Shown here: in pieces, positions 1 through 64,000 of the stretch
Position numbering within the stretch: position 1 is the first letter of the stretch
Layout of the letters: each line of letters begins with the position of its first letter
NCBI GenBank assembly: GCA_963575745.1
Contig: CAUYUJ010022043.1
Location: 1-64,000, forward strand
Direction of reading: 5' to 3'
Source of the DNA: Prorocentrum cordatum
Lineage: Eukaryota; Sar; Dinophyceae; Prorocentrales; Prorocentraceae
DNA length: 64,000 bases
The notes under the pieces: model-generated
Database searches by the model: none
What the model was told of the DNA's origin: nothing
What the model saw: only the letters and a program-made list of their open reading frames with translations
Translations under genes and position numbers: made by a program

Positions 1-25
1 TACAACTACTTCTCCTACGCCTACT

Positions 26-57
<32 letters not shown>

Positions 58-187
58 CAATCCTACTACTACTACGGTTACTGCTACTACTACTACTATT
101 ACCACCACTACAACTACTATACTGCTACTACTACTACTACTACCACTACTAATACTACTACTACGACTAGTATACTATTACGACTAT

Positions 188-238
<51 letters not shown>

Positions 239-770
239 GACTACGACTACTTCTACGATTGCTACTATTACTACTACTATAACTAGTATTGCTACTGCTG
301 CTGCTGCTACTACTACAACTACTAACACTACTACAAATATTATGTATTCTTCTACGAGTGTTGCTACGACTGTCACTAATACAATTGATCACGTTACTGG
401 TACCATTAGTACTATTGTCACGTGCAACATCTGCTATACGTATCACAATAATGGTGGCACAACTTATGCTAGTACGGCTACTTCGCCCACTACGTCCAGT
501 TATACTCTGCCCGTAATACACCATTCGTGTTGTTACTTCTTCTGGTACAAATACCACTACTACCATTACAATTTATGCTGCTACTTCTACACTGATACTA
601 TCGGGCTACTGTTACTAGTCGTAATGCGACTACTGGTACTACCGCTACCAGTACAACTGCCACTATACAACTGCCAGAAATACTGCTGCAACTGCGATTC
701 TTACTACTCTCTGCCACTTCTTCTACTATACTACTTCTACTGTTGCTGTTACCACTGCTATGATTTCCAC
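1..770. repeat. TAC/CTA trinucleotide microsatellite, decaying to the right
   Basis: Nearly pure CTA/TAC repeats fill positions 1-340. From about 340 to 770 the repeat is interrupted but still dominated by TAC, TTCTAC and ACTACT words. Open frames across it are only poly-Ser, poly-Val or poly-Leu readings of the repeat, so I call no gene here. Confidence 0.95.
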
Positions 771-1374
771 TCCGACCACATCTCCCCCTGCTTCTTCCAT
801 ACCACGGCTACAACCCTCTTGCTATCGCAAATTACACGCTGACACGCACATACTACCCAATAGATACGGCATACGGAATGCCACGGCCTGCATGCTGCCA
901 CTACTGCTCCTTGCGGGAACCGCAAGAAAGCATGCAGGACCACGCGCGGGAAAAGGACGAGGAGCACGGCGACGGCGGCGGCGGCGACTGCGGCGGCGGC
1001 GCGGCGGCGGCGCTTGTTGCCGTTGCTCCATCTGCGCCCCAATCGCAGCCACGATTTGCGCGATTCGAAATTCTGGCTGAACGCGCTAGCCGCCTCGGAA
1101 TATTGGCGCGCGCCTCGCACAGATCGGCGAACCCAGCCGCGGCGGCGCGTGGTCGCGCGCCGCCGCGCGAACGATGCAGCAACGTCAGCAGTTGGAGCTA
1201 TAGCTGCCCGCGGGGCTGGGCAACCACCGCATCAATCGATGGGCGGGGAAGGCGTGGCCAGCGCGGCCACGCGGGTGAGGCCCAACGCGGGGCTCACCCG
1301 ACGCGCGCGGCGGCGGTGGCGGCGGTGGCGGCGGCGGCGGCGCGGCGGTGGTGGTGGTGGTGGGGGGGGGGGGG
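771..1374. other. GC-rich intergenic stretch, no gene seen
   Basis: Contains GGC and GGT simple repeats (about 965-1,015 and 1,309-1,375) ending in a long G run. Frames are open on both strands only because of base composition. I see no domain, splice pattern or spliced-leader relict. Confidence 0.6.
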
Positions 1375-2460
1375 TGCTGGTTCAAAACCCCAATGGTGAA
1401 CATCCAATGCAAAATTGCATTCCGTGGTCGGAAGATGCGACGTCCGCAATGTGGAACCTGAAAAACCTAAGCGCCATGCGCGCGCTGCGCGGGCGCTGCG
1501 CGGTGCACGCCCACGATCGATAGCCCGCGGCGAAACCCCAATGGAAACGTCCATCCCCTCATTGGAAGAAACGGTCGCCTCAGCGTGGTGATTTCTATGC
1601 AACCAAGGCGACGTTGGATCGAAAACCCAATGGCGAACACCACGTGTAAACTTTCACTCCCTGGTTAGAGGCGGGCACAGCATGTGGGTATATTGGGCAA
1701 ATCTGCAAGTGACGCGCGTTTCGCGCGCGCGCCATGCAGCGCGCGCGCCGCGCGCGGGTGACGCGGGCGGGCGCGTGGCCCGTCACCTTCTCGCGCGCGC
1801 GACCGCGCTCGCGCTCGCTGCATTCAGAGCGACATTAAACCGAACGCCAAATGATGGACACCGAATGACATGTTTATTTCTCCGTTGGGAGGGGGCGATC
1901 ATCCCGACGTCGTGCATATAGGTATATACACATATATACAGCGAAGGCGATGTTCTATCGAAAACCAATTGGGAAAACCCAGCGTGGACTTTCATTCTCT
2001 GGTTGGAGGGGGCGACCCTCTCGCGGTGGAATGTTTGGATGACGTTATAGCTTCGCGCATGCATTGGTCGCGCTGCAGGCAGCGCGCGCGCCAGGAGCGG
2101 GCGGCGCGGGCGAGCGGGCGGCGCGTCAACCGCTCGCGCGTGCGACCGCGCTCGCGCGAGCTGCATGACGCACGCGGTTCGAGGTTGTTAAGTCTAAAAC
2201 ATAATGGTGGCAACCCCATGTAGATTTCATCCCATAAGAGATGGGGCAAGCTCGGCGCGAAGGAAGCGTTCACCACCATGCGTCGCGCGCGCGAAACATA
2301 CATCGCGTTCTTTACGAATTGAGAGCGTCGCCTTTTCCGACCAGGAAATGAAGAACGCGCTGGAAGTCGCCGCCGCGATTCCAATTTAACGGCGCCATCG
2401 TTCCATACAAGAATATATACCTGCACAAACGCACGTCGATTCTAACGCGGGCGTTGGGTC
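1375..2460. repeat. Degenerate dispersed repeat, about six diverged copies
   Basis: A block resembling 'GAAAACCCAATGG' followed about 20 bases later by 'TTTCATTCCCTGGTTGG' recurs with heavy divergence near 1,380, 1,530, 1,620, 1,850, 1,955 and 2,190. GCGCGC-rich spacers separate the copies, suggesting an old repeat of roughly 100-300 bp. No coding call. Confidence 0.5.
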
Positions 2461-4080
2461 GGAATGGTAGAATTTCCGCTCCGCTGCGCCCCTTTACTTC
2501 TGCGGGCAGCATGGTTGGGGGATCAGGGGGCTGCCCTGTGCCCGCTGGGGGATGGCGGACCGCGCCCTCAATTATATGCGCCATCTGTTTTGGCGGGCGG
2601 CCCGCCACCAGAACCCCCTGTGGATTTCCATGTGGCGGACGGCCCGCCGACGTCACCCTGCTCGCGCGCGTCGCCCGCGCAGACCTGCAGCGCGGTCGCC
2701 GACGTGAGCGTCGACGGCAGCAATGCGCTCGCAATGTGAAGAAGAGGGAGGCGCTGGGGGGCAGGGGGGGGGGCAATGCGCTCTTCAACGGGCTGCCATT
2801 CGTTCCTGGAAGCGCGCCGAGCCCTCATGACATCGCGCATGTCCGTTCGATATAAAGCGCCGCCGACGGGGGCCCCGCCGAATGCTCCATGATGCAGAGG
2901 TGGAGCGCGCCGCCGCCATTCCATTAATTCGGCGCATCCCTCGCGCGGTTCGCTGCCCCACGAGGAGTTCCACCGACGGCCCCGCTGACAACGATCGCAT
3001 GCGTCGCCGCAACGCAATTCCGCGCGGCCCTCGCGCAGTTCTTGGCCCCGCGCGGAAGCGCCGAGTGCCCCAGCGGCAGCGGCGGCGCGCGCCGCCGCCG
3101 CTGATTTCGGCGCGCGCGCCGCGCGCATCGCGGCCCCAAGGGGGGAGGTCCGCCGACGCCCCCCGCGGAAGGGGTCGCATGCGCCACTGCCACGGCGCGC
3201 CCCTCACGCCGCCGTGTGCTATCCGCCCCATGCAGTTTCGCCGCGCGCGCGTGCAAACCGCGGTTTCAAAAGGTCATGCATGTTGCGCTACATGTGCGGC
3301 AGATTGAACGGAGAATGCGTCGCAATGTTTCTGGTGATCCGATCGGCCGTCGGTCTCGCGCCGCTCGCGCGTTGCCAATGCAGTCCCGCGCGCCCATGAT
3401 CGCGCGCGCGCGTGCTCGCGGCGCACAAGCAGGCTGCGGCCATTTCGCGCGCACATCACCTGAAATCTCGTTGCCGACCGCAACGAGTTTTCGGGTGGCC
3501 CGCGCGGCCGTTTGCCACGTCTGCCGAACCTCATCGTCAAGCGCTATGTGCATGCTCGAGAATGCGGCCGCGGATTGCACGCGCGCGCGCTCGAGCTGTT
3601 GCGTAATATGTTCCGCATTGAGGTGGCCTCGTCGTGCGAATTGCGAATGTAAAATTTACATTCGGCGTGCGCCATGTGCGCTTTTGTCGAACATCGCCGC
3701 GCGTTGCATAACAGCAAATACGTCGCGCAGAAAAAAACTGGCGCTCCGCGGCGTGGGCTCGCGAGCTCCATCGCAAAACAGGTAAGGCAAACGTGGGCCG
3801 CTGGTCGGCGCAGTGGGCATCGGCGGTGGGGCGGTGGCGGTGGCGGCGCGACTGGTGGCCACGCGGGGCGCGGCGGCGCGCGCGGGCGGCGGCGGCGGGT
3901 TCGGCGGCGGTGGCGGGGGGTGGCGGGCGGGCGTTGGAACGGGAGATGGGGGGGGGAGTTGCGCGCAAACCCAATAGAACACATGCTGCGTGATGCACTG
4001 GGGAGGGGGACGCCGCGGGTAGAACGGAGGGGGCGGGAGCGGGGCGGGGGGGCATGGGCGGGCGTGCGTCATGCGGGGTA
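2461..4080. other. Very GC-rich stretch with weak internal repeats, no gene seen
   Basis: Runs of CGCGCG, GGCGGC and GGGG dominate. Segments around 2,780-3,090 repeat loosely a motif with GCCGCCGCCATTC and CCCCGCGCG. Many long frames exist on both strands, but all are Arg/Ala/Pro/Gly-rich composition shadows. Confidence 0.5.
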
Positions 4081-4401
4081 GATCATGAAAGCGACATGGA
4101 TTTTTCATAATTTCTTGCGTTATTTTTTCGATTTCGATGCGACGGTTTGCTGAAACGCAGCGCTAGTTTCAGGAAGCGATGGTTGTTGGCGTCGATGCGC
4201 GCGTCAACATGACCGCGCGCGCCTGATGCCCCAGCGCGCCTGGCCAAGTTAGTAACTAAGTTAGCAACCTAGTTATAACTGAGCGAATAACCAAGTTAGT
4301 AACACAGTTATAACCAAGATGCCTAACTCAAATATATGTGCAACAACTATATATAACCACCGCAACCAGATAACAACCACCGCATCCATCCCAGCAAACC
4401 G
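4081..4401. other. AT-richer segment bordering the 131-bp array
   Basis: Base composition drops sharply from the GC-rich left side. Between 4,248 and 4,320 short words such as AAGTTAGTAAC and AGTTATAAC recur. It abuts the left edge of the tandem array and may be a decayed end of the same element. No gene is visible. Confidence 0.45.
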
Positions 4402-5130
4402 GCGCCCTCGCTTGAGACATCCTCGCAAAACCGGCCCCGCCGGGGGAGATGCAGAGGAGCCCAGAGCGGCCTCCGGCACCGATTCCGGACGGATCCGCTG
4501 GATCCGGTGGATCCGCCGACGAATCCCAAACCAGCGCCCTCGCCTGAGACATCCTCACAAAACGGCACCCGGGGGGGATGCCCAGAGGAGCCCAGAGCGG
4601 CTCCTCCGGCACCGTTTCCGGACGGATCCGCTAGATCCGGTGGATCCGCCGACGAATCCCAAACCGGCGCCCTCGCCTGAGACATCCTCGCAAAACGGTC
4701 CCCGGGGGAGATGCCCAGAAGAGCCCAGAGCGGCCTCCGGCACCGTTTCCGGACGGATCCGCTGGATCCGGTGGATCCGCCGACGAATCCCAAACCGGCG
4801 CCCTCGCTGAGGACATCCCAAAAAACAGGACCTGAGGGGGGATCGCCCAGAATGAGCCAGTCGCGCCTCCCGCACCGTTTCCGGACAGATCCGCTCGATA
4901 CGGTGGATCCGCCGACGAATCCCAAACCGGCGCCCTCGCTTGAGACATCCTCGCAAAACGGGCCCCGGGGGAGATGCCCAGAGGAGCCCAGAGCGGCCTC
5001 CGGCACCGTTTCCGAACGGATCCGCTGGATCCGGTGGATCCGCCGACGAATCCCAAACCGGCGCCCTCGCTTGAGACATCCTCGCAAAACGGGCCCCGGG
5101 GGAGATGCCCAGAGGAGCCCAGAGCCCTGA
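4402..5130. repeat. 131-bp GGATCC-rich tandem array, locus 1
   Basis: About 5.6 units of 130-133 bp; the marker GACGAATCCCAAACC starts at 4,518, 4,651, 4,782, 4,914 and 5,044. Each unit usually has three GGATCC-like hexamers and the words CCTCGCAAAAC and GCCTCCGGCACCG. The unit length is not a multiple of three and the unit has few stops, so long frames stay open on both strands; I treat those as non-coding. A second array lies at 14,853-15,372. Confidence 0.93.
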
Positions 5131-5330
5131 GCATCCGGCACCCACAGAAAAGAAAGGATAAGTTATGTTTAAGTTCTGCACCTTAACTTAAAATGAACTT
5201 ACCTTAGAACGTACTTAAGTTACTTAGTCCGTACCTCAACTTAGACTTAGAACAAACTTAGAATTGCACTTAAAACGCACTTAGTTTGCACTTAGTTTGC
5301 ACTTAGTTTTTGGCCTGGTGTTGGGATGTC
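5131..5330. repeat. Right flank of the 131-bp array: boundary block plus ACTTAG-rich stretch
   Basis: The array ends in a block reading CATCCGGCACCCACAGAAAA, followed by GATAAGTTATGTTTAAG (from 5,157) and then many ACTTAG/TTAAG words to about 5,320. The same boundary block appears in reverse complement at the left edge of array 2 (about 14,800-14,850), as expected of terminal inverted repeats of one element type. Confidence 0.75.
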
Positions 5331-5596
5331 GTTTCGCAGTTAACGTATGCGGGCACAGCCGCAAAGTTTGAGCTACGTCATGCCACGTCTGCTAATCAGC
5401 GTTCCCTTTCCGATGTTTTTCGGCCCCTCGGTTTCTGGATTTCTGGTTGAAGGGTTTCGTTGGCCCATGGGCCCCTAGGATCCTGATGGGCCCCAGGGGC
5501 GCGCGCCTGGACTCCTTGGGTCTTGGATTCCTGGGTCCCTGTGCCCTGGTGGGAGAGCGAGGAGGAGGAGGAGGAGGAGGAGGAGGAGGAGGAGGA
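5331..5596. other. Leader region with a GGA microsatellite, no gene
   Basis: Contains GGGCCC-type GC blocks (5,465-5,550) and a GGA repeat (about 5,560-5,597) that ends at the spliced-leader relict. The frame reading through it joins the downstream gene, but the relict marks where the retroposed mRNA begins. Confidence 0.5.
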
Positions 5597-5618
5597 GCCA
5601 TTGCCGTTTTGGCTCAAG
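5597..5618 (+). other. Spliced-leader relict 1 (DinoSL-like)
   Basis: Matches 19 of 22 positions of the dinoflagellate trans-spliced leader, including the 3' part TTTTGGCTCAAG without error. It sits 59 bases before the ATG of the next gene. Known biology: such relicts mark genes re-inserted from reverse-transcribed, trans-spliced mRNA. Confidence 0.85.
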
Positions 5619-5677
5619 CCATTCAGAGGGCATCTTCATCAGACGAGAAAGGATCCACTTTTTGGACGCGGCTTCTG

Positions 5678-7071
5678 ATGAAGCGCCCAGCGGCGGCCAA
5701 GGCGATGCCCGCGGCGAAGCTCCAGAGGCCAGCTGCTTGGCACGAGCAGGACCAAGAAGAGGAGGACGACACCGACGAGGGGCCTTTGGTGAGTATCGCC
5801 GCCACGCGCGGCAAGGGCAAAAACACCCTCAAGGACGACGAGGACGCAGAGGACGGAGCAGCTGATTCCCGCACGACGACTCGTGCCCAGAGGCACACCT
5901 TCGCGAAGAATCGCAACCTCTTCGATCAGGCCTTGGTGGCCCAGTTCGACAAGCTGATGGACACAGCCAACAAGACCGTCGGCAAGCAGGCGCAGATCAA
6001 CCAGATCATCAACAGCTGCGTCACGAGGAAGGCTGCTGGCGGGATGGATGTCTTGATCAAGGCACGCTCGGTGAAGCGCTTCCAGCGCAACATGATGCGC
6101 GACGAGAACAAGGAGACGGCGCACGGCCTTGGATGGTGGAGTCTCGTCGGGACGAAGCTCGGCGGCTCGGAGTCCTTGGCGCAGAAAGCGCTCGACGCAG
6201 GGGAGGTCTACCAGGCAGAGGACACGGGGCTCTACTACCAGAAGTCCCACACCATCGAGCGGACGAAAGTCCAGGAGAAGGGCTACAAGGGCGAGGAGGA
6301 CACGGGCGGCCTGCTCTCGACGGACGAGTTCGCGCAGGCGTTGTGCGACCAGGAGGAGCAGCTCACCGCGGAGCCTCTCGGCGACTGGTTCAAGCAGTGC
6401 CAGAAGGGGGTCCCCAAGAAGATCGCGGGGGTGCAGGCGGACGACGGCGACTTCACGGTCATGCAGGACTCCTACTCCTACTCTTACTCCTAGTGTTATT
6501 CCAACCCTACTGATACTCCTACTCTTACTCATGCTCCTACCCCCCCTCGTCCCACTCATAATCCTGAGAGGGAGTAAGAGGGGAGGTAGGTGGGGGAAGG
6601 TGCATGGGGTATGAGTAGGAGTGGGAATGGGTGCTACCCGCAGGAGGGCTTCGACGCGGTCTCGAAGGTGACTCTGGCCCATGGGGTATGAGTAGGAGTG
6701 GGAGTGGGTGCTACCCGCAGGAGAGCTTCGACGCGGTCTCGAGGGTGACTCTGGCCCTGCGCCGCTTGGGCACCAAGATGATGGCCGCCGGGGGCAACTC
6801 CGAGACCACGAAGCTGATGTCTGGGAGGGCCATCAGCTTGTGCAAGGCCGTGGCGGGGCCTAGCGAGGCCATCGAGTCCCTCCTGGTGGCCCAGGGCGAG
6901 GCCAAGCGCAACATCTCGAAGGCGGACGTGGCGGAGGCTCTCAAAGCCATGAGCGTCCCGTACAAGCAGATGGTCGAGCTCTTCAATGAGATCGTGATCC
7001 AGGTGAAGTCCGCGGCCAAGGGCAGCAAGACCGCCGACGCGGCCAAGGGCTTGAAGCCGATCAAGCTTTAG
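5678..7071 (+). CDS. Retroposed spliced-leader gene 1, unknown function, two exons
   Basis: Proposed exons are 5,678-6,466 and 6,721-7,071, giving 379 residues. The start is the ATG of MKRPAAAKAM, the first in frame after the spliced-leader relict; Lys/Pro/Ala-rich starts of this kind are common in dinoflagellate multicopy genes. Residues about 25-60 are acidic, then a helical, charged body follows (QFDKLMDTANKTVGKQAQIN). Without splicing, exon 1 runs into a Ser/Tyr-coding TACTCC repeat and a stop at 6,491. Removing 6,467-6,720 joins exon 2 (ESFDAVSRVTLALRRLG) in phase 0 with no stop. I recognise no enzymatic domain. Function unknown; retroposed origin well supported, splicing model moderately so. 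Confidence 0.7.
6467..6720 (+). other. Probable intron with GA-AG ends and inverted-repeat termini (introner-like)
   Basis: The junctions read GCAG|GACTCC and CCGCAG|GAGAGC, so the hexamer GCAGGA is repeated at both ends like a target-site duplication. The 5' end is CT-rich (TACTCC/TACTCT repeats) and the 3' end carries purine-rich near-complements (GAGTAGGAGTGG), so the ends can pair. GA donors and mobile introns (introners) are known from dinoflagellates. The reading frame is restored exactly on removal. Confidence 0.6.
6604..6757 (+). repeat. 77-bp tandem duplication across the intron 3' splice site
   Basis: Copies at 6,604-6,680 and 6,681-6,757 differ at only a few bases. Each holds the end of the intron, the CCGCAG acceptor and the first coding bases of exon 2. 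Two acceptors therefore exist; use of the upstream one would shift or lengthen the protein. Confidence 0.9.
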
Positions 7072-7695
7072 GTCAGCGCTGAGGGCGCTTCGAAGAGAAT
7101 GAGAAGGAGAGAAGGATGATGTTTTCGTTTCAAAAAAATGTTTGGGTGCGTTTGGCGCAACCAGTGGGGCCGAGTCGATTTTGGCCCCCCAGGGGCTGAT
7201 TAAGGATTGAACCGAGCGAAACTACGTTTCGATTGAGCCGAGTGCTCGACGCGGCGCACGGCGCGCCGCGCGCAGGAGGCCGAGGCAGAATGGTTCGCCT
7301 CGTGCTACTCTTTTTTTTCTTTCCTCTCAACCCCTGCTACTTATCCCCTCCTGACCCTGATTCTCGCACTCGTTCTGATCGCCCTCTCCCCGTCCTGCCG
7401 CTCGCCCCATCTCGGGGCCCCTCTGGCTGCCTGCCGTTCCCGCTCGGCGCGATTGCCGCGCCGCCTGGTCTCGCCCTCGTCTCGGGCAACAGAGCCCCGA
7501 CCGAGCCCGCGAGAAGCGAGCGAGCCCAGCGATGGGCCCAGCAGAAAACATGTGTAAAATCTTGTGCGCTGAAACAACTGGCCCCTGAAGGGAGCCCTGG
7601 GGCCCTGAAATCACGTGGCCCATGGGGCCCCGACAAGGGAACCTGGGGGCCACAAAGGAATCCTGGTGACCATGTCGCAGATATGTTTTAGATAT
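7072..7695. other. Region downstream of gene 1, no gene seen
   Basis: Presumed 3' end of the gene 1 retrocopy followed by GC-rich sequence with GGGGCCC and CCCTGG words (7,560-7,680). A T run and pyrimidine-rich tract lie near 7,300-7,340. Frames on both strands have no recognisable content. Confidence 0.5.
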
Positions 7696-7795
7696 GTTGT
7701 AGATTCGTTGTAGATTTTGAAATCTACAACGAATCTACAACGCGATGGTGTAGATGCTTCGTAAATTTCAAAATCGACACCGAATCTACATCGCT
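7696..7795. repeat. 46-nt perfect palindrome plus decayed second copy (pair 1)
   Basis: 7,696-7,741 has two perfectly complementary 21-nt arms (each with GTTGTAGATTCGTTGTAG) around a TTGA centre. A diverged palindrome of the same type follows directly at 7,742-7,795. The same pair arrangement recurs at 9,929-10,025 on the other side of gene 2. Confidence 0.9.
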
Positions 7796-7929
7796 CATCC
7801 TTGAACAGCTGTCTGTAAGGTTAGTCTCACGTGCGTTCAGAGTGTCACAGTTGTTCAGGGTCTGTCTGAAAGTCTGAATCGAAAGAGCGGGGCGGGGCGA
7901 AAAGGCCAACATTCGCACCCCTCCTATCA

Positions 7930-7949
7930 TCGTAGCCGTTTTGGCTCAG
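7930..7949 (+). other. Spliced-leader relict 2 (DinoSL-like)
   Basis: Reads CGTAGCCGTTTTGGCTCAG, i.e. the leader with one A-to-G change and one A missing near its 3' end. It lies 32 bases before the ATG of gene 2. It shares the A-to-G change (CCGTTTT for CCATTTT) with the other two relicts. Confidence 0.85.
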
Positions 7950-7981
7950 CTGGCTTCCTTTGACGAGCCCTGAACTTTACA

Positions 7982-9544
7982 ATGGGATCGAAACGCCCTC
8001 GCCAGGTTGCAAACCCAGATGTTGCAGAATCCGACTACGTGTCTTGCTTGAAAGATTTCGCTGGCGGTAGATCCCTCGAGTCCGTGCTGCAGCCTTTGAA
8101 CACAGATATCAATAGGTTGACACCTGTTCATGTGGTCAGATCGTATAAGCTGTTGGAGTCGTTGATGAAAAAAGGAGTGTGGAATGGAGTTATATGGACG
8201 TCTCGGTTCATGATAGCTACAAAGGCAGTGTGCAGTGACGGAAGTGAGCTCACTGCGACGAACATCACCGATCACGTCAGAAATTGCTTCAGCATGGTCA
8301 GGCAGATCAAGTTGGACGAAACTTCGAGCGACGGTAATACTCGTTCCAAGAAGTCGTCACCATTCCTGCGGCAGCGCGGGGCCGCCGACAGAATCGCGAT
8401 CGACGCCCTTGTCGGAATGATGAAGCTCACGCAGCTGAGCGATGTACCCATCAAGACGCCCGATCCCAAGAAGGCTCTGGATTCGCCGCTATCAGGTTCG
8501 GCGCCGCCAATGTCCCCGACCCCGCGCGGCGCGGCTCTATCAGACAGCGGTTCGATGCGTGACTTGTTCAAGACAGGCTTGCGACAGGTCGAGGAGATGG
8601 AGCGTGACTTGGCCGAGTGTTCAAGCTTGGCGCCGCTGGTGACAGTGCCGTCTACCATAGCTTACCCAGAGCACGCGGCGAAATTCGATGAAGATGGGTT
8701 TCCACAGATGTCACCGAGATCTGACATATCTGCGGTATCTCAGCCATCGCGTCGCTCTGGTGCACCGTCGCGTCCGATGAGCATGCAAGACTTCATCGAC
8801 GGCCACGAGATTCTCGACGCCCCCGATGTTGGCCCAGAGAAAACATCGAAGCCCGACAAATTCGACGAGCCACCAGACCCTTGCACGCAGCGCCGCAGGA
8901 AGGAGATTCTGCGCGCGCGCAAGGATGCCAAGGCGACGCAGTCTATTACGGACCGCGCCAAGAAGCTTACGGTGCCAGATCCCAAGAAAAAACAACCATC
9001 AAGACAACGGGCGACCCCCCCGAGGATCGCAAGCTCATCAATCCGAAGTTGGCGAAGACAAAGGATCGGGCCCTGTAAACGCGAGAGAGTTCTGGCAGAG
9101 GGAAGAGGGCGAAAGGAATCCTCGCCCTCCGATCCCCCCCCCCCCAACAAAAAAAAAAAGAAGAAAAACAGCCCCCATCGCCGCAATGTCGATGGGGGGG
9201 GACGGGGGGGGGGGGGGATGCGGAAGCCGAGGCCTCTTCACCCTGCTCCCTCAGCCCGACACCCCCCCCCCCCGCCCCAAAACAAACTTCACTCGAAGAG
9301 GTAAAATGAGGAGGAGGACGAGGGCGAGAGGGGCTAGATTGAGCGATTCCATAAGGACGGTCGCTTTGAGATCACCGCGAAGGGTCTCCAGACGGGGAAG
9401 AGGGTCCACGCGACTACGGTACTGAAATCTAAATACGGGGCGTCGGCTGAAGCCGACATGGAAGCAGTTGTGAAACACATGCAGGAGACGCAATGTCCGA
9501 AGGCCGAGGCTATTGCATTTCGAAACAGCCTCCGTTCCGCCTGA
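7982..9544 (+). pseudogene. Retroposed spliced-leader gene 2, unknown function, interrupted
   Basis: The ATG at 7,982 (MGSKRPRQVANPDVAESDYV) is the first after the relict. The first about 330 residues read cleanly (VRSYKLLESLMKKGVWNGV, then an acidic/Ser-rich middle and a basic RRRKEILRARKDAKATQS segment). Near 8,985-8,992 an A run probably shifts the frame, because the sensible continuation (IKTTGDPPEDRKLINPKLAK) lies in another frame and stops at 9,078. A homopolymer-rich block (9,080-9,335; C, A and G runs) follows, then a clean C-terminal segment from about 9,338 (HKDGRFEITAKGLQTGKRVH) to TGA at 9,542. The block may be an intron or an insertion; homopolymer sequencing error is also possible. 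No known domain. Confidence 0.6.
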
Positions 9545-9928
9545 GATCGAGTTGCTCGCCGCACTAGCGGGCGCCCGCTCGTGCAGGGGTTGCTGGGAGG
9601 CGCTTGCGCGTGCTAGGGGTTATGCGAAGCATTGCTGCGTACTACATCCGATGCTGTAGTGACTACATACCGCGCCAAAGCGGAGCAAGGGAGAATGGTA
9701 AAAATGTCTGATTCATGTTATGTGCATGTAGCTCTTGATTCCAATTCTGTTCATTCCTCATAAGTTTATAAGAAAGGTTATCACACAAGTTATGTGATTT
9801 ACGTCGTCGCTAACAGATTTTACGGTACGGCGTTACGTTGCGTCGCCAATTTTTGCAACGTTCGGTTACTTGTTTGCGCGATGGATTGCATGGAAGTTGC
9901 AGTGTTGTGAGAATGTGTGAAATCGTAC
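9545..9928. other. Region downstream of gene 2, no gene seen
   Basis: Moderate base composition with no long frame of interest. It probably holds the 3' untranslated part of the gene 2 retrocopy followed by unique sequence. Confidence 0.5.
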
Positions 9929-10025
9929 GTTGTACATTCGTTGTAGGTTTTGAAATCTACAACGAATCTACAACATGATGTTGTAGATTCGTTGTAGATT
10001 CCCAAATCTACAACAAATCTACAAC
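9929..10025. repeat. Two 46-nt palindromes in tandem (pair 2)
   Basis: 9,929-9,974 and 9,980-10,025 are each 46 nt and nearly perfectly self-complementary, separated by ATGAT. They are the same family as 7,696-7,741. Mismatches are few, so each could extrude as a cruciform or fold as a 21-bp RNA stem. Confidence 0.9.
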
Positions 10026-11290
10026 ATAGATTTTCACGTTTTGAACACTTTTTCATCATTTCCATTTCAGTCCGTTATTTTTTGTAATTGATTCTCATCA
10101 GTCGATTTTTTGTTCGAATTATCGTAAATGTTTGACGTGTGTTTCCCCTCCGTAAACAAATTCGATCGCGCCCCGTCAGCGACCTCCACAGGGGCCCCGT
10201 GGGAGGCCATTTTTTTTGGATAGGATGTGGTATAAGTGCATAGGAATTGCTTCATGTTTAGACCACCCACAATGTTTACGCATCCATGAGGGGTTTCAAG
10301 ATTGTATATTTCTCATGGAATTGTAACCCTCTTGGGGCCCTCCTGGCCCCCTGCGGTCTACATCATCGATTTCGAAGTAACCGAACCCCGAAAGCTACGT
10401 TGTTGATCAGTTTTTTTGACAGATACCTCAAACCATTTGAAAATCATATCCTTTGATACATCATACCAGTTGGACATATACCTCAAACCAGTTGTTGATA
10501 TTTTGACAGATAACCTTTTTACGGCGTGTTCCAACACATCTTTCGGACCACATTTGTTTCTAGATATTTATTTAGGGTCCTCGTCGCGAAGCAACCGTCC
10601 CCACGAACATCCCAGGACATCGCCCCTACAGAATCCATACAGAACTAATGTATGCGGAGCCTTTTCAAAAGACACACTGGGGGGGAAAACAACATTTTTT
10701 AAAACAAAATACGAGGGCGGGCCCGAAACGATTTGACATCCACCGACATGCCAGAAACATCCAGCAAACACTGATTGTACCTCGAGGGCGTTCTTGATTG
10801 GCAGACTGGCAACCTGCATAACATGCAAAGGCATATGCATTACCCACACAACGGACACGGCCTCGCCACTCGCCCCTTGGGTTCGACGTCTGGGAGGGGG
10901 AGCGGTGCCCGACGCGGGCCCGAAAGTGGTCGTCGTCGTCGTCGTCGTCGTTGTCGCACGAGGATCGAGGATCGAGGATCGCCCCTTGATTTTCCAGACT
11001 TGCCCCTGATGGTGCTTTCTGATATTTTTTTGCCCTGGAATCCCTGGGCGGCCCCTGGGTCGCGGGAGGCTTTCGGCAGGTCCTCGGGGCGCCCTTTGGC
11101 GGAGCCCCGCGGCGCGCCGCGCCCGCTTGCCGTCGAGAGCGGGCGGGGGGGGGGAGGGGCTGCGCAGGCGCTCGATTTGGTTCGGTCGTTCAACAGGCTC
11201 GTGTCGGGGCCAAGCAAACGCAACATCCATAATCATCGCGCGCCCGACCCCCTTCGAATCGGCAACTCCATCCATTGCAGCATCACTGGA
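10026..11290. other. Intergenic region between genes 2 and 3, no gene seen
   Basis: Holds a short direct repeat (GATACCTCAAACCA near 10,422 and a close copy near 10,478), a GTC microsatellite at about 10,929-10,957 and GC-rich GGGGCGCC-type sequence at 11,030-11,160. Frames on both strands show no domain. Confidence 0.5.
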
Positions 11291-11312
11291 TCAGTAGCCG
11301 TTTTGGCCCAAG
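11291..11312 (+). other. Spliced-leader relict 3 (DinoSL-like)
   Basis: Matches 19 of 22 positions of the dinoflagellate leader (GTAGCCGTTTTGGCCCAAG). It lies 54 bases before the ATG of gene 3 and shares the A-to-G change with relicts 1 and 2. Confidence 0.82.
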
Positions 11313-11366
11313 CATTGCGCGCGCAATCTTGTGTCACTCCGCCCCCATATAGACACCGTTCACGCG

Positions 11367-13302
11367 ATGAAAAGATTAGGCGGTGGTAGACAGCAGCGCA
11401 AAAGGAAACTCGAAGAAATTGAGATATCCAGTAGCGCACAGCCCAGCGTCGATCCTGGGGCAGCAGGCAAGGCCGCCCTTTTAGATTCAGACCTCGCTAG
11501 GAAGTTGGTCATTAAGTGGGCCTGGGGGTTTATGAGCGCCGTTGAGATTCAGTCAATAGCGGCACGGGCGCGCGCCGACATGGTCGCACTCTGCAAAAGA
11601 CTTGGTGTTCCAGAAAAGGCTGACGAAGCTGTGTCATCGTCTATTCGGCATCTTGCATCATTGGGCCATTGGGGCAAATACAAAGGTAATGTGCACAGGG
11701 AGCTTCGCAATTGGATTGGCGAGCCCGCGCGCCCCCCCTGCTCGCATATTCCACTCCTGGGTGAGAGTTCACTAACCCAGGGGGACCGCAGCGTCTATTC
11801 GGCAGAGTGAGGTGAAGATTCTGGATGCGCACATGACATTCTCGTACCTTTTCAGATATGACAGAGTGCGGTTCAACGAAAAGTTCTTGGGCCCAGACGG
11901 ATCAGAAGAGACGTTGCACGCGTTCTGGAGTGAGGTAGTTCGCCGACGGGACCCGCGGATACAGAATCACCCTATGTGCCTCAAGCCAGGTTGGACTAGA
12001 AGGCGCGTCCCGCTCGCCATTCACGGCGGCGCCGTGCCAGTGGTTCGGGTGGGGAAGCCTGGGTCGGAGAGCTTGGAATGCATATCTATACAATCTCTTC
12101 TAGCTAAGGGACCGACGTTGAAGGTCAAGTGTTTGTTGTGCTCGATGTTCGAGAACAACAAGGTTGCCAGCATCCCAGGCGCCCAAGACACGACAGAGAC
12201 AATGTGGAAACACATCTGCTGGTCTTTGAAGGCGTTGCATGATGGGCGGTTTCCTGCAACAGATTGGAAGGATGCCCCGTGGGGCCCGCTCTCCAGCGAA
12301 GCAACCATTGCAGGGCAACGCTTGTGTTCTGAGGAGGAGGCGTTTTTCGGAGTGATCTGGTCCATAAAGGGAGACTTGGAATGGTACTTCAAGGGGTTAG
12401 GCCTCAAGAATTACAATCGGACTGACCCGTGTGAGTTCTGCCCGTGCGACAGAGCGCTGCCGAAAGCGATGTGGCCGACAAATTTCTCCCCCGCGGCAGC
12501 TTGGAAGGCGAGATTGCACACGGCGGCAGAATGGAGAGCTGGCAAGCCATCGCGTCACGCATTGTTCGCAGTGTTTCCATTTGTATCATTGAACAACTTA
12601 GAGTGCGACGAGTTACACATCCCGCACCTTGGAGTTTTACAGTATTATCTTGGCAGCATTCTGTGGTTGCTGACATATGATTGCCTCGGCGGAACACCGA
12701 CCGAGAATTTCGAGCTGGCGTGGAAAATGATACTAGATGAGTACAGAGGTTCTCCGAGCGGCACAGAGTTCACAAAAATGAGAATAACATCTTTCATCGA
12801 CCCTAGCAAATGGAACGAAGCCTACCCAAGGTTAAAAGGGAAGGGCTGTGAGGTGAAGTCTCTTATTGTGCCTCTCCATATCATTTGGGGAAAGCTGAAA
12901 AAAACAGGCCACTTTTACGATCAGGTTGCCAACTCGCTCGATGCAATGACTAAAATACAGTTCATTATAGATGATTACAGCAATGACGCGTTCATTCCAG
13001 ATAATGAAGCGGCCTCCTGCTTGTCTGAGACTGATAAGTTCTGTCGGGTGTATTGTTGGCTCACGAACGCGAGCAAGGCTCGCGACCAGATGTTGTTCAC
13101 TCCAGCGCCAAAACTACATTGGATGTGGCACATGAGCTACAGAGCAAAGTACTTGAGCGTCCGCAGGGGCGCGACGTTCATTGATGAGGATTTCGTTAAG
13201 CACATGAAAAAAATCGGTGGCAAATCAGTGGCAGGCACAACCATGCACATGGTACCGAATGTGGTTGTCGAGAAGTATCGGTGGGGCATCAGCCTCGAGT
13301 GA
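11367..13302 (+). CDS. Retroposed spliced-leader gene 3, unknown function, two exons
   Basis: Proposed exons are 11,367-11,685 and 11,792-13,302, giving 609 residues. The start is ATG of MKRLGGGRQQRKRKLEE after the relict. Unspliced, the first frame ends at 11,810 and the second frame has a TAA at 11,773. Removing a GT-AG intron joins GHWGKYK to ASIRQSEVKILDAHM in frame. The body (FSYLFRYDRVRFNEKFLG ... RVGKPGSESLECISIQSLL ... CEFCPCDRAL ... YLGSILWLLTYDCLGG) is intact for about 500 residues and ends at TGA. It has the look of a dinoflagellate multicopy family, but I recognise no known domain. Best-preserved gene in the window. Confidence 0.75.
11686..11791 (+). other. Probable 106-nt GT-AG intron in gene 3
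   Basis: Donor AAAG|GTAATG and acceptor CCGCAG|CG. Excision restores one frame across two otherwise overlapping frames, codon split in phase 1. The alternative is a simple frameshift between 11,690 and 11,810. Confidence 0.55.
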
Positions 13303-13344
13303 TAGCGCGTGCCCAGCACTTGGTTGGGCACGAGAAAACAACAG

Positions 13345-13470
13345 ACATCATCGTCACCATCATAATCATCGTCATCAACATCATCATCATCATTATAATC
13401 ATCATCATATTAATAATAATCATCATCATCATCATCGTCACCACCATCATCATCGCCACCATCATGCCCC
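13345..13470. repeat. CAT/ATC microsatellite
   Basis: Imperfect CAT repeats with CAC and AAT variants directly downstream of gene 3. Confidence 0.95.
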
Positions 13471-14478
13471 CCCCTCCGTGGCCCTGTCGATCGACGAGGG
13501 CGCCGCGGCAGGACAGCCGCCGCCCGCGCGACCCAGACGGGGCGGGGGGATGAGGAGGAGGTGGAAGAGGGGCAAGGGCGGCGGATAATACGAGCGCAAG
13601 GGGACGTGGGACGGGAGGGGGTGGATGACACGGATGAGGAAGGGGGGCGGAGGAAGGACGACGGAGGAGGACCAGCGTGAGCGTTTTCGATCAAGACCCT
13701 GAACAGCTTGTTGTCGGCCGTGGTCCTGGGGCCACCTGGGCCTTCGGGGGCTGGGCCTCCGTCCTGGCTGTGTTTGGGGTCTTCTGTTTGCTTTATTTTC
13801 AATGGTTTTAGGTTTTTTTTTGACGCCCTCTGGGGGGCGTTCAGTGTGGAAAACATACACGACAATAAATAATGATGTGATCAATTTTCAGTTGAACTGA
13901 TTTTCCGATTCTGGTTTGCTGGCTCTTCGTCCTGAGTCCCCCCTCCTCTCACTATTCGCACGGCTCGCGCCGACTCCGCCAGCCGATGTTCCCGCGCGGT
14001 TCGCGTCCGCGGCATTGGGCGCCCATGGGGGCCCACACGGGGAGGGGGGGCCTTGAGGCCCAAAGACGACTCCACGCGGGCATCCAAAATAAAAAACGAG
14101 ATGGCTTGTGGTATGCATTCGTGGGTTTTGGTTGGGTTCGGCTGGGGCAGTCCTGGGGCTCTCCTGAGCCGTCGCGTTCCTTCCTGAGGGCCTCTTGGGC
14201 CGTACCTTGCGGGCTCCTTGGTTGCTCCCCAGGGACATGCCCGAAATTTCCTGGTCTCGATTCAGGCGTCAGCGATGCCCGCCCTCTGCTAGGCGGCCAG
14301 AGACAGCTCATGGGGGGCTCCGCAATGCCCCAAGATTGCCCCGAGAGAGCAACAAGAGGGGCCCAAGGAGGAGGAGGAGGAGAGGAGGATTACTGAATTT
14401 ATGGATCGCCAAGCACTGCAGCCTTCAATCGGGAAGCTGCCTTGTAGGAGAGCGTTCGGCAACCGCGGAAAACGACCG
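13471..14478. other. GC-rich intergenic region, no gene seen
   Basis: Contains G/A-rich tracts (13,535-13,680) and GGGGCCC-type words. Frames are open on the minus strand for over 100 codons but are Pro/Arg/Ser-rich with no motif. Confidence 0.5.
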
Positions 14479-14852
14479 ATAAGTTATGTTTAAGAATCAA
14501 TGGTAAGTTCCAACTAAGTTAAGTGATTTTCTCCACCCCACAACGAATGTAGATACGTTCAAACTAAGATACGTGCGACAGAGCAGATATTTCTGATTAC
14601 ATTCATCCATGTATCGAAAATTTTGCGGTGTTTCCAACAGCTGGTCGGCCTCGTATTGGATCGTCGCACGTTTCTTGCCTTAGGCCGCATTTAGCATGTA
14701 CTTAAAATGCCCTGCCCTGTTGCACTTAACTTAGTTTGAACTTATCTACCTTAGTTTTGCTGGCGGGTTCACCTTAGTTTCTTAGAACTTAACATAGCTT
14801 CTTAAACTTAACTTATCCTTTGTTTTCTGTGGGTGCCGGATGCTCAGGGAGC
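14479..14852. repeat. TTAG-rich block with inverted ends, left flank of array 2
   Basis: Starts with GATAAGTTATGTTTAAG at 14,479 and ends near 14,800-14,817 with the near reverse complement CTTAAACTTAACTTATC, followed by the inverted copy of the array-1 boundary block (TGTGGGTGCCGGATGC). Between them lie many CTTAG/TTAAG words like those at 5,160-5,320. Confidence 0.75.
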
Positions 14853-15372
14853 GGCCTCCGGCACCGTTTCCAGACGGATCCGCTGGATCCGGTGGATCCG
14901 CCGACGAATCCCAAACCGGCGCCCTCGCTTGAGACATTCTCGCAAAACCGGCCCCGGGGGAGGTGCAGAGGAGCCCAGAGCGGCCTCCGGCACTGTTTCC
15001 GGACGGATCCGCTGGATCCGGTGGATCCGCCGACGAATCCCAAACCGGCGCCCCGGGGGGGATGCCCAGAGGAGCCCAGGGCGGCCTCCGGCACCGTTTC
15101 CGGACAGATCCGCTGGATCCAATGGATCCGCATACGAATCCCAAACCGGCGCCCTCGCCTGAGACATCCTCACAAAACGGGCCCCGGGGGAGATGCCCAG
15201 AGGAGCCCAGAGCGGCCTCCGGCACCGTTTCCGGACAGATCCGCTGGATCCGGTGGATCCGCCGACGAATCCCAAACTGGCGCCCTCGCCTGAGACATCA
15301 TCACAAAACGGGCCCCGGGGGGGATGCCCAGAGGAGCCCAGAGCGGCCTCCGGCACCGTTTCCGGACGGAAG
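14853..15372. repeat. 131-bp GGATCC-rich tandem array, locus 2
   Basis: About four units, with the GACGAATCCC marker near 14,903, 15,032, 15,133 (variant, after a deletion of about 30 bp) and 15,264. Unit sequence and orientation are as in locus 1, while the flanking boundary block is inverted. Confidence 0.92.
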
Positions 15373-16540
15373 ACCTGACGGCATAACACGTCTGGATATG
15401 CCGACGGGGGCGGAGGAGGAGGAGGAGGAGGAGGAGGAGGAGGAAGAGGAGGAGGAGGGAGGAGGAAGAGGAGGAGGGGGATGGGGGCAGGAGAGGGAGC
15501 CCCGGCCCTGGGGGAGGGGCCCTGAGGGAGCCCTGATGGGCTTCCGGCGCCATGGAGAGGTCCTGTGGGGGGGCTGCCCCGTTCCTTCGGGTGGGCACAG
15601 CCCCCCCCCCGCCCCGCTCCTAGGGCCGGACCGTCATCACGCGCTTTCTCTCTCTCTCTCTCTCTCTTTCCGGCTCTCGCTCTCCTCACCCTCGCCCACC
15701 TGATTCACGACCCTGCTCTTCCCGCTCCTCATTCTCATTTTCTTGATCCTCTCTCTTCTCTTGATCCTCGTTCTGCTGACCCTCGCTTTCCTCTGCTGAT
15801 CCCCCCTCCCCTGCTCCACAACCGCCCGATCCTCACCCTCCTGATTATCATTCTCGCCATCCTCGCTCTTCTGACCCTCCTCCTCCGTATCTTCACCGTC
15901 CTGCACCAAGCCCGCCCGATCCTCACCCTCGGCTCGGGAGGGGAGAGGGGAGAGGGGAGGGGTGTGGGACGGGAGAGGGGAGGGGTGTGGGGAGGAGGAT
16001 GATGAGGGGGAGGATGGGGAGGAGGAGGAGGAGGAGGGAGAGGTGTACAGTCATACGTGCTTCCGCATATGGGAGCGGGGGGCTGTTCAGAGGGAAGGGA
16101 ATCCTCCCGGGGACGGCGGTTCGGGGTCGGGACTGTTTGGGGCCGTGGGGGCCGAGGATGCGGCATGAACAAGAGCAGGCGGAAGAGGACGAGGAGGATG
16201 AGGAGGAGGCGGAAGAGGAGGACCAGGGTGCGGGAGGAGGAGGAGGATGACCAGGAGTGGGATGAGGAGGAGGAGGATGAACAGGAGTAGGAGGAGGAGG
16301 AGGACGAAGAGGAGAAGGAGGAGGATGCGGTAGGACGATGATGATGATGAGGAGGAGGAGGACGAGGAGGAGGACGAGGAGGAGGAGGAGATTTCTCGGG
16401 GCGCGCGATTTTCGCTGACTTCTCGCCGCTGGGTCGCCCCCTCGCGAGCCTCGCCCAGAAGCGCGCGCCCCTTCTTCTCTCGGTCGTTTCCCTCTCGCCC
16501 AGAAGCGCGCGCCCTTTCTTCTATATATACAGAAACTCCC
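15373..16540. repeat. Long alternating purine and pyrimidine tracts
   Basis: GGA-rich at 15,413-15,492, C/T-rich (CTCT, TGATCCTC words) at 15,600-15,920, then GGA/GGGGA-rich at 15,930-16,392. Opposite-polarity tracts side by side could pair or form triplex structures. A tandem pair of CCCAGAAGCGCGCGCCC lies at 16,445-16,520. Long minus-strand frames continue from Gag A but are repeat-encoded here. Confidence 0.85.
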
Positions 16541-16544
16541 GATC

Positions 16545-19258
16545 AACCGCAGAGCGGCGGATGTTAGAGGCAGGTTTCCCTGCTGGCTGGAGCCCGGCGC
16601 AATTGGCGTTTGTGCCGATGGTGATGGTGCGTCAGGCTCGTCAGGATCAAAGTCCACCTCTTCCTCGCCGGTGACCTCCATCATGAGGACTGTGACTTCA
16701 TCCTCACACAGCCCGCAACCATCGCCCTCTTCCTCTTCTGATGTAGAACTGCCAATGATGATGGCCATCGGTGCAGCCGGGACGGGCAGGTTTCCCTGCA
16801 TAGCCGGCGTCTGAGCGTCGCTCGGCTGTCCCGGGGTAGGCGGCACGGTTGTCGGCTCAGGCTCGTTGCCGAGCACAGGCTGGCCAGCAATGTTGCGCAT
16901 GGCAGTATGGTTTGGCCATAGTCCCGCCGCCTGGAGACCCCATCCTGGCGGAGGAAGAGCCTGGCCGCGCATGGCGATGGCCCTTTCAAGGGCCTCGCGC
17001 CACCTCCCTCGGGAGTACCACGCATGCCTCTGCACGTCCCCAGGGTGCACGCTGTCGATAAGAGTCAAGGCTGCCAACACTAACTCCGAGTCGTCGCAAG
17101 CGTCAGTGTCCTGCAGCATCATGCTACCAGCCTCGATGCTTTCTTGACTCTCAGGATATGTTATGGTTAATATCTCGCGCATCCTCATGAGGGTTCGCAG
17201 TAGTGTGCGTGGCCCGCACTCGCCTGGCGCAAGCGAACCAGGGGGTATATATGGGTTCCCTGGGGAGCCCGCAACGAACGCTTGAGACTCCATTTCTATA
17301 AGTTCAGCGTAATTCCGAGGATAGGTAGGCCCGTTTCCAGGCGGGAGGTCGGGTGGAGGTTGGAGGCCACGGTCAACCTCTGAAGGCGAGGCCTCTACAG
17401 TGACGTCCTCGTCACTGCTCTCGTAGGCCGCGATGTTGCCTGGGTTCCCGAACATCCAGTCGAAGAAAGATAAAGGCTGGTTTCCCAGCGTTCCGTGTTC
17501 CACGGGAGTGAGCTCGTCGCTGCCGACAACGAACCTGCGGACGTACTCGAGGTAGTACGCGTACAGTCCATGGCCATGCGCCTCGAGCTCGTCGACGTTG
17601 TCCACGCAGCTAACCCAAGTGTAACATATATGTTCCATGGCCTCGAAAGCATGGAGGCTCAGATATTCGATAAATGGTTCACTTGAGCCAAAATGGACTT
17701 CGGTCGACCTGCCCTTTCCATTTCCCTTCGCTGGACAATCTCTCACAAGATGGTCGGTACTATCACACTCATGGCACTTCAGGACCTGGCCGTCTCTACC
17801 TCGCGGGTTTCCCCGCCTACCTTTGCCTTCGCCTGAGGTCTCTCCACGGCCTTTGCCGCGGCCTTCCCCCCCGAAAAATATCTCATCATACTGTTCATCT
17901 GAGAGCTTCTGGAGGAAGGCCGCGATGCCTCGCCCATTCAAACTCCGACGACCCCGTTTGCCTTTACCTTTTCCCTTGAAGCTCCTCCGTATCCTCCTCC
18001 TAACACGACGCACGGGTTTTCGCGTGAACCTCCTCCACCTCCGTTTAGCCTGTTGCAATAACCAACACAAGTGTTCAGCACGCTGGTTGTCATTTTCCAT
18101 ATTCATAATATCTGACCAATCTAAAGCTTCAACACCGTCTGATGATACAGTATCTGTGTCGGTGCCGGAGTCGAAATCATCGTCTCCCAAGTAGGTGGAT
18201 AGATACACCGTCGGTTAGGGGGTTTGATTCACCCCATAAGGAACGGTGTGGTTGAGGTTCCCTGGAAGGAGGGCTGGTTGCCCAGCTTGGTTGTGATCGA
18301 TCCCCTGCTAGTAGAGCAGTGGATTCTCCAGGATCATCGGCCCATATGCTTGAGGGCACGTTTCCAGGCTGGGCTTCAGTGGTTGAGGTAGTGTAGAAAT
18401 TCCCACTACCAGATCCCCTTCCCCTTCCAAACACAGATCCTATATTGCCAGGAGACCGTTCTGATAGGTGGCCTATCGAACGCATCCTCTCCAGCAGCTC
18501 ATCATACTGTTGTTGTGTTCGGGGCATTTGATGATTGAGTGGCTGTAAGAGTTGCATAGCTCGCTGGTTGCCGACGCCTAAGGCGCGGAACAGATCGCGG
18601 TTAGCAGTTGGAAGTTGGGAAGGTCAAATCCCACCGACTGTGCCTCAAGTCGGGCCATTTCGAATCGGGTAAGGGTGACATCGATTCGTTCTCCGTGAGG
18701 CGCATGAAAGTCGATGAGCTGTGTGCCGGAAGTGAGCTGGCGCTCATCTTCCAGGCGCTCGAACTTCATGCTTAGGAGGAACATGATGTAGGTCACTGGG
18801 TCGATGTGGACCCATCGATGTCAGCACCATAGTTTATAATGTCAGGTGGTACCCTCATGGCGAGTGTCCTCGCTGGGCCACCCAGGCCGCGTTGTATGGC
18901 GGCCGCTTGGGCCTGTGGTGTCATACGTCCACTTGTGACGTTGAGCCACGCGTTGACCTCATAAACGTACTCGCGGAAAAGGTACGTTGCCTTGAGGGTC
19001 CCAGTATGGGCCATGTGTTTGCCCATCGGTGCTGTCTTCTCCACGGCGCATGTGTCCGATTGCTGCCCCCAGCGCGAACCATGTGATGGCGAAGATAACC
19101 AGCCCAAGGCTGTGAAGATAGGGGTGGTGATTAGGCGCGTTGCCGCGCTGGGGTAGCGCCTTGTCAAGTCTTCGCGGCGCTCTATCTGGCGGATCTCTCC
19201 GCCCATGCTTCAGGTACTGCGTTTTTGGCTCGTTGCCGAACGGTTGGTAGTAGCGCAA
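16545..19258 (-). pseudogene. gag: Gag polyprotein of element A (copia-like)
   Basis: Gag packages element RNA into particles. Reading from 19,258: a hydrophobic helix (LGLVIFAITWFALGAAIGH), then the Gag core (EVNAWLNVTSGRMTPQAQAA) and LLQPLNHQMPRTQQQYDELL, an Arg/Lys-rich block (RRVRRRIRRSFKGKGKGKRG), and a CCHC zinc knuckle CHECDSTDHLVRDC near 17,735-17,780. An acidic, Pro-rich C-terminal part follows to the truncation. Frameshifts occur near 18,985, 18,795, 18,590 and 18,190. Homologous to Gag B at 54,281-56,008. Seven hairpin inserts lie within it. Confidence 0.82.
16570..18369 (-). repeat. 14-nt GNRA-loop hairpin inserts in element A (seven copies)
   Basis: Plus-strand starts: 16,570 and 16,786 (GCAGGTTTCCCTGC), 17,329 (GCCCGTTTCCAGGC), 17,476 (GCTGGTTTCCCAGC), 17,803 (GCGGGTTTCCCCGC), 18,273 (GCTGGTTGCCCAGC) and a decayed one at 18,356. 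On the sense (minus) strand each is a 5-bp stem closing GAAA or GCAA. Stem pairs change together (A-T, T-A, G-C at the middle pair) while the fold is kept. In Gag they read as GNLP, GNQP, GNPR or SWATS, so more than one codon phase is used. Confidence 0.85.
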
Positions 19259-19444
19259 TGATGAAGCGTATATGGTACCAATGTTGTTGTCTAGACGTCG
19301 TACCTCTCGTGTTGCTTATTGCTCTTGGATAGATCCTCGTAAACGTACTGGGAGTGGTGGCGCAGGGTGGTAGGTGGTCACGAAGATCGTGCCGAATAGT
19401 ATGAGGAAGAGAAGAGCAAGAGCTGACCACACGAGAGTGCGGCC

Positions 19445-19456
19445 AGCTCCGCTACC
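19445..19456 (-). other. Primer-binding site of element A
   Basis: The minus strand reads TGGTAGCGGAGC immediately inside the LTR edge. It is complementary to a tRNA 3' end ...GCTCCGCTACCA and resembles initiator-Met tRNA primer sites of copia elements (family knowledge). The 16 bases GCCAGCTCCGCTACCA are identical in element B. Confidence 0.75.
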
Positions 19457-19740
19457 AAGTCGAAAGTGACTATGGTAAGTCAAATCGCATCCGATTCCAT
19501 GGGAAGCTGATGGCAAATAGCGTCCGGTATCGTACTGAGGTTGTTCAGTAAGAGGAATGTACGGATAAGATAAGAAAATATCGATGTAATGATCTTTCCA
19601 GCACATAGCGAGCACAAGCAGTGTCTGGGCAAATAGGGCGCGCGTGCCTTGAGCCAAAGGCAACGGCGCGCGAGCTATACTCCCGATTCTGCAAAACATC
19701 TCCCAAAGAGCTACCCTTAAAGTCTGGAGGCCTCCGGAGA
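19457..19740 (-). repeat. Putative 5' LTR of element A (single copy)
   Basis: Lies next to the primer-binding site where the LTR must be. Its sequence differs from the B LTR and no partner copy is in the window, so the outer boundary (about 19,740) is a guess. Confidence 0.45.
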
Positions 19741-19860
19741 CGCTCAGATGTTTAATCGCGTCCGCTTCCTCCCTCCTCCCCCCCCCGACTGATCAGGGGG
19801 CGGGGGGCCCCCCCGACTGATCAGGGGGCGGGGGGCTCTGAGATCAGGCGTTCTGAACGA
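19741..19860. repeat. C/G-run duplication
   Basis: A segment with CCCCCCGACTGATCAGGGGG is duplicated in tandem (about 19,785-19,840). Each copy is a perfect dyad around TGATCA. Confidence 0.8.
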
Positions 19861-20489
19861 ATATGGCGTTCCCTGACGCTCTTTTCGGCTACCAGACGGC
19901 TAGGATGGCCTCCAAGAGAGCCTCCAAGACAGCCAAGACGACATCAAAACGGCTCAAGATGGCCCAAGACGGCTCAAGAGGCTCTCAAAATGGCCTCGAG
20001 ACGGTCCAAGAGGCCCCCAAGACGGCCCAAGAGAGCTCCAAGACGCCCTCCAAGAGAGCCCGAGGAAGCAAAAATCATTGATTTTCCTTAGGTGTTTGAA
20101 TGATTTTCAGGTTGTCTCTTGTTTGGGGTTCTGACCGCGCAAGACTGCCTAAGAGGCCTCTAAGAGAGCCCCAAGATAGCCAAAGAGCTCCCCAAGAGCG
20201 CCCCAAGTCGGCCCAAGACGACCCCAAGATCGCCCACGAGGCCCCCAAGAGGGCCCCAAGATGGCGCTAAATCAATCCAAGAAGGCACCAAGACGGCTCA
20301 GAGAGGCGCCCAAGACGGCTTCCGAAGGTGTCCGACGGGCTAAGAGCCTTCCAAGACCGTCCAAGATGCCCAAGGAAGCCTCGGGAGGCTTCCAAGAGGG
20401 CTCCAAGAGGCCCTCCAGGAGAGCCCCAAGAGACACAAGAAATTGATTCCCCGTTGGTTTTTGAACGATTTTGAAGTTTTCGCCTGTTC
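19861..20489. repeat. CCAAGACGGCC-type repeat block 1
   Basis: Degenerate 10-11-bp words (CCAAGACGG, CCCAAGAGG, CCTCCAAGA) fill the block. Two linkers of about 65 bp containing GATTTTC...TTTGAA.GATTTT...CCGACC words lie near 20,070-20,140 and 20,428-20,500. The same composite repeat occurs in three other blocks. Confidence 0.88.
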
Positions 20490-20501
20490 TGGTGTCCGAC
20501 C

Positions 20502-21079
20502 ACGTTGGTGCAATTTGGTCGCATTCCAACGTAAGCCGCACACAGAAAGTGCGCATTTTCAACGCGTGCTTCGTGGCCAAACTGACCTATGCATTGTTTG
20601 CTGCGTGTCTGAACCAAGCAGAACGCAGGAGAATAGATGGGTTTCAAGCCCAATGCCTTCGAAAGATTTATCGCGTCCCGCATTCTTACATTATCAGGAT
20701 CTCAAACAGCACCGTGCTAAGCATGGCTGGACAGCCGCCTCTGAGCGAGCAAATCTGTAAACAACAAATGATTTTCATGGGCAAGCTTGCTAGACGCCCT
20801 GGCACGGACCCCGTGCGTTTGTCTGTCTTTGAGCCTGATAGCTTTGACTTGCGAGCGCCATCTGGCCCTAGGAAGAGAGGCTGGCCCCGACAGAGCTGGG
20901 GGAACATGGTGATGAACAATTGTTTACGAGTGGCCGGCACGCCCGCTCGCCTGGCTGCGTACTTCCGCCCGGAGGGCGGTGCAGCGCGAGCGTGGGCGTC
21001 GGCAGTGCAATCGTGTCGCATTTGATGCATTTTCCACCTCTGCTAGCGCACTGTCTGGTGCAAGGCTTCTGACTTGACT
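20502..21079 (+). mobile_element. 5'-truncated LINE (L1 family), 578 bp, 12-bp target duplication
   Basis: Flanked by TGGTGTCCGACC at 20,490-20,501 and 21,080-21,091. It encodes the C-terminal part of a LINE ORF2 (to TGA at 21,023): VRIFNACFVAKLTYALFAAC, RKIYRVPHSYIIRISNSTVL and LARRPGTDPVRLSVFEP match the L1 ORF2 C-terminus at 27,950-28,479. Its 3' end (CTGGTGCAAGGCTTCTGACT) matches L1 near 28,530. Insertion split a linker of the CCAAGACGG repeat, so it is younger than that repeat. Confidence 0.88.
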
Positions 21080-21790
21080 TGGTGTCCGACCGCCCAAGAC
21101 GGCCCGAGAGGCCTCCAAGACAGCCCCAAGACAGCCCATGAGGCTGCCAAGACGGCCCCAGATCGGTCCAAGAGGACCCCAAGATCGCCCAAGCAGCCCT
21201 CAAGATGAGCCTAAAACGAGCTTAAAGCGCGTCCAGAAAAGGACTAAGACGGCCGAGAAAGGCGCCAAAGACAGCCTCCGAAGGCGTCAGACGGGCCAAG
21301 AGCCCTCCAAGACGGCCCAAGAGACACCAAGAAGCACCAAACTCCCAAGGAGGCTTCCAAGAGAGCTCCAAGAGGCCCTCGAAGAAAGCCCGAGGAGGCA
21401 AACAACATTGATTGTCTTCAGGTTTTTAATCGATGTTGAGGTTCTTGCCCGTTTCGGCTTCCGACCGCCAGAGACGAGCTAAGAGGCCTCCAAGATAGCT
21501 CCAAGACAGCCCACGAGGCCCCCAAGAGCGCCTCAAGTCGGCCCAGGATGGCCCCAAGAGGGTCTAAGAAGCTCCCGAGAGGGACCCACGACGGCCTTGA
21601 ATCGCTCCGAAAGTCGCCAAGACGGCCCCTAGAGGTCCTGAAGACGGCCTCCGAAAGTATCAGATGGGCCAAGAGCCCCCTAAGAAGGCCCAAGATGCCC
21701 CAAAAGGCCACCAAGACGCTCCAAGAGGCCCCCCAGAGGTCGCCAAGAGGTCGTCATGAGGCTCTCAAGAGCCTCCCAGGATGTCAGGAC
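21080..21790. repeat. CCAAGACGGCC-type repeat block 2
   Basis: Continuation of block 1 on the other side of the LINE insert, with a third linker at about 21,400-21,475 (CCCGTTTCGGCTTCCGACC). Confidence 0.88.
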
Positions 21791-21794
21791 AAGG

Positions 21795-22170
21795 GCGCCA
21801 AGAGACTTTCTCCTCGTCGTCCTCATGCCATACCTCTCCTCATCTCCTCATTCTCCTCCGCCGCCTCCCCTCGTCCCGCGCGGACGAAGATGGGGTCGAG
21901 ATCACGACATTCCCCAATTCAGACCATTCGCTGAACTGCCGCGGGGCGTGAACTCGACCTCATCCCTACCGCGCTGACGAAGACGAGGTCGAGTTCACGA
22001 CCCTCCCCAGTTCAGACCGCTCGTTGAACTGCCGCGGGGTGTAAACTCCACCTCCCCCTTGCCGCGCCCACGAAGACGAGGTCGATTTCACGACCCTCCC
22101 CAGATCAGACCGCTCGCTGAACTGCCGAGCTTCTGCGCCAAGATGTTTTCTCCTCCTCGTCCTCATGTCA
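21795..22170. repeat. 102-bp satellite array, locus 1, with flanking direct repeat
   Basis: About 2.5-3 units between 21,880 and 22,128, each with GAGGTCGAGTTCACGACC, CAGTTCAGACCGCTCGCTGA and GCGTGAACTCGACCTC; the first and third words form a dyad. A diverged direct repeat of about 37 bp (containing CTCCTCGTCGTCCTCATG) brackets the array at 21,795-21,831 and 22,134-22,170. Locus 2 is at 34,484-34,735. Confidence 0.88.
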
Positions 22171-24160
22171 TGGGTCCGTCGTGGCCCTTTGGATATGGCA
22201 GCAATTGTGTTGTATTTCCCGCCGCAGCCTCGGCACGCTCGTCTGGTCCCCCATTACAAAGAGACTGTCCGTATGCTGACACAGTGGTATGAGGGGGTCC
22301 TACAACAATTACCATGCAGATGTACGCCTTTGGTGTACGCTGACCTGAACGACGGCATGGGCATAAGCAAGATCTCGGGCCAGTGGCAGCGCGTAGAGTC
22401 GCAGTCGATGGGACCAGGCCGAGCTCGAGAGCAACGACGTGGGGGCGCTGGTGAAATGATGAGACTGGTGAACGAGCGCCACCACATGTACATGATGAAT
22501 TCTCGCAGCCAGACTTTAGAGCACACGTTCTACAACGCGTCTGGACACAGCAGTTGCATTGACTACCTTTTCATACCAGATGGCATGATTGATATGGCAC
22601 CGAAGTTTTCTCATTTGTTCAGCTTGGGAGCGGAGTTGCAGGCCTTCAAGGGGGCCCCGCCGAAGGACCACATCCCAGTCTACATGGAGCTACACGGCAT
22701 GCAGGCACTCTGCACGACGGAGACGCCGACACCAGAGCGCATGAGGTGGAATCAGGACGACCTTATGCAGTGTCTTCGACGAGGACATCGTCGAGTTGAG
22801 TTTCTTGAGAAGGTGGAAGCGCGCCTGCAGGAAGCGGAAGATACTTGGAGGGCCATGCTGACCGACGGGAGACCAGATGAAATTTTCCTTCACCTTGATG
22901 ATGTGCTGGTATCTATCGGGCAACAGATGTTTGGCCATGTTGTATCTAACGATCCCGCATATAGGCGTGCAGCGGCAGAGCGAACCGAGCTTCTGAAAGA
23001 ACGTGCTCGACTCCGACGGTCTCGACAGGACATGAACGAGGATTCCACAGAGCTGCACGAGTGCGAGGAGCAGCTGAAGAGGCTCAGTCAGCGTCTACGT
23101 CGAGAACGGCAGCAATTTGATCAGCAACGTCGTACCGCTCTATTGGATGAGACTGATGAGGCGTGACAGGCCCGACGCCTTGCAGAGGCGATGAGGCTTT
23201 CGAGGCAGGCGGCACGGTGCTGCTTCGGACCGAAGAGACGTGACGGGCGACTCCTGCGAGGTGGCTACTTTGCAGAGCAGGAGTTGCTCGACCACTGGGG
23301 CCAGAAGGGCAGGGGCGGGGGCATGTCGGTTCGTAAGATTATCTTCGAAGATTGGCTGAACGAATATCCACCCGGCCCCAACCCCTACATCACGCCCGAG
23401 GATTGCGAGCTCGCCCAGAAAGACAGGTGGAGAATCCAGAAGTACTTTAGGAGTGCCAGTAAGAGACGCATGGTGCCATCAGGGACCCCGCCAGCTGAGG
23501 TTTGGTTGCTTTGTATGGACCCAGAGGCCAACATGGACACCAAGGGGCATGGGGTAGGTTACGAGCAGGTAGTCCCTGAGATGAAGCTGTTTGGGAAGAT
23601 TCTGGAAGGAGGCCTACGGATAGTTCGGGCTACGAATCGGACCCCGCTTCGGTGGCACATCAGTTCTGGAGCACAACTTCGAAAAAACGCCAAGCCAGGA
23701 CCCACGGGCCGCAGGACGGTCCATGTACTGCCGACAGTTGGGAAAGCTTTTTACTCAGGCCTTCGTCGGGTTCCTCTCATGGTCACGGAGCACGGCTTTT
23801 GCAAAGGTAGACGTCGTGAAGGAGCTATTTTAGTTGCACAGCTCCTCTGCTGGCGCCTTCGACGCGCTGGACATTCGTTCGCGTTCACTTTTAAGGACAT
23901 GTCCAACGCTTTCGCCAGCGGGGACTGGGGAGAACTTGACCAGACGGTAGAGCTCCACGCAGAACCTCAGGATGTAGATTTGTGTGTTCAACGTTTTCGA
24001 TGCAGTGTGATCTGGCTAGAGACCTTGGAGGTGGGATGTATATCAAGACGGGGGAAGGAGGGGCGATGGGAGATCCGTTTGTCGTGGAGCTCTTTCGGGG
24101 AACCTTTTCTCGACCCATCCTGCAGTGGCTTCGTCGTCTTAGAGATTTGGATAAGTCTGG
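22165..24160 (+). pseudogene. LINE H ORF2, 5' part: endonuclease and N-terminal reverse transcriptase
   Basis: EEP-type endonuclease C-terminal half: VYADLNDGMG, SCIDYLFIPDG and KDHIPVYMELH are the usual DLN, IDY and DH signatures. A coiled linker rich in Arg/Glu follows, an in-frame TGA at 23,164, then reverse-transcriptase parts (HGFCKGRRREGAILVAQLL, FKDMSNAFASGDW) and, after a frameshift near 23,980, the motif-B region (GAMGDPFVVELFRGTF). The 5' end is missing. Motif C (YADD) is found only at 28,610, after element L1, so L1 split this element. Confidence 0.8.
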
Positions 24161-24279
24161 CTCAAGGTTACCAAGACACTGTGTGGCGGCATCCTTGTTT
24201 TGATATTACCCTTGCTGGGAATTTCTCCACAGTCTTCCCGCTTATTTATCTACAAGCTTTCCCTTACCCGCAGCTTGCG

Positions 24280-25356
24280 ATGGCTGGTACGAGCTCTCGG
24301 GTGGCAGGGACACCTGTTCGAGGAGTGCTTGAACGCGACGTTCGACAACGTCTGTTCAGTCCGCTACACGAAATAGACGACTTGCCCACAGGCGCGGAGG
24401 TTCATCATCTTGAGACCCCGAATACTCCGGCGGATGCTCGCCCACCAGCGCTTCATGAGATCGCGAAGCTGCTCAGGGAGGAGGTGCAGCCACTGAGGAC
24501 GGCAATGACCAACCTCGAGAGCCAGTTCACGCAGCTGAGCGGGGCGCTTGGGACGAGGATGAGTTCAGCGGAGGAGCGGATCGGGAGTACGGAGGAGAGA
24601 ATGGAGGAGGTGGAGATGCGCATCACGAATCTCGAGAACACCATGGACCTGGCCGAAACACCCCGCTCCAACCAGAGCGCCAACGACGACGTGATGAACA
24701 AGATCCAGGAGTTGGAGGCGCAACTGTCCATGCTGAAGGTCGCTGGCCAGAGTACCCCGGACTCCCAGGAGACGGACAAGACCATGGTGCTCGGGGGCTT
24801 GCAGACGCTCGTGGACCTAGACTCCGCGAAGGGGTGGGTACATGACAAAGTGTGGGAACTGTACGCGCCGCAGCCGGAAGAAATATACACCAAGGGGGAG
24901 TTTCAGGGGATTATCTTTGCGAAGTTCGGTACCATCGGAGACCGTGATGCAGCAGTTAAGGCCTTTCGGAAAGCGAGTTTCAAGGAGGGGGGAAATACAG
25001 TCTGGGCAAAACACGACCAACCATTACAGAAGCGTGTCGTCACCTCCATCGTGTTCGGAGTGAAACACTTATTGAAGAACTGGGGATATGATGGCAAGGC
25101 CGTGTGGGCCGACCCAGGGGAAGGAAAAATATGGGTGGGCGAAGATATTGCCGTTGAAGTTTCTATCGACAATGGCAGTCTGAAGGTAGTTTACGGGTCT
25201 GGTTGGGAAACTTGGTTTACAGACGCAGAGTACCCCGACCTCACCAACCTCATCGCCCTGATGAAACGCAAGCTCGATAGTGCTCCGTCCAAGGGAGCAG
25301 GAAAGAGCGGGGCCAAGGGGAAGAGGAAGGGTAAAGGGGGAAAGGATGGAAAATGA
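24280..25356 (+). CDS. LINE L1 ORF1 protein (coiled coil plus RRM-like domain)
   Basis: 358 residues. LINE ORF1 proteins bind element RNA as trimers or multimers and act as chaperones. Visible here: N-terminal tail (MAGTSSRVAGTPVRG), coiled coil at about residues 58-150 with heptads (LREEVQPLRTAMTNLESQF, MEEVEMRITNLENTMD), an RRM-like segment at about 167-235 (KTMVLGGLQTL ... GIIFAKFGTIGDRDAAVKAF) and a Lys/Gly-rich tail (KGAGKSGAKGKRKGKGG). The ATG at 24,280 is chosen because the upstream frame belongs to LINE H. The stop TGA overlaps ATGATG and is the only thing separating it from ORF2 in the same frame. Confidence 0.8.
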   Translation: MAGTSSRVAGTPVRGVLERDVRQRLFSPLHEIDDLPTGAEVHHLETPNTPADARPPALHEIAKLLREEVQPLRTAMTNLESQFTQLSGALGTRMSSAEERIGSTEERMEEVEMRITNLENTMDLAETPRSNQSANDDVMNKIQELEAQLSMLKVAGQSTPDSQETDKTMVLGGLQTLVDLDSAKGWVHDKVWELYAPQPEEIYTKGEFQGIIFAKFGTIGDRDAAVKAFRKASFKEGGNTVWAKHDQPLQKRVVTSIVFGVKHLLKNWGYDGKAVWADPGEGKIWVGEDIAVEVSIDNGSLKVVYGSGWETWFTDAEYPDLTNLIALMKRKLDSAPSKGAGKSGAKGKRKGKGGKDGK

Positions 25357-28300
25357 TGGGGCCAGCGGTGCGAGAGCAGAGAGGTTTCACACGAGTGCCG
25401 CAGGGAGCCGACGCCGAAGCGCGACGATCCCATACGAGGCCCTCACACACCATCAAGCAGGAGCCGTCGTGACGACAAAGCCGCACTACCGCTACTTGCT
25501 GTCCGGGGACGTCGTTTACGACCCACGAGAGAAGAATTCGCTATTGCAACATGGAACATCGAAGGATACACTGAGTCGAAACAAATCGAGATAGAAGCTG
25601 CTATGAAAAAATCCGGCATACTTCTATTATGCATTCAAGAAACGTGGATACCTAAATCCGACACGTTTATCACGGAGTCCAGTTTCCTTGTGATCATGTC
25701 GGGCGGCAAGGGGGGCACGGAGGAGGAGGACAGGGCAGGAGTCGGTTTCATCGTCGACCCTGGTCTCAGGCAATCTATAGTTGGATTCTGTCAGGCTTCT
25801 GACCGGATGGCGTCTTTGAAATTGCGTGTGCCGGGTGGGAAGGCGGTGGTGTTCTCCGCTTATGCTCCTCATTATGGGTACGACTATCCAAAGCGACAGG
25901 GCTTCTACCATGACTTGGGAGAGTTCGTCACTTCCCGTTCATCGCACGGCCCCAAGCTGATTTTCGGCGATTTCAACGCAAAGCTGTACGACACGTTCGA
26001 CGATGAAGGCCTCATTGTGGGCCCTTACTTCTTCAGGCACCCGGGCCACAGTTGTAAGGAAGATGCCAACAGGTATCTGTTGGTTGAAATGTGCTCACAA
26101 TTATCGATGTGCCTCGCCAATACCTTCTTCCAGTCGTCGCAAGAGCAGTTGGCAACGAGCTACAACGTCGGCTGCCGGGCAGGGAGCCGCGTGGACTGGC
26201 GCACGCACTCCCAGATAGATTACGTGGTCTGTGAGCAATCATGGGCTCATAACGTTACCGGTGTGTCTGTATTGTCGGACGTTCCTGTGTCCTCGCACCA
26301 TTTCTTGGTGAAGGCCGGCGTCCGCATGAACGTGGAGAAGGCTTTGACGGAAGAGCCCAAACGCCAGCCTGATGTTAGTCAACTCCGGGACTACGCTTCG
26401 CAGCAACGTTTCGTTAACGTGTTAGTTGATTATTTGGACAGTTTCCAGGAGGCGGCGCCCGGCAGTAATGACGTGAACCTTGCATGGTGCCAACTTGTCG
26501 ATGGCTTCCGGAATGCATCAGACGTCGTTTTGCCAGCGCAACCGAGAAGGCCGCGGAAACCTTGGATCCGACCTCGCACTCTCGAGCTCATCGAGCGGCG
26601 CTCCACGGCAAGGAGACTAGGGAAAATAGAAGAGGAGCGAGTCCTTGTGAAACATATTAAGTCAGCAGTGGCGCAGGATAGAGCGGCTTGGCTGGATGAG
26701 TTGACAGCCGACGGAGACTGGGGCCAAATACGGAGGCTCCGAAAGGGCGCTTCCCGACAGCAGGGGAGGCTCAGAAGTTCCTGAGGGGAGATGGTGGACA
26801 CCGATTGCCGGGCCGACACGCTTGCTGAGCACCTGGAGCGGGTGCAATGGGCAGTGCGGCCGACGAGCGCTATGCCGACGGACGCCCTCTACGAGACCGA
26901 GTTAAACGTAAACCTTGGCGCCATCACGGAAGACGAGGTACATCGTGCAGCCCGCACCCTTAAGCCCGGAAAAGCTGGAGGGCTCGACGATTTGCCGCCA
27001 GAGTTTTGGAGGACAGCCACGGAGGATGGATCTACGGCGCTTTCGTGGGTTACGCGTTTCTGCAACATTGTCTGGGAGAGTGGGCAAGTGCCTGATGACT
27101 GGCATAAGTCACGAGTGCGGATGATCTATAAAAAGGGGGACCCTGCAGAATGCGATAACTATAGACCAATCAGCTTATTACCAATTGGTTACAAAATGTT
27201 TGCGATTGTGTTGTTACGGCGGCTGAAGCACGCGGGGGCTGAAGACAGAATCTGGCAGACACAGTTTGGCTTTCGATCTAAACGTGGCACGGCCGACGCA
27301 GTGTTTCTAGCCCGCAGGGTCCTTGAGGACGCATCGAGCACCCGAGATGGCAAAGTTTATTTCCTGGCGCTGGATTGGGCGAAAGCTTTCGATTCGGTGT
27401 CGCCCGCTGCTTTAGCATCCTCCCTGCGTAGATTCGGTTGTCCGTGCCGTTTCGTGCAGATGGTTTCGGCAATTTACGAGAGGCGGGCATTCATCGTTGC
27501 GGATTTTGGATCCAACTCTCACGAGCGACCTCAACACTATGGAATATGTCAGGGATGCCCTCTGTCACCGTTTCTGTTCACCATCGTGATGACAACGTTA
27601 TTGGCTGACTCCCATGCGGAGCTTCACCGGCGCGTCGGGCCACAAACAGCAACGCAGTTGGTCCGGGACTTGGTATATGCAGACGACGCTCTTTTGATCG
27701 ACAGCGACTCTTTGGTAGTGCAGGAGTTGATGAATTGCATCGAGGGTTGTGGGGCGCACTACGGCCTGAGCTTCAATTGGGGCAAGCTCGAACTCATGAG
27801 AGTCAGGGCAAACGGCGACATCTACAACAATGCCGGAGAGCCGATCGCAAGCAAGAGCTCCATCATATACCTCGGCACGTCATTGTCGGCAGACGGGCGG
27901 ATCGGATCTGAGCTAAGCCGCAGACTAGGAGCAGCAACTCAAGATTTTAAGGTGTTGCATTCGATTTGGTCACATGCAAGAATGAGCAGGCGTCGTAAAA
28001 TACACATTTTCAACGCTTGCATTGTTTCTAAACTAATGTACGCGCTCTTTGCCGCATGCTTAAATAAAGCGGAGCGGCAGAGGCTGGATGCTTTCCAGAA
28101 CCGCTGCCTCCGGAGAATCTGCCGAATTCCTCATGCGTATTATAGTAGGGTTTCTAATGCGGCCGTTCTCAACATTGCTGGGGAAGATAAGCTCAGCACC
28201 CACCTCGCCAGAAGACAGATGGTTTTCATGGGGCAGCTGGTGAGGCGACCCGGCAGCGACCCAGTCCGACGCTCGGTGTTCGAACCGGGAACCTTGGACT

Positions 28301-28479
28301 TGCGTAAGCCTGCCGGAGCGAGGAGGCGAGGCAGGCCTCGCCAAACTTGGGGGCACCTTGTGTTGAAGAATGCACTACAAGTGGCGGGCTCCCATGCGCG
28401 ACTCGCTGACTACTTCCGCCAAGACGGCGGTGCAGCTCGCGAGTGGGAGCGCGTAGTTAAGGTTTGGCCACACAGCTAA
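25357..28479 (+). pseudogene. LINE L1 ORF2: EEP endonuclease and reverse transcriptase
   Basis: Open from 25,357 without an ATG before 25,603. Endonuclease motifs: IATWNIEGYTES, CIQETW, IFGDFNAKL, SQIDYVVCE, VSSHHFLV. A single in-frame TGA at 26,782 lies between endonuclease and reverse transcriptase. Reverse transcriptase motifs: KPGKAGGLDDLPPEFW, YRPISLLPIGYKMF, LALDWAKAFDSVSP, ICQGCPLSPFLFTIV, LVYADDALLID. The C-terminal part has RRKIHIFNACIVSKLMYALF and RRGRPRQTWGHLVLKNAL. Apart from the TGA, the frame is intact for over 1,000 codons, so this is a young copy. The first Met at 25,603 would lose the catalytic WN, so translation probably starts upstream by reinitiation or readthrough. Confidence 0.85.
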
Positions 28480-28553
28480 AGGCTTGTTGGCTTCGTTTTG
28501 TTTTTCTCTTTGCTCACGCACCGACTGGTGCAAGGCTTACCTGACCTGACCTG

Positions 28554-28897
28554 CTGCCGGGCTGGTTGCTCGTTGGCGAGATGTACGTGCTGACGTCGGT
28601 TGCTGCCTTTATGCCGACGATATCTTCCGAGCTCACGTGGCCCAACCTCACGGTACCGTGGGCAGTTTTTTTCGGGTCCTGAAGCAAGCTGACGCGGCCC
28701 TCTCGGAGGAGTTGGATGCGATTGGGCACGCCCAAAACATCGGGAAGCAGGAGGTTCAGCTTTGCTTTCAGGGACCTGGGGCCTTACAGTGTCAACAGTG
28801 GGCGAGGGGTCAGGGTCGAAAACAACTTGCAGGAGATCTTCAGGAGCATGTTCGGTACCTGGGCCCCAAAATTAATATGCTGTTATCTTCTTCAGTG
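28554..28897 (+). pseudogene. LINE H ORF2, middle part with the YADD box
   Basis: Reads DVGCCLYADDIFRAHVA, ADAALSEELDAIGHAQNIGK and HVRYLGPKIN, i.e. reverse-transcriptase motifs C, D and E following the motif-B part at 24,100. The frame runs to the L2 insertion at 28,897 and resumes in the same frame at 32,079. Confidence 0.8.
28884..28897 (+). repeat. Left target-site duplication of LINE L2
   Basis: TATCTTCTTCAGTG; the identical 14-mer is at 32,065-32,078. Both sit in the reading frame of LINE H. Confidence 0.9.
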
Positions 28898-31800
28898 ACG
28901 GGGAAGTGACGGGGCCCGGAGGGCGAGGACACAGTTTCACCTGATGATTTTTCAGCGCCGTCGGCATGCCCACACCCACGTTCAGCCTCTGGTGCACAAA
29001 GCCGGCACATCACAGTTGCTACGTGGAATGTTACCGGCCTGACCGATGAGAAGCTTTACACGCTTTGCCAAGCAATGCGTGCTTGGAGTATTGATTTTCT
29101 CTGCCTTCAGGAGACATGGACTTCGAAAGCAGAATATTATACGAGTAACGGCTACCGTGTTATTTTGTCGGGCTCGGAGAACGCAGACGACGAGACCAAA
29201 TCTAAGTCAGGAGTGGGATTCATCATAGCACCTCGCGCGGCTTCTTGCATATGTGGTTTTTTGCAGTACTCCGACCGCCTCGCGTGCTTGAAAATCCGTG
29301 GGGCCAAAGGCAAGCACGCGCTCTTCGCGGGCTACGCCCCGCACAACCTCCGACCATTGCCAGAAAGATTGCATTTTTATCTTGAGCTGGAAAAGGTTGT
29401 CAAAAGTGTATCTGTGAACGGACTCAAATTTATCTGTGGAGATTTTAACGCACGGCTTGGTCAGCAACGACGTGGTGAAGAGCACGTGATTGGATTGCAT
29501 ACGTTCGGATCCGAAGCAATGCACAAAGTGGAGTGTCCGAACCGCGATCTCTTGATGGAGTTCTGCACAGTGCAGCAGTACAGCATCAGCAACACGTTTC
29601 ACAACGTTCCAGAAGAGCAACTGGTTACCTACATGGAGCCGGGCACCCAGCCCAATGACGACATCCAGTCGAACAAATTCGCCTTGCTTGATTTGCTTCT
29701 CGTGCCGAGCGCGAATGCCGACCGAGTGCTGTCTGTTGCGAGCCGGCGCGAAGTAGCATTGGCTACACGGCACTTCTTGGTACGCTGCGAGCTCGACATC
29801 AGCATAGACGTATCTCAACCACGCCGACAGAATAGAGGAAAACAACGAAGCAGTTTGCAGAGCCCTGGCACGAGACAGCAATTTGTTACGGTATTTTTGG
29901 ACAATTTGCACCAAACCCAGGACGCCACAGATGTAGTCGAGGACACGTGGAAAGACATCTCAAGAGCAATGGGGGCTGCCGCCGAGAGCTTACCAGATGA
30001 ACCACCCAAGCCCAGGCGACCTTGGATCAGCGACCGGACCGTGCAGCTTATTAAAGAAAGATCGCAAGCCAGAGTCGATGGGAACGCCATGGTCGAGAAG
30101 GAAAAGCACAAGGCCGTGCGGAAGGCAGCGCGGCAGGATAAGGCGAAGTGGCTGGAGGACTCCGTGGCGACGGGGGCCTGGAAAGATATTCGGAACATCC
30201 GGAAGCCACAATTAGCTAAGCAGGGCCGGCTGCGGAATTTGCAAGGAGAGCTGGTGTGCAGTGAAGACCGGGCGGACACCATGGCAACGTACCTCGAGAA
30301 AATACAATGGGGCGTGCGACCAGCCACTGTAACTGACGAGCCGGCTCTTGGAGACACGCTGCCAGTCAAGCTGACCAATTTCACGGAGGATGAAGTCAAA
30401 GCTTGTTTGCGGAAGTTGCACGATGGCAAAGCTCCTGGGCCAGACGACACGCCGCCAGAATATTGGAAGGTACTCGCGGACAGCTCCGAAGCCCTGCAGC
30501 GCATCACGGATTTCGCTAACCATTGCTGGCAAGACAGGAAAGTACCGCAGGAATGGCACAAAGCGCGGGTAACAACTATACACAAAAAAGGAAGAACAGA
30601 CGATTGCGCAAACTACCGGCCAATCAGCTTGCTTGTTATTGGATACAAAGTTTTTGCATCATTACTGCACCGGCGCCTGGTGGATGCAGGGGCGGAGTCC
30701 AGGTTGACGGGGTCTCAATTCGGTTTCAGATCAAAGCACGGGACACAAGAAGCTATTTTTACACTCCGTAGGCGCATCGACTTGGAGCTTGGAACATCGA
30801 GGGGTAATTTGTTTGCATTGGCCTTGGATTGGAAAAAGGCGTTTGACTCCATTAACCCTTCAGCTATGCTGCGAGGCCTTCGGCGCTTCGGCTTGCCAGA
30901 GCACGTGGTGGAAGTACTCTGCCAGATACACCCTGCTACTGCACGAGTGCGCCTAGGTGATGCAAGGTCCGGCTTTTCGAGGTACGAGATCGGCTTTTCG
31001 AGGTACGAGATTGCGGAATGACTTCGTCGTCGAGGCCACAGCTGTCCGGGATATCGCAAGGATGCCCCTTGTCACCGTTCCTGTTCGTCATGACAATGAC
31101 AATAATAATCGAAGACGCTGCCGCGCAACTTTCCGAAGAGCACCGCAAATTATGGGAACGAGGGTCATTATCAGTCTTGCTGTACGCGGACGACACTCTG
31201 ATTTTGGGAAGGACCAAAGAGGGTGTAGAACAACTACTTGCCGCTGTACAAAATGCTGGAAGATGTTATGGTATGGAGTTGCACCCTGACAAATTCCAAC
31301 TACTCCAAGTCAGATGCGTTCAGAACGTTCAAGACACACAAGGTGTGATCATACCGGCCCAGGAAGACATGATTTATTTGGGAGCTTTGATTTCTGGGGC
31401 GGGGGACGCGAGCAAAGAACTCTCCAGGCGTATTGGCGCAGCCCGGGCGGATTTCGACAAGCTTTCTATAATATGGCGACATTCAAATCTTAGCCGCCGT
31501 CGAAAAATCGAGGTTTACAAGGCGGTGGTCCTTAGCAAGTTGACGTACGGATTATCAACATTGTGGTTGAATGCCGCCGGCAGGAGACGTCTGGACGGTT
31601 TTCATTGCCGGTGCCTCCGCGCGATCTGGGGGATCGCGCCAGCTTATATTTCAAGAGTGAGCAATGCAACTGTCTTGGACACGACCGGGCAATCCCTCCT
31701 ATCAGAGACTGTAGCTCGACAGCAGCTCCTCTTGCTAGGTAAAGCCGCCAGGTCACCGGAAGGGAGCCCCCTAAGAGAGGTCACCTTCTGCCCTGGATCT

Positions 31801-32064
31801 TTCCGGCGAGCTTCAGACAGGTATGTAAAGAAAGTTGGCAGGCCGCGCGCGGACTGGACGTCCCAGGTGCTACGCGTCGCTTGCAAAGCGGCAGGCGGCA
31901 TAGCCAATTTGACCCCACTCCTGACCAGCGAAGTTTCTTGGCGGCACTTTGTCCGCACAGCTAAGCTGTCAACATAGCGCAACGTAGCCCGACTGTATTA
32001 TTTAATCTGCAATCTTTCCCATCCAGTGTCCTACGCACCTCCGGGTGTATGACTTCTTGCTTGC
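28898..32064 (+). mobile_element. LINE L2, 5'-truncated, inserted in LINE H
   Basis: A 3,167-bp insert between the two 14-bp duplications. Removing it and one duplication restores the LINE H frame. It carries ORF2 only; no ORF1 is present. The 3' end lacks a poly(A) tail. Confidence 0.9.
29009..31977 (+). pseudogene. LINE L2 ORF2: EEP endonuclease and reverse transcriptase
   Basis: Endonuclease motifs: VATWNVTGLTDEK, CLQETW, FICGDFNARLG, LATRHFLV. Reverse transcriptase motifs: GKAPGPDDTPPEYW, YRPISLLVIGYKVF, LALDWKKAFDSINP, ISQGCPLSPFLFVM, VLLYADDTLILG, with the C-terminal RRRKIEVYKAVVLSKLTYGL. A 21-bp tandem duplication (CGGCTTTTCGAGGTACGAGA word, 30,970-31,011) and a one-base shift near 31,012 break the frame between motifs A and B. 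First in-frame ATG is 29,075, but homology begins about 22 codons earlier. Closely related to L1 ORF2, which carries an in-frame TGA at a place where L2 has Gln. Confidence 0.85.
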
Positions 32065-32078
32065 TATCTTCTTCAGTG
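32065..32078 (+). repeat. Right target-site duplication of LINE L2
   Basis: TATCTTCTTCAGTG, identical to 28,884-28,897. Confidence 0.9.
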
Positions 32079-33930
32079 GAGATTAGGCGCAGAATTCAAG
32101 CTACCGCTGAGTCGTACTATGCCTTGGGCCAGATATGGTCCCTGGAGTTGCAGTTCCGCTGGAAGCGGACCATGTTTCTGAGTTTCGTGCAGAATGCGGC
32201 GCTCACTGGATTAGAACCAATGCTGCTCACCAAACGTCAATATCGCGAACTCGACTCGCTTCTGGCTCGTTATGGGAGGAGGGCATTACAGGGGAAGGCG
32301 ACAACGAAGGTGGACGGGAAGATTCGGTCGTGGTCGAACAAGAGAGTGATGCAGCATTGGCGCCTCGCTAGTTCTGAAACGGAGTTGCTGGTCAGGCGTC
32401 TGGGGTGGTATCGTACCTGGGCCCTCTCCCCGAAGAACCACAGCCAGGAGCTTTGCTTGTTGTTCGGGGCCCTGGGCCTGGACGCGGGGGGTCAACCGAC
32501 GCACGACAACACTGTCATCCCCAAAGTGCCATCTCCGTGGCTTCTTCAACTGCAGGCTGACTTTCGGCGTGCAGCAGATGCGCTCGACGAGGGCGACCTT
32601 TGTGCTCATGTTGCTCGCTGTCCAGGCGATATAGTGAATGATGATTATCGTGAGTTCTGGGCTCGCGTGGACTTTCCGGAGATCCGTGCACGAGAGCTGG
32701 CAAAGGTGATCCCTCCTTCGGACCTCTACACGACCGAAATGCAGGACACCCCAGGAGCACCTCTGGAGTTCCCTTGGAAGTGTGAATGGGCTTCGGAGAC
32801 GGGGACCGTATGTGGGCACGGGTTCCAGACCAAGAGGGACCTCATGAACCATATGCGCCAAATACATCAAGTACACAATCTATCTGCTACGCTGACCCCT
32901 ACAAACACATGCATAGTATGTAGACGTGTATTCGATAGCCAGGATAACGCGTACAAGCACCTCCAGAGGGCCCTCATGAGTGGTAAATGTCCGTCACGGG
33001 GTTCGGCAACTTTCTCGGGAGTTCGGCCTCCACCGTCACTGGAATGCAGGGTATGCGGATATCACTCCAGCGATTTGGGCAACTTATGTAGCCATTTGGT
33101 CACAAGCCATCTTCCGTGCGAGGTGGACCCGTCCATATCCCCTGCCTCAGAGGCAGATCTATCCGTATCATCTTCTCCTGGGCCAGCTGCTGCTGATGTC
33201 GGAGATGGCGGACGAGGAGGCGCTGGAGCGTCCCGCGTGGCTGAGGGACCCGTTGTCAGGCCCTGCGAGCAAAAAGGGCCGTGGTGGCGACGCAGGCGGC
33301 AGCAGCGTCAGGGAGGAGGCGAGGAAGGCGGCGCGCGGGCAAGACGCTCTTATCAAGTTGGTGCTCATCCTCGGCAAGCTCGTGCTCACGGACAGCCGCG
33401 CGCTGGCAGAGGTGTCGATGTACCGCACGTACGGCATCTGCGCGGACACGGACTTCGCGGCGACGAACGAGAGCGCGGGGGCGGACTACAACGACCAGTC
33501 GCAGGAGCTCAAGGCCAAGGCAAAAAAAGGAGAGGCCGTCGACTTCCAGAGCAGAGGTCCGCCTTTCGTGACCATCTTCGTGACGACCATGCACTGGGCG
33601 GCCTTGCAGCACAACAAAGAGGGCGTGAAGCAAGAGCCGTGGATGGCCCCCGCTCGCGAGTTCTACAAGGAGTACCTCTGCAAGGCGTCGGCGGTACAAG
33701 TGGGGGAGCTGGTGTTACACTGGCAGTGGAAGCGCAACAGGAACAAGACCGAGAGCAAGCCGAAGGGCAGGTTGATCGTCGCCTTCGACACGCAGCACCC
33801 GAGGTACGCGCAGCTGATGCAGATCCTGACGGCCATGCTCGAGACGCTGAAGGCGGAGAGGCGCATCGGGCCCGCGCCGCGGGGCCCCTTGGAGCGGGAC
33901 GCTTCGAAGCTGCTGGCGGAGTTCAAGTAG
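32079..33930 (+). pseudogene. LINE H ORF2, 3' part: RT C-terminus, zinc fingers, tail domain
   Basis: Reads RRRIQATAESYYALGQIW and FLSFVQNAALTGLEP, the thumb-like C-terminal region common in dinoflagellate LINE Pol proteins. Three zinc-finger-like clusters follow: CEWASETGTVCGHGF...H...H, CIVCRRVFDSQDNAYKH and CRVCGYHSSDLGNLCSHLVTSH. A frameshift near 33,190 moves the frame to MSEMADEEALERPAWLRDP, then DALIKLVLILGKLVLTDSRA and a Lys/Arg-rich end, stopping at 33,930. I infer that this tail is the end of the same protein, but it could be a separate retroposed gene. Zinc fingers probably bind the element's RNA or DNA. Confidence 0.7.
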
Positions 33931-34483
33931 ATAGGCGCAGCCCAGGCATAGGAAAAGGAGGTAGCAGCAGTAGCGGCAGCAACGCTTTACAGTCGAGTAG
34001 CTTGCCCGTGAACAGCGGGGTAGGAGGGTCCGTGTCGGATTCCCGAGGTGTCAGTCACCAACATCCGCTGCGGGCGAGTGAAAGGTTGGCTGATTTAATT
34101 CGTAGGGGTTTCGTGTCTTCTGAAGTTTTGAACCCTCGACCCCCCCCCTTTGCCCTCAGCTTATGGTTCTGGAGTGTCCAATACCCCGACTATCCAAAGA
34201 GAGGGGAGGCCTTCAAGGGCCAAAGGCAGAGGCAAAGGAAAGAAGGGTCGTCGGTAGCACTCTCACTGGTCCCCAAGAGCGGGCCCTCCGTAGGCTGCGT
34301 GCCGTCCAGGGGGTGCTCGTAGGGGCGGTGCGGCGTCCGTCGTGTGCCACGGGCCGCATCAGACGGTTTGGCGAATCACGATTCGCCCCCCAGAGTTCCC
34401 CTAACTGTGAAGGTAGGCCGTGTCTTCAGGCGTCTAGCAGCTGCAGTTGAACTCCCACGGGCCCAATCCCAATCCCAATCCTC
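33931..34483. other. Probable 3' end of LINE H and flank, no gene seen
   Basis: GC-rich, with no convincing frame. A perfect dyad GGCGAATCACGATTCGCC lies at 34,371-34,388 just before the 102-bp satellite. Confidence 0.5.
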
Positions 34484-34735
34484 CCCCCCTTCCGCGCGGA
34501 CGAAGACGGGGTCGAGATTACGACGCTCCCCAATTCAGACCATTCGCTGAACTGCCGCGGGGCGTGAACTTGACCTCATCCCTACCGCGCTGACGAAGAC
34601 GAGGTCGAGTTCACGACCCGCCTCAGTTCAGACCGCTCGCTGAACGGCAGCGGGGCGCGAACTCGACCTCCCCCATGCCGCGCCGACGAAGTTGAGGTCG
34701 AGTTCACGACCCGCCCCAGTTCAGACCAGTCGTCG
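34484..34735. repeat. 102-bp satellite array, locus 2
   Basis: About 2.5 units, nearly identical in order and sequence to 21,880-22,128, in the same orientation. Together the two loci bracket the nested LINE complex. Confidence 0.88.
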
Positions 34736-34816
34736 GACTCGCGTTGTTCCTACACTCAGCCACCTTCCTGCAGCGCTGTTGCACAGGCACGGTGGCGGGT
34801 TTTGCCGAAGGCAGCT

Positions 34817-35030
<214 letters not shown>

Positions 35031-35649
35031 AGAGGGAGAGAACGGCGGAGGAGCGTAAATTACAGCCGGACGCAGCCGAACAAACCGAGAGGGCCCTATG
35101 AATGCACTGGACCCTGACACGCAGTTACCTTCGCTCTAGAAGAGGCCCTGCCGGGATACTCCCGGCAAGGTGCCAAAATGTCTTGCCATAAAGAATATCA
35201 ATAGCAAAACAGCCACGGCCCAGTTATGGATTTGGGAAATACGAACGTCCAGACCGCTACGCCTCACATGAACAAAATCTGGATTTGGGAAATACGAGCG
35301 TCCAGACCGTTACGTCTCACGTGATCACGCAGGCACGCACAGGGCACTTGTGTACCATCCACCAATGACACCACACAACAGTTTGCCCAGTGCTTACGAG
35401 GGCATCTCTCTGTGCACTTCCAATGATGGTTGTCGGCCCTGCTGCACAGCGTGCTTCACATAGCAACAGGGGCATGGTAGCCTCGTAGGGTGGCATTCAA
35501 AAACTACTCGATAGAGCAGATCTTCCAAAGGTTGCCCCGTTCCTTGGGGTCCTTCAGAGAGGACTCCTTCAATAGGGCAAAGGGTCGTACGGTGATGCCC
35601 ATTCAACTAAATCGGAATTACGATTACGCTTTGCGGGTTGGCAGGGACC
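35031..35649. other. Unique stretch with a tandem duplication and a hairpin, no gene
   Basis: A hairpin TGCCGGGATACTCCCGGCA lies at about 35,150-35,168. A diverged duplication of about 50 bp with GATTTGGGAAATACGA and CGTCCAGACCG occurs near 35,227 and 35,281. No frame of interest. Confidence 0.6.
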
Positions 35650-36240
35650 CCTGGTTCCCGGAGCCGCCAGAGAGCCCCGAAACGGCACCGGACGGCCCCC
35701 GGAGAGCCCCAAAACGGCCCCAGAGCTCCCCAGAAAAGCCCCGAGACGGCCCACGGAGGCCCCGAGACAACCCAAGACGGCCCTCAGACGGCCGAAGATA
35801 TTCTCAAGACGGCCCCAGAGACCCCCAAGACGCCCACAGACGGCTCCAAGGGGACAAACTGGAGGGCCCCAAGAAGCCGAAGTCATAGATTTTTCTGTAT
35901 GTGTTCTAAAGATTATGAAGTTCTCGCGCTCTCGGGCTCCAGGACCCCCAAGACGGCCCAAGAGGCCTCCAGGATCGCCCCGAGACGGCCCAAGAAGCGC
36001 CCAAGAGAGCCCCAAGACAGCCCAAGAGGGGCTCAAGAGGAGGCCAAGAGGCCCCCAAGACGGCCCAATTAGCCTCCAAGAGGCCCCCAAGACGACACAA
36101 CAAGGCGCCAAGGGGCTCCCAAGACCCAAGACGGCCCCAGAGGGCCCAAAGACGCCCAAAAAGATCCTCAGGAGGACCCCCAGGAGGACCCCCAGGAGGA
36201 CCCCCAAGAGGGCCTCTAGAGGCGAAAATCATCGATTCCA
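35650..36240. repeat. CCAAGACGGCC-type repeat block 3
   Basis: Same composite repeat as blocks 1, 2 and 4, with linkers near 35,875-35,950 (GAAGTTCTCGCGCTCTCGGG) and 36,215-36,280. A 12-bp word AGGACCCCCAGG is repeated in tandem at about 36,170-36,205. Confidence 0.88.
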
Positions 36241-36597
36241 CTTTGGTTGTCGATCGCTCCCGAAGCTTGCTGGAATTTGCGCGGCAGAAAGAGAAGCGCG
36301 CGTCGGCAAACTTCGACTCACGCAGCTCCGTGGATTTAATCCACGGGCCCACACTCTAGTATCCTATAAACGTGTAAGTGATTGAAAGACTATTATAATG
36401 AGCGGTTTTGTTACGGCAAGCGATCGCTGAAATCAAGATTGAGCCAAACGTCCAATATTACGTGTGATATGAGTGAGAGACGCTCATATATGAATCAGAC
36501 GAGTGCGCGACCCCTAGGGCTGAGAGGAATACCCCGCAGGAGGCTCAGAAAACGAAAACGAGGAAAGGGTATCGGAATCGGTTTGTTTTTCTGAATA
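36241..36597. other. Unique stretch with a short perfect dyad, no gene
   Basis: CCGTGGATTTAATCCACGG at 36,328-36,346 is a perfect 19-nt dyad. Otherwise I see nothing; a minus-strand frame from the SPRY gene reads in from the right. Confidence 0.55.
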
Positions 36598-36828
36598 CGA
36601 CGACGACGACGACGACGACGACGACAACGACGATCGACGACGACGACGACGATCGACGACGACGACGACGATGACGACGACGACGACGACGAGACGACGA
36701 TCGACGACGACGACGACGACGTCCTGTCGGTGAGCGCCTGCCGCCCCTTGCTCTTGGCCTCCAGGCACCTGTCGTCCAGCAGCCGGCCGAAGGCCTCGAC
36801 CGTGAGGTACGGCCCAGCAGTCGACCTG

Positions 36829-36881
<53 letters not shown>

Positions 36882-37812
36882 CGACCTGGGCGAGTAGCGG
36901 AGGTCTCGGCCACCCCAGTTCACGTGCACCTTGGCCCCGCCCTCCAGGGTCACCACCGGGACCACGTACTTGTGCTCCCTGAGCGCGGGGTGCGTCAGCG
37001 CCGATGTGTTGTCCGGCGAGACGTCTCCATCCACAAAGGTGCGCAGGGTGCCCGTCCTCAGGTCCACGAGCACACCAACGACCGAGCCCTGCGTCCAGCG
37101 CTTCCTCTCAGCCTTCTCAGGGTTGTTGGCGTGGCGCGTCGTCGGAAACGTGGTGGTGCCGAGGCCGCAAGATGCCCCAGGAATGCTCATCATCGCCGAC
37201 GCACATGACATCCTCCTTCGAGGCGAAGTCCTCCGCAGCGACGCCGATGGTACAGGAGCTGCCTGGTGGCACGACCAGGAGGGTTACCTCGAAGTAGAAC
37301 TGGTAGGGCGGCATCAGGAACCTGGTGGCGGGAGCGAACGTCGCCGTGCCCGTAGTGGACACCACGACGTCAGTGTGGAAGACCGCCGCATCCCCGCAAA
37401 CGAAATAAAGCTTCGAGCCCTCGTAGATGATGCCGGCGTTACTGGCCAGGAGCGCCCGGAGTCCCAGCGACGCTCTTATGACGGTGCTCTTCTCACGCTG
37501 CTGCGGCTGCGCCTTGTACACGCTGCCCGCCCTGTCCGAAACATGCCGAAAGCCCGACCCCCTGCCCAGGTCCCTTCGGCGCACCTGCTCCTGCACTTTC
37601 CTCTTTGCTCGGTCGCTGGGGTTCTCATCGTTCAGTCTGAGTGCGTCCGTCAGCTCCTCAACGTCCACCTCGCCATCGCCGGACGGATCCATGTATTTGT
37701 CCGCCACCGTGCCCCCTGGCACGTTGAGGCGTGGTACAATGCCAAGTGCTGTCTGGTAGGGTTTCTTCTGTAAGTATGACTCTTTGGCACCACAATCCGA
37801 AAGCCGAACCAC
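36500..37812 (-). pseudogene. EF-hand plus SPRY-domain protein, frameshifted
   Basis: From 37,812 leftward: an EF-hand calcium-binding loop (DPSGDGEVDVEE, with Asp/Glu at the expected positions), a basic linker, then a SPRY (B30.2-type) domain in two frames. The first half reads YFEVTLLVVPPGSSCTIGVA and VGDDEHSWGI; after a one-base shift near 37,160-37,180 the second half reads RWTQGSVVGVLVDLRTGTL, RTFVDGDVSP and YVVPVVTLEGGAKVHVNWGG. SPRY domains bind protein partners; EF-hands sense calcium. Ser-rich CGA repeats follow the SPRY domain. Start uncertain: Met at 37,812 is the first in frame, but an upstream exon is possible. Single frameshift, so either a recent pseudogene or an assembly error. 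This is the only recognisable cellular-type gene. Confidence 0.75.
36598..36882. repeat. CGA microsatellites inside the SPRY gene
   Basis: Two GAC/CGA tracts (36,598-36,721 and about 36,829-36,882). On the gene's strand they read as poly-Ser, poly-Arg or poly-Val depending on frame. Between them the minus strand reads GPYLTVEAFGRLLDDRCLEA, which looks like real protein. Confidence 0.9.
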
Positions 37813-38186
37813 TCGTCAGTCACACTTGTCAGCGCGGCAATATGGAACGGAAAAGGGAGCGATACGAGCTAACACATAAAACGTATCAGGACCATGGGTG
37901 AAGCAGGAGACGGAGGAGGAGGAGGAGGAGGAGGAGGAGGAGGAGGCGGAGGAGGAAACGCTCCCCGAAAGCCCCAGATGGCCACCGAGCGAGTTCAGCG
38001 CCTGCCAGCGCACGGCGTTACCTGCGCAACGGCCCTTTTGCAGCCATGGCCGCACCATAATCAAAATGCACCGAGCAGGAATCAAAGCTACGGGGCGTCT
38101 CGGGACGTAGGCGACCACCTTGCACATCGCTGCGAGTTGTTCAATTGCCCCCTGCGTTCAAGGGTTCCGCAAGTCTTCTGAAGCCC
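37813..38186. other. Upstream side of the SPRY gene and left flank of element B
   Basis: Contains a GGA repeat at about 37,911-37,955. A minus-strand frame across it (HLGLSGSVSS followed by poly-Ser) may be an upstream exon or just the repeat. Nothing else is visible. Confidence 0.45.
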
Positions 38187-38191
38187 GGCCT

Positions 38192-38454
38192 AGTTTGAAA
38201 GGGAGCGGGAAGGCCCAGCCAACAGCTTCGCCTCAGGCGAAGCCAAGCTCCCGCTCTGTTGTACCGTAATAACGATAGTCCCAGTATGGGAGGATGTGCC
38301 ATCTCAAGCAATAGGAAGATCCTATTGGTCTCGATAGCGATTGTGTGCCACGCAGTGAGGCGCAGTCATATTTGGGCGGCCGGCCGCTTGAGCCGACGCG
38401 GCCGCGGGCGCACGCTCGCTTCCACTCCTTACGTCCCTCAGTTCGCCTTCGAGT
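38192..38454 (-). repeat. 3' LTR of element B
   Basis: 263 bp. Shares with the 5' LTR long identical words (GATAGTCCCAGTATG, GCGGCCGGCCGCTT, GCGCACGCTCGCTTCCACTC). On the sense strand it begins ACTC and ends CAAACT, not the usual TG...CA. Contains NotI-like GCGGCCGC and a GGCCGGCC octamer. Confidence 0.9.
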
Positions 38455-38598
38455 CGGGGGGGGAGGGAGACGAAGCGTGAGCCCGTCGCCCCTATACAGC
38501 ATGCATAGCAGCTAACATACACAAGGACAGAAAAGGAAGCGGGCCTAAAGGAAGGTGGACCCGCTCGCAAGTTGCCTCGCATGTACGTGACGTACACA

Positions 38599-39009
38599 TC
38601 AGGCGGCGTCAGAACTTGATGTCTGGCCGACCCGATATGGAGTATGCCTCTTCAGGTCATGCGTGAAAGTCTGTATACCTCCCACGACTTGTAGGAGCAC
38701 GTCTCTGTCGGTGCTCCCCTTGGCGTGGCCATCCGCAGTCATATCGCGGGTGCCACACCACTGAATGCTATGCACGATTCCACGCTCCATCATCTGTCGT
38801 ATCCAACTGACGTGCATTAAAAGGGTGCGAGCAGTCGGCTGCATCAAGTCTTTGCTTGACAAGGACTTAAAAACAGACTCAGCATCGATGGCCAAAGTGA
38901 TATTGATGCTCATGCCACCCAACTCCAGTATATCTTTCAACTGAGTGGGCGTGAGCGGCCCTGCGTGGAGCTCGTGCAGAATCACAATCGTGGGATAACA
39001 GTCCTCCAA
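38599..39009 (-). pseudogene. Element B RNase H
   Basis: Degrades the RNA strand of the RNA/DNA hybrid. Reads LAIDAESVFKSLSSKDLMQP, SWIRQMMERGIVHSIQWCGT and DMTADGHAKGS, which match the copia RNase H pattern of an Asp-bearing strand, an invariant W.. segment and the final ADx-T/AK box. The N-terminal catalytic part lies in disrupted frames upstream (39,010-39,200). Last domain before the 3' LTR, as expected. Confidence 0.75.
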
Positions 39010-39185
39010 ATTACGGGCTGCTGCTAGTGTCTCTGCTGCATAGCTCTAGCGGGCCTGCAAGCGGCGAGACTTGCAGTGCGCATCGATCAAGTGAACGACA
39101 AGCTTGCCGGGTGACGTTTTCCCACGTCGTTGCAGGTTTGCCCCGCAAATATCATAGCCTTTGACGTCGTCATCGGCGTCTCCAC

Positions 39186-40369
39186 TCAGGCGTCGATATC
39201 CTGAGTCGCTATGTAGGTCGCCCTCGCGATCTTCTTCGGGCAGGCCTGTAGCTTCCTGGTGATCGCGCTCAGCCGTCGCACTTGAATATTGGTCGATTCT
39301 TGGACACGCTGTAGAGATACAACATACTCAATCAACCACACCTGGGTGATTAATGCATACACCAGCGCACCTCTGAGGCTGGCGAACATGTCTGCAACCA
39401 TCTTGGTTGCCTGAGCGTCAGCGTCGGCGCTGGTCCATTCGGGATGTTGTATAGGACGGAGCTGTTTGAAATATTCATATTGATCCAAAGTGACATTGCC
39501 GTCCTCGTCCTTGGTGTATCACACAGCACAGTTGGTAGATGTGTGCCTGTTGGGTTTACACTTACCAAAGGTATCCTCAACGCATTCGACATCCTGCCAA
39601 TAGTGTCCTCAGTACAAGCCATGTTGATGTCATCAACATGCTTGGCCGTGAGCAAGTTGTTGCTCGTCTCGAACTCCTCGTCGTATAACGTGGGTCGGAG
39701 ACCGAATCATCTGGTGGCCCTCCTGAGCTTAAGAGAGAAAGCCCGGGGAGCGTCTTTGGTGCCTGTGCCTGGTTTCAAGCACTGTAGGCAGTGCTTTGAC
39801 TCGTCATAGTGCTCGAATCCTGGGAGGGTTCGGAGCACTGTTGCCGATCCAGGCGGCAAAGTAAAACGCACCACGCGTTCCTTTTCACCAGTAGCCCCAG
39901 CGAGTTCCCGATAGGCCGATCCTTGCAGGAAGGCCATGTTGATGTCGAGGGAAGCAATGATCCACTGCTGCTTGCACGCTGCCGTGCTAGCGAGTGACCT
40001 CTGGCTCGACCGTCTCCCTGTTCCCGAACATGTTTCTACGCCGAAGGCTTCAAGGTCCATGAAACCTCGAAGAACCAAGCGTAGTCGGATGGTACGTTCC
40101 ATATCGCCCTTCTCGTTCTTCGCGAATTTCCATTTGCACGCGTATCTCGAAGTCATGATGTTCGACGCTTTGGATATTTCTTGCACCTTGAAGAATTTGT
40201 TATCGAACCATGTCTTAAGTTCAATGTAGAGGGCCTTCGATAATTTATCGGGAGTCGCCTGAATGTCAGCTTTAGTGAGGAGGTCGTCTTCCTTGACGAC
40301 CGCAGCTCGCTTTGCAGCCGCGGTTCCGCATACTCGCATAGTGGTCACCCGGTCGGCATCTAATGCCAT
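39186..40369 (-). pseudogene. Element B reverse transcriptase (copia RVT_2 type)
   Basis: From 40,369: KWKFAKNEKGDMERTIRLRL, then motif A region ASLDINMAFLQGSAYREL, CLKPGTGTKDAPRAFSLKL (the L-hG-hK-APR segment of copia polymerases) and, in the next frame, the catalytic box AKHVDDINMA (HVDD for the usual YVDD). At least two frameshifts (near 39,700 and 39,480). Copies element RNA to cDNA from the tRNA primer. Confidence 0.82.
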
Positions 40370-42258
40370 GTCGTTGCTCGGACAAGACTACCTTTGACAT
40401 TTCTGTCGTAAAACATAATCCGACATGTCGACCATTTTCGCCTGAGTCTAGTCCGTAGCTGTCGTCTTCGACCATGGTGTACATTGGGGCGTAATACGTC
40501 TCCTCGGTATCGGAGTCGTGAGTGCGCCTCCACTTTGGCAGGTGTCCCTGCTGTTCATCAGCTACAGTGATCAGCACATTTTGATATGGAACCATATGTG
40601 TAGGTACGGCGAAGAGGTCCTCTGGTGGAGTTGCCTCCAACAGTTCCCTTTCCTCTCGTAGTTCTGCTTGCCACACCCCCATAACATGCGACTCAAGATC
40701 AGCCTCTGATTCTTCGTAAATCGTAGAGAGCCGTCCGTCATCATGTGATGGTTCGGCTTCTGAGGCTTCTCTTGCGGTTCCATCCGGTGTCGGTGTGTCT
40801 GCCAATTCCTCAAAGTTTGGCATGTCCTGGTCAAAACCTGCTTGAGGTTTAGTGGACTTCAGGCAGTGGATAATTCGTGAATGTGCTGATCCAGTTATAT
40901 CATGTATATTTCGAGCAATACCTTCTGCTTCATAATAATGATATCCTGGATTCACGTCGTTGTCGTAATGGACAAATGTGCAGTTGTCAGCATAAATGAC
41001 CGGAGTCAGCTTATGGATACTCTTGGCAAGCCGGACACAAACGGCATTCGCAATGCGAAAGAAGTTTCTGATAAGGTACTGTAGAGCCAAGTGTACCTTG
41101 GGAGATAGACGGCTTGCGGTCGTCATCTGAAGCGCCCCTTTCTTGGTCGGCACATAGCCAAAGGTCAAGGCAGGTCCCCCCGCTGATAGGCTGGCTACGA
41201 ATGTTAACACTGTGCGTAGTGCAGCGTTGTCAGAGCCAATCTCTCGGGCTATGGGCGCTTCAATGTATAATGAATGCCTTGTGTCGCCGTATTGTACTTG
41301 AACATCTCGATTGCCCCCTCGGATGATAACCTGACCCCTTTCGGGGTCATTCTTTACACCTGGGAACGGGCCATTCCAGCATCCCCACTCATCCTTCGTG
41401 GTCGTAGGGCGATGGTAATCGACCAAGTCTCCTTCATCGTAATCGTGTTGACCAGTAATCGTCGTTTTAGTGCGTAGGGCACGATTGGTCTTAGCTGCTA
41501 CTGTGGCCTGTGTGATAGTTTCAGTACATACCCTGCGCATCGTCTGTCCACGAGAGTGGCCCGACGTTTCCGTCGGCTGCTCGTGGTCCAAAACAGGGAG
41601 GTCAGGGAGCGTTGCTGGTTGCCGTCCAAACAGAGCGTTATATGGAGACCCCCCGCGATAAAGTAAACGCGCTGGCGGCGAACAGGGCCTCGTGCAGTAG
41701 TCGGGTGAACACAAGAAGTATATCTAACCTATTGAGCTCAGCCTCCATGGCGTGAAGTAAATGGCGCAGGATGTCATTTCTGGCCTCGGTCGTTGTAGCG
41801 TGCTGTCCACGCGCACGCATCCTTAGTTCATTGCCTTTTGCCTTGAGGACTGCTTTCGCAGTGTCGTAGTTAAGGGCGCCCTCTCCATCGAAGTAGAGTA
41901 CCTTTGCCGGTCCAAACTGCATCCAACACTCATGATACGCATCAAGGATGCTGGTCATAGTCTTGTCTGGTATCTCAATCCCAGCAGCATACCGTAAACA
42001 GCGATCGGAACTATGGAAGATACTGTGTTCTTGTTTGTAGAACATCAGATCACGTTCCGCTTCCTCACTACATTTACCAGGGAATGCAGTAGAGGGCATA
42101 ACAGTGCGCCCAGGATTGTCCCAAGCTCTGCATTCTCGGCATGCGTCGCAGACACCTTTGATTTTATTGAGTCTGACATTGCCCAGACATATCTTGCTTA
42201 AGATGAGTCTCATCTTAGGCTCCTTTGCATGGAGCCAACGGAAGTGTAGCTTTCGCAA
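40370..42258 (-). pseudogene. Element B integrase
   Basis: From 42,258: HHCC-like zinc region (HFRWLHAKEPKMRLILSKIC ... CDACREC), then the DDE core with ERDLMFYKQEHS (first Asp), VLYFDGEGAL (second Asp) and TTEARNDILRHLL (Glu). After a frameshift near 41,700 come YNALFGRQPATLPDLP and the C-terminal DNA-binding part DEGDLVDYHRPTTTKDEWGC. A long acidic, Ser-rich linker leads to reverse transcriptase. Joins cDNA to the host genome. The order integrase before reverse transcriptase identifies the Ty1/copia type. Confidence 0.82.
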
Positions 42259-42375
42259 CTCGCGTGTTACCGCGCTGGGGTCAAGGCTTCGTAAGTTTTG
42301 TAGACTGATGTGTACGTCGAACCGTGACCAGTCTGGTAGTCGTGGTCGTGCAGCAGGGTTCCCCGCTGGTAATTG

Positions 42376-42951
42376 TTAAGGTGCTTCTCCACCTTGTTGT
42401 CGACCACGTCTGACTCTAACCTGTGGTAGTCGGAGATGGCCATCCGAACTGCCGGCTCCACTCGAGGCAGGTTGCCCTGCAGCGGGTTCAGCAGCATGTC
42501 TTCCTACAGTAATGTCGTGACTACTTGAGCCCGCTGTGGGTCCAGCTCTGGAGCCGGGTCTCGGTGCTCTCAGCCGCGCAAGTGGTGACGCGGCTGGCGC
42601 ATCGGGTGGTGGTGCTGCTAACTCAGCAGGATATGGCGATGCAGGTCCTGCTGCCGGCTCGGCAGGAACCGGCGGTATCTGTCCATGATTGTCGGGCAGC
42701 TTCCGAGGCTTGGCAAACTTGCATTTGCCAGGTGTTGGTACGTGTCCAGGCTTGTTCTTCCCGTAGTTCTTCTTGCAGCTCGGACATTCCCAGTGGTAGT
42801 CATCCTTATCGTACCACCTGCAGTGTCTCGGATCTCTATCCTGAGAAAGAGAGCGCATGTAAACGTTATCCGCGCACGCAGGACACCCGAGCCCTCCCGA
42901 TAGGAAGTCTCGCAATCGAGCCATCAAGTTGTCGAGGGAGACTCGGGTCAT
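42376..42951 (-). pseudogene. Element B zinc-binding segment with Pro-rich tail
   Basis: Reads GCPACADNVYMRSLSQDRD, HCRWYDKDDYHWECPSCKKN and TPGKCKFAKP: three Cys pairs plus His, compatible with a zinc ribbon. A Pro/Ala-rich tail with AGQPA hairpin peptide follows. Function unknown; position just upstream of integrase suggests part of Pol. Confidence 0.6.
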
Positions 42952-43160
42952 CCAAGCCGCATCCTCTTACGTTAGTGACCGACGCGGTGGGCGAATACGG
43001 ATATCCATGGAAAGGATCACGGGTTGCCTGGAAGAGATCGTGCGCGATCTAAACGGCCTTGACGAAGAGTAACTGCATCTTCGAAGTACATTGTGCAGCC
43101 GTGGACAGTTCCTTGCTACATACCGACGCGTGTTGATGATGGCCAGTACATCGTTCTCGT

Positions 43161-43516
43161 TCAAAAAAACGGAAAAAGGCGATGGTTGGCCATGATCTCG
43201 GTCGGCTTTCGCATCAGTAACCCATGGGAGTCACGGAAGCCAAGAGTGCATTGATCCATGTTCACCTTGCAAGCGCCCTTGCTTTTGGCCAACGTAGTCC
43301 ATGGTGGTATCTGATCCACCCAAGTCCCCAATGGTTGTTCTCGTAAGTAGAATCGTCGAAGATAATTTTGGCGTACAGCCACCTTCCCACATAACTTGAT
43401 ATGTGGTTAGTCGTCTGTATGATGTTCATGCCAAGTGTCGTAGTTAACCTTTGCATTGAAATAGGAAGGTAAACCAGTTGTTCTGCAGCTGGGCTGTAGA
43501 ATGACAACCTTGACAA
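43161..43516 (-). pseudogene. Remnant of a Pol accessory domain
   Basis: VNMDQCTLGFRDSHGLLMRK followed by PTEIMANH resembles the end of a domain in dinoflagellate copia Pol that carries a PPC motif (see 59,951-60,390 in element C). Several frameshifts. The assignment is from memory of the pattern and is tentative. Confidence 0.4.
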
Positions 43517-43850
43517 AACAAACGTCTCGCTAGTGCATCACTGCAACTTGGACATCCGTGTTGCCAAGGTCAACAAAGGCGCGTTCGTCTAGGTTTTCCC
43601 CTGAAGACAGACCTCGGCTGAGTGCTAGTTGAGAGATGCCTCCACTTCCTCCACACAATTCTAGCATATCTACCTTGTTGTGTCGCCCGTAACACAAGGT
43701 GGGGATTATGGAGAATTTATCTGCGCAGGATTCCGCAGGTTGCCCCGCAGGTCGCGCGATGAAGCCCCCCTCTCCATCGTCACTATCCGTGTCGAAGTCA
43801 AGAGGTACATCGGTGTAGTACGTACTAAATCCGAGTCCTTTCAGGTCGTC

Positions 43851-45023
43851 TCAAGAGTCGTAGTTGCCTCCCTCGGTCATTTTGGGTACATTGCGTGGCT
43901 TGATGCCAGCTTCTTTGTCTGCTTTCTGTTTTTCTTTATGTTTAATCCTGGCATCGGTTGGCAATGCTGTCTGTTGCCCTGTCCGAGGTGAGCTAAGTGT
44001 CGAAAAATTCGGGAATTGAAAAGGGCGCGCGGCCGCGCTCAATCGAAGGGGGAGGGAGACATCGATGATCGCCACTCGCCTTGAGCGTGGACGTGAGCTG
44101 CCATCTCCCACGAGAGTCGGTTCCGGCTGCTCCCAGTACAGTCGGGTACGGATGTTGGTAACACCATTGGGTAACGGTGCGTTGTATTTGTGCCCGATAG
44201 GCTGGTCCTGGATCTTGGTGTCTTGAATAATCGCGCTGTCGTCCAGGTTCATCGCCACCCGTCTAACAACATGATCCCACGCGGGGCAATTCTTAGGAGA
44301 CTGAACGTAAGTTCGAGCTCCTTTATCAACTCGAGTATGGATACTATGATGTACTGCGCTTGTGTGATTTCTCTGCGTTTCATGTAAATCCATATGATCC
44401 ATTAGCCTTGCGGTCATGATCGCTAGCGTCTTGTTGCGCCATTCGGCCTTCTGGGCACCTTGTCGATGCCAATCTAGAATATGCGAAATAGGTTCTGCAG
44501 GTTTCCCTGCTAGGTTGTATGCACATCGCCATAGGTTGGTCGGGATGCACCTACAAGTAGTCGCCACTTGCAAATATGACCCGCTGGGCAACGTGTTAGC
44601 GCGGTCGTACTTGAGGCCGAAGTGGCAGAAACGCATACGCATGACTTGCAAATCAAGATCTTCAATAGCTTCTCGTATGGGACCTGGTTTCCAGAAGTCT
44701 CCCGGTGGCCCCACAAGTACAATGGTCATGCGTAGAGCCCGAGCCTTGGACATCAAATTTTGGATGCGCTGGTAGCGCGGCCCTGCCCTCTTACCAGGCA
44801 GCCCCACGTGCCAATCAGCAGGTGTTGCCACCCGCAACAGTTGGTAATCACCCGAGAGTGATGCACCCAAATACTGTGCACCAGTGGATACGTCTGTATG
44901 TGTAATACGGTCACACATGTATCCACGGGCTTGGAGTTCAGCGCAAGCTGTCCGTATATCCTCAATGACAAATCCACGAGAATGATAATGATGAGGCGAT
45001 CCTTCTTTTTCTGCAGCGGCCAC
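43851..45023 (-). pseudogene. Element B Pol-region frame with GPP motif
   Basis: A 390-codon frame, the longest intact one in this part: YMCDRITHTDVSTGAQYLGA, LRMTIVLVGPPGDFWKPGP, MRFCHFGLKYDRANTLPSGS, then NLAGKPAEPISHILDWHRQG with a hairpin insert inside. The GPP ... FCxFGL ... PS order recalls the PPC-type domain of element C, hinting at a decayed second copy. No catalytic assignment can be made. Confidence 0.45.
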
Positions 45024-45280
45024 TCAGCCTGCTCGCGGCAGCCGCGCAGCCGGGCTTGCCGCGGCCCCTGGCACGCACAGCCGGTGCCTGGGCAAAGAAT
45101 GCAGGTTTCCCCGCGCTTGCTGACAGCACCTGAGTGTTCGGCCTGTCTGAGCACGCGCAACTGGCCGTGGCGCGCGCCTGCCCCCGTCGCTCGTTCGGCG
45201 ATGGGGGCGTCCAAATGCCTGTGCCATGCTGAGCTGCAGAGCCGCTGCTCGAAATAAAAATACCAAACTTTTCAGCGGCA

Positions 45281-46343
45281 TCATCCCCTTTCCGCAGGTT
45301 TCCCTGCCTGCGCGTCGGGAGGCGTCCACTTCGCGCCCTCCTCGTACATGGCCTGATATATCTTCGCATGCAAATTGCGCAGGGCGAAGTCCTTGTCGGC
45401 CGAGGTAGGGTAAGTCCAAAAGGACATATTCCTGCGATGCCATGTCTTCAAGGTGTCGTTCACCAAAGACTGGATCGTGAAAGTGAGGGTCTCCTCGTTG
45501 ATGGAGGAACTGATGCCCTTCGAATCTTGTGACATCATACATGCGTGGGCATCATTCACAGCAGGTGTCCTTGCAATTGGCTCTGGATCAGATGTCTCCT
45601 TGAAGACTTCGCGCTGAGGATTGGCCGCAATAATAAAAGACATCGACCCTTGATCCTCAGTAGCCGCCCCGTTCTCGTCAGCCTTGAGTGCCAGATGTCC
45701 AGAAGGTGTCTTCATCAGGTCGAATACTCCGGCACCCCTTCCGAGTAGAATATTATACATCTCCGCGCCAGGGATGATCATCTTCTCGTGCCCCTGCTCC
45801 AGGATCAGGATGGCCCCCATGTTGGACATGCTCCTCAGACCCAGGATGGAAGTGAGGTTTTCCCCAGAACCTTCAGGTACATTTGCTTAGTGCGCATCGA
45901 GTCTCGAGCAGGTGCCCCGCCGGATCTCCCCTTTCTTTGCGTGCAATCTTGCAGTGCAGGGATTTATCGCACATCGCAGCGCCATGCCCCACTCCTGACA
46001 CGTCAAGCCTCTTCGTCAGGTTCAGCCTCTTAATGGCGCGTCCGTGGGGGCGCGATACCTGCTCAAAGGTCTGCGCCGTCTTTGAACCAATAATATTGAT
46101 ATTACTACCAAAATCCAGAAGAATAGTCAACATACTACTAATCATAGTTCCACTGTTAGCTGCCAAGGCTAGTTCGTGGCGTTCACCAAATAGTCCAGGC
46201 ACTTCAGACACTGTCGTGTCATGCGTGCCTTTGCGGCGCCTCTGCTCCAACACCCACTCGTTTCGTGAAAAAGATGTGGAGACATTCATATATCCACGAG
46301 CCTCTCCTTCCGTAGTAGGATTCCCTTCCAAGGTCCAGACCAT
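45281..46343 (-). pseudogene. Element B aspartic protease
   Basis: Retroelement pepsin-like protease that cuts the polyprotein. From 46,343 the frame reads LALAANSGTMISSMLTILLD then FGSNINIIGSKTAQTFEQV, so the catalytic D-T/S-G box is DFGS here; the missing Thr/Ser suggests loss of activity. After a frameshift near 45,850 the second half follows (MGAILILEQGHEKMIIPGAE, GHLALKADENG). Hairpin inserts at 45,294, 45,561 and 45,907. Confidence 0.65.
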
Positions 46344-47119
46344 CGGATATTCGTCATACGTATATGGGTGTTATTTATCATACATACCGTATGCAACATA
46401 TCGCGTTTGCATATCCCACTATTGCCACTACGCGTGCTTGCGGGGCTTTCCGTCCTGCGCTGATTACGTGGACGAAGGTCTCGCCCATGCGGCATGTATG
46501 AGTGTGGAGACTGAAGCCACTGAGCGCTCCTGTCGGTAGCCCCTTCCATGCGCCTCAACCACGTATCGTTCGCCGGCGCCGGAGGTGGTGCTGATCTAGC
46601 AGGTGCCCCTGCGTTGTTATCGGTCTCTGCCACCAATGGCATAGGCGTGTCTATAGCAGGTGTCCCTGCAAGTGTGGTTGCCTCCGTTACTCGCCCCGCG
46701 TTGGCTGATGACGCAGGCTGCCCCGCTGGCGTCGCCATCGAGACTGCCGCGGCGCCCGCCATCTTCGCCGTGACGCGGTTGAGCTCTTCGCGGAGGTCCC
46801 TGAGCTCGTTCGCCCCATCGGAGTATATTCCCGGATAGCCTCTTGGGCTAGATAGGGTTGTCAGAAGAGAAGCCGGCGGGTGCTCGTGCGCCGCCGCACC
46901 CCTCCGCCCACCGCTCCACGTTCCCTTCTGTGGCTCCCCGGGTTCCGCAGCGTGTCCCGGAGCGCCTGTTCCAATACGTTCCCGTAGAACGTGCTCCAGA
47001 GGCCTCGCGAATCTTCCTGGGCAGCGAGCCCCCACGCGTGCAGGCTCGCGTGGACGCGTCGCTCTCAGCCCTTCAGGAGCGCGCCAGGCAAGCTTTCCAG
47101 CGCCACCACGCACGTGCAC
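46344..47119 (-). pseudogene. Pro/Ala-rich frame upstream of the protease
   Basis: Contains ANELRDLREELNRVTAKMAG (helical), AGQPA and AGTPA hairpin peptides and a run of Pro-rich linker. A 53-bp-period duplication (CAGGAGCGCGCCAGGCAAGC word at about 47,073 and 47,126) marks its right edge. No domain recognised. Confidence 0.4.
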
Positions 47120-49260
47120 AGCCCGTCAGGAGCGCGCCAGGCAAGCTTTCCAGCGCCACCACGCACGTTCAAAGAATGCTTGAGGCTACCTGACACGCAG
47201 TCGCACGTACCCGGGGACGCCTCGCCTGGGGCGAGGATCCGGGATTGGCGCGCCGGCGTAACTCGTAGAGCTTCCCTTAGCTAGTACCACGTAGAGCTCT
47301 TCATTATCGATGAGCTAGAGGAATGCCGGCGCGGGTGGGGCTAGTTGGTCGACCCGGCCAGAAAGGACAAAGTGGTGATTTTGGGTCGGTTTTGCTAATT
47401 TTTGAAAGATATTTGACCATTTATTTTGAGAAACCAGATTTTCCGCACCTGGAGTGGGTTATGCCGCGTCTGTCAGTCAAATCCTCAGGTCCGTAGATGC
47501 AATATTTCTATCAGAACACTTGGCGGAACTGACTTTCGATAAAAACATAAAAACGTGATTTTTCGAGTTGTTTGGGTCTTGCTCCAGACGCTTCCTGCAT
47601 GTGTACCGAGGAGCGCAGTGCGAGAAAAGAGCTCTACGAGGGCCCCGGCGGTAACCTGGTTGACGGTTTACCGCCGGGTCCAAGTTGCTGGAAGCTTAAG
47701 AGTAATTCCGCGGCGCTGCAGAGCTAGTTGGCAAGAAAAATCTCGACTGACCTTTTGGTGAATTTTGGTCGGTTGAAAATTTCGTTCTCGAAATTCATAC
47801 ATTCGTTAGAGCTCTAGTACTTTTTCCCGTGATATTCGATCTTATTCCCGCTCGCCGTCTCAATATCAGCTCGATCGGGTAGATACTACTGCCAAAAAGC
47901 ATCCCGGTGGGATCGGCTGTTTCGAGTCATCTTGACACGCGTTAACGGTTTTTTGTACTTAACTCGAGCTGTAGCTACAGAGCTGATACTTTCAGAAATC
48001 GATTCAGAATCATCTGGCGCGTTCGTCTGTTGCATCGAGAGGTCTGAACTCGGTCTGCTGCCCGAGCTAGGTCCGCGAAACTATTCGTATTGTTCGGGTC
48101 ATCTTGAGAGGTGCTGTCGGTTTCTGTACTTACCTCGGGTTTGGGGGGGCTACAGGGCTGGTAATCGCAGAAACTGATTCGGCGACATCAGGCGCGTCGG
48201 CCTGTTATGCAGAGGTCTGAAATCGGTCTGCTACTCGAGCTAGATCCGTAAAACTATCCGCATCGCTTGGGTCATCTTGACAGGGACTGTCGATTTTCTG
48301 TACTTAACTCGAGCCCCAGGGGAGCTACAGAGCTGATACGCACAGAAAACGATGCAGAATAATCAGGCACGTTCGTCTGTTGCATCCAGAGTCTGAACTC
48401 GGTCTGCTACTCGAGCTAGGTCCGCGATTCGTATCATTCGAGTCATCTTGAGAGGTGCTGTCTGTTTTCGCACGTAACTCGGGCTGTAGGAGAGCTACAG
48501 AGCTCATACGCACAGAAACTCATTCGGAATTATCAGGCACGTCCGTCTGTTGCATCCAGAGCTCTGATCTGGGTCTGCTACTCGGGCTAGGTCTGCAAAA
48601 CTATTCGTATTCTTCGAGTCATCTTGACAGATGTTGTCCATTTTCTGTATTGAATTCGGGCCGTAGGAGAGCTACAGAGCTGGTACGCACAGAAGCTGAT
48701 GCATAAGCATTGGGATCGTTCATCTGTTGCATCGAGAGGTCTGAACTCGATCTGCTACCCGAGCTAGGTTCACAAAACTAGTGGTATTCGGCCGACAATT
48801 TTTTCCAAATGATGGTCAATTTCTTAACTCAACTCGAGCTGCAGAGCAGCTCGAGAGCTCTTCGGCCGAAAGATCAGAAGACATCATGAGGCGCGAAGCA
48901 TTTAGACCCTTGGTTTGGGTCTATTGTGAGCGCAGACGCCAAACACGGATTCGTACCCTGCTATTTTCTCCCTAATGGTATTTTCTACACGCTGCAGATG
49001 AGCTATAGAAATGTTCAGCACAGCAATGGGATATCACTAGACGCCTGAGATCAGTCTGCTATCAGCGCTCGGACTGAAAAACTATTCGTTCTCTGCTAAT
49101 TCTTTGGACATAATATATGGTCAGGAAGCTCTACGAGTCCAACCGGCGGTGAGAAAGGTTGACGGTTTACCGCCGGCGCCCAGTTCCGGGCAGGCGAGAT
49201 CGTACCTGCACACGTTCGTGCCCTGAGCAGGGCGTTAAAAGGCTCTGACCTGAGCAGGTC
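47120..49260. repeat. Foreign-looking insertion in element B with 173-bp satellite
   Basis: No hairpin inserts and no retroelement frames here. A repeat of about 173 bp runs from 47,927 to 48,790 (TCATCTTGA at 47,927, 48,099, 48,272, 48,442, 48,619), with weaker copies to about 49,100. A block containing GGTTGACGGTTTACCGCCGG, able to fold on its upstream GGCGGTAA, occurs on both sides (47,628-47,690 and about 49,120-49,185) in direct orientation. I interpret it as a repeat element that entered B late. Confidence 0.7.
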
Positions 49261-49261
49261 G

Positions 49262-49837
49262 TTAAACTGGTTCAGTGTGAAAGGGACTTCCAGCACTGCT
49301 GGAAATCCCTCGCATGTGACGAAACCTGCATCTGGCCGCACTATATGCGCACCGCGTGCGGAGCAGTCTGAGGCGAGCGCAGGGGCACGCGCGGCGCCAG
49401 AGGCAGAGCCCGGGGTGGCGCTTCCGCGACGAGACGCGCGCGCGCGTCTCTCGCTTGGCTATCCGGGTTCTGGACAACAACAGGTCTTCACGGCGATTGA
49501 GTGATTCCTGATCTCCGGCAAGGGCGTAGTGGAACTCGGCAGTAATGAGGCCAACACCCCTGCAAATTGCGCAGGGGGCCTCACTTGCGGAACCTTCCAT
49601 GTTCCCAGCTTTTACATGAGCATGTGCCACTCGATCCCAGCATTGTGCATGGAACATGTGGCCGCACTGGAGCCGCCAGACTTGTCGTGGTTCATGAACT
49701 GGCCCAGGCACATGGCACATCGCCGTCGCTGATGATGGGCGGCGTTGCCGATGGCCTGATACGCGTCTGACGCTCCAGGGTGGATTCACCAGCCTCGAAC
49801 CAAATAGGTGATACCGTCGGTAGCTGCATTGATGCAA
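49262..49837 (-). pseudogene. RING-H2 finger frame in element B
   Basis: Reads VWRLQCGHMFHAQCWDRVAH (Cys-x-His-x2-His-x2-Cys core), then SEAPCAICRGVGLITAEF (last Cys pair). The first Cys pair, RRCAMCLGQFMNHDKSG, lies in the adjacent frame near 49,700-49,735, so one frameshift splits the finger. RING-H2 domains usually recruit ubiquitin-conjugating enzymes. Not a standard copia component. Confidence 0.6.
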
Positions 49838-51046
49838 GCATGGCTGGACTGCTCGCAGGTGTCCCTGCTGTATTGCGATTAGCAGGTTGCCCCGCGCGGC
49901 TCAGCATTCTGTTGGCCTGATGATCCTGATTTCGGCGCTGGCGGGTAGCCTGCATAGCCAAGTTGGCCTGCTGCGCCTCGTGAACGGCTAGGATCTCAGG
50001 GCGCAGCTCTCCCATGGTCGGTGGCAGTACTAGGCCTGGGGCCTGTTGCTGCACATCTTGATCCATGGGGGGGGGGGAGATATCCATAGTGAGGTATATG
50101 TCCTGGCACGCCTGATGCATGCCCTGAGCCGCGCGTCAGCTGCGACTGGTAGAAGTCGCCGGCCGTCGCCCGGACATATGGGTTCTCGGGCTGTGTTCCC
50201 ACTCGGGGAGTACCACTCAGCTGAGCGTGATAATCAGGATCGAGTGGATGATCCAGTGGTGCTGCTGTTGGACGTTCAGCAGACATTGGATCGCATGTCG
50301 GATGATTGAAACATGCTGGCACATCTCCAAACCGATTGGGGTTGTCCGGCGATGGATTTGGATCCGGAACATACTCCCAAGGCGGCGCCCAGTTGGCACT
50401 AGGGAGGTCAATCCCGTCCCTACGCATACTCTGAGCGGCCTCACGCATCTGCCGATACATCCATTCTCCATTCTTGCTGACCAACTAAACTCTCAGTTCT
50501 CTGTACGGCAGATTGGTCAGGAGAAGCAGGTTGCCCCGCATGTGGATGTGGCGATGCAAATGGCGATGTCGCCTGTAAAGCCTGATAGAGCTGCGGATCC
50601 ATCCGAATGCTTTAAAGCCTTGCCTGCAAGCTATTGTTGCTCCCAGCACTCTGTGGAGTTCCAAATGGTGTAGTAGCTCTGCTCACTGGAGCAAATGAAG
50701 CAGGTTGCCCTGCAGGTACTGGCAGTTGTTGTACATGAGCACGCCACGGATCGTTGACGTACAGAGTGTCGGAGGGCGTGATACAACTTGAAGTAATGCC
50801 TGTCACATCGGCGTTCTGAGCTTGTATCCATGATCCATCAGATCCCCCTGCAGGTGTCCCCGCATGATATGCGTCCATCATGAGCACGGTTGAGAACACG
50901 ACCTCCTGAACTGGAGGCGGATCGGGACACTTCAAATTGTAGGGTGTCTTTGGGATGAGCCAATCCTTCAAAAATGATGCATCGTTGCGGATCTCGTACA
51001 GATCTTCAATTTTACAGCTTGAATGCGGCTGATTACTGTCCCGCAA
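49692..51046 (-). pseudogene. Gln/Pro-rich accessory frames of element B
   Basis: Three consecutive frames (50,612-51,046; 49,996-50,484; 49,692-50,120) with SCKIEDLYEIRNDASFLKDW, MYRQMREAAQSMRRDGIDLP and Gln-rich VHEAQQANLAMQATRQRRNQ. Low-complexity and carrying five hairpin inserts (AGQPA/AGTPA). They link the Tpt1-like and RING parts. No domain recognised. Confidence 0.45.
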
Positions 51047-51094
51047 ATAAAGGATTGACCCATATCTGTCCCGCGCGATTGTCCTGACAGATAT

Positions 51095-51450
51095 GGCTGG
51101 GCAGAATCCCGATCAACTGGGCGATATGGGTTGGAGGAATCCTGCCATTCCAGCCCGCTGTCATGACGATGTCATTCGCTGAGTGCCAAATCGGAATACT
51201 GTCCCGCAGCAGGTTCTTCATGCTAACCGTGACCAGCACCTCGAAATCGACGCGCAGGCCGGACTGAATCCGACTGTCACCAGGAAGGTACGGGCAACCG
51301 TGGACAAGCTGTCTGCCCCTCTTCTTGCTGGTGTCGTCGGATCGGCATGACAATCCAATGATAAGGATACCCGGTATATTCTCTCATTGAGTTCCATGGA
51401 TGAAATAACAGGGCGCCCCAAGAGCGGACAGGTCCGAAATTCGCACACAC

Positions 51451-51483
<33 letters not shown>

Positions 51484-51870
51484 GGGGCACCGACCACCAG
51501 GGCTGCTGTGTCCGCTGCTTGGACGGACGAAATACATGTCGTGTTTCTCGGAGTACTTCAACTTCTTGTTCTCTTTCATCCCAGACTCATCAACCATGCC
51601 AATACGTTCCAGAACAGCATAAGCCTGGTACGCCCAGTGCTGGTCCTTGAGCTTGTAGCGCACCCTGTCCAGGTGCTTGCGGTGGTAAACCTCATATCCT
51701 TCGGCAGGTCAGTTGTTGAATCACTGTGATAATTCTGCCCATCCGTCGCACTCGTCATACGATGTTACTTCCAGAAGGAATATGTCCGACAATTGACCTC
51801 TATGAAAGGGCTTGTGACGGAAAGCCGTTGTCAGCCACTCTGAAACCTTGCGCTGATCGTCGTGCTTGAA
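51095..51870 (-). pseudogene. Tpt1/KptA-like RNA 2'-phosphotransferase domain in element B
   Basis: Tpt1 uses NAD+ to remove the 2'-phosphate left by tRNA ligation. Signatures in order on the minus strand: VSEWLTTAFRHKPFHRG and CDGWAELS (N-lobe L..LRH and DGW), ENKKLKYSEKHDMYFVRPSS with GHS (K-R-F...RAxQGHS box), FIHGTQ...NIPGILIIGL (HGT...IL..GL), YLPGDSRIQSGLR (PGD..I.SGxR) and WHSANDIVMTAGWNGRIPP (S.NGV.LT.G..G..P). The order and spacing fit the family. In-frame TGAs at 51,721, 51,709 and 51,384 and a TA microsatellite (51,451-51,481) interrupt it, so this copy is probably dead. Recognised from motifs only. Confidence 0.68.
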
Positions 51871-52949
51871 CTTCTGCTGGTTAATATCTTCTGATATGAA
51901 TATGTGTTCCATATATTCCCTTTCAGAGTCAAACGTGGGTACTGGGCGCTTCCGCAGAATGTTGCGCACTACGTGGCGCGTGTGTGACTCTGGGTTATGA
52001 TGAATAGCAGTGTCCACGATGTTGCATTGCACCACCATATATCGATCAGACCCGTCGTCAATCCGAGGATGACACGCTGGGTGGATCTTCATGCGATTGG
52101 ACGTGCGCATCTTGTCCCAGAACTCTCGGCACTCCGTTGGCACCTCCAAAGCGGGGGCAGGGCGCTCCGCTGAACTCTGAGCAGGTTGCCCCGCAGAACT
52201 CTGAGCAGGTTGCCCCGCGGAACGCGGGGCTGCCATTGGCGCGGCAGGCGCTGCGGCGCTCGCCGCCGATATGGCAGCGCCCGCAGATCCTCTGGGCGTC
52301 CGTGGAGTTCCTGGCGGGGCACTGATATCGAAGTCCTGGCGTTTCTTTTCCTTGATGTTGTAGGACTCGGCTGTCTTATCCCTGGGCGCCGTTCCCGGCG
52401 CCCTTGGCGTGGTGGCCAGTAGCTTGTCAGCGCCGCGCTTCGTAGAGGAAGCACCCCTTGCCCGTCCTTCCAGCGCGGGCACCCATCCTGTCCTGTGCGC
52501 CCGACCTGGTGGAGGGCCGCGACGTGGCAGAGGTTCCTTTGGAGTAGGCGCACTGGTGCCCTGAAATGCAGCTGCTGCGGCAGCCGCTGCTGGCCATCTG
52601 AATCGTTGTCGATCAGCAGGTTGCCCCGCATATCGCTGCTGCTTGCTGTCCCCAGGGTTGGGGTCACCTGGGCTCTTCCTTTTCTTTTTCTTAAGCTTAA
52701 GCTGATGGGACCAAGAGATGGGCTTGATGAATCAGAAGATGGAGGAAGATCGACCGCCTCTGGCTTTGGCTCAGGAGTTGCCTTTGCCATGGCTCCTGCC
52801 GGCGCCCCTTGCACGTAGCGCATGGGACCTCGGTCAGGATTCAGATCGACATTATCTGGCTTCCGGAGGGCCACATTCTTAATGGGGATATTGTGCTTAC
52901 CTGAAACCAAGTAAGTATCGGCGTTTCGACTTTCGACTACGCTTGTCAT
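51871..52949 (-). pseudogene. Element B accessory frame, Pro/Ala-rich, upstream of Tpt1-like part
   Basis: N-terminal part from 52,949 (VESRNADTYLVSGKHNIPIK, Ser-rich acidic stretch, SLSLRKRKGRAQ basic patch), a frameshift near 52,500, then Ala/Pro-rich linker with two tandem AGQPAQSS units and a folded-looking end (MKIHPACHPRIDDGSDRYMV, SHTRHVVRNILRKRPVPTFD, EYMEHIFISEDINQQKFKHD) leading into the Tpt1-like N-lobe. Function unknown. Confidence 0.5.
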
Positions 52950-52965
52950 AATTCAGCCATTGGCT

Positions 52966-54402
52966 TCAGCACGGTAAACAATCCACCTCCCAGGAGATAC
53001 ATCCATCTCTGGTGACAGCGTAATCGGGGTCGATCGGGGTAAATGTCTGACATGCAATGTCCGCGATACCCGAATTGCTGGACTCGTAGCCTTCAGGGGC
53101 AGCGTCCTCAACTTCCTCAGCCATCTCATCATCTTCATCTTCACCAGCTTCCTGTTGGCCTTCTTCTTCTGATGTATGATCGGCAGGTTTCCCCGCGCGC
53201 CACTCGCGATTGAATTGCACCAAATAGTGAGTAGGTATCAACTTCTTCCGAACGAGGTGTGAGTGAACTATTTCTTCAGCGGTGTCGCGGTCGTGATCTG
53301 TCTCCATCAGCTGCTCACGATATGGCGTAGTATTGGGATCAGTACAGTGACCCTGACCATCTCCATGAAACCAAACCCATGGCGTTCTTTTGAAATTCGG
53401 GCTTCTTGATGGGCGCCCCATGGGGCAGCCGAGCCTGCGTCAGCATAACGGGGCATGTGCAACAAACGCATCTATAGAGCTTTCGCTCCTCGATGATCAC
53501 CCTCGTGACGCCCCGCGTAACCATCTTCTCTTGTGATTTGGTAGGTCCCGCCTGTGAGCGCATGATATTGCCTGCATCATCTCGTTTGACCTGGCGAAGA
53601 GAATACCAGTGCCGAATTTGATGCTCACTCCAACCCTGAGCCAGCCAGTATTCCATCTGGCTTGCGGGTATGTGTTGGCGAGCCAATACAGCTTCAGCGT
53701 AGCCTTTCAGACGCTGCATGTCACCTTCTGGATGTTCTCCTCGTCGCAGTTGGTCATCGTGAGGCGGGCTTCCCCGCGAACGATCCCTCTAGTCGCCTGC
53801 CACGGCGAGGCCCTTGGGGTTCCCGCATCAGGAGGACAGGGGCGCTGAATGCCGCTCGAACGGGTCCGCGTACGATCTAGTAAGTGGCTGGGAGCTCGAC
53901 CGCGACGCATCATGCGGTCATTGTCTCCCCGTTCGTCGTCCTCGTCATCGTCGCGATAGTTCTTCTTCCCCACGGCTGGGCGGCTGGGCGATCGCTTCTG
54001 GCGGCTGGCGGATCGATCTGGCGAAGCGAAAGTGCATTGAACATCTTCGCTATGACCAAGCTCATATAGAATACGCTCCGACAGATCACCAGCGTCGCGA
54101 GGGCTCCCCCGCAGAGGATCACCATCGATTAATTTCACGTGTGTCGGATTTCCAACCACCCGGGGATATAGCACCGCATGTATTTCCTCATCTGTTGCAT
54201 GAATGGTACATTCTGAATCCGCGGGCGTCCCCGCCATGCCGAATTCACCTTCGATGGGCATGCGGAAGTTCTCGACAAACTCAATCTGTAGGTTGCTCCG
54301 CGATGGGTGCACCCAGCCATTCTGCCAAGTCGATGTCATTGTGGCCAATGGACACCTCCTCGAACAGCTCGTCGGCGAAATGCTCGAGGGCCATGCTGGC
54401 AC
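52966..54402 (-). pseudogene. Element B accessory frames after Gag, Cys-containing
   Basis: 54,402-53,707 reads VENFRMPIEGEFGMAGTPAD and EIHAVLYPRVVGNPTHVKLI, then Arg/Asp-rich sequence. 53,719-53,339 reads ASQMEYWLAQGWSEHQIRHW and YRCVCCTCPVMLTQA (three closely spaced Cys). 53,421-52,966 reads EEIVHSHLVRKKLIPTHYLV and an acidic tail. These overlap by short frameshifts and appear to be one original reading frame. Continues from Gag by a shift near 54,290. No domain recognised. Confidence 0.5.
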
Positions 54403-56008
54403 TTAGATACCTGGCAGCCATGAAATGAACAATTGTGGCTGAGCCGTCGGCAGGGTCGGCTAACAACGACTCCCAATCAACATCGGAGTCCGATTGAGCC
54501 CGATGTATTGACGGACCCCTGCCTCTCCCAGCACCTCGGGGGCATTCGCGTCGGAAATGTTGTGTGCTGTGGGACATGTCGCACTCCATCGGTACACCGT
54601 TGGCATCTTTTGGGTTTCCTCGCCGTCCTTTGCCTTTGCCTGATGTATGCCTGCGATTTCTGCTAGTACCTAAACACATTTCTTCATGCTGAGGTCCAGT
54701 GAGAGACGCTAGGAATGCAAGTATGCCTCTACCATGCAATCGCCGACGCTGACCTTTGCCATTACTTCGACCCTTGCCTGTTCCTTCAAATGGTCGTCGT
54801 ACAATACGTCTTACCTTTCGGACTGGTTTCTTCATGAACCTCCGCCAACGACGCCTGTGTTTTTGTTAGCCCAAAAATAACCATTGAGCTTGTTGCTCTT
54901 CAGTGAGGTATGTAGGCATATCAGAGTAATCCAGGGCGGTAGCTTCGTCATCGGAAGACGCGCCCGCATCGGTACCGGAGTCGAAGTCAGACTCGGCGGG
55001 TTGCCCCGCTGAGCCCAGTAGGGTCATGGCTTGTGCAAGGGAATCCGCGTCAGGCGGTCCCCCAGGTCTGGCCCAGGAGTCTTGCGACCCCGAGGCCGTT
55101 CCACCATTCTGAGCCAGCAGCGCAGTGGTCTCAGTTGACTGTGGATCATCGTTCCAGACGTTGTTGGCAGGTTGCCCTGCGTTGGCCTCTACGTGGAAGG
55201 TCTCGGTTCGGTGACCGTGGCTAAAGATACCGCCGATATTGCCAGGGGTCCTCTCAGCTACGTGAGCATATGACCTCATGCGTTCAAGTAGAGCGTCAAA
55301 TTGTTGTTGGTCTCTCGGCATGTGGTGGTTCAGAGGCTGCAGGAGTTGTTGTGCGCGCGATGTCCCCACCCCAAGAACTCTGAATCGAATTACTGTCAGG
55401 ATTTGGAAAATGGGGATGTTGAAGCCGGCTGTTTCAACTTCGTAACGGGCTATCTCGAATCGTCCTAACGTCTGGTCGATACGTTCAGCCGCGTGGACTC
55501 GGAAGTCAATAAGAGCCGTGCCAGAGTTGAGTTGGCGTTCCTCTTCTAGGTTCCCGGACTTCGTGCTTCAGAAGAACATAATGTTGGTGGCGCCGTCGGT
55601 GCGGCGACCGCCTATATTGACGGCAAAATTAATAACTGCTGGGGGGACTCTCATGGCTATAGTCCGTGCGAGACCTCTCAAACCTCGCTGCAATGCTGCA
55701 GCTTGCTGGGAGGGCATCATATTGCCTGTAGTCGCAGTGATCCAGGCATGTACTTCGCGGACGACTTCGCAAAAAGGTACTTGACCGGCGGGGTTCCAAT
55801 GGGGGCCGGTCGTTCTTGTGTCTTCTCCGCCCCGCAGATGTCCTGCCGCACGCCCAATAGCAACCCATATGAGCCCAAAGATAATAACCCCAATCCAATG
55901 GCCTCGTAGGTCGTAGTCGGATGTAGTCGGCTGGGACTTATGTTGTTTAGTCGTAACTCTGCGTGGGGTCGGAGGCGGCAGTATGTCGTATCGCATGTTT
56001 CCATGCAT
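54281..56008 (-). pseudogene. gag: Gag polyprotein of element B
   Basis: One continuous frame of about 575 codons interrupted only by TGA at 55,568 and TAA at 54,866. N-terminal hydrophobic helix WIGVIIFGLIWVAIGRAAGH, Gag core EVHAWITATTGNMMPSQQAA and GLRGLARTIAMRVPPAVINF, LLQPLNHHMPRDQQQFDALL, basic block RRRWRRFMKKPVRKVRRIVR, and a zinc knuckle with one Cys lost (CDMSHSTQHFRREC, Ser in place of the second Cys) near 54,535-54,590. Closely parallels Gag A, where the knuckle is intact. Sits directly after the primer-binding site leader. Confidence 0.83.
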
Positions 56009-56261
56009 TATGTCTTCGAAGCAATTTCAAATTGGAGTCGGTGGGTGGAGTTCAGGAGTGTAGTAGCGCAGGGATGTAAGATGTGAATGAGAGACCTCCG
56101 CTTGGACAGAGGTATCGCTGCAAGTTTCCTTGCGGTACTGCGTAGTGATATACATTCCTCCGCGCAAACCCACTGCACCCTGATGTTCCACCATATCTGT
56201 AGTCCACCAGATAGTGCCGTGGATGTTGAGGAATAGAGCAAGAGCTGACCACCATATGCCA

Positions 56262-56273
56262 GCTCCGCTACCA
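56262..56273 (-). other. Primer-binding site of element B
   Basis: The minus strand reads TGGTAGCGGAGC directly after the LTR end CAAACT, without spacer. Left and right LTR flanks diverge exactly at this base, confirming the boundary. Complementary to a tRNA 3' end of the initiator-Met type (inference). Confidence 0.82.
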
Positions 56274-56535
56274 AGTTTGATGGGGGCTGGAGGGCCCACC
56301 CAACAATTTCGCCTCAGGCGAGGCCAAGCTCCTGCTCTGCTGTACCGTAGTAACGATAGTCCCAGTATGAGAGGATGTGCCATCTCAAGCAATCGGAAGA
56401 TCTTCTTGGTCTCGATAGCGATTTTGTGCCTCGCAGCGAGGCGCAGTCATATTTGGGCGGCCGGCCGCTTGGGGCGACGCGGCCGCGGGCGCACGCTCGC
56501 TTCCACTCCTTGCGTCCCTCAGCTCGCTTTAGAGT
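56274..56535 (-). repeat. 5' LTR of element B
   Basis: 262 bp, partner of 38,192-38,454. Differs at roughly 25 positions, mostly transitions. Carries the promoter by analogy with other LTRs; I see no TATA box. Confidence 0.9.
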
Positions 56536-56540
56536 GGCCT

Positions 56541-58140
56541 CTCCCCCCACGTCCAGCTGCATGCACCGCCGCCCCCTCCCTCCCGAGGCTCCCTGGGCGG
56601 CCTGGCGCCTCGTTTGGGTTATCCGAAGCGTCCTGGATGCCCAAGATGGCTTCCAAGACGGCCCAAGGAAGCCACCAAAACCACCAAGATGGTCCACCTC
56701 CAAGACGGCCCAGGATGGCCTCAAGACGGGCCAAGATTCCCCCAAGACGGCGAGGCCAAAATCCGCCGACCCCTTGGGGATCATCGGCGTGTGAGATGCT
56801 TTCCCCCTCCCCAAACCCCTCCCCCGGGAGCCTGGTCCGGTCGATTTGGAGGGGGGGGGGGGGTCGACCACGAGCGCGTCATGGGGCTCTTTCGGTCCCA
56901 AGAGGGGCTACAGACCGCCCAGGAATGCCCCAAGAGGCCTCCAAGACCGCCCACGAGCGCCTCGAAACGCCAAACGAGCGCTCGGAGACGCCCAAGGTGT
57001 GCCCAAGACAGCCCAAGAGGCCTCCAAGACGGCCCAAGAGGTCCCCAAGAGGCCTCTTGGGAGCGGCCCAAGAAGCCAAAATCGTTGATTTTCCATTGGT
57101 TTTTGAAGGAAGGGGGCCTTCTCGCGCTTTCGGCTTTCCGACGCTCCAAGACGGCCCAAGAAGCTCCCAAAACCGCCCCAAGACGGCCCAATAGTCCCCC
57201 AAGACGGCCCCAAGACGGCCAGAGAGGGCCCAAAGACGGCCCAAGAGCCGCCCCAGACGGCCCAAAAGGCTCCCAAGACGAGCCCAAGAGGGGGTGAAGA
57301 GGGGGACCAGAAACCGAAAATCCGAGTCTTCCGCCCCAAGAGGCTTCCAAGACAGCCTCAGACGCCCCCAAGACAACTGCAAAAGTGGACCCTGCCAAAC
57401 CATCCCAAGGCAAATTTCGAACCCTCGACCCCAAGAAGCCCCCAAAAGGATCCAAGAGGCCCCCAAGAAGCCACAAATAAGCCCCAACAACCCCCGAGAG
57501 GCCCACAATAGACCCCAAGAGACCCCAGAACGGCCCCCAAGAGACTTCAAGAGTGCTCCGAGAAGGCCCCTGACAGACATACCAGGACACCTTCAAGAGG
57601 CTCCAAAGACGGCTGCAAGAGGGGGGACAATGTACATCAAGGGGTCGGCGGTGTGGCGTAAGCCCAAGAATCACTGATGTTCATCTGGCTGTTCAATGAG
57701 TTTGCTGCTCTCACCTCTTCGGGCCGCCCGACAGCTCAAGACGGTCCAAGAGGCCTCCAAGGTGGCCCCAAGACGGCCCAGGGGGCCTCCAAGGGTGCCC
57801 CAAGACAGCCCAAAAGGGCCCCAAGATGGCTTAACCCGAGAAAGCCCAAGAGACTCCCAAGACGACCCTCAAGGGACCCAAGAGGGCACCAAGACGGGCC
57901 AGAAGGGGCCCCCAAGACGGACTCCGACGGTGCCAGACGGCCCAAGAGACCCCCAAGACGGCCCTCAAGGGCCCCAAGAGGGCACCAAGACGGGCCAGAG
58001 GGGCCCTCAAGACCGACTCCGAATGCGCCAGACGGTCCAAGAGCGCCCTAAGACGACCTTTGGAGCCCCAAAGAGGCCCCGAGACGCCCCCAAGACGCCC
58101 TCGAGAGGCCTCAAGAAGCCCCCAAGAGATCCCCATGAGG
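56541..58140. repeat. CCAAGACGGCC-type repeat block 4 (largest)
   Basis: Starts with GC-rich unique sequence (56,541-56,640), then 1.5 kb of degenerate CCAAGACGG/CCCAAGAGG words. Linkers lie near 57,068-57,145 (GATTTTCCATTGGTTTTTGA) and 57,650-57,730. Frames on both strands stay open (Lys/Thr/Arg/Pro or Leu/Gly/Ala-rich) only because the repeat lacks stops. Confidence 0.88.
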
Positions 58141-58328
58141 CCTGTTGATTCATTGCTTCTTGCCTCACTCCGCTGCCGTTTGGGCACTAGCTAATTTGGA
58201 GACATCGCGGTGGGGACCCGCGAGAGGAGAACAAGCTAGCCCTCTCACTTTCTCTAGAGGGTCCGGAGGACCCCACGATACAGCTCGGGCTTTGACACTA
58301 GCTTGAGCCACCAGCCCTGAGTACAGTC

Positions 58329-59171
58329 ATGGCGGACGGAGGCAGCAACGGAGGTGGCAGTATTCGTGACAGACGATTCTCGGGCGAAGGAGCAGCTGCA
58401 GTCCAGGACTACAAGGCTTGGAAGAAGTGGGCACGAGCGAGACAACTGGCGGAGAAAGGGCGCGGAGGCAAGTCAGAGACCTTCGGCCCCATGTGTTGCG
58501 CACCCTCTTGGAGGGGGCGGCCGTGGACGCTCTGGAGCATGTGGAGCTGGATGAGTCGGCGGTCGACGGCGGCGAGGAGAAGCTGTTCGCCGTCCTGGAC
58601 GCACGGTACCCAGAGCGGGAGGCGGCCGACCGAGTAGGAGACGCGCTGGAGTCCGTGTTCGGCCTGATGATCCAGAAGGCGGAGCTTACCAGCGCGTGCG
58701 TGGGCAGGGCCCAGACGATATTCATGAAGGCCACGAAGGAGGGCGTGGAGATCCCAGACGTCGCTCAAGGGTTTCTCCTCCTTCGGGGCGCCCGCCTGGG
58801 AGGCGACAGGCGCGTCGTCCTCGCGGCCGGCGAGAGGCAGTGGACATTCGAGAAGCTGGCCCTGGCGCTGAAGACGGTTTGCCCGAAGGTGCTGCCAGAG
58901 CACGGCGTGCACCTGGTGGAGGACGACTACGTGTGGGAGGCAGCCGGCGAGCGAGGAGCATCATCCCGCGGTCGGCTCCCCGGAGGAGGTAGACGCATTC
59001 CTGGCTGAGGTGGAGCAGGATCGTGAGGAACCGATGGAGGAAGATGAGGCCATCCAGGTGCTGGCGACGTGGAAGGAGACCCGGGCGGCGGTCGCAGAGG
59101 AGCGGAAGCGACGTGGCCTGCCGCCCCCGACAGCGCCAGATCTGAAGAAGTTCTCAGCGCGAGTCCGCTGC
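58329..59171 (+). pseudogene. gag: Gag of element C
   Basis: Starts at ATG 58,329 (MADGGSNGGGSIRDRR, then QDYKAWKKWARARQLAEKG). A frameshift near 58,480 leads to LRTLLEGAAVDALEHVELDE, LDARYPEREAADRVGDALES and DVAQGFLLLRGARL, typical of dinoflagellate copia Gag. A second shift near 58,960 leads to SPEEVDAFLAEVEQDREEPM and the basic linker before the zinc knuckle. Forms the particle that holds element RNA. Confidence 0.78.
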
Positions 59172-59921
59172 TGAGCATGTAAGCAGGCGGGCCACTTCAG
59201 CAAGGAGTGCCCGAAGCGAGCCGGCAAAGGTGGTGGCCAGACCCGTTTTGGCCAGAAGTTCGGGGCCGGCTTCGTCGAGAGCTTCTTTGCGGAAGAAAAA
59301 GAGGCCGACCCCTGGAGTGAGATCGAGGAGATCCTGGCGACGTGGGACGACTGGGGCCTCCGAGAGCAGCTGACGGAGGACCACTTCCGGCGTCTGCGCA
59401 GGGAGGTAGACGAGATCGCCGACGACGAAGACGAGGCGGTGACGTTCATGGTGCACTCGCCAGGTGCTGGGGTGATCGACCCCGGTTGTGCTAGGGCCCT
59501 GATCGGCCTGGAGACGCTGAGGGAGCTGATCGAGATGTCCGGGAACGACATCGAGATCGTCGAGGACCACCAGGTGGTCACATTCAACGGGTTCAGCGGT
59601 GACGAACAGCACTCCATCGGCATCTGCAAGATTCCGTGGAGGCTCGGCGACCACATCGAGATGGTCGACGTGTACGTGGTCCCGGGCAAGGCGGGCCTCC
59701 CCCTGAGCAAGCCCCTCCTGAAGAAGCTGGGTTGCAAGCTGGACATGGAGAAGGACGAGCTGGCGTTCCAGAAGTTGGGCGTCCGCGTGCAGCTCCAGAC
59801 GACCCGCGGCGGCCACTACGAGGTGTTGCTCGACGGCTCGTCCGCGGTCCCCATCGTGGACCGGGATTTTCAGTGGGGCCGGGCCGTAGCCCTGAGGCCC
59901 CAGATGAGATGTGCGCAGTGA
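59172..59921 (+). pseudogene. Zinc knuckle and aspartic protease of element C
   Basis: The knuckle reads C-stop-A-C then KQAGHFSKEC: TGA at 59,172 replaces the residue after the first Cys, so the frame is broken inside the motif while the CCHC spacing is kept. The protease follows in the same frame: GAGVIDPGCARALIGLETL (catalytic D-P-G-C instead of D-T/S-G-A) and VYVVPGKAGLPLSKPLLKKL. Ends at TGA 59,919. Confidence 0.72.
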
Positions 59922-59950
59922 ATCAAGCCAGTCCGCGGAGACCGGTCATC

Positions 59951-60390
59951 ATGGAGGTGTTTTCCCCTCCGAGGCTGACCAAGTGGGCCGAGGAGTTTGG
60001 GCTCGAGGATGGCGGAGCGTATGATTTGCAGACAGGTTGGGATGCTCGCCAGCGCGAGGACGTCTCCTGCGACCCGTTCCTCGTGTCGCGCAGCCCCCCC
60101 TGCGGCAAGCTGTCGCCGTTGCAGGCCCTCACGTCCGAGAACAACCGCAAGGATCCTGAGAAGTTTGAGCAAGAGGTCAGGAGGCTGTCTCTTTTATTGT
60201 CTTGTGCCTGGTGATTGCGGAGTGGCAGATGATGCGCGGGAAGCATTTTATACTCGAGCAATCCCGAGGGAGTTCGGCATGGGGCCTGAAGGAGATTACT
60301 CACTTTCTGACGGAGTTTTCCCCCTTCATCGCGGAGGCAGCGGCGTGTAGGTTCGGCAAGCTAGACCGGGTGTCAGGCGTGCCACTCGCC
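59951..60390 (+). pseudogene. PPC-motif domain of element C Pol
   Basis: MEVFSPPRLTKWAEEFGLED, DLQTGWDARQREDVS and FLVSRSPPCGKLSPLQALTS, then after a frameshift near 60,190 KHFILEQSRGSSAWGLKEIT. The SPPC...S.LQ stretch resembles motif IV (PPC with nucleophilic Cys) of C5 cytosine methyltransferases, and FILEQ..SSAW recalls their ENV-like motif. Retrotransposon-borne cytosine methyltransferases are known from dinoflagellates, but I cannot show that this is one; it may be a distant relative without that activity. Confidence 0.5.
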
Positions 60391-60393
60391 TAA

Positions 60394-62484
60394 GTCTGGC
60401 GCTTTGCCTCGGACCTTCCGGAGGTGGCCGAGGAGGTGGGCCGCCAGTGCCGCGGCGGCCACGAGCACCAGGACGTGATGGACAGCGCCGGCGGCATGTA
60501 GCGCTCGGTCTGGTCCCAGATCTACCCGGACAAGCTGGCGAGGGCGTTGGTGCGAGGCGCCTACCGTGCCAGAATGCAGACCCAGAACCAAGTCCGCCAG
60601 ACGGCTGTCCACGAGGCGGAGGCCCTGGGGGTCGACGACCAGGAGGATGACGAGGAGGCGGGCATCGAGGGCAAGGAGCGCCTCACCCTGGACGACCTGT
60701 GCCACGGCAGGCCGCAGATCATCGAGGCAGGCTTGCGACGTCTACATGTCAATCTCGGCCACGCCCCGGTGCCAACCATGATGAGACATCTACGTCATGC
60801 GAATGCGACCGAGGCTGCCCTGAAGATGGCCGCGGAGTTCCGCTGCCCGGAGTGCGACGTCAAGGCAGATCCGAAATCGGTGCGCCCAGCTGCTCCAGAC
60901 ATTGCGCAGCCCCCTCTGAGGTCCATCGGCATGGACGTGAAGGAGCTCCCAGGCTGGATGCCCGATGAGATCGTCAAGGCAGTCAACATCGTTTGCAAAA
61001 CGTCGTCGCTGCAGTCCATGACACCGTTCGATGAGGGCGATGACGAGGTGGCCGCTGACATGCTGCGCCTGCACCGAGACAACTGGACTCGGCCCCACCT
61101 GCGCCCGAAGTGGATCCGCCTCGACCCGGGGAAGCCCCACGTGTCCAAGGTCTTCACGAGCGCGATGGAGCGGGACGGGACCACGATCCTGGACACGGCG
61201 GGCAGCGCCAAGGAGCAGAACGGGAAGGTGGAGCGACATGGGCAGTGGTTCGCCCAGATGCTGCGCGCCGTGATCGCCGAGGTCCAGCCGCAGGACCGCG
61301 GGGAGTGGCGCGAGTGGGTGGCGCAGGTGCAGGAGGTCAAGAACTCCCTCCTGAGCGTCGGAGGGGTCAGCCCAGCCCAGATCGTCTTCGGGCGGAACCC
61401 TGAGGTGCCCGAGGACTTGTTGGTGGACTCGCCGGACATCGTGGCGAACAGCGCGGTCCTGCACGACCCGCCGGCAGTGTTCGCTGCTCGAGTCCGTGCG
61501 GTGGCCCGGCGTCAGGTCCTGAACTACAACGACAAGCAGGCGACCCGCCTGGCCCTGGACGCGCGGCCCCGCAAGCTCGTGGTGTACCAGCCTGGTGACA
61601 TGGTGGTGGTCTGGCGCAACGTGAAGAAGGTGGCTGGGCGACGAGCCCACTATCGCTGGAGGCCTGGCGTGTGCATTGGCGCGGTCCGCGGCAACTACTG
61701 GATTGCCGTGCCGGGCAGCGTGCTGAAGGCCTCTCCGGAGCAGTTGCGTCCGGCTAACTCGGAGGAGAGGGCAGCCTGGCGCTTAGTGGAGTCGTCGCTG
61801 CGGACTCACACCGTCGACCTGGACGACATGAAGGCGAAGTTCTACTCGGACATCACCGAGGACGCTCGGCCGCCGGAGGCCGCCGAGGAGGAGGAGTTCA
61901 TCCCGGAGACTGCAGGGGGCGACGCGCGGCCGGCACCACCTGAGGCCTCACCACAGCCCGAGGTCCCACCACCAGCTGGAGCCGAGCCGCCTGCTGCCGA
62001 CTCCGCCGAGATTCCGGTCCCCGAGGACGAGCCGGGCGACTGGCCTAACGACGGGACAGAGGGCGATCAAGGCAGTGCTGGGCCCGCTGGAGCCTCTGGC
62101 GACTCCGAGCCGGCGGAGGTTCGGAAGCGTCTGCGGTGCAAGACGTCGGTGGAGGAGGTGAAGCGCCCGCGCGTCGAAGGCGAGGTGCCGGCGCCTCCTG
62201 GCAGCGTGGGCCTGGGGCCCCAGGCCCCGAGGGCGAGTGCCGCCCCGAAGCGAAGCCTGTCGGCTCGCCGGCCTGGGCGATCCAAGCAGCAGCGCGTGCA
62301 GTCCGTTCTGGCTGTCGCAGCTTCGCCAGACAGCGACGATGATGACGAGATCCTGGCGGTGGACACGAAGGAGGTCTTGCTGGCCAGAGGCAGGCGAGAG
62401 CTTGACAGGCGAGAACCGCGCTGGTGCTCTAAGGACGGGCTGGCCAAATCGCGCAGGGCTACGCCAAGGAGTATAGCAAGCTGA
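60394..62484 (+). pseudogene. Integrase of element C
   Basis: One frame from 60,202 to 62,484 with TAA at 60,391 and TAG at 60,499. HHCC zinc region: RLHVNLGHAPVPTMMRHLRH and FRCPECD. DDE core: SIGMDVKELPGWMPDEIVKA (first Asp), KWIRLDPGKPHVSKVF (second Asp), AKEQNGKVERHGQWF (Glu). The C-terminal part reads YQPGDMVVVWRNVKKVAGRR and WRPGVCIGAVRGNYWIAVPG, followed by a long acidic/Pro-rich linker and a basic patch. From 60,547 the frame is open for 645 codons. Inserts cDNA. Confidence 0.85.
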
Positions 62485-63480
62485 TCGAGAAGACCCAGGC
62501 TTGGCGCCCCCTTCCGCTTGAGGAGTCGAGGAGAGTGCGGTCTACCCAGCCTGATCGCATCATGGAGCCCCGACCGGTTTTGACGGAGAAGGAGGGCGAG
62601 GAGGGCAACGTGGCAGTCAAGTGTAGGATGACCATCCAGGGGTTCAAGGACCCTGATCTCCTGGAGTTGGCGAAGGCGGGCCGCACTCAGGCCCCGACGC
62701 TGTCCTCCAGACCATCGCCTCGGCCAAGTTTCCCCTGGCCATCGGGGACGTGGCGGGGGCCTTCCTCGAGGCGGACGCGTTGCTGGCGCCGGCGGAGCAC
62801 GGCGCGATCTGCGTTTCGTTGCCGTCGGAGTTCCTGCCGGACGGGATGCGCGGGGATCAGCTCTGCGAGGTTATCAACGGCTGCGGCAGGAGCGACCAGC
62901 CTCAGCTGTGGTGGCTGACCTTCAGCAAGTTCCTGATCGAGGAGCTGGGCTTCGTGCAGCATCCCATGAACCCGTGCGTGCTGCTGCTGTTCGAAGACGT
63001 CGGCGAGTCCGTGGAGTTCGACCTGGACGACTACCGCGTCATCGACGGCCAGGGACCAGAGCCTCTTCGAGCGGCCCGGCCTGGCGACCTGCGCGGGGTC
63101 ATCGGCCAGCACATGGATGACGGCGTGTTCGGAGGACGTGGATCTCAATGGGCCGAGGCTCTGTCACAGCTGAGGCGCCGTTTCCCCTACCGCAAGTGGC
63201 ACGAGAAGGAGGCCGAGTTCGTCGGGTCCCGGCTGCGCCAGCTCCCAGACTACACCATCGTGCAGACGCAGTACCAGTACGCGTCTGAGGAGACGGAGCG
63301 GGTGTCGACCCGCCGACATGCAAGCGCTGATGCTCTGGCGGTCCCGTCAGAGATAAAAGATTTCATCTCCCTCAACCAGCGGGGGAACTGGCTGGCGACT
63401 CAGACCCGCCCAGACCTCAGCATCCCTGTGAGTTCGAACCTGTCGGTGATATCAGGAAAGGAAATATGTTGGCTCGTCGT
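62485..63480 (+). pseudogene. Reverse transcriptase of element C (copia RVT_2 type)
   Basis: From 62,535 WRPLPLEES, AVKCRMTIQGFKDPDLLELA, a shift near 62,700, then LAIGDVAGAFLEADALLAPA (motif A Asp), SKFLIEELGFVQHPMNPCVL and the catalytic GQHMDDGVFGG (HMDD for YVDD), KWHEKEAEFVGSRLRQLPDY and NWLATQTRPDLS. The frame is broken again near 63,470. Confidence 0.83.
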
Positions 63481-63486
63481 GCTTAG

Positions 63487-64000
63487 AAGTTTGCGGACCT
63501 CGAGATCCGATATCCCTCGATCCCCATCGCCGAGCTCACCTTCATCCTCCACTCAGACTACTCGTCGAAAGACATGTCCAACATGGGCCACACGCAGGGG
63601 GGCTACATCATCGGGGTGACTAACAGGGACATGGAGCTAGGCAGGGTTTCCCCGTGGAGCCCATTGATCTGGAGGAGTTATCGGGTGAAGCGGGTGGTCA
63701 AGTCTACCTTGGCGGGGGAGTCGTCAGTGATGACCGACGGTCTCGGGCACTTGGAGTGGGTCATGTGCTTCTTCGCCATGGGGTTCTTTCGAGGCTTCAC
63801 TCTTGGAGATCGGGCTCGTTATCTAAGTAAGTTTAAGAGTCTAGCGGTCATCGGCTGCAAGAGTATCTACGACAATGTGTGCAAGATGGGGAGCCCGTCT
63901 GGGATCGACGATAAGAGGTGTGCAGTAGATATTGCAATAAGTGTGGAGAGCCTGGCACGTCTCGGGGCTGTGTTGCGTTGGGGTCCCACTTCTCTGATGC
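63487..64000 (+). pseudogene. RNase H of element C, partial at window end
   Basis: Open from 63,487 (after TAG at 63,484) to the last base. Motifs: TFILHSDYSSKDMSNMGHTQ (first Asp), VVKSTLAGESSVMTDGLGHL (Glu), VIGCKSIYDNV, where the usual catalytic Asp before C-K-S is Gly. Continues beyond 64,000; the 3' LTR is not in the window. Confidence 0.8.

Follow-up and report, generated by a model that had tools for sequence, protein, structure and literature searches.

The analysed window is a stretch of 64,000 nt of the Prorocentrum cordatum contig CAUYUJ010022043.1 and contains two copia elements, A and B, whose sense strand is in both cases the minus strand. Element B is an LTR retrotransposon with an LTR pair of 266 bp (90% identity) and an RVT_2 match that lies below the curated cut-off (E 1.7e-05), and it is matched by tblastn to the gag, mid and pol parts of the C1 element, a more complete relative from this genome. 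Element A is a gag-region fragment, matched by the C1-element gag over 19594-17705, and its frame 2 translation shows a zinc-knuckle-like and a basic stretch. Both elements are scattered with copies of a short hairpin (Table 1).

Table 1. Elements, regions and hairpin sites in the window (columns: feature, coordinates, strand, basis or remark)
Element A, gag-region fragment of hairpin lineage	15901..19800 (limits approximate)	-	tblastn to C1-element gag
A hairpin GCGGA-GAGA-TCCGC	19189..19202	-	
A hairpin GCGCG-GCAA-CGCGC	19135..19148	-	
A hairpin GCGAG-GACA-CTCGC	18860..18873	-	
A hairpin GCTGG-GCAA-CCAGC	18273..18286	-	
A hairpin GCGGG-GAAA-CCCGC	17803..17816	-	
A hairpin GCTGG-GAAA-CCAGC	17476..17489	-	
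A hairpin GCCTG-GAAA-CGGGC	17329..17342	-	
A hairpin GCTCG-GCAA-CGAGC	16861..16874	-	
A hairpin GCAGG-GAAA-CCTGC	16786..16799	-	
A hairpin GCAGG-GAAA-CCTGC	16570..16583	-	
Element B, LTR retrotransposon of hairpin-bearing copia lineage	38189..56535	-	LTR pair, RVT_2, tblastn
B Gag, arginine-rich basic stretch that may bind the hairpins	54721..54862 (approximate)	-	read from translation
B region matching C1-element Tpt1/KptA-like domain	51048..51413	-	tblastn, 56% identity
B pol, reverse transcriptase plus the part downstream	38602..41663	-	tblastn, 62-76% identity to C1-element pol
B hairpin GCAAG-GAAA-CTTGC, 5' leader side	56120..56133	-	
B hairpin GCATG-GAAA-CATGC	55993..56006	-	
B hairpin GCAGG-GCAA-CCTGC	55167..55180	-	
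B hairpin GCGGG-GCAA-CCCGC	54996..55009	-	C1 element aligned site GCGGA-GTCA-TCCGC
B variant site, loop GACG	54221..54234	-	
B variant site, loop GAAG	53764..53777	-	
B hairpin GCGGG-GAAA-CCTGC	53183..53196	-	
B hairpin GCGGG-GCAA-CCTGC	52616..52629	-	
B hairpin GCGGG-GCAA-CCTGC	52205..52218	-	24 nt from 52181
B hairpin GCGGG-GCAA-CCTGC	52181..52194	-	
B hairpin GCGGG-GACA-CCTGC	50850..50863	-	intact at same site in 17/21 rows
B hairpin GCAGG-GCAA-CCTGC	50700..50713	-	intact in 19/21 rows
B hairpin GCGGG-GCAA-CCTGC	50526..50539	-	intact in 16/21 rows
B hairpin GCGGG-GCAA-CCTGC	49882..49895	-	intact in 15/21 rows
B hairpin GCAGG-GACA-CCTGC	49855..49868	-	intact in 18/21 rows
B variant site, loop GCAG	46713..46726	-	
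B hairpin GCAGG-GACA-CCTGC	46656..46669	-	
B hairpin GCAGG-GGCA-CCTGC	46599..46612	-	
B hairpin GCAGG-GAAA-CCTGC	45294..45307	-	kept in L012
B hairpin GCGGG-GAAA-CCTGC	45101..45114	-	broken in L012
B hairpin GCAGG-GAAA-CCTGC	44497..44510	-	broken in L012; 18-nt gap overlaps site in C1 element and L023
B hairpin GCGGG-GCAA-CCTGC	43735..43748	-	kept in L012, C1 element, L023; stem changes preserve pairing
B hairpin GCAGG-GCAA-CCTGC	42467..42480	-	kept in L012; C1 element and L023 have an 18-nt gap instead
B variant site, loop GAAC	42353..42366	-	
B hairpin GCGGG-GGGA-CCTGC	41170..41183	-	kept in L012, C1 element, L023
B hairpin GCAGG-GACA-CCTGC, codon phase 2	40538..40551	-	C1 element: GCAAG-GCCA-CTTGC
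B hairpin GCGAG-GCAA-CTTGC, 3' end	38567..38580	-	hairpin also in L012, C1 element, L023

The repeated unit spans 14 nt of the sense RNA and reads GC-NNN-G-N-(A/C)-A-NNN-GC, a hairpin of five base pairs and an exact tetraloop. Its outer two stem pairs are nearly invariant and the inner three variable, a combination that is unusual for loop-centred recognition. Scanning the window with the strict pattern GCRGG-N4-CCYGC gave 27 sites, three in A (16570, 16786 and 17803) and 24 in B (40538-55167), and none outside the two elements or in the insert at 47,120-49,260. Since this pattern is palindromic, strand information sits in the loop: read on the minus strand, every one of the 27 loops starts with G, and 23 have the form G..A, 18 of them GNRA and 5 GNCA. 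Stems beyond the strict set include GCTGG/CCAGC, GCGAG/CTCGC and GCAAG/CTTGC. The sequence-only reading had counted 7 hairpins in A and 27 in B; their presence in both elements stands, while the figure for A rises to 10 with the broader stems. Its description of the loops as GNRA does not hold, because among 88 sites from four elements only 38 have a purine at the third position (the other 50 do not) and G-N-(A/C)-A accounts for 81. In the C1 element a loop length of four gives 63 hairpins against 4-10 for lengths 3 and 5-9; the same scan of the related element L046 gave 9 against 2-8, without excess. An Rfam search of 94,000 bases returned no match above the gathering score.

The hairpins are strongly oriented. 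GC-stem G..A hairpins number 35 on the minus strand of the window (23 in B, 10 in A and two elsewhere, at 37998 and 3183) and two on the plus strand, both outside A and B. Sense and antisense counts are thus 23/0 in B and 10/0 in A, with four in the remaining window on both strands summed, which bears out the claim that the loop is kept on the transcribed strand. When any stem is allowed, B has 44 sense versus 9 antisense hairpins and A 13 versus 1, the first-order Markov means being 8.0 and 1.2, and other regions of the window hold 0.27-0.69 per kb on each strand. The insert at 47,120-49,260 and the LTRs had been read as free of hairpins. Indeed, the insert has no GC-stem hairpin, and any-stem hairpins there amount to three on the minus strand (1.40 per kb) and none on the plus strand; none of the listed sites falls inside the LTRs of B, the sites spanning from about 400 nt past the element start to about 400 nt short of its end. 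Genome-wide, G..A-loop copies number 61,787 versus 9,783 for a loop-swapped A..G control, genome copies being non-independent events, and the stem GCAAG gives 3,625 versus 1,039 in the control. A general GC-rich background, the objection anticipated by the sequence-only reading, is rejected: in a sample of 18 loci (178.7 kb, two of the 20 requested being on contigs of insufficient length), GC-stem G..A hairpins concentrate in L012 and L023, and the other 16 loci hold only 0-2 each.

Both of these loci belong to the same group as A and B. The hairpins are a trait of one copia lineage comprising A, B, L012, L023, the C1 element and L046, and the apparent restriction to A and B reflects this lineage. 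GC-stem G..A hairpins occur in sense/antisense numbers of 47/5 in the C1 element, 25/4 in L023, 8/0 in L012 and 6/0 in L046. They are not a trait of all copia elements, since a further nine copia loci in this genome, picked from 150 RVT_2 matches listed and taken as 1 kb each, hold no GC-stem hairpins; any-stem G..A hairpins in these 9 kb are six sense and two antisense. In the C1 element we found an RVT_2-type reverse transcriptase (E 2.5e-11, above cut-off), LTRs of 289 bp with 99% identity, a Tpt1/KptA-like domain (RNA 2'-phosphotransferase; E 3.7e-15) and a zinc knuckle at 18.5 bits, under the cut-off of 20.8; an integrase-like stretch upstream of the reverse transcriptase was read by eye, Pfam giving no integrase match. 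No target-site duplication was established at the LTR ends. The lineage also carries a RING finger, and its genomic RNA, at 16-18 kb, is unusually long. One scan of viral contigs found no relatives. The Ala-Gly-x-Pro-Ala (AGxPA) peptide, which many hairpins encode, is absent from 10 of 11 metagenome pol relatives, compared as proteins only, and a proxy peptide, [HRQ]G[NDH][VLMP], is weak in metagenome relatives (at most 5 per protein).

Several computations support that the hairpins are kept by selection on RNA structure, in line with the earlier suggestion of a repeated structural signal on the transcribed strand. A codon-preserving shuffle (n=200) gave a mean of 10.5 sense hairpins (sd 2.6, maximum 17) against 58 observed, whereas antisense hairpins were 9 against 8.3 expected. 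Stems with a G-U pair outnumber those with the mirror A-C mismatch genome-wide (14,238 versus 2,951). Each class arises by a single transition in one arm or the other, so the difference is not what mutation bias by itself would predict. At some shared sites the stems are altered by compensating pairs. Across aligned comparisons the hairpin is kept in 29 of 51 at a flank identity of 63% (27/37 outside gag, 2/14 in gag alone), whereas other-loop hairpins are kept in 70 of 315 at 68%. Doubly compensated pairs are modestly more frequent in GC-stem G..A hairpins (19/255) than in other loops (65/1575), a share that the any-stem G..A hairpins (23/490) hardly exceed. Between two copies of 95.6% identity (415/9355 changes overall), the stem and loop G/A columns of the ascertained sites show 0/259 or 2/283 changes, depending on which copy is used to call the sites. 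Local folds with 75 nt on each side give mean pairing probabilities of 0.79 in A, 0.66 in B and 0.44 in the C1 element. The C1 value does not exceed that of other-loop GC stems (0.46) and is only slightly above that of the antisense strand (0.36), in part perhaps because the numerous similar stems of this element can pair among themselves.

Could the hairpins be only an artefact of codon bias or of selection on the AGxPA linker repeat? We consider this extremely unlikely. It is true that phase 0, the AGxPA phase, holds 37 of the 46 coding hairpins of the C1 element; nevertheless, phases 1 and 2 hold 3 and 6, and phases are mixed in A and B, with others than phase 0 in A and in parts of pol, so that, as had been proposed from the sequence, the peptide alone does not explain the hairpins. 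Moreover, the alanine codon GCG is used in 43 of 52 cases within hairpins against 104 of 485 outside, 23 of the 25 AGxPA peptides are hairpins, the excess vanishes under the codon shuffle, and the variants AGxPA, AExSA, AAxAA and AVxAA arise as pairs that preserve pairing. Codon usage, codon shuffle and phases together refute peptide selection as the sole cause.

The other origin suggested by the sequence-only reading was a mobile micro-insert. Such a unit would propagate through reverse transcription of the element and confer no benefit. The many copies per element, the tandem hairpin pairs at 18 nt and the mostly different places of the gag sites in A, B and the C1 element (2/14 kept) would fit such a unit. 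However, in 21 aligned B-like copies of a 1.3-kb stretch, the five hairpin sites are co-positioned and intact in 17, 19, 16, 15 and 18 rows, the remaining rows being mutated and none empty, and stems are less variable than flanks at these sites. Presence differences between the C1 element and L023 are in-frame indels of 21 and 24 nt amid neighbouring hairpins, and none of the aligned-copy comparisons showed a 14-nt insertion flanked by a target duplication. An active mobile micro-insert is therefore disfavoured, and we regard it as very unlikely.

What might then be the role of the hairpins? With about even confidence, we propose that they are a multi-copy protein-docking motif in the genomic RNA, probably serving packaging or condensation by Gag. 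Each hairpin would be a small binding site for an RNA-binding protein encoded by the element, most plausibly the basic arginine-rich and zinc-knuckle part of Gag, and many sites jointly might let Gag select the 16-18 kb RNA and condense it into particles. If the number of hairpins and not their position matters, sites in gag and in disordered coding stretches would be replaced freely from one family to another, while some toward pol persist. A similar arginine-rich stretch was read from the translations of the C1 element, B, A and the Gag relative P0012, and a zinc knuckle follows it, by eye, in A and P0012 and in degraded form in B. P0012 itself has no Pfam match and its structure model is unusable (mean pLDDT 31.8). 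Somewhat less confidently, the whole RNA may be seen as a multivalent scaffold in which interchangeable hairpins serve the Gag of the element as a genome-wide barcode and evolve, within coding regions, by compensating changes and in-frame gain and loss.

The RNA-level evidence fits equally well a docking site for another factor, either a host RNA-binding protein or a different part encoded by the element, such as its Tpt1/KptA-like or RING region. This factor would affect export, stability, translation or the processing of RNA ends instead of packaging, and the presence of these two domains makes extra RNA-directed functions plausible. The nine other copia loci, at 1 kb each, lack GC-stem hairpins, which makes a need common to all copia elements of the host unlikely, and on balance we think such a factor rather unlikely. 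Less probable still is a role between nucleic acids, in dimerisation or multimerisation of the genomic RNA or in pausing and template switching of cDNA synthesis. The stems of any one element are almost the same and can pair with one another, the hairpin is often unformed in C1-element folds (pairing probability at or below 0.5 in 26 of 47, above it in 21), and close copies gain and lose hairpins through in-frame indels among neighbouring ones. Yet duplex pairing needs neither a strict G..A tetraloop nor a loop-length preference, and a bare pausing signal needs no invariant outer pairs.

Several known systems resemble these hairpins in part. Retroviral packaging and dimerisation (psi) regions contain G-headed tetraloop hairpins (such as GACG in murine leukaemia virus) that are bound by the Gag zinc knuckle; these are few and lie in the 5' leader, whereas the copia lineage has 23-47 across the whole coding RNA. 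Rickettsia palindromic elements and Volvox organelle palindromes are short dispersed mobile repeats, those of Rickettsia also within reading frames, but the copia hairpins have a strand-specific loop, stems that covary at some sites, and some positions shared by divergent families. The review PMC6281560 describes the dispersed packaging signals of ssRNA viruses (MS2 and others) as many short stem-loops sharing one small loop motif, (x)xYA with an A in the 5' bulge for MS2, and multiple coat-protein affinity sites as thought to promote assembly. As here, one motif is repeated along the genomic RNA; by contrast, the motif described here sits in an LTR retrotransposon and varies far less, with a fixed bulge-free 5-bp stem, GC outer pairs and a G..A loop, and Gag is the putative binder. 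Dinoflagellate retrotransposons carrying a methyltransferase gene also bear an extra enzyme (PMC5890265), instead of the Tpt1/KptA-like and RING domains, and the accessible part of that paper does not mention hairpins. Among the titles and listings searched, we found no literature on such hairpins in retrotransposons; 'GNNA tetraloop' did not occur among the papers listed, no Tpt1-bearing retrotransposon appeared by title and abstract start among the matches listed, and the accessible text of PMC11453091 has no occurrence of 'hairpin' or 'palindrom'.

Whether dispersed hairpins direct the assembly of RNA genomes has been debated on the basis of variable motifs. The genome analysed here offers a sharply defined motif in tens of thousands of copies, carried by a eukaryotic LTR retrotransposon and accompanied by strand, loop and stem controls, so that a 14-mer and a single protein fragment allow a direct test of the idea. 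The hairpin is also a signature with which this copia lineage may be traced through other large dinoflagellate genomes. If the proposal is true, it would represent a packaging code, explicit and readable, in a system other than an RNA virus, and one that has shaped protein sequence: AGxPA linkers would be present because the RNA needs hairpins, which suggests that protein linkers can be dictated by RNA structure.

A strict-pattern scan of the 64-kb window gave 27 sites, 3 in element A and 24 in element B, two copia-lineage elements, and none outside them; within the window, the confinement claimed by the sequence-only reading (which counted 7 in A and 27 in B, degenerate copies included) holds. 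Under a structural definition (GC-NNN stem, G..A tetraloop, G-U pairs allowed; GC-stem hairpins), B carries 23 sense and A 10 sense copies with no antisense copy in either, as the strand bias first noticed had suggested, and the rest of the window has two on each strand. When the outer pairs are left free (any-stem hairpins), sense/antisense counts are 44/9 in B, 13/1 in A and, in copies of the lineage elsewhere in the genome, 15/6 in L012, 34/7 in L023 and 61/11 in the C1 element, the Markov means being 8.0, 1.2, 3.3, 3.8 and 8.5 respectively. The insert at 47,120-49,260, described as free of the motif, indeed has no GC-stem hairpin but contains three any-stem ones on the minus strand. The C1 element has 47 sense and 5 antisense GC-stem hairpins, its 7.6-kb flanks have 1 and 0, and the sense sites span 395 to 16,043 of its 16,436 nt. 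A small tandem array within it accounts for two antisense G..A calls.

Positions of the hairpin-bearing elements and of other features (window coordinates unless a handle precedes them; L005 and L006 are sequence handles)
Feature	Position	Strand	Remarks
Element B	38189-56535	minus	LTRs 266 bp, 90% identity
Element A	about 15.9-19.8 kb	minus	gag-region fragment of related element
C1 element	within 24-kb stretch C1:2042001-2066000		16.4 kb, LTRs at 99% identity
GCGGA/TCCGC array	L023 about 3.6 kb, C1:2055930-2055970		15-nt tandem units, palindromic stems; sense loops not G..A; peptide ADPSA; normal hairpins nearby
Gag start of the lineage	L005:3508-4200; P0012 (Gag relative) residues 50-205		two hydrophobic stretches
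Tpt1/KptA-like RNA 2'-phosphotransferase domain, C1 element	L005:5895-9998		E 3.7e-15; RING finger further on
Its counterpart in B	51413-51048
LELCGGKGGIS then PSCRTTG	L006:2816-6607; window about 43.2-43.7 kb
Non-LTR retrotransposon-like ORFs	25603-34322		endonuclease/exonuclease/phosphatase and RVT_1 domains
93-nt repeats flanking these ORFs	21771-22216 and 34387-34832
About 131-nt tandem repeat arrays	4428-5128 and 14813-15472		separated by some 10 kb; similarity up to 90%

The motif is narrowly defined. The C1 element holds 63 tetraloops versus 4-10 hairpins for each loop length 3 and 5-9, and the tetraloop excess recurs in B, A and L012, though it is not clear in L046 (9 vs 2-8). Outer pairs are GC..GC at 94 sites in five elements, the next commonest type occurring 5 times. 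Among 88 sites in four elements, the commonest loops are GCCA (24), GCAA (20), GAAA (13), GTCA (11) and GACA (8), and loop position 3 is A or C in 81; only 38 belong to the GNRA class to which most loops had been assigned. The unit is sharply 14 nt, because just 17 of the 88 stems could be extended by a sixth outer pair. The loop, stem and outer-pair counts therefore give the motif as GCNNN-GN(A/C)A-NNNGC.

Is the repeat selected as a peptide or as RNA? Coding hairpins of the C1 element occupy phases 0, 1 and 2 at 37, 3 and 6 sites, in keeping with the claim of more than one codon phase. Most phase-0 sites encode AGxPA, and 23 of the 25 AGxPA peptides are hairpins. Within hairpins 43 of 52 alanines use the codon GCG, compared with 104 of 485 outside them, and the peptide variants AExSA, AAxAA and AVxAA are products of paired stem changes. 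The excess disappears in a codon-preserving shuffle, whose mean is 10.5 any-stem sense hairpins (sd 2.6, maximum 17, n=200) versus 58 observed; the antisense figures are 8.3 and 9.

When B and L012 are aligned with the C1 element and L023, they share several sites from the middle part to pol, and stem differences keep pairing. One site, for example, has the stems GCGCG/CGCGC, GCGTG/CGTGC and GCGTT/AACGC, and a second has GCAGG/CCTGC, GCGGG/CCTGC and GCAAG/CTTGC. The hairpin is kept in 29 of 51 comparisons at 63% flank identity (both directions counted); the mid-to-pol alignment contributes 27 of 37 and gag 2 of 14. The 255 stem pairs include 19 with double compensation, 19 with a one-sided change and 50 that are broken. 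Kept hairpins and doubly compensated pairs amount to 70/315 and 65/1575 for other-loop hairpins, 11/33 and 7/165 for GC-stem other-loop hairpins, 5/16 and 3/80 for antisense G..A hairpins, and 42/98 and 23/490 for any-stem sense G..A hairpins, all taken as controls. Hairpin retention is therefore clear, and the pair counts give modest support. Constrained hairpin columns of the C1 element and L023, which are 95.6% identical, differ in 0/259 or 2/283, depending on the copy used to call sites, against 415/9355 overall, a low rate that is partly by construction because the sites were ascertained. In a 1.3-kb stretch, where the alignment took in 20 of 40 other matches, the presence/absence check proposed at the outset found five B hairpins at the same places in 21/21 copies, each of them intact in 15-19 rows. 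At a sixth place (window 50445), where the stem is GTATC, 5 rows have a GC-stem hairpin. The differences between two close copies include indels of 21 and 24 nt, in frame and amid adjacent hairpins, and pairs spaced 18 nt are frequent in the C1 element, so that new sites may arise by local duplication followed by selection.

Across the 4.13-Gb genome (21,875 contigs), GCRGG/CCYGC stems carry G..A loops 61,787 times versus 9,783 for the loop-swapped A..G control, and GCAAG/CTTGC stems 3,625 versus 1,039. Within the former G..A set, the G-U form (GCGGG..CCTGC) occurs 14,238 times and the A-C form (GCAGG..CCCGC) 2,951 times, the latter near background because a quarter of the control is 2,446. 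Since each form derives from a perfect stem through a single transition, on one arm or the other, this asymmetry is a sign that the sense RNA pairs. All these genome-wide counts are over copies that share descent and hence are not independent. A sample of 18 loci (178.7 kb) showed clusters of GC-stem hairpins only in L012 and L023, which belong to the lineage, the other 16 having 0-2 each. A third divergent family of the lineage, L046 (33-58% amino-acid identity), has sense/antisense counts of 8/3 for any-stem hairpins in 5 kb and 6/0 for GC-stem ones. Nine other copia loci, scanned over 1 kb upstream of RT each, had no GC-stem hairpin on either strand, 6 sense and 2 antisense any-stem ones, and no match to C1-element proteins; the non-LTR-like region of the window likewise had no GC-stem G..A hairpin. 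The motif is thus lineage-limited as sampled, but not restricted to A and B as first thought, being present in L012, L023, L046 and the C1 element. Protein-level counts gave 8 AGxPA versus 0.1 expected in a metagenome protein that likewise combines Tpt1-like and RING domains, 4, 2 and 0 in Gag relatives, and none in 10 of 11 metagenome pol relatives.

The C1 element is a fuller relative of the window copies: gag, a middle part of 2,306 residues, another part and pol all lie in long open frames. Judging from the domain match, its Tpt1/KptA-like domain, also present in the protein P0016 (E 5.3e-17), represents an RNA-repair or ADP-ribosyl-transfer type enzyme within a retrotransposon; no such retrotransposon is apparent among the literature matches listed that join the two terms. 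The LELCGGKGGIS/PSCRTTG stretch, which we take to resemble a methyltransferase motif, has no methyltransferase match in Pfam. The hydrophobic stretches of Gag (about residues 53-75 and 182-202 of P0012, by eye) look as if they served membrane association, a start that is to our knowledge unusual for copia Gag. Part of the element is matched at 86-90% identity, over 17-30% of the query, by database proteins of P. cordatum; in the annotated proteins P0015 and P0017-P0019, two of them bearing host-like names (1,3-beta-glucan synthase and protein-tyrosine-phosphatase), the matching stretches correspond to the middle ORF and may reflect gene-model contamination or exonised fragments.

Computation supports an RNA hairpin that is strand-specific, loop-specific, selected, repeated and, as far as sampled, lineage-restricted. 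A literature search mainly covering papers outside subscription found no paper describing hairpins like these in a retrotransposon. What might read them? Gag of A and B, like that of the C1 element and P0012, has a similar arginine-rich stretch, closely followed by a zinc knuckle that is degraded in B, and modules of this type read small hairpins in other systems. We infer that the hairpin is a docking site, most plausibly for Gag, whose basic and zinc-knuckle part would bind along the genomic RNA. A different reader is possible, as is an RNA-RNA role. Predicted local folds count against the docking reading in that they give modest support in the C1 element, where the hairpin's mean pairing probability is 0.44 (0.46 for other-loop stems); support is better in B (0.66) and A (0.79). 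The motif is best regarded as a cis-acting RNA signal rather than a proven packaging signal. If Gag does dock, binding at many points of a very long RNA would bring about selective packaging and condensation, a multi-site process also put forward for RNA viruses (PMC6281560). Hairpin number, not place, would then be under selection, which fits the turnover in gag and the persistence toward pol.
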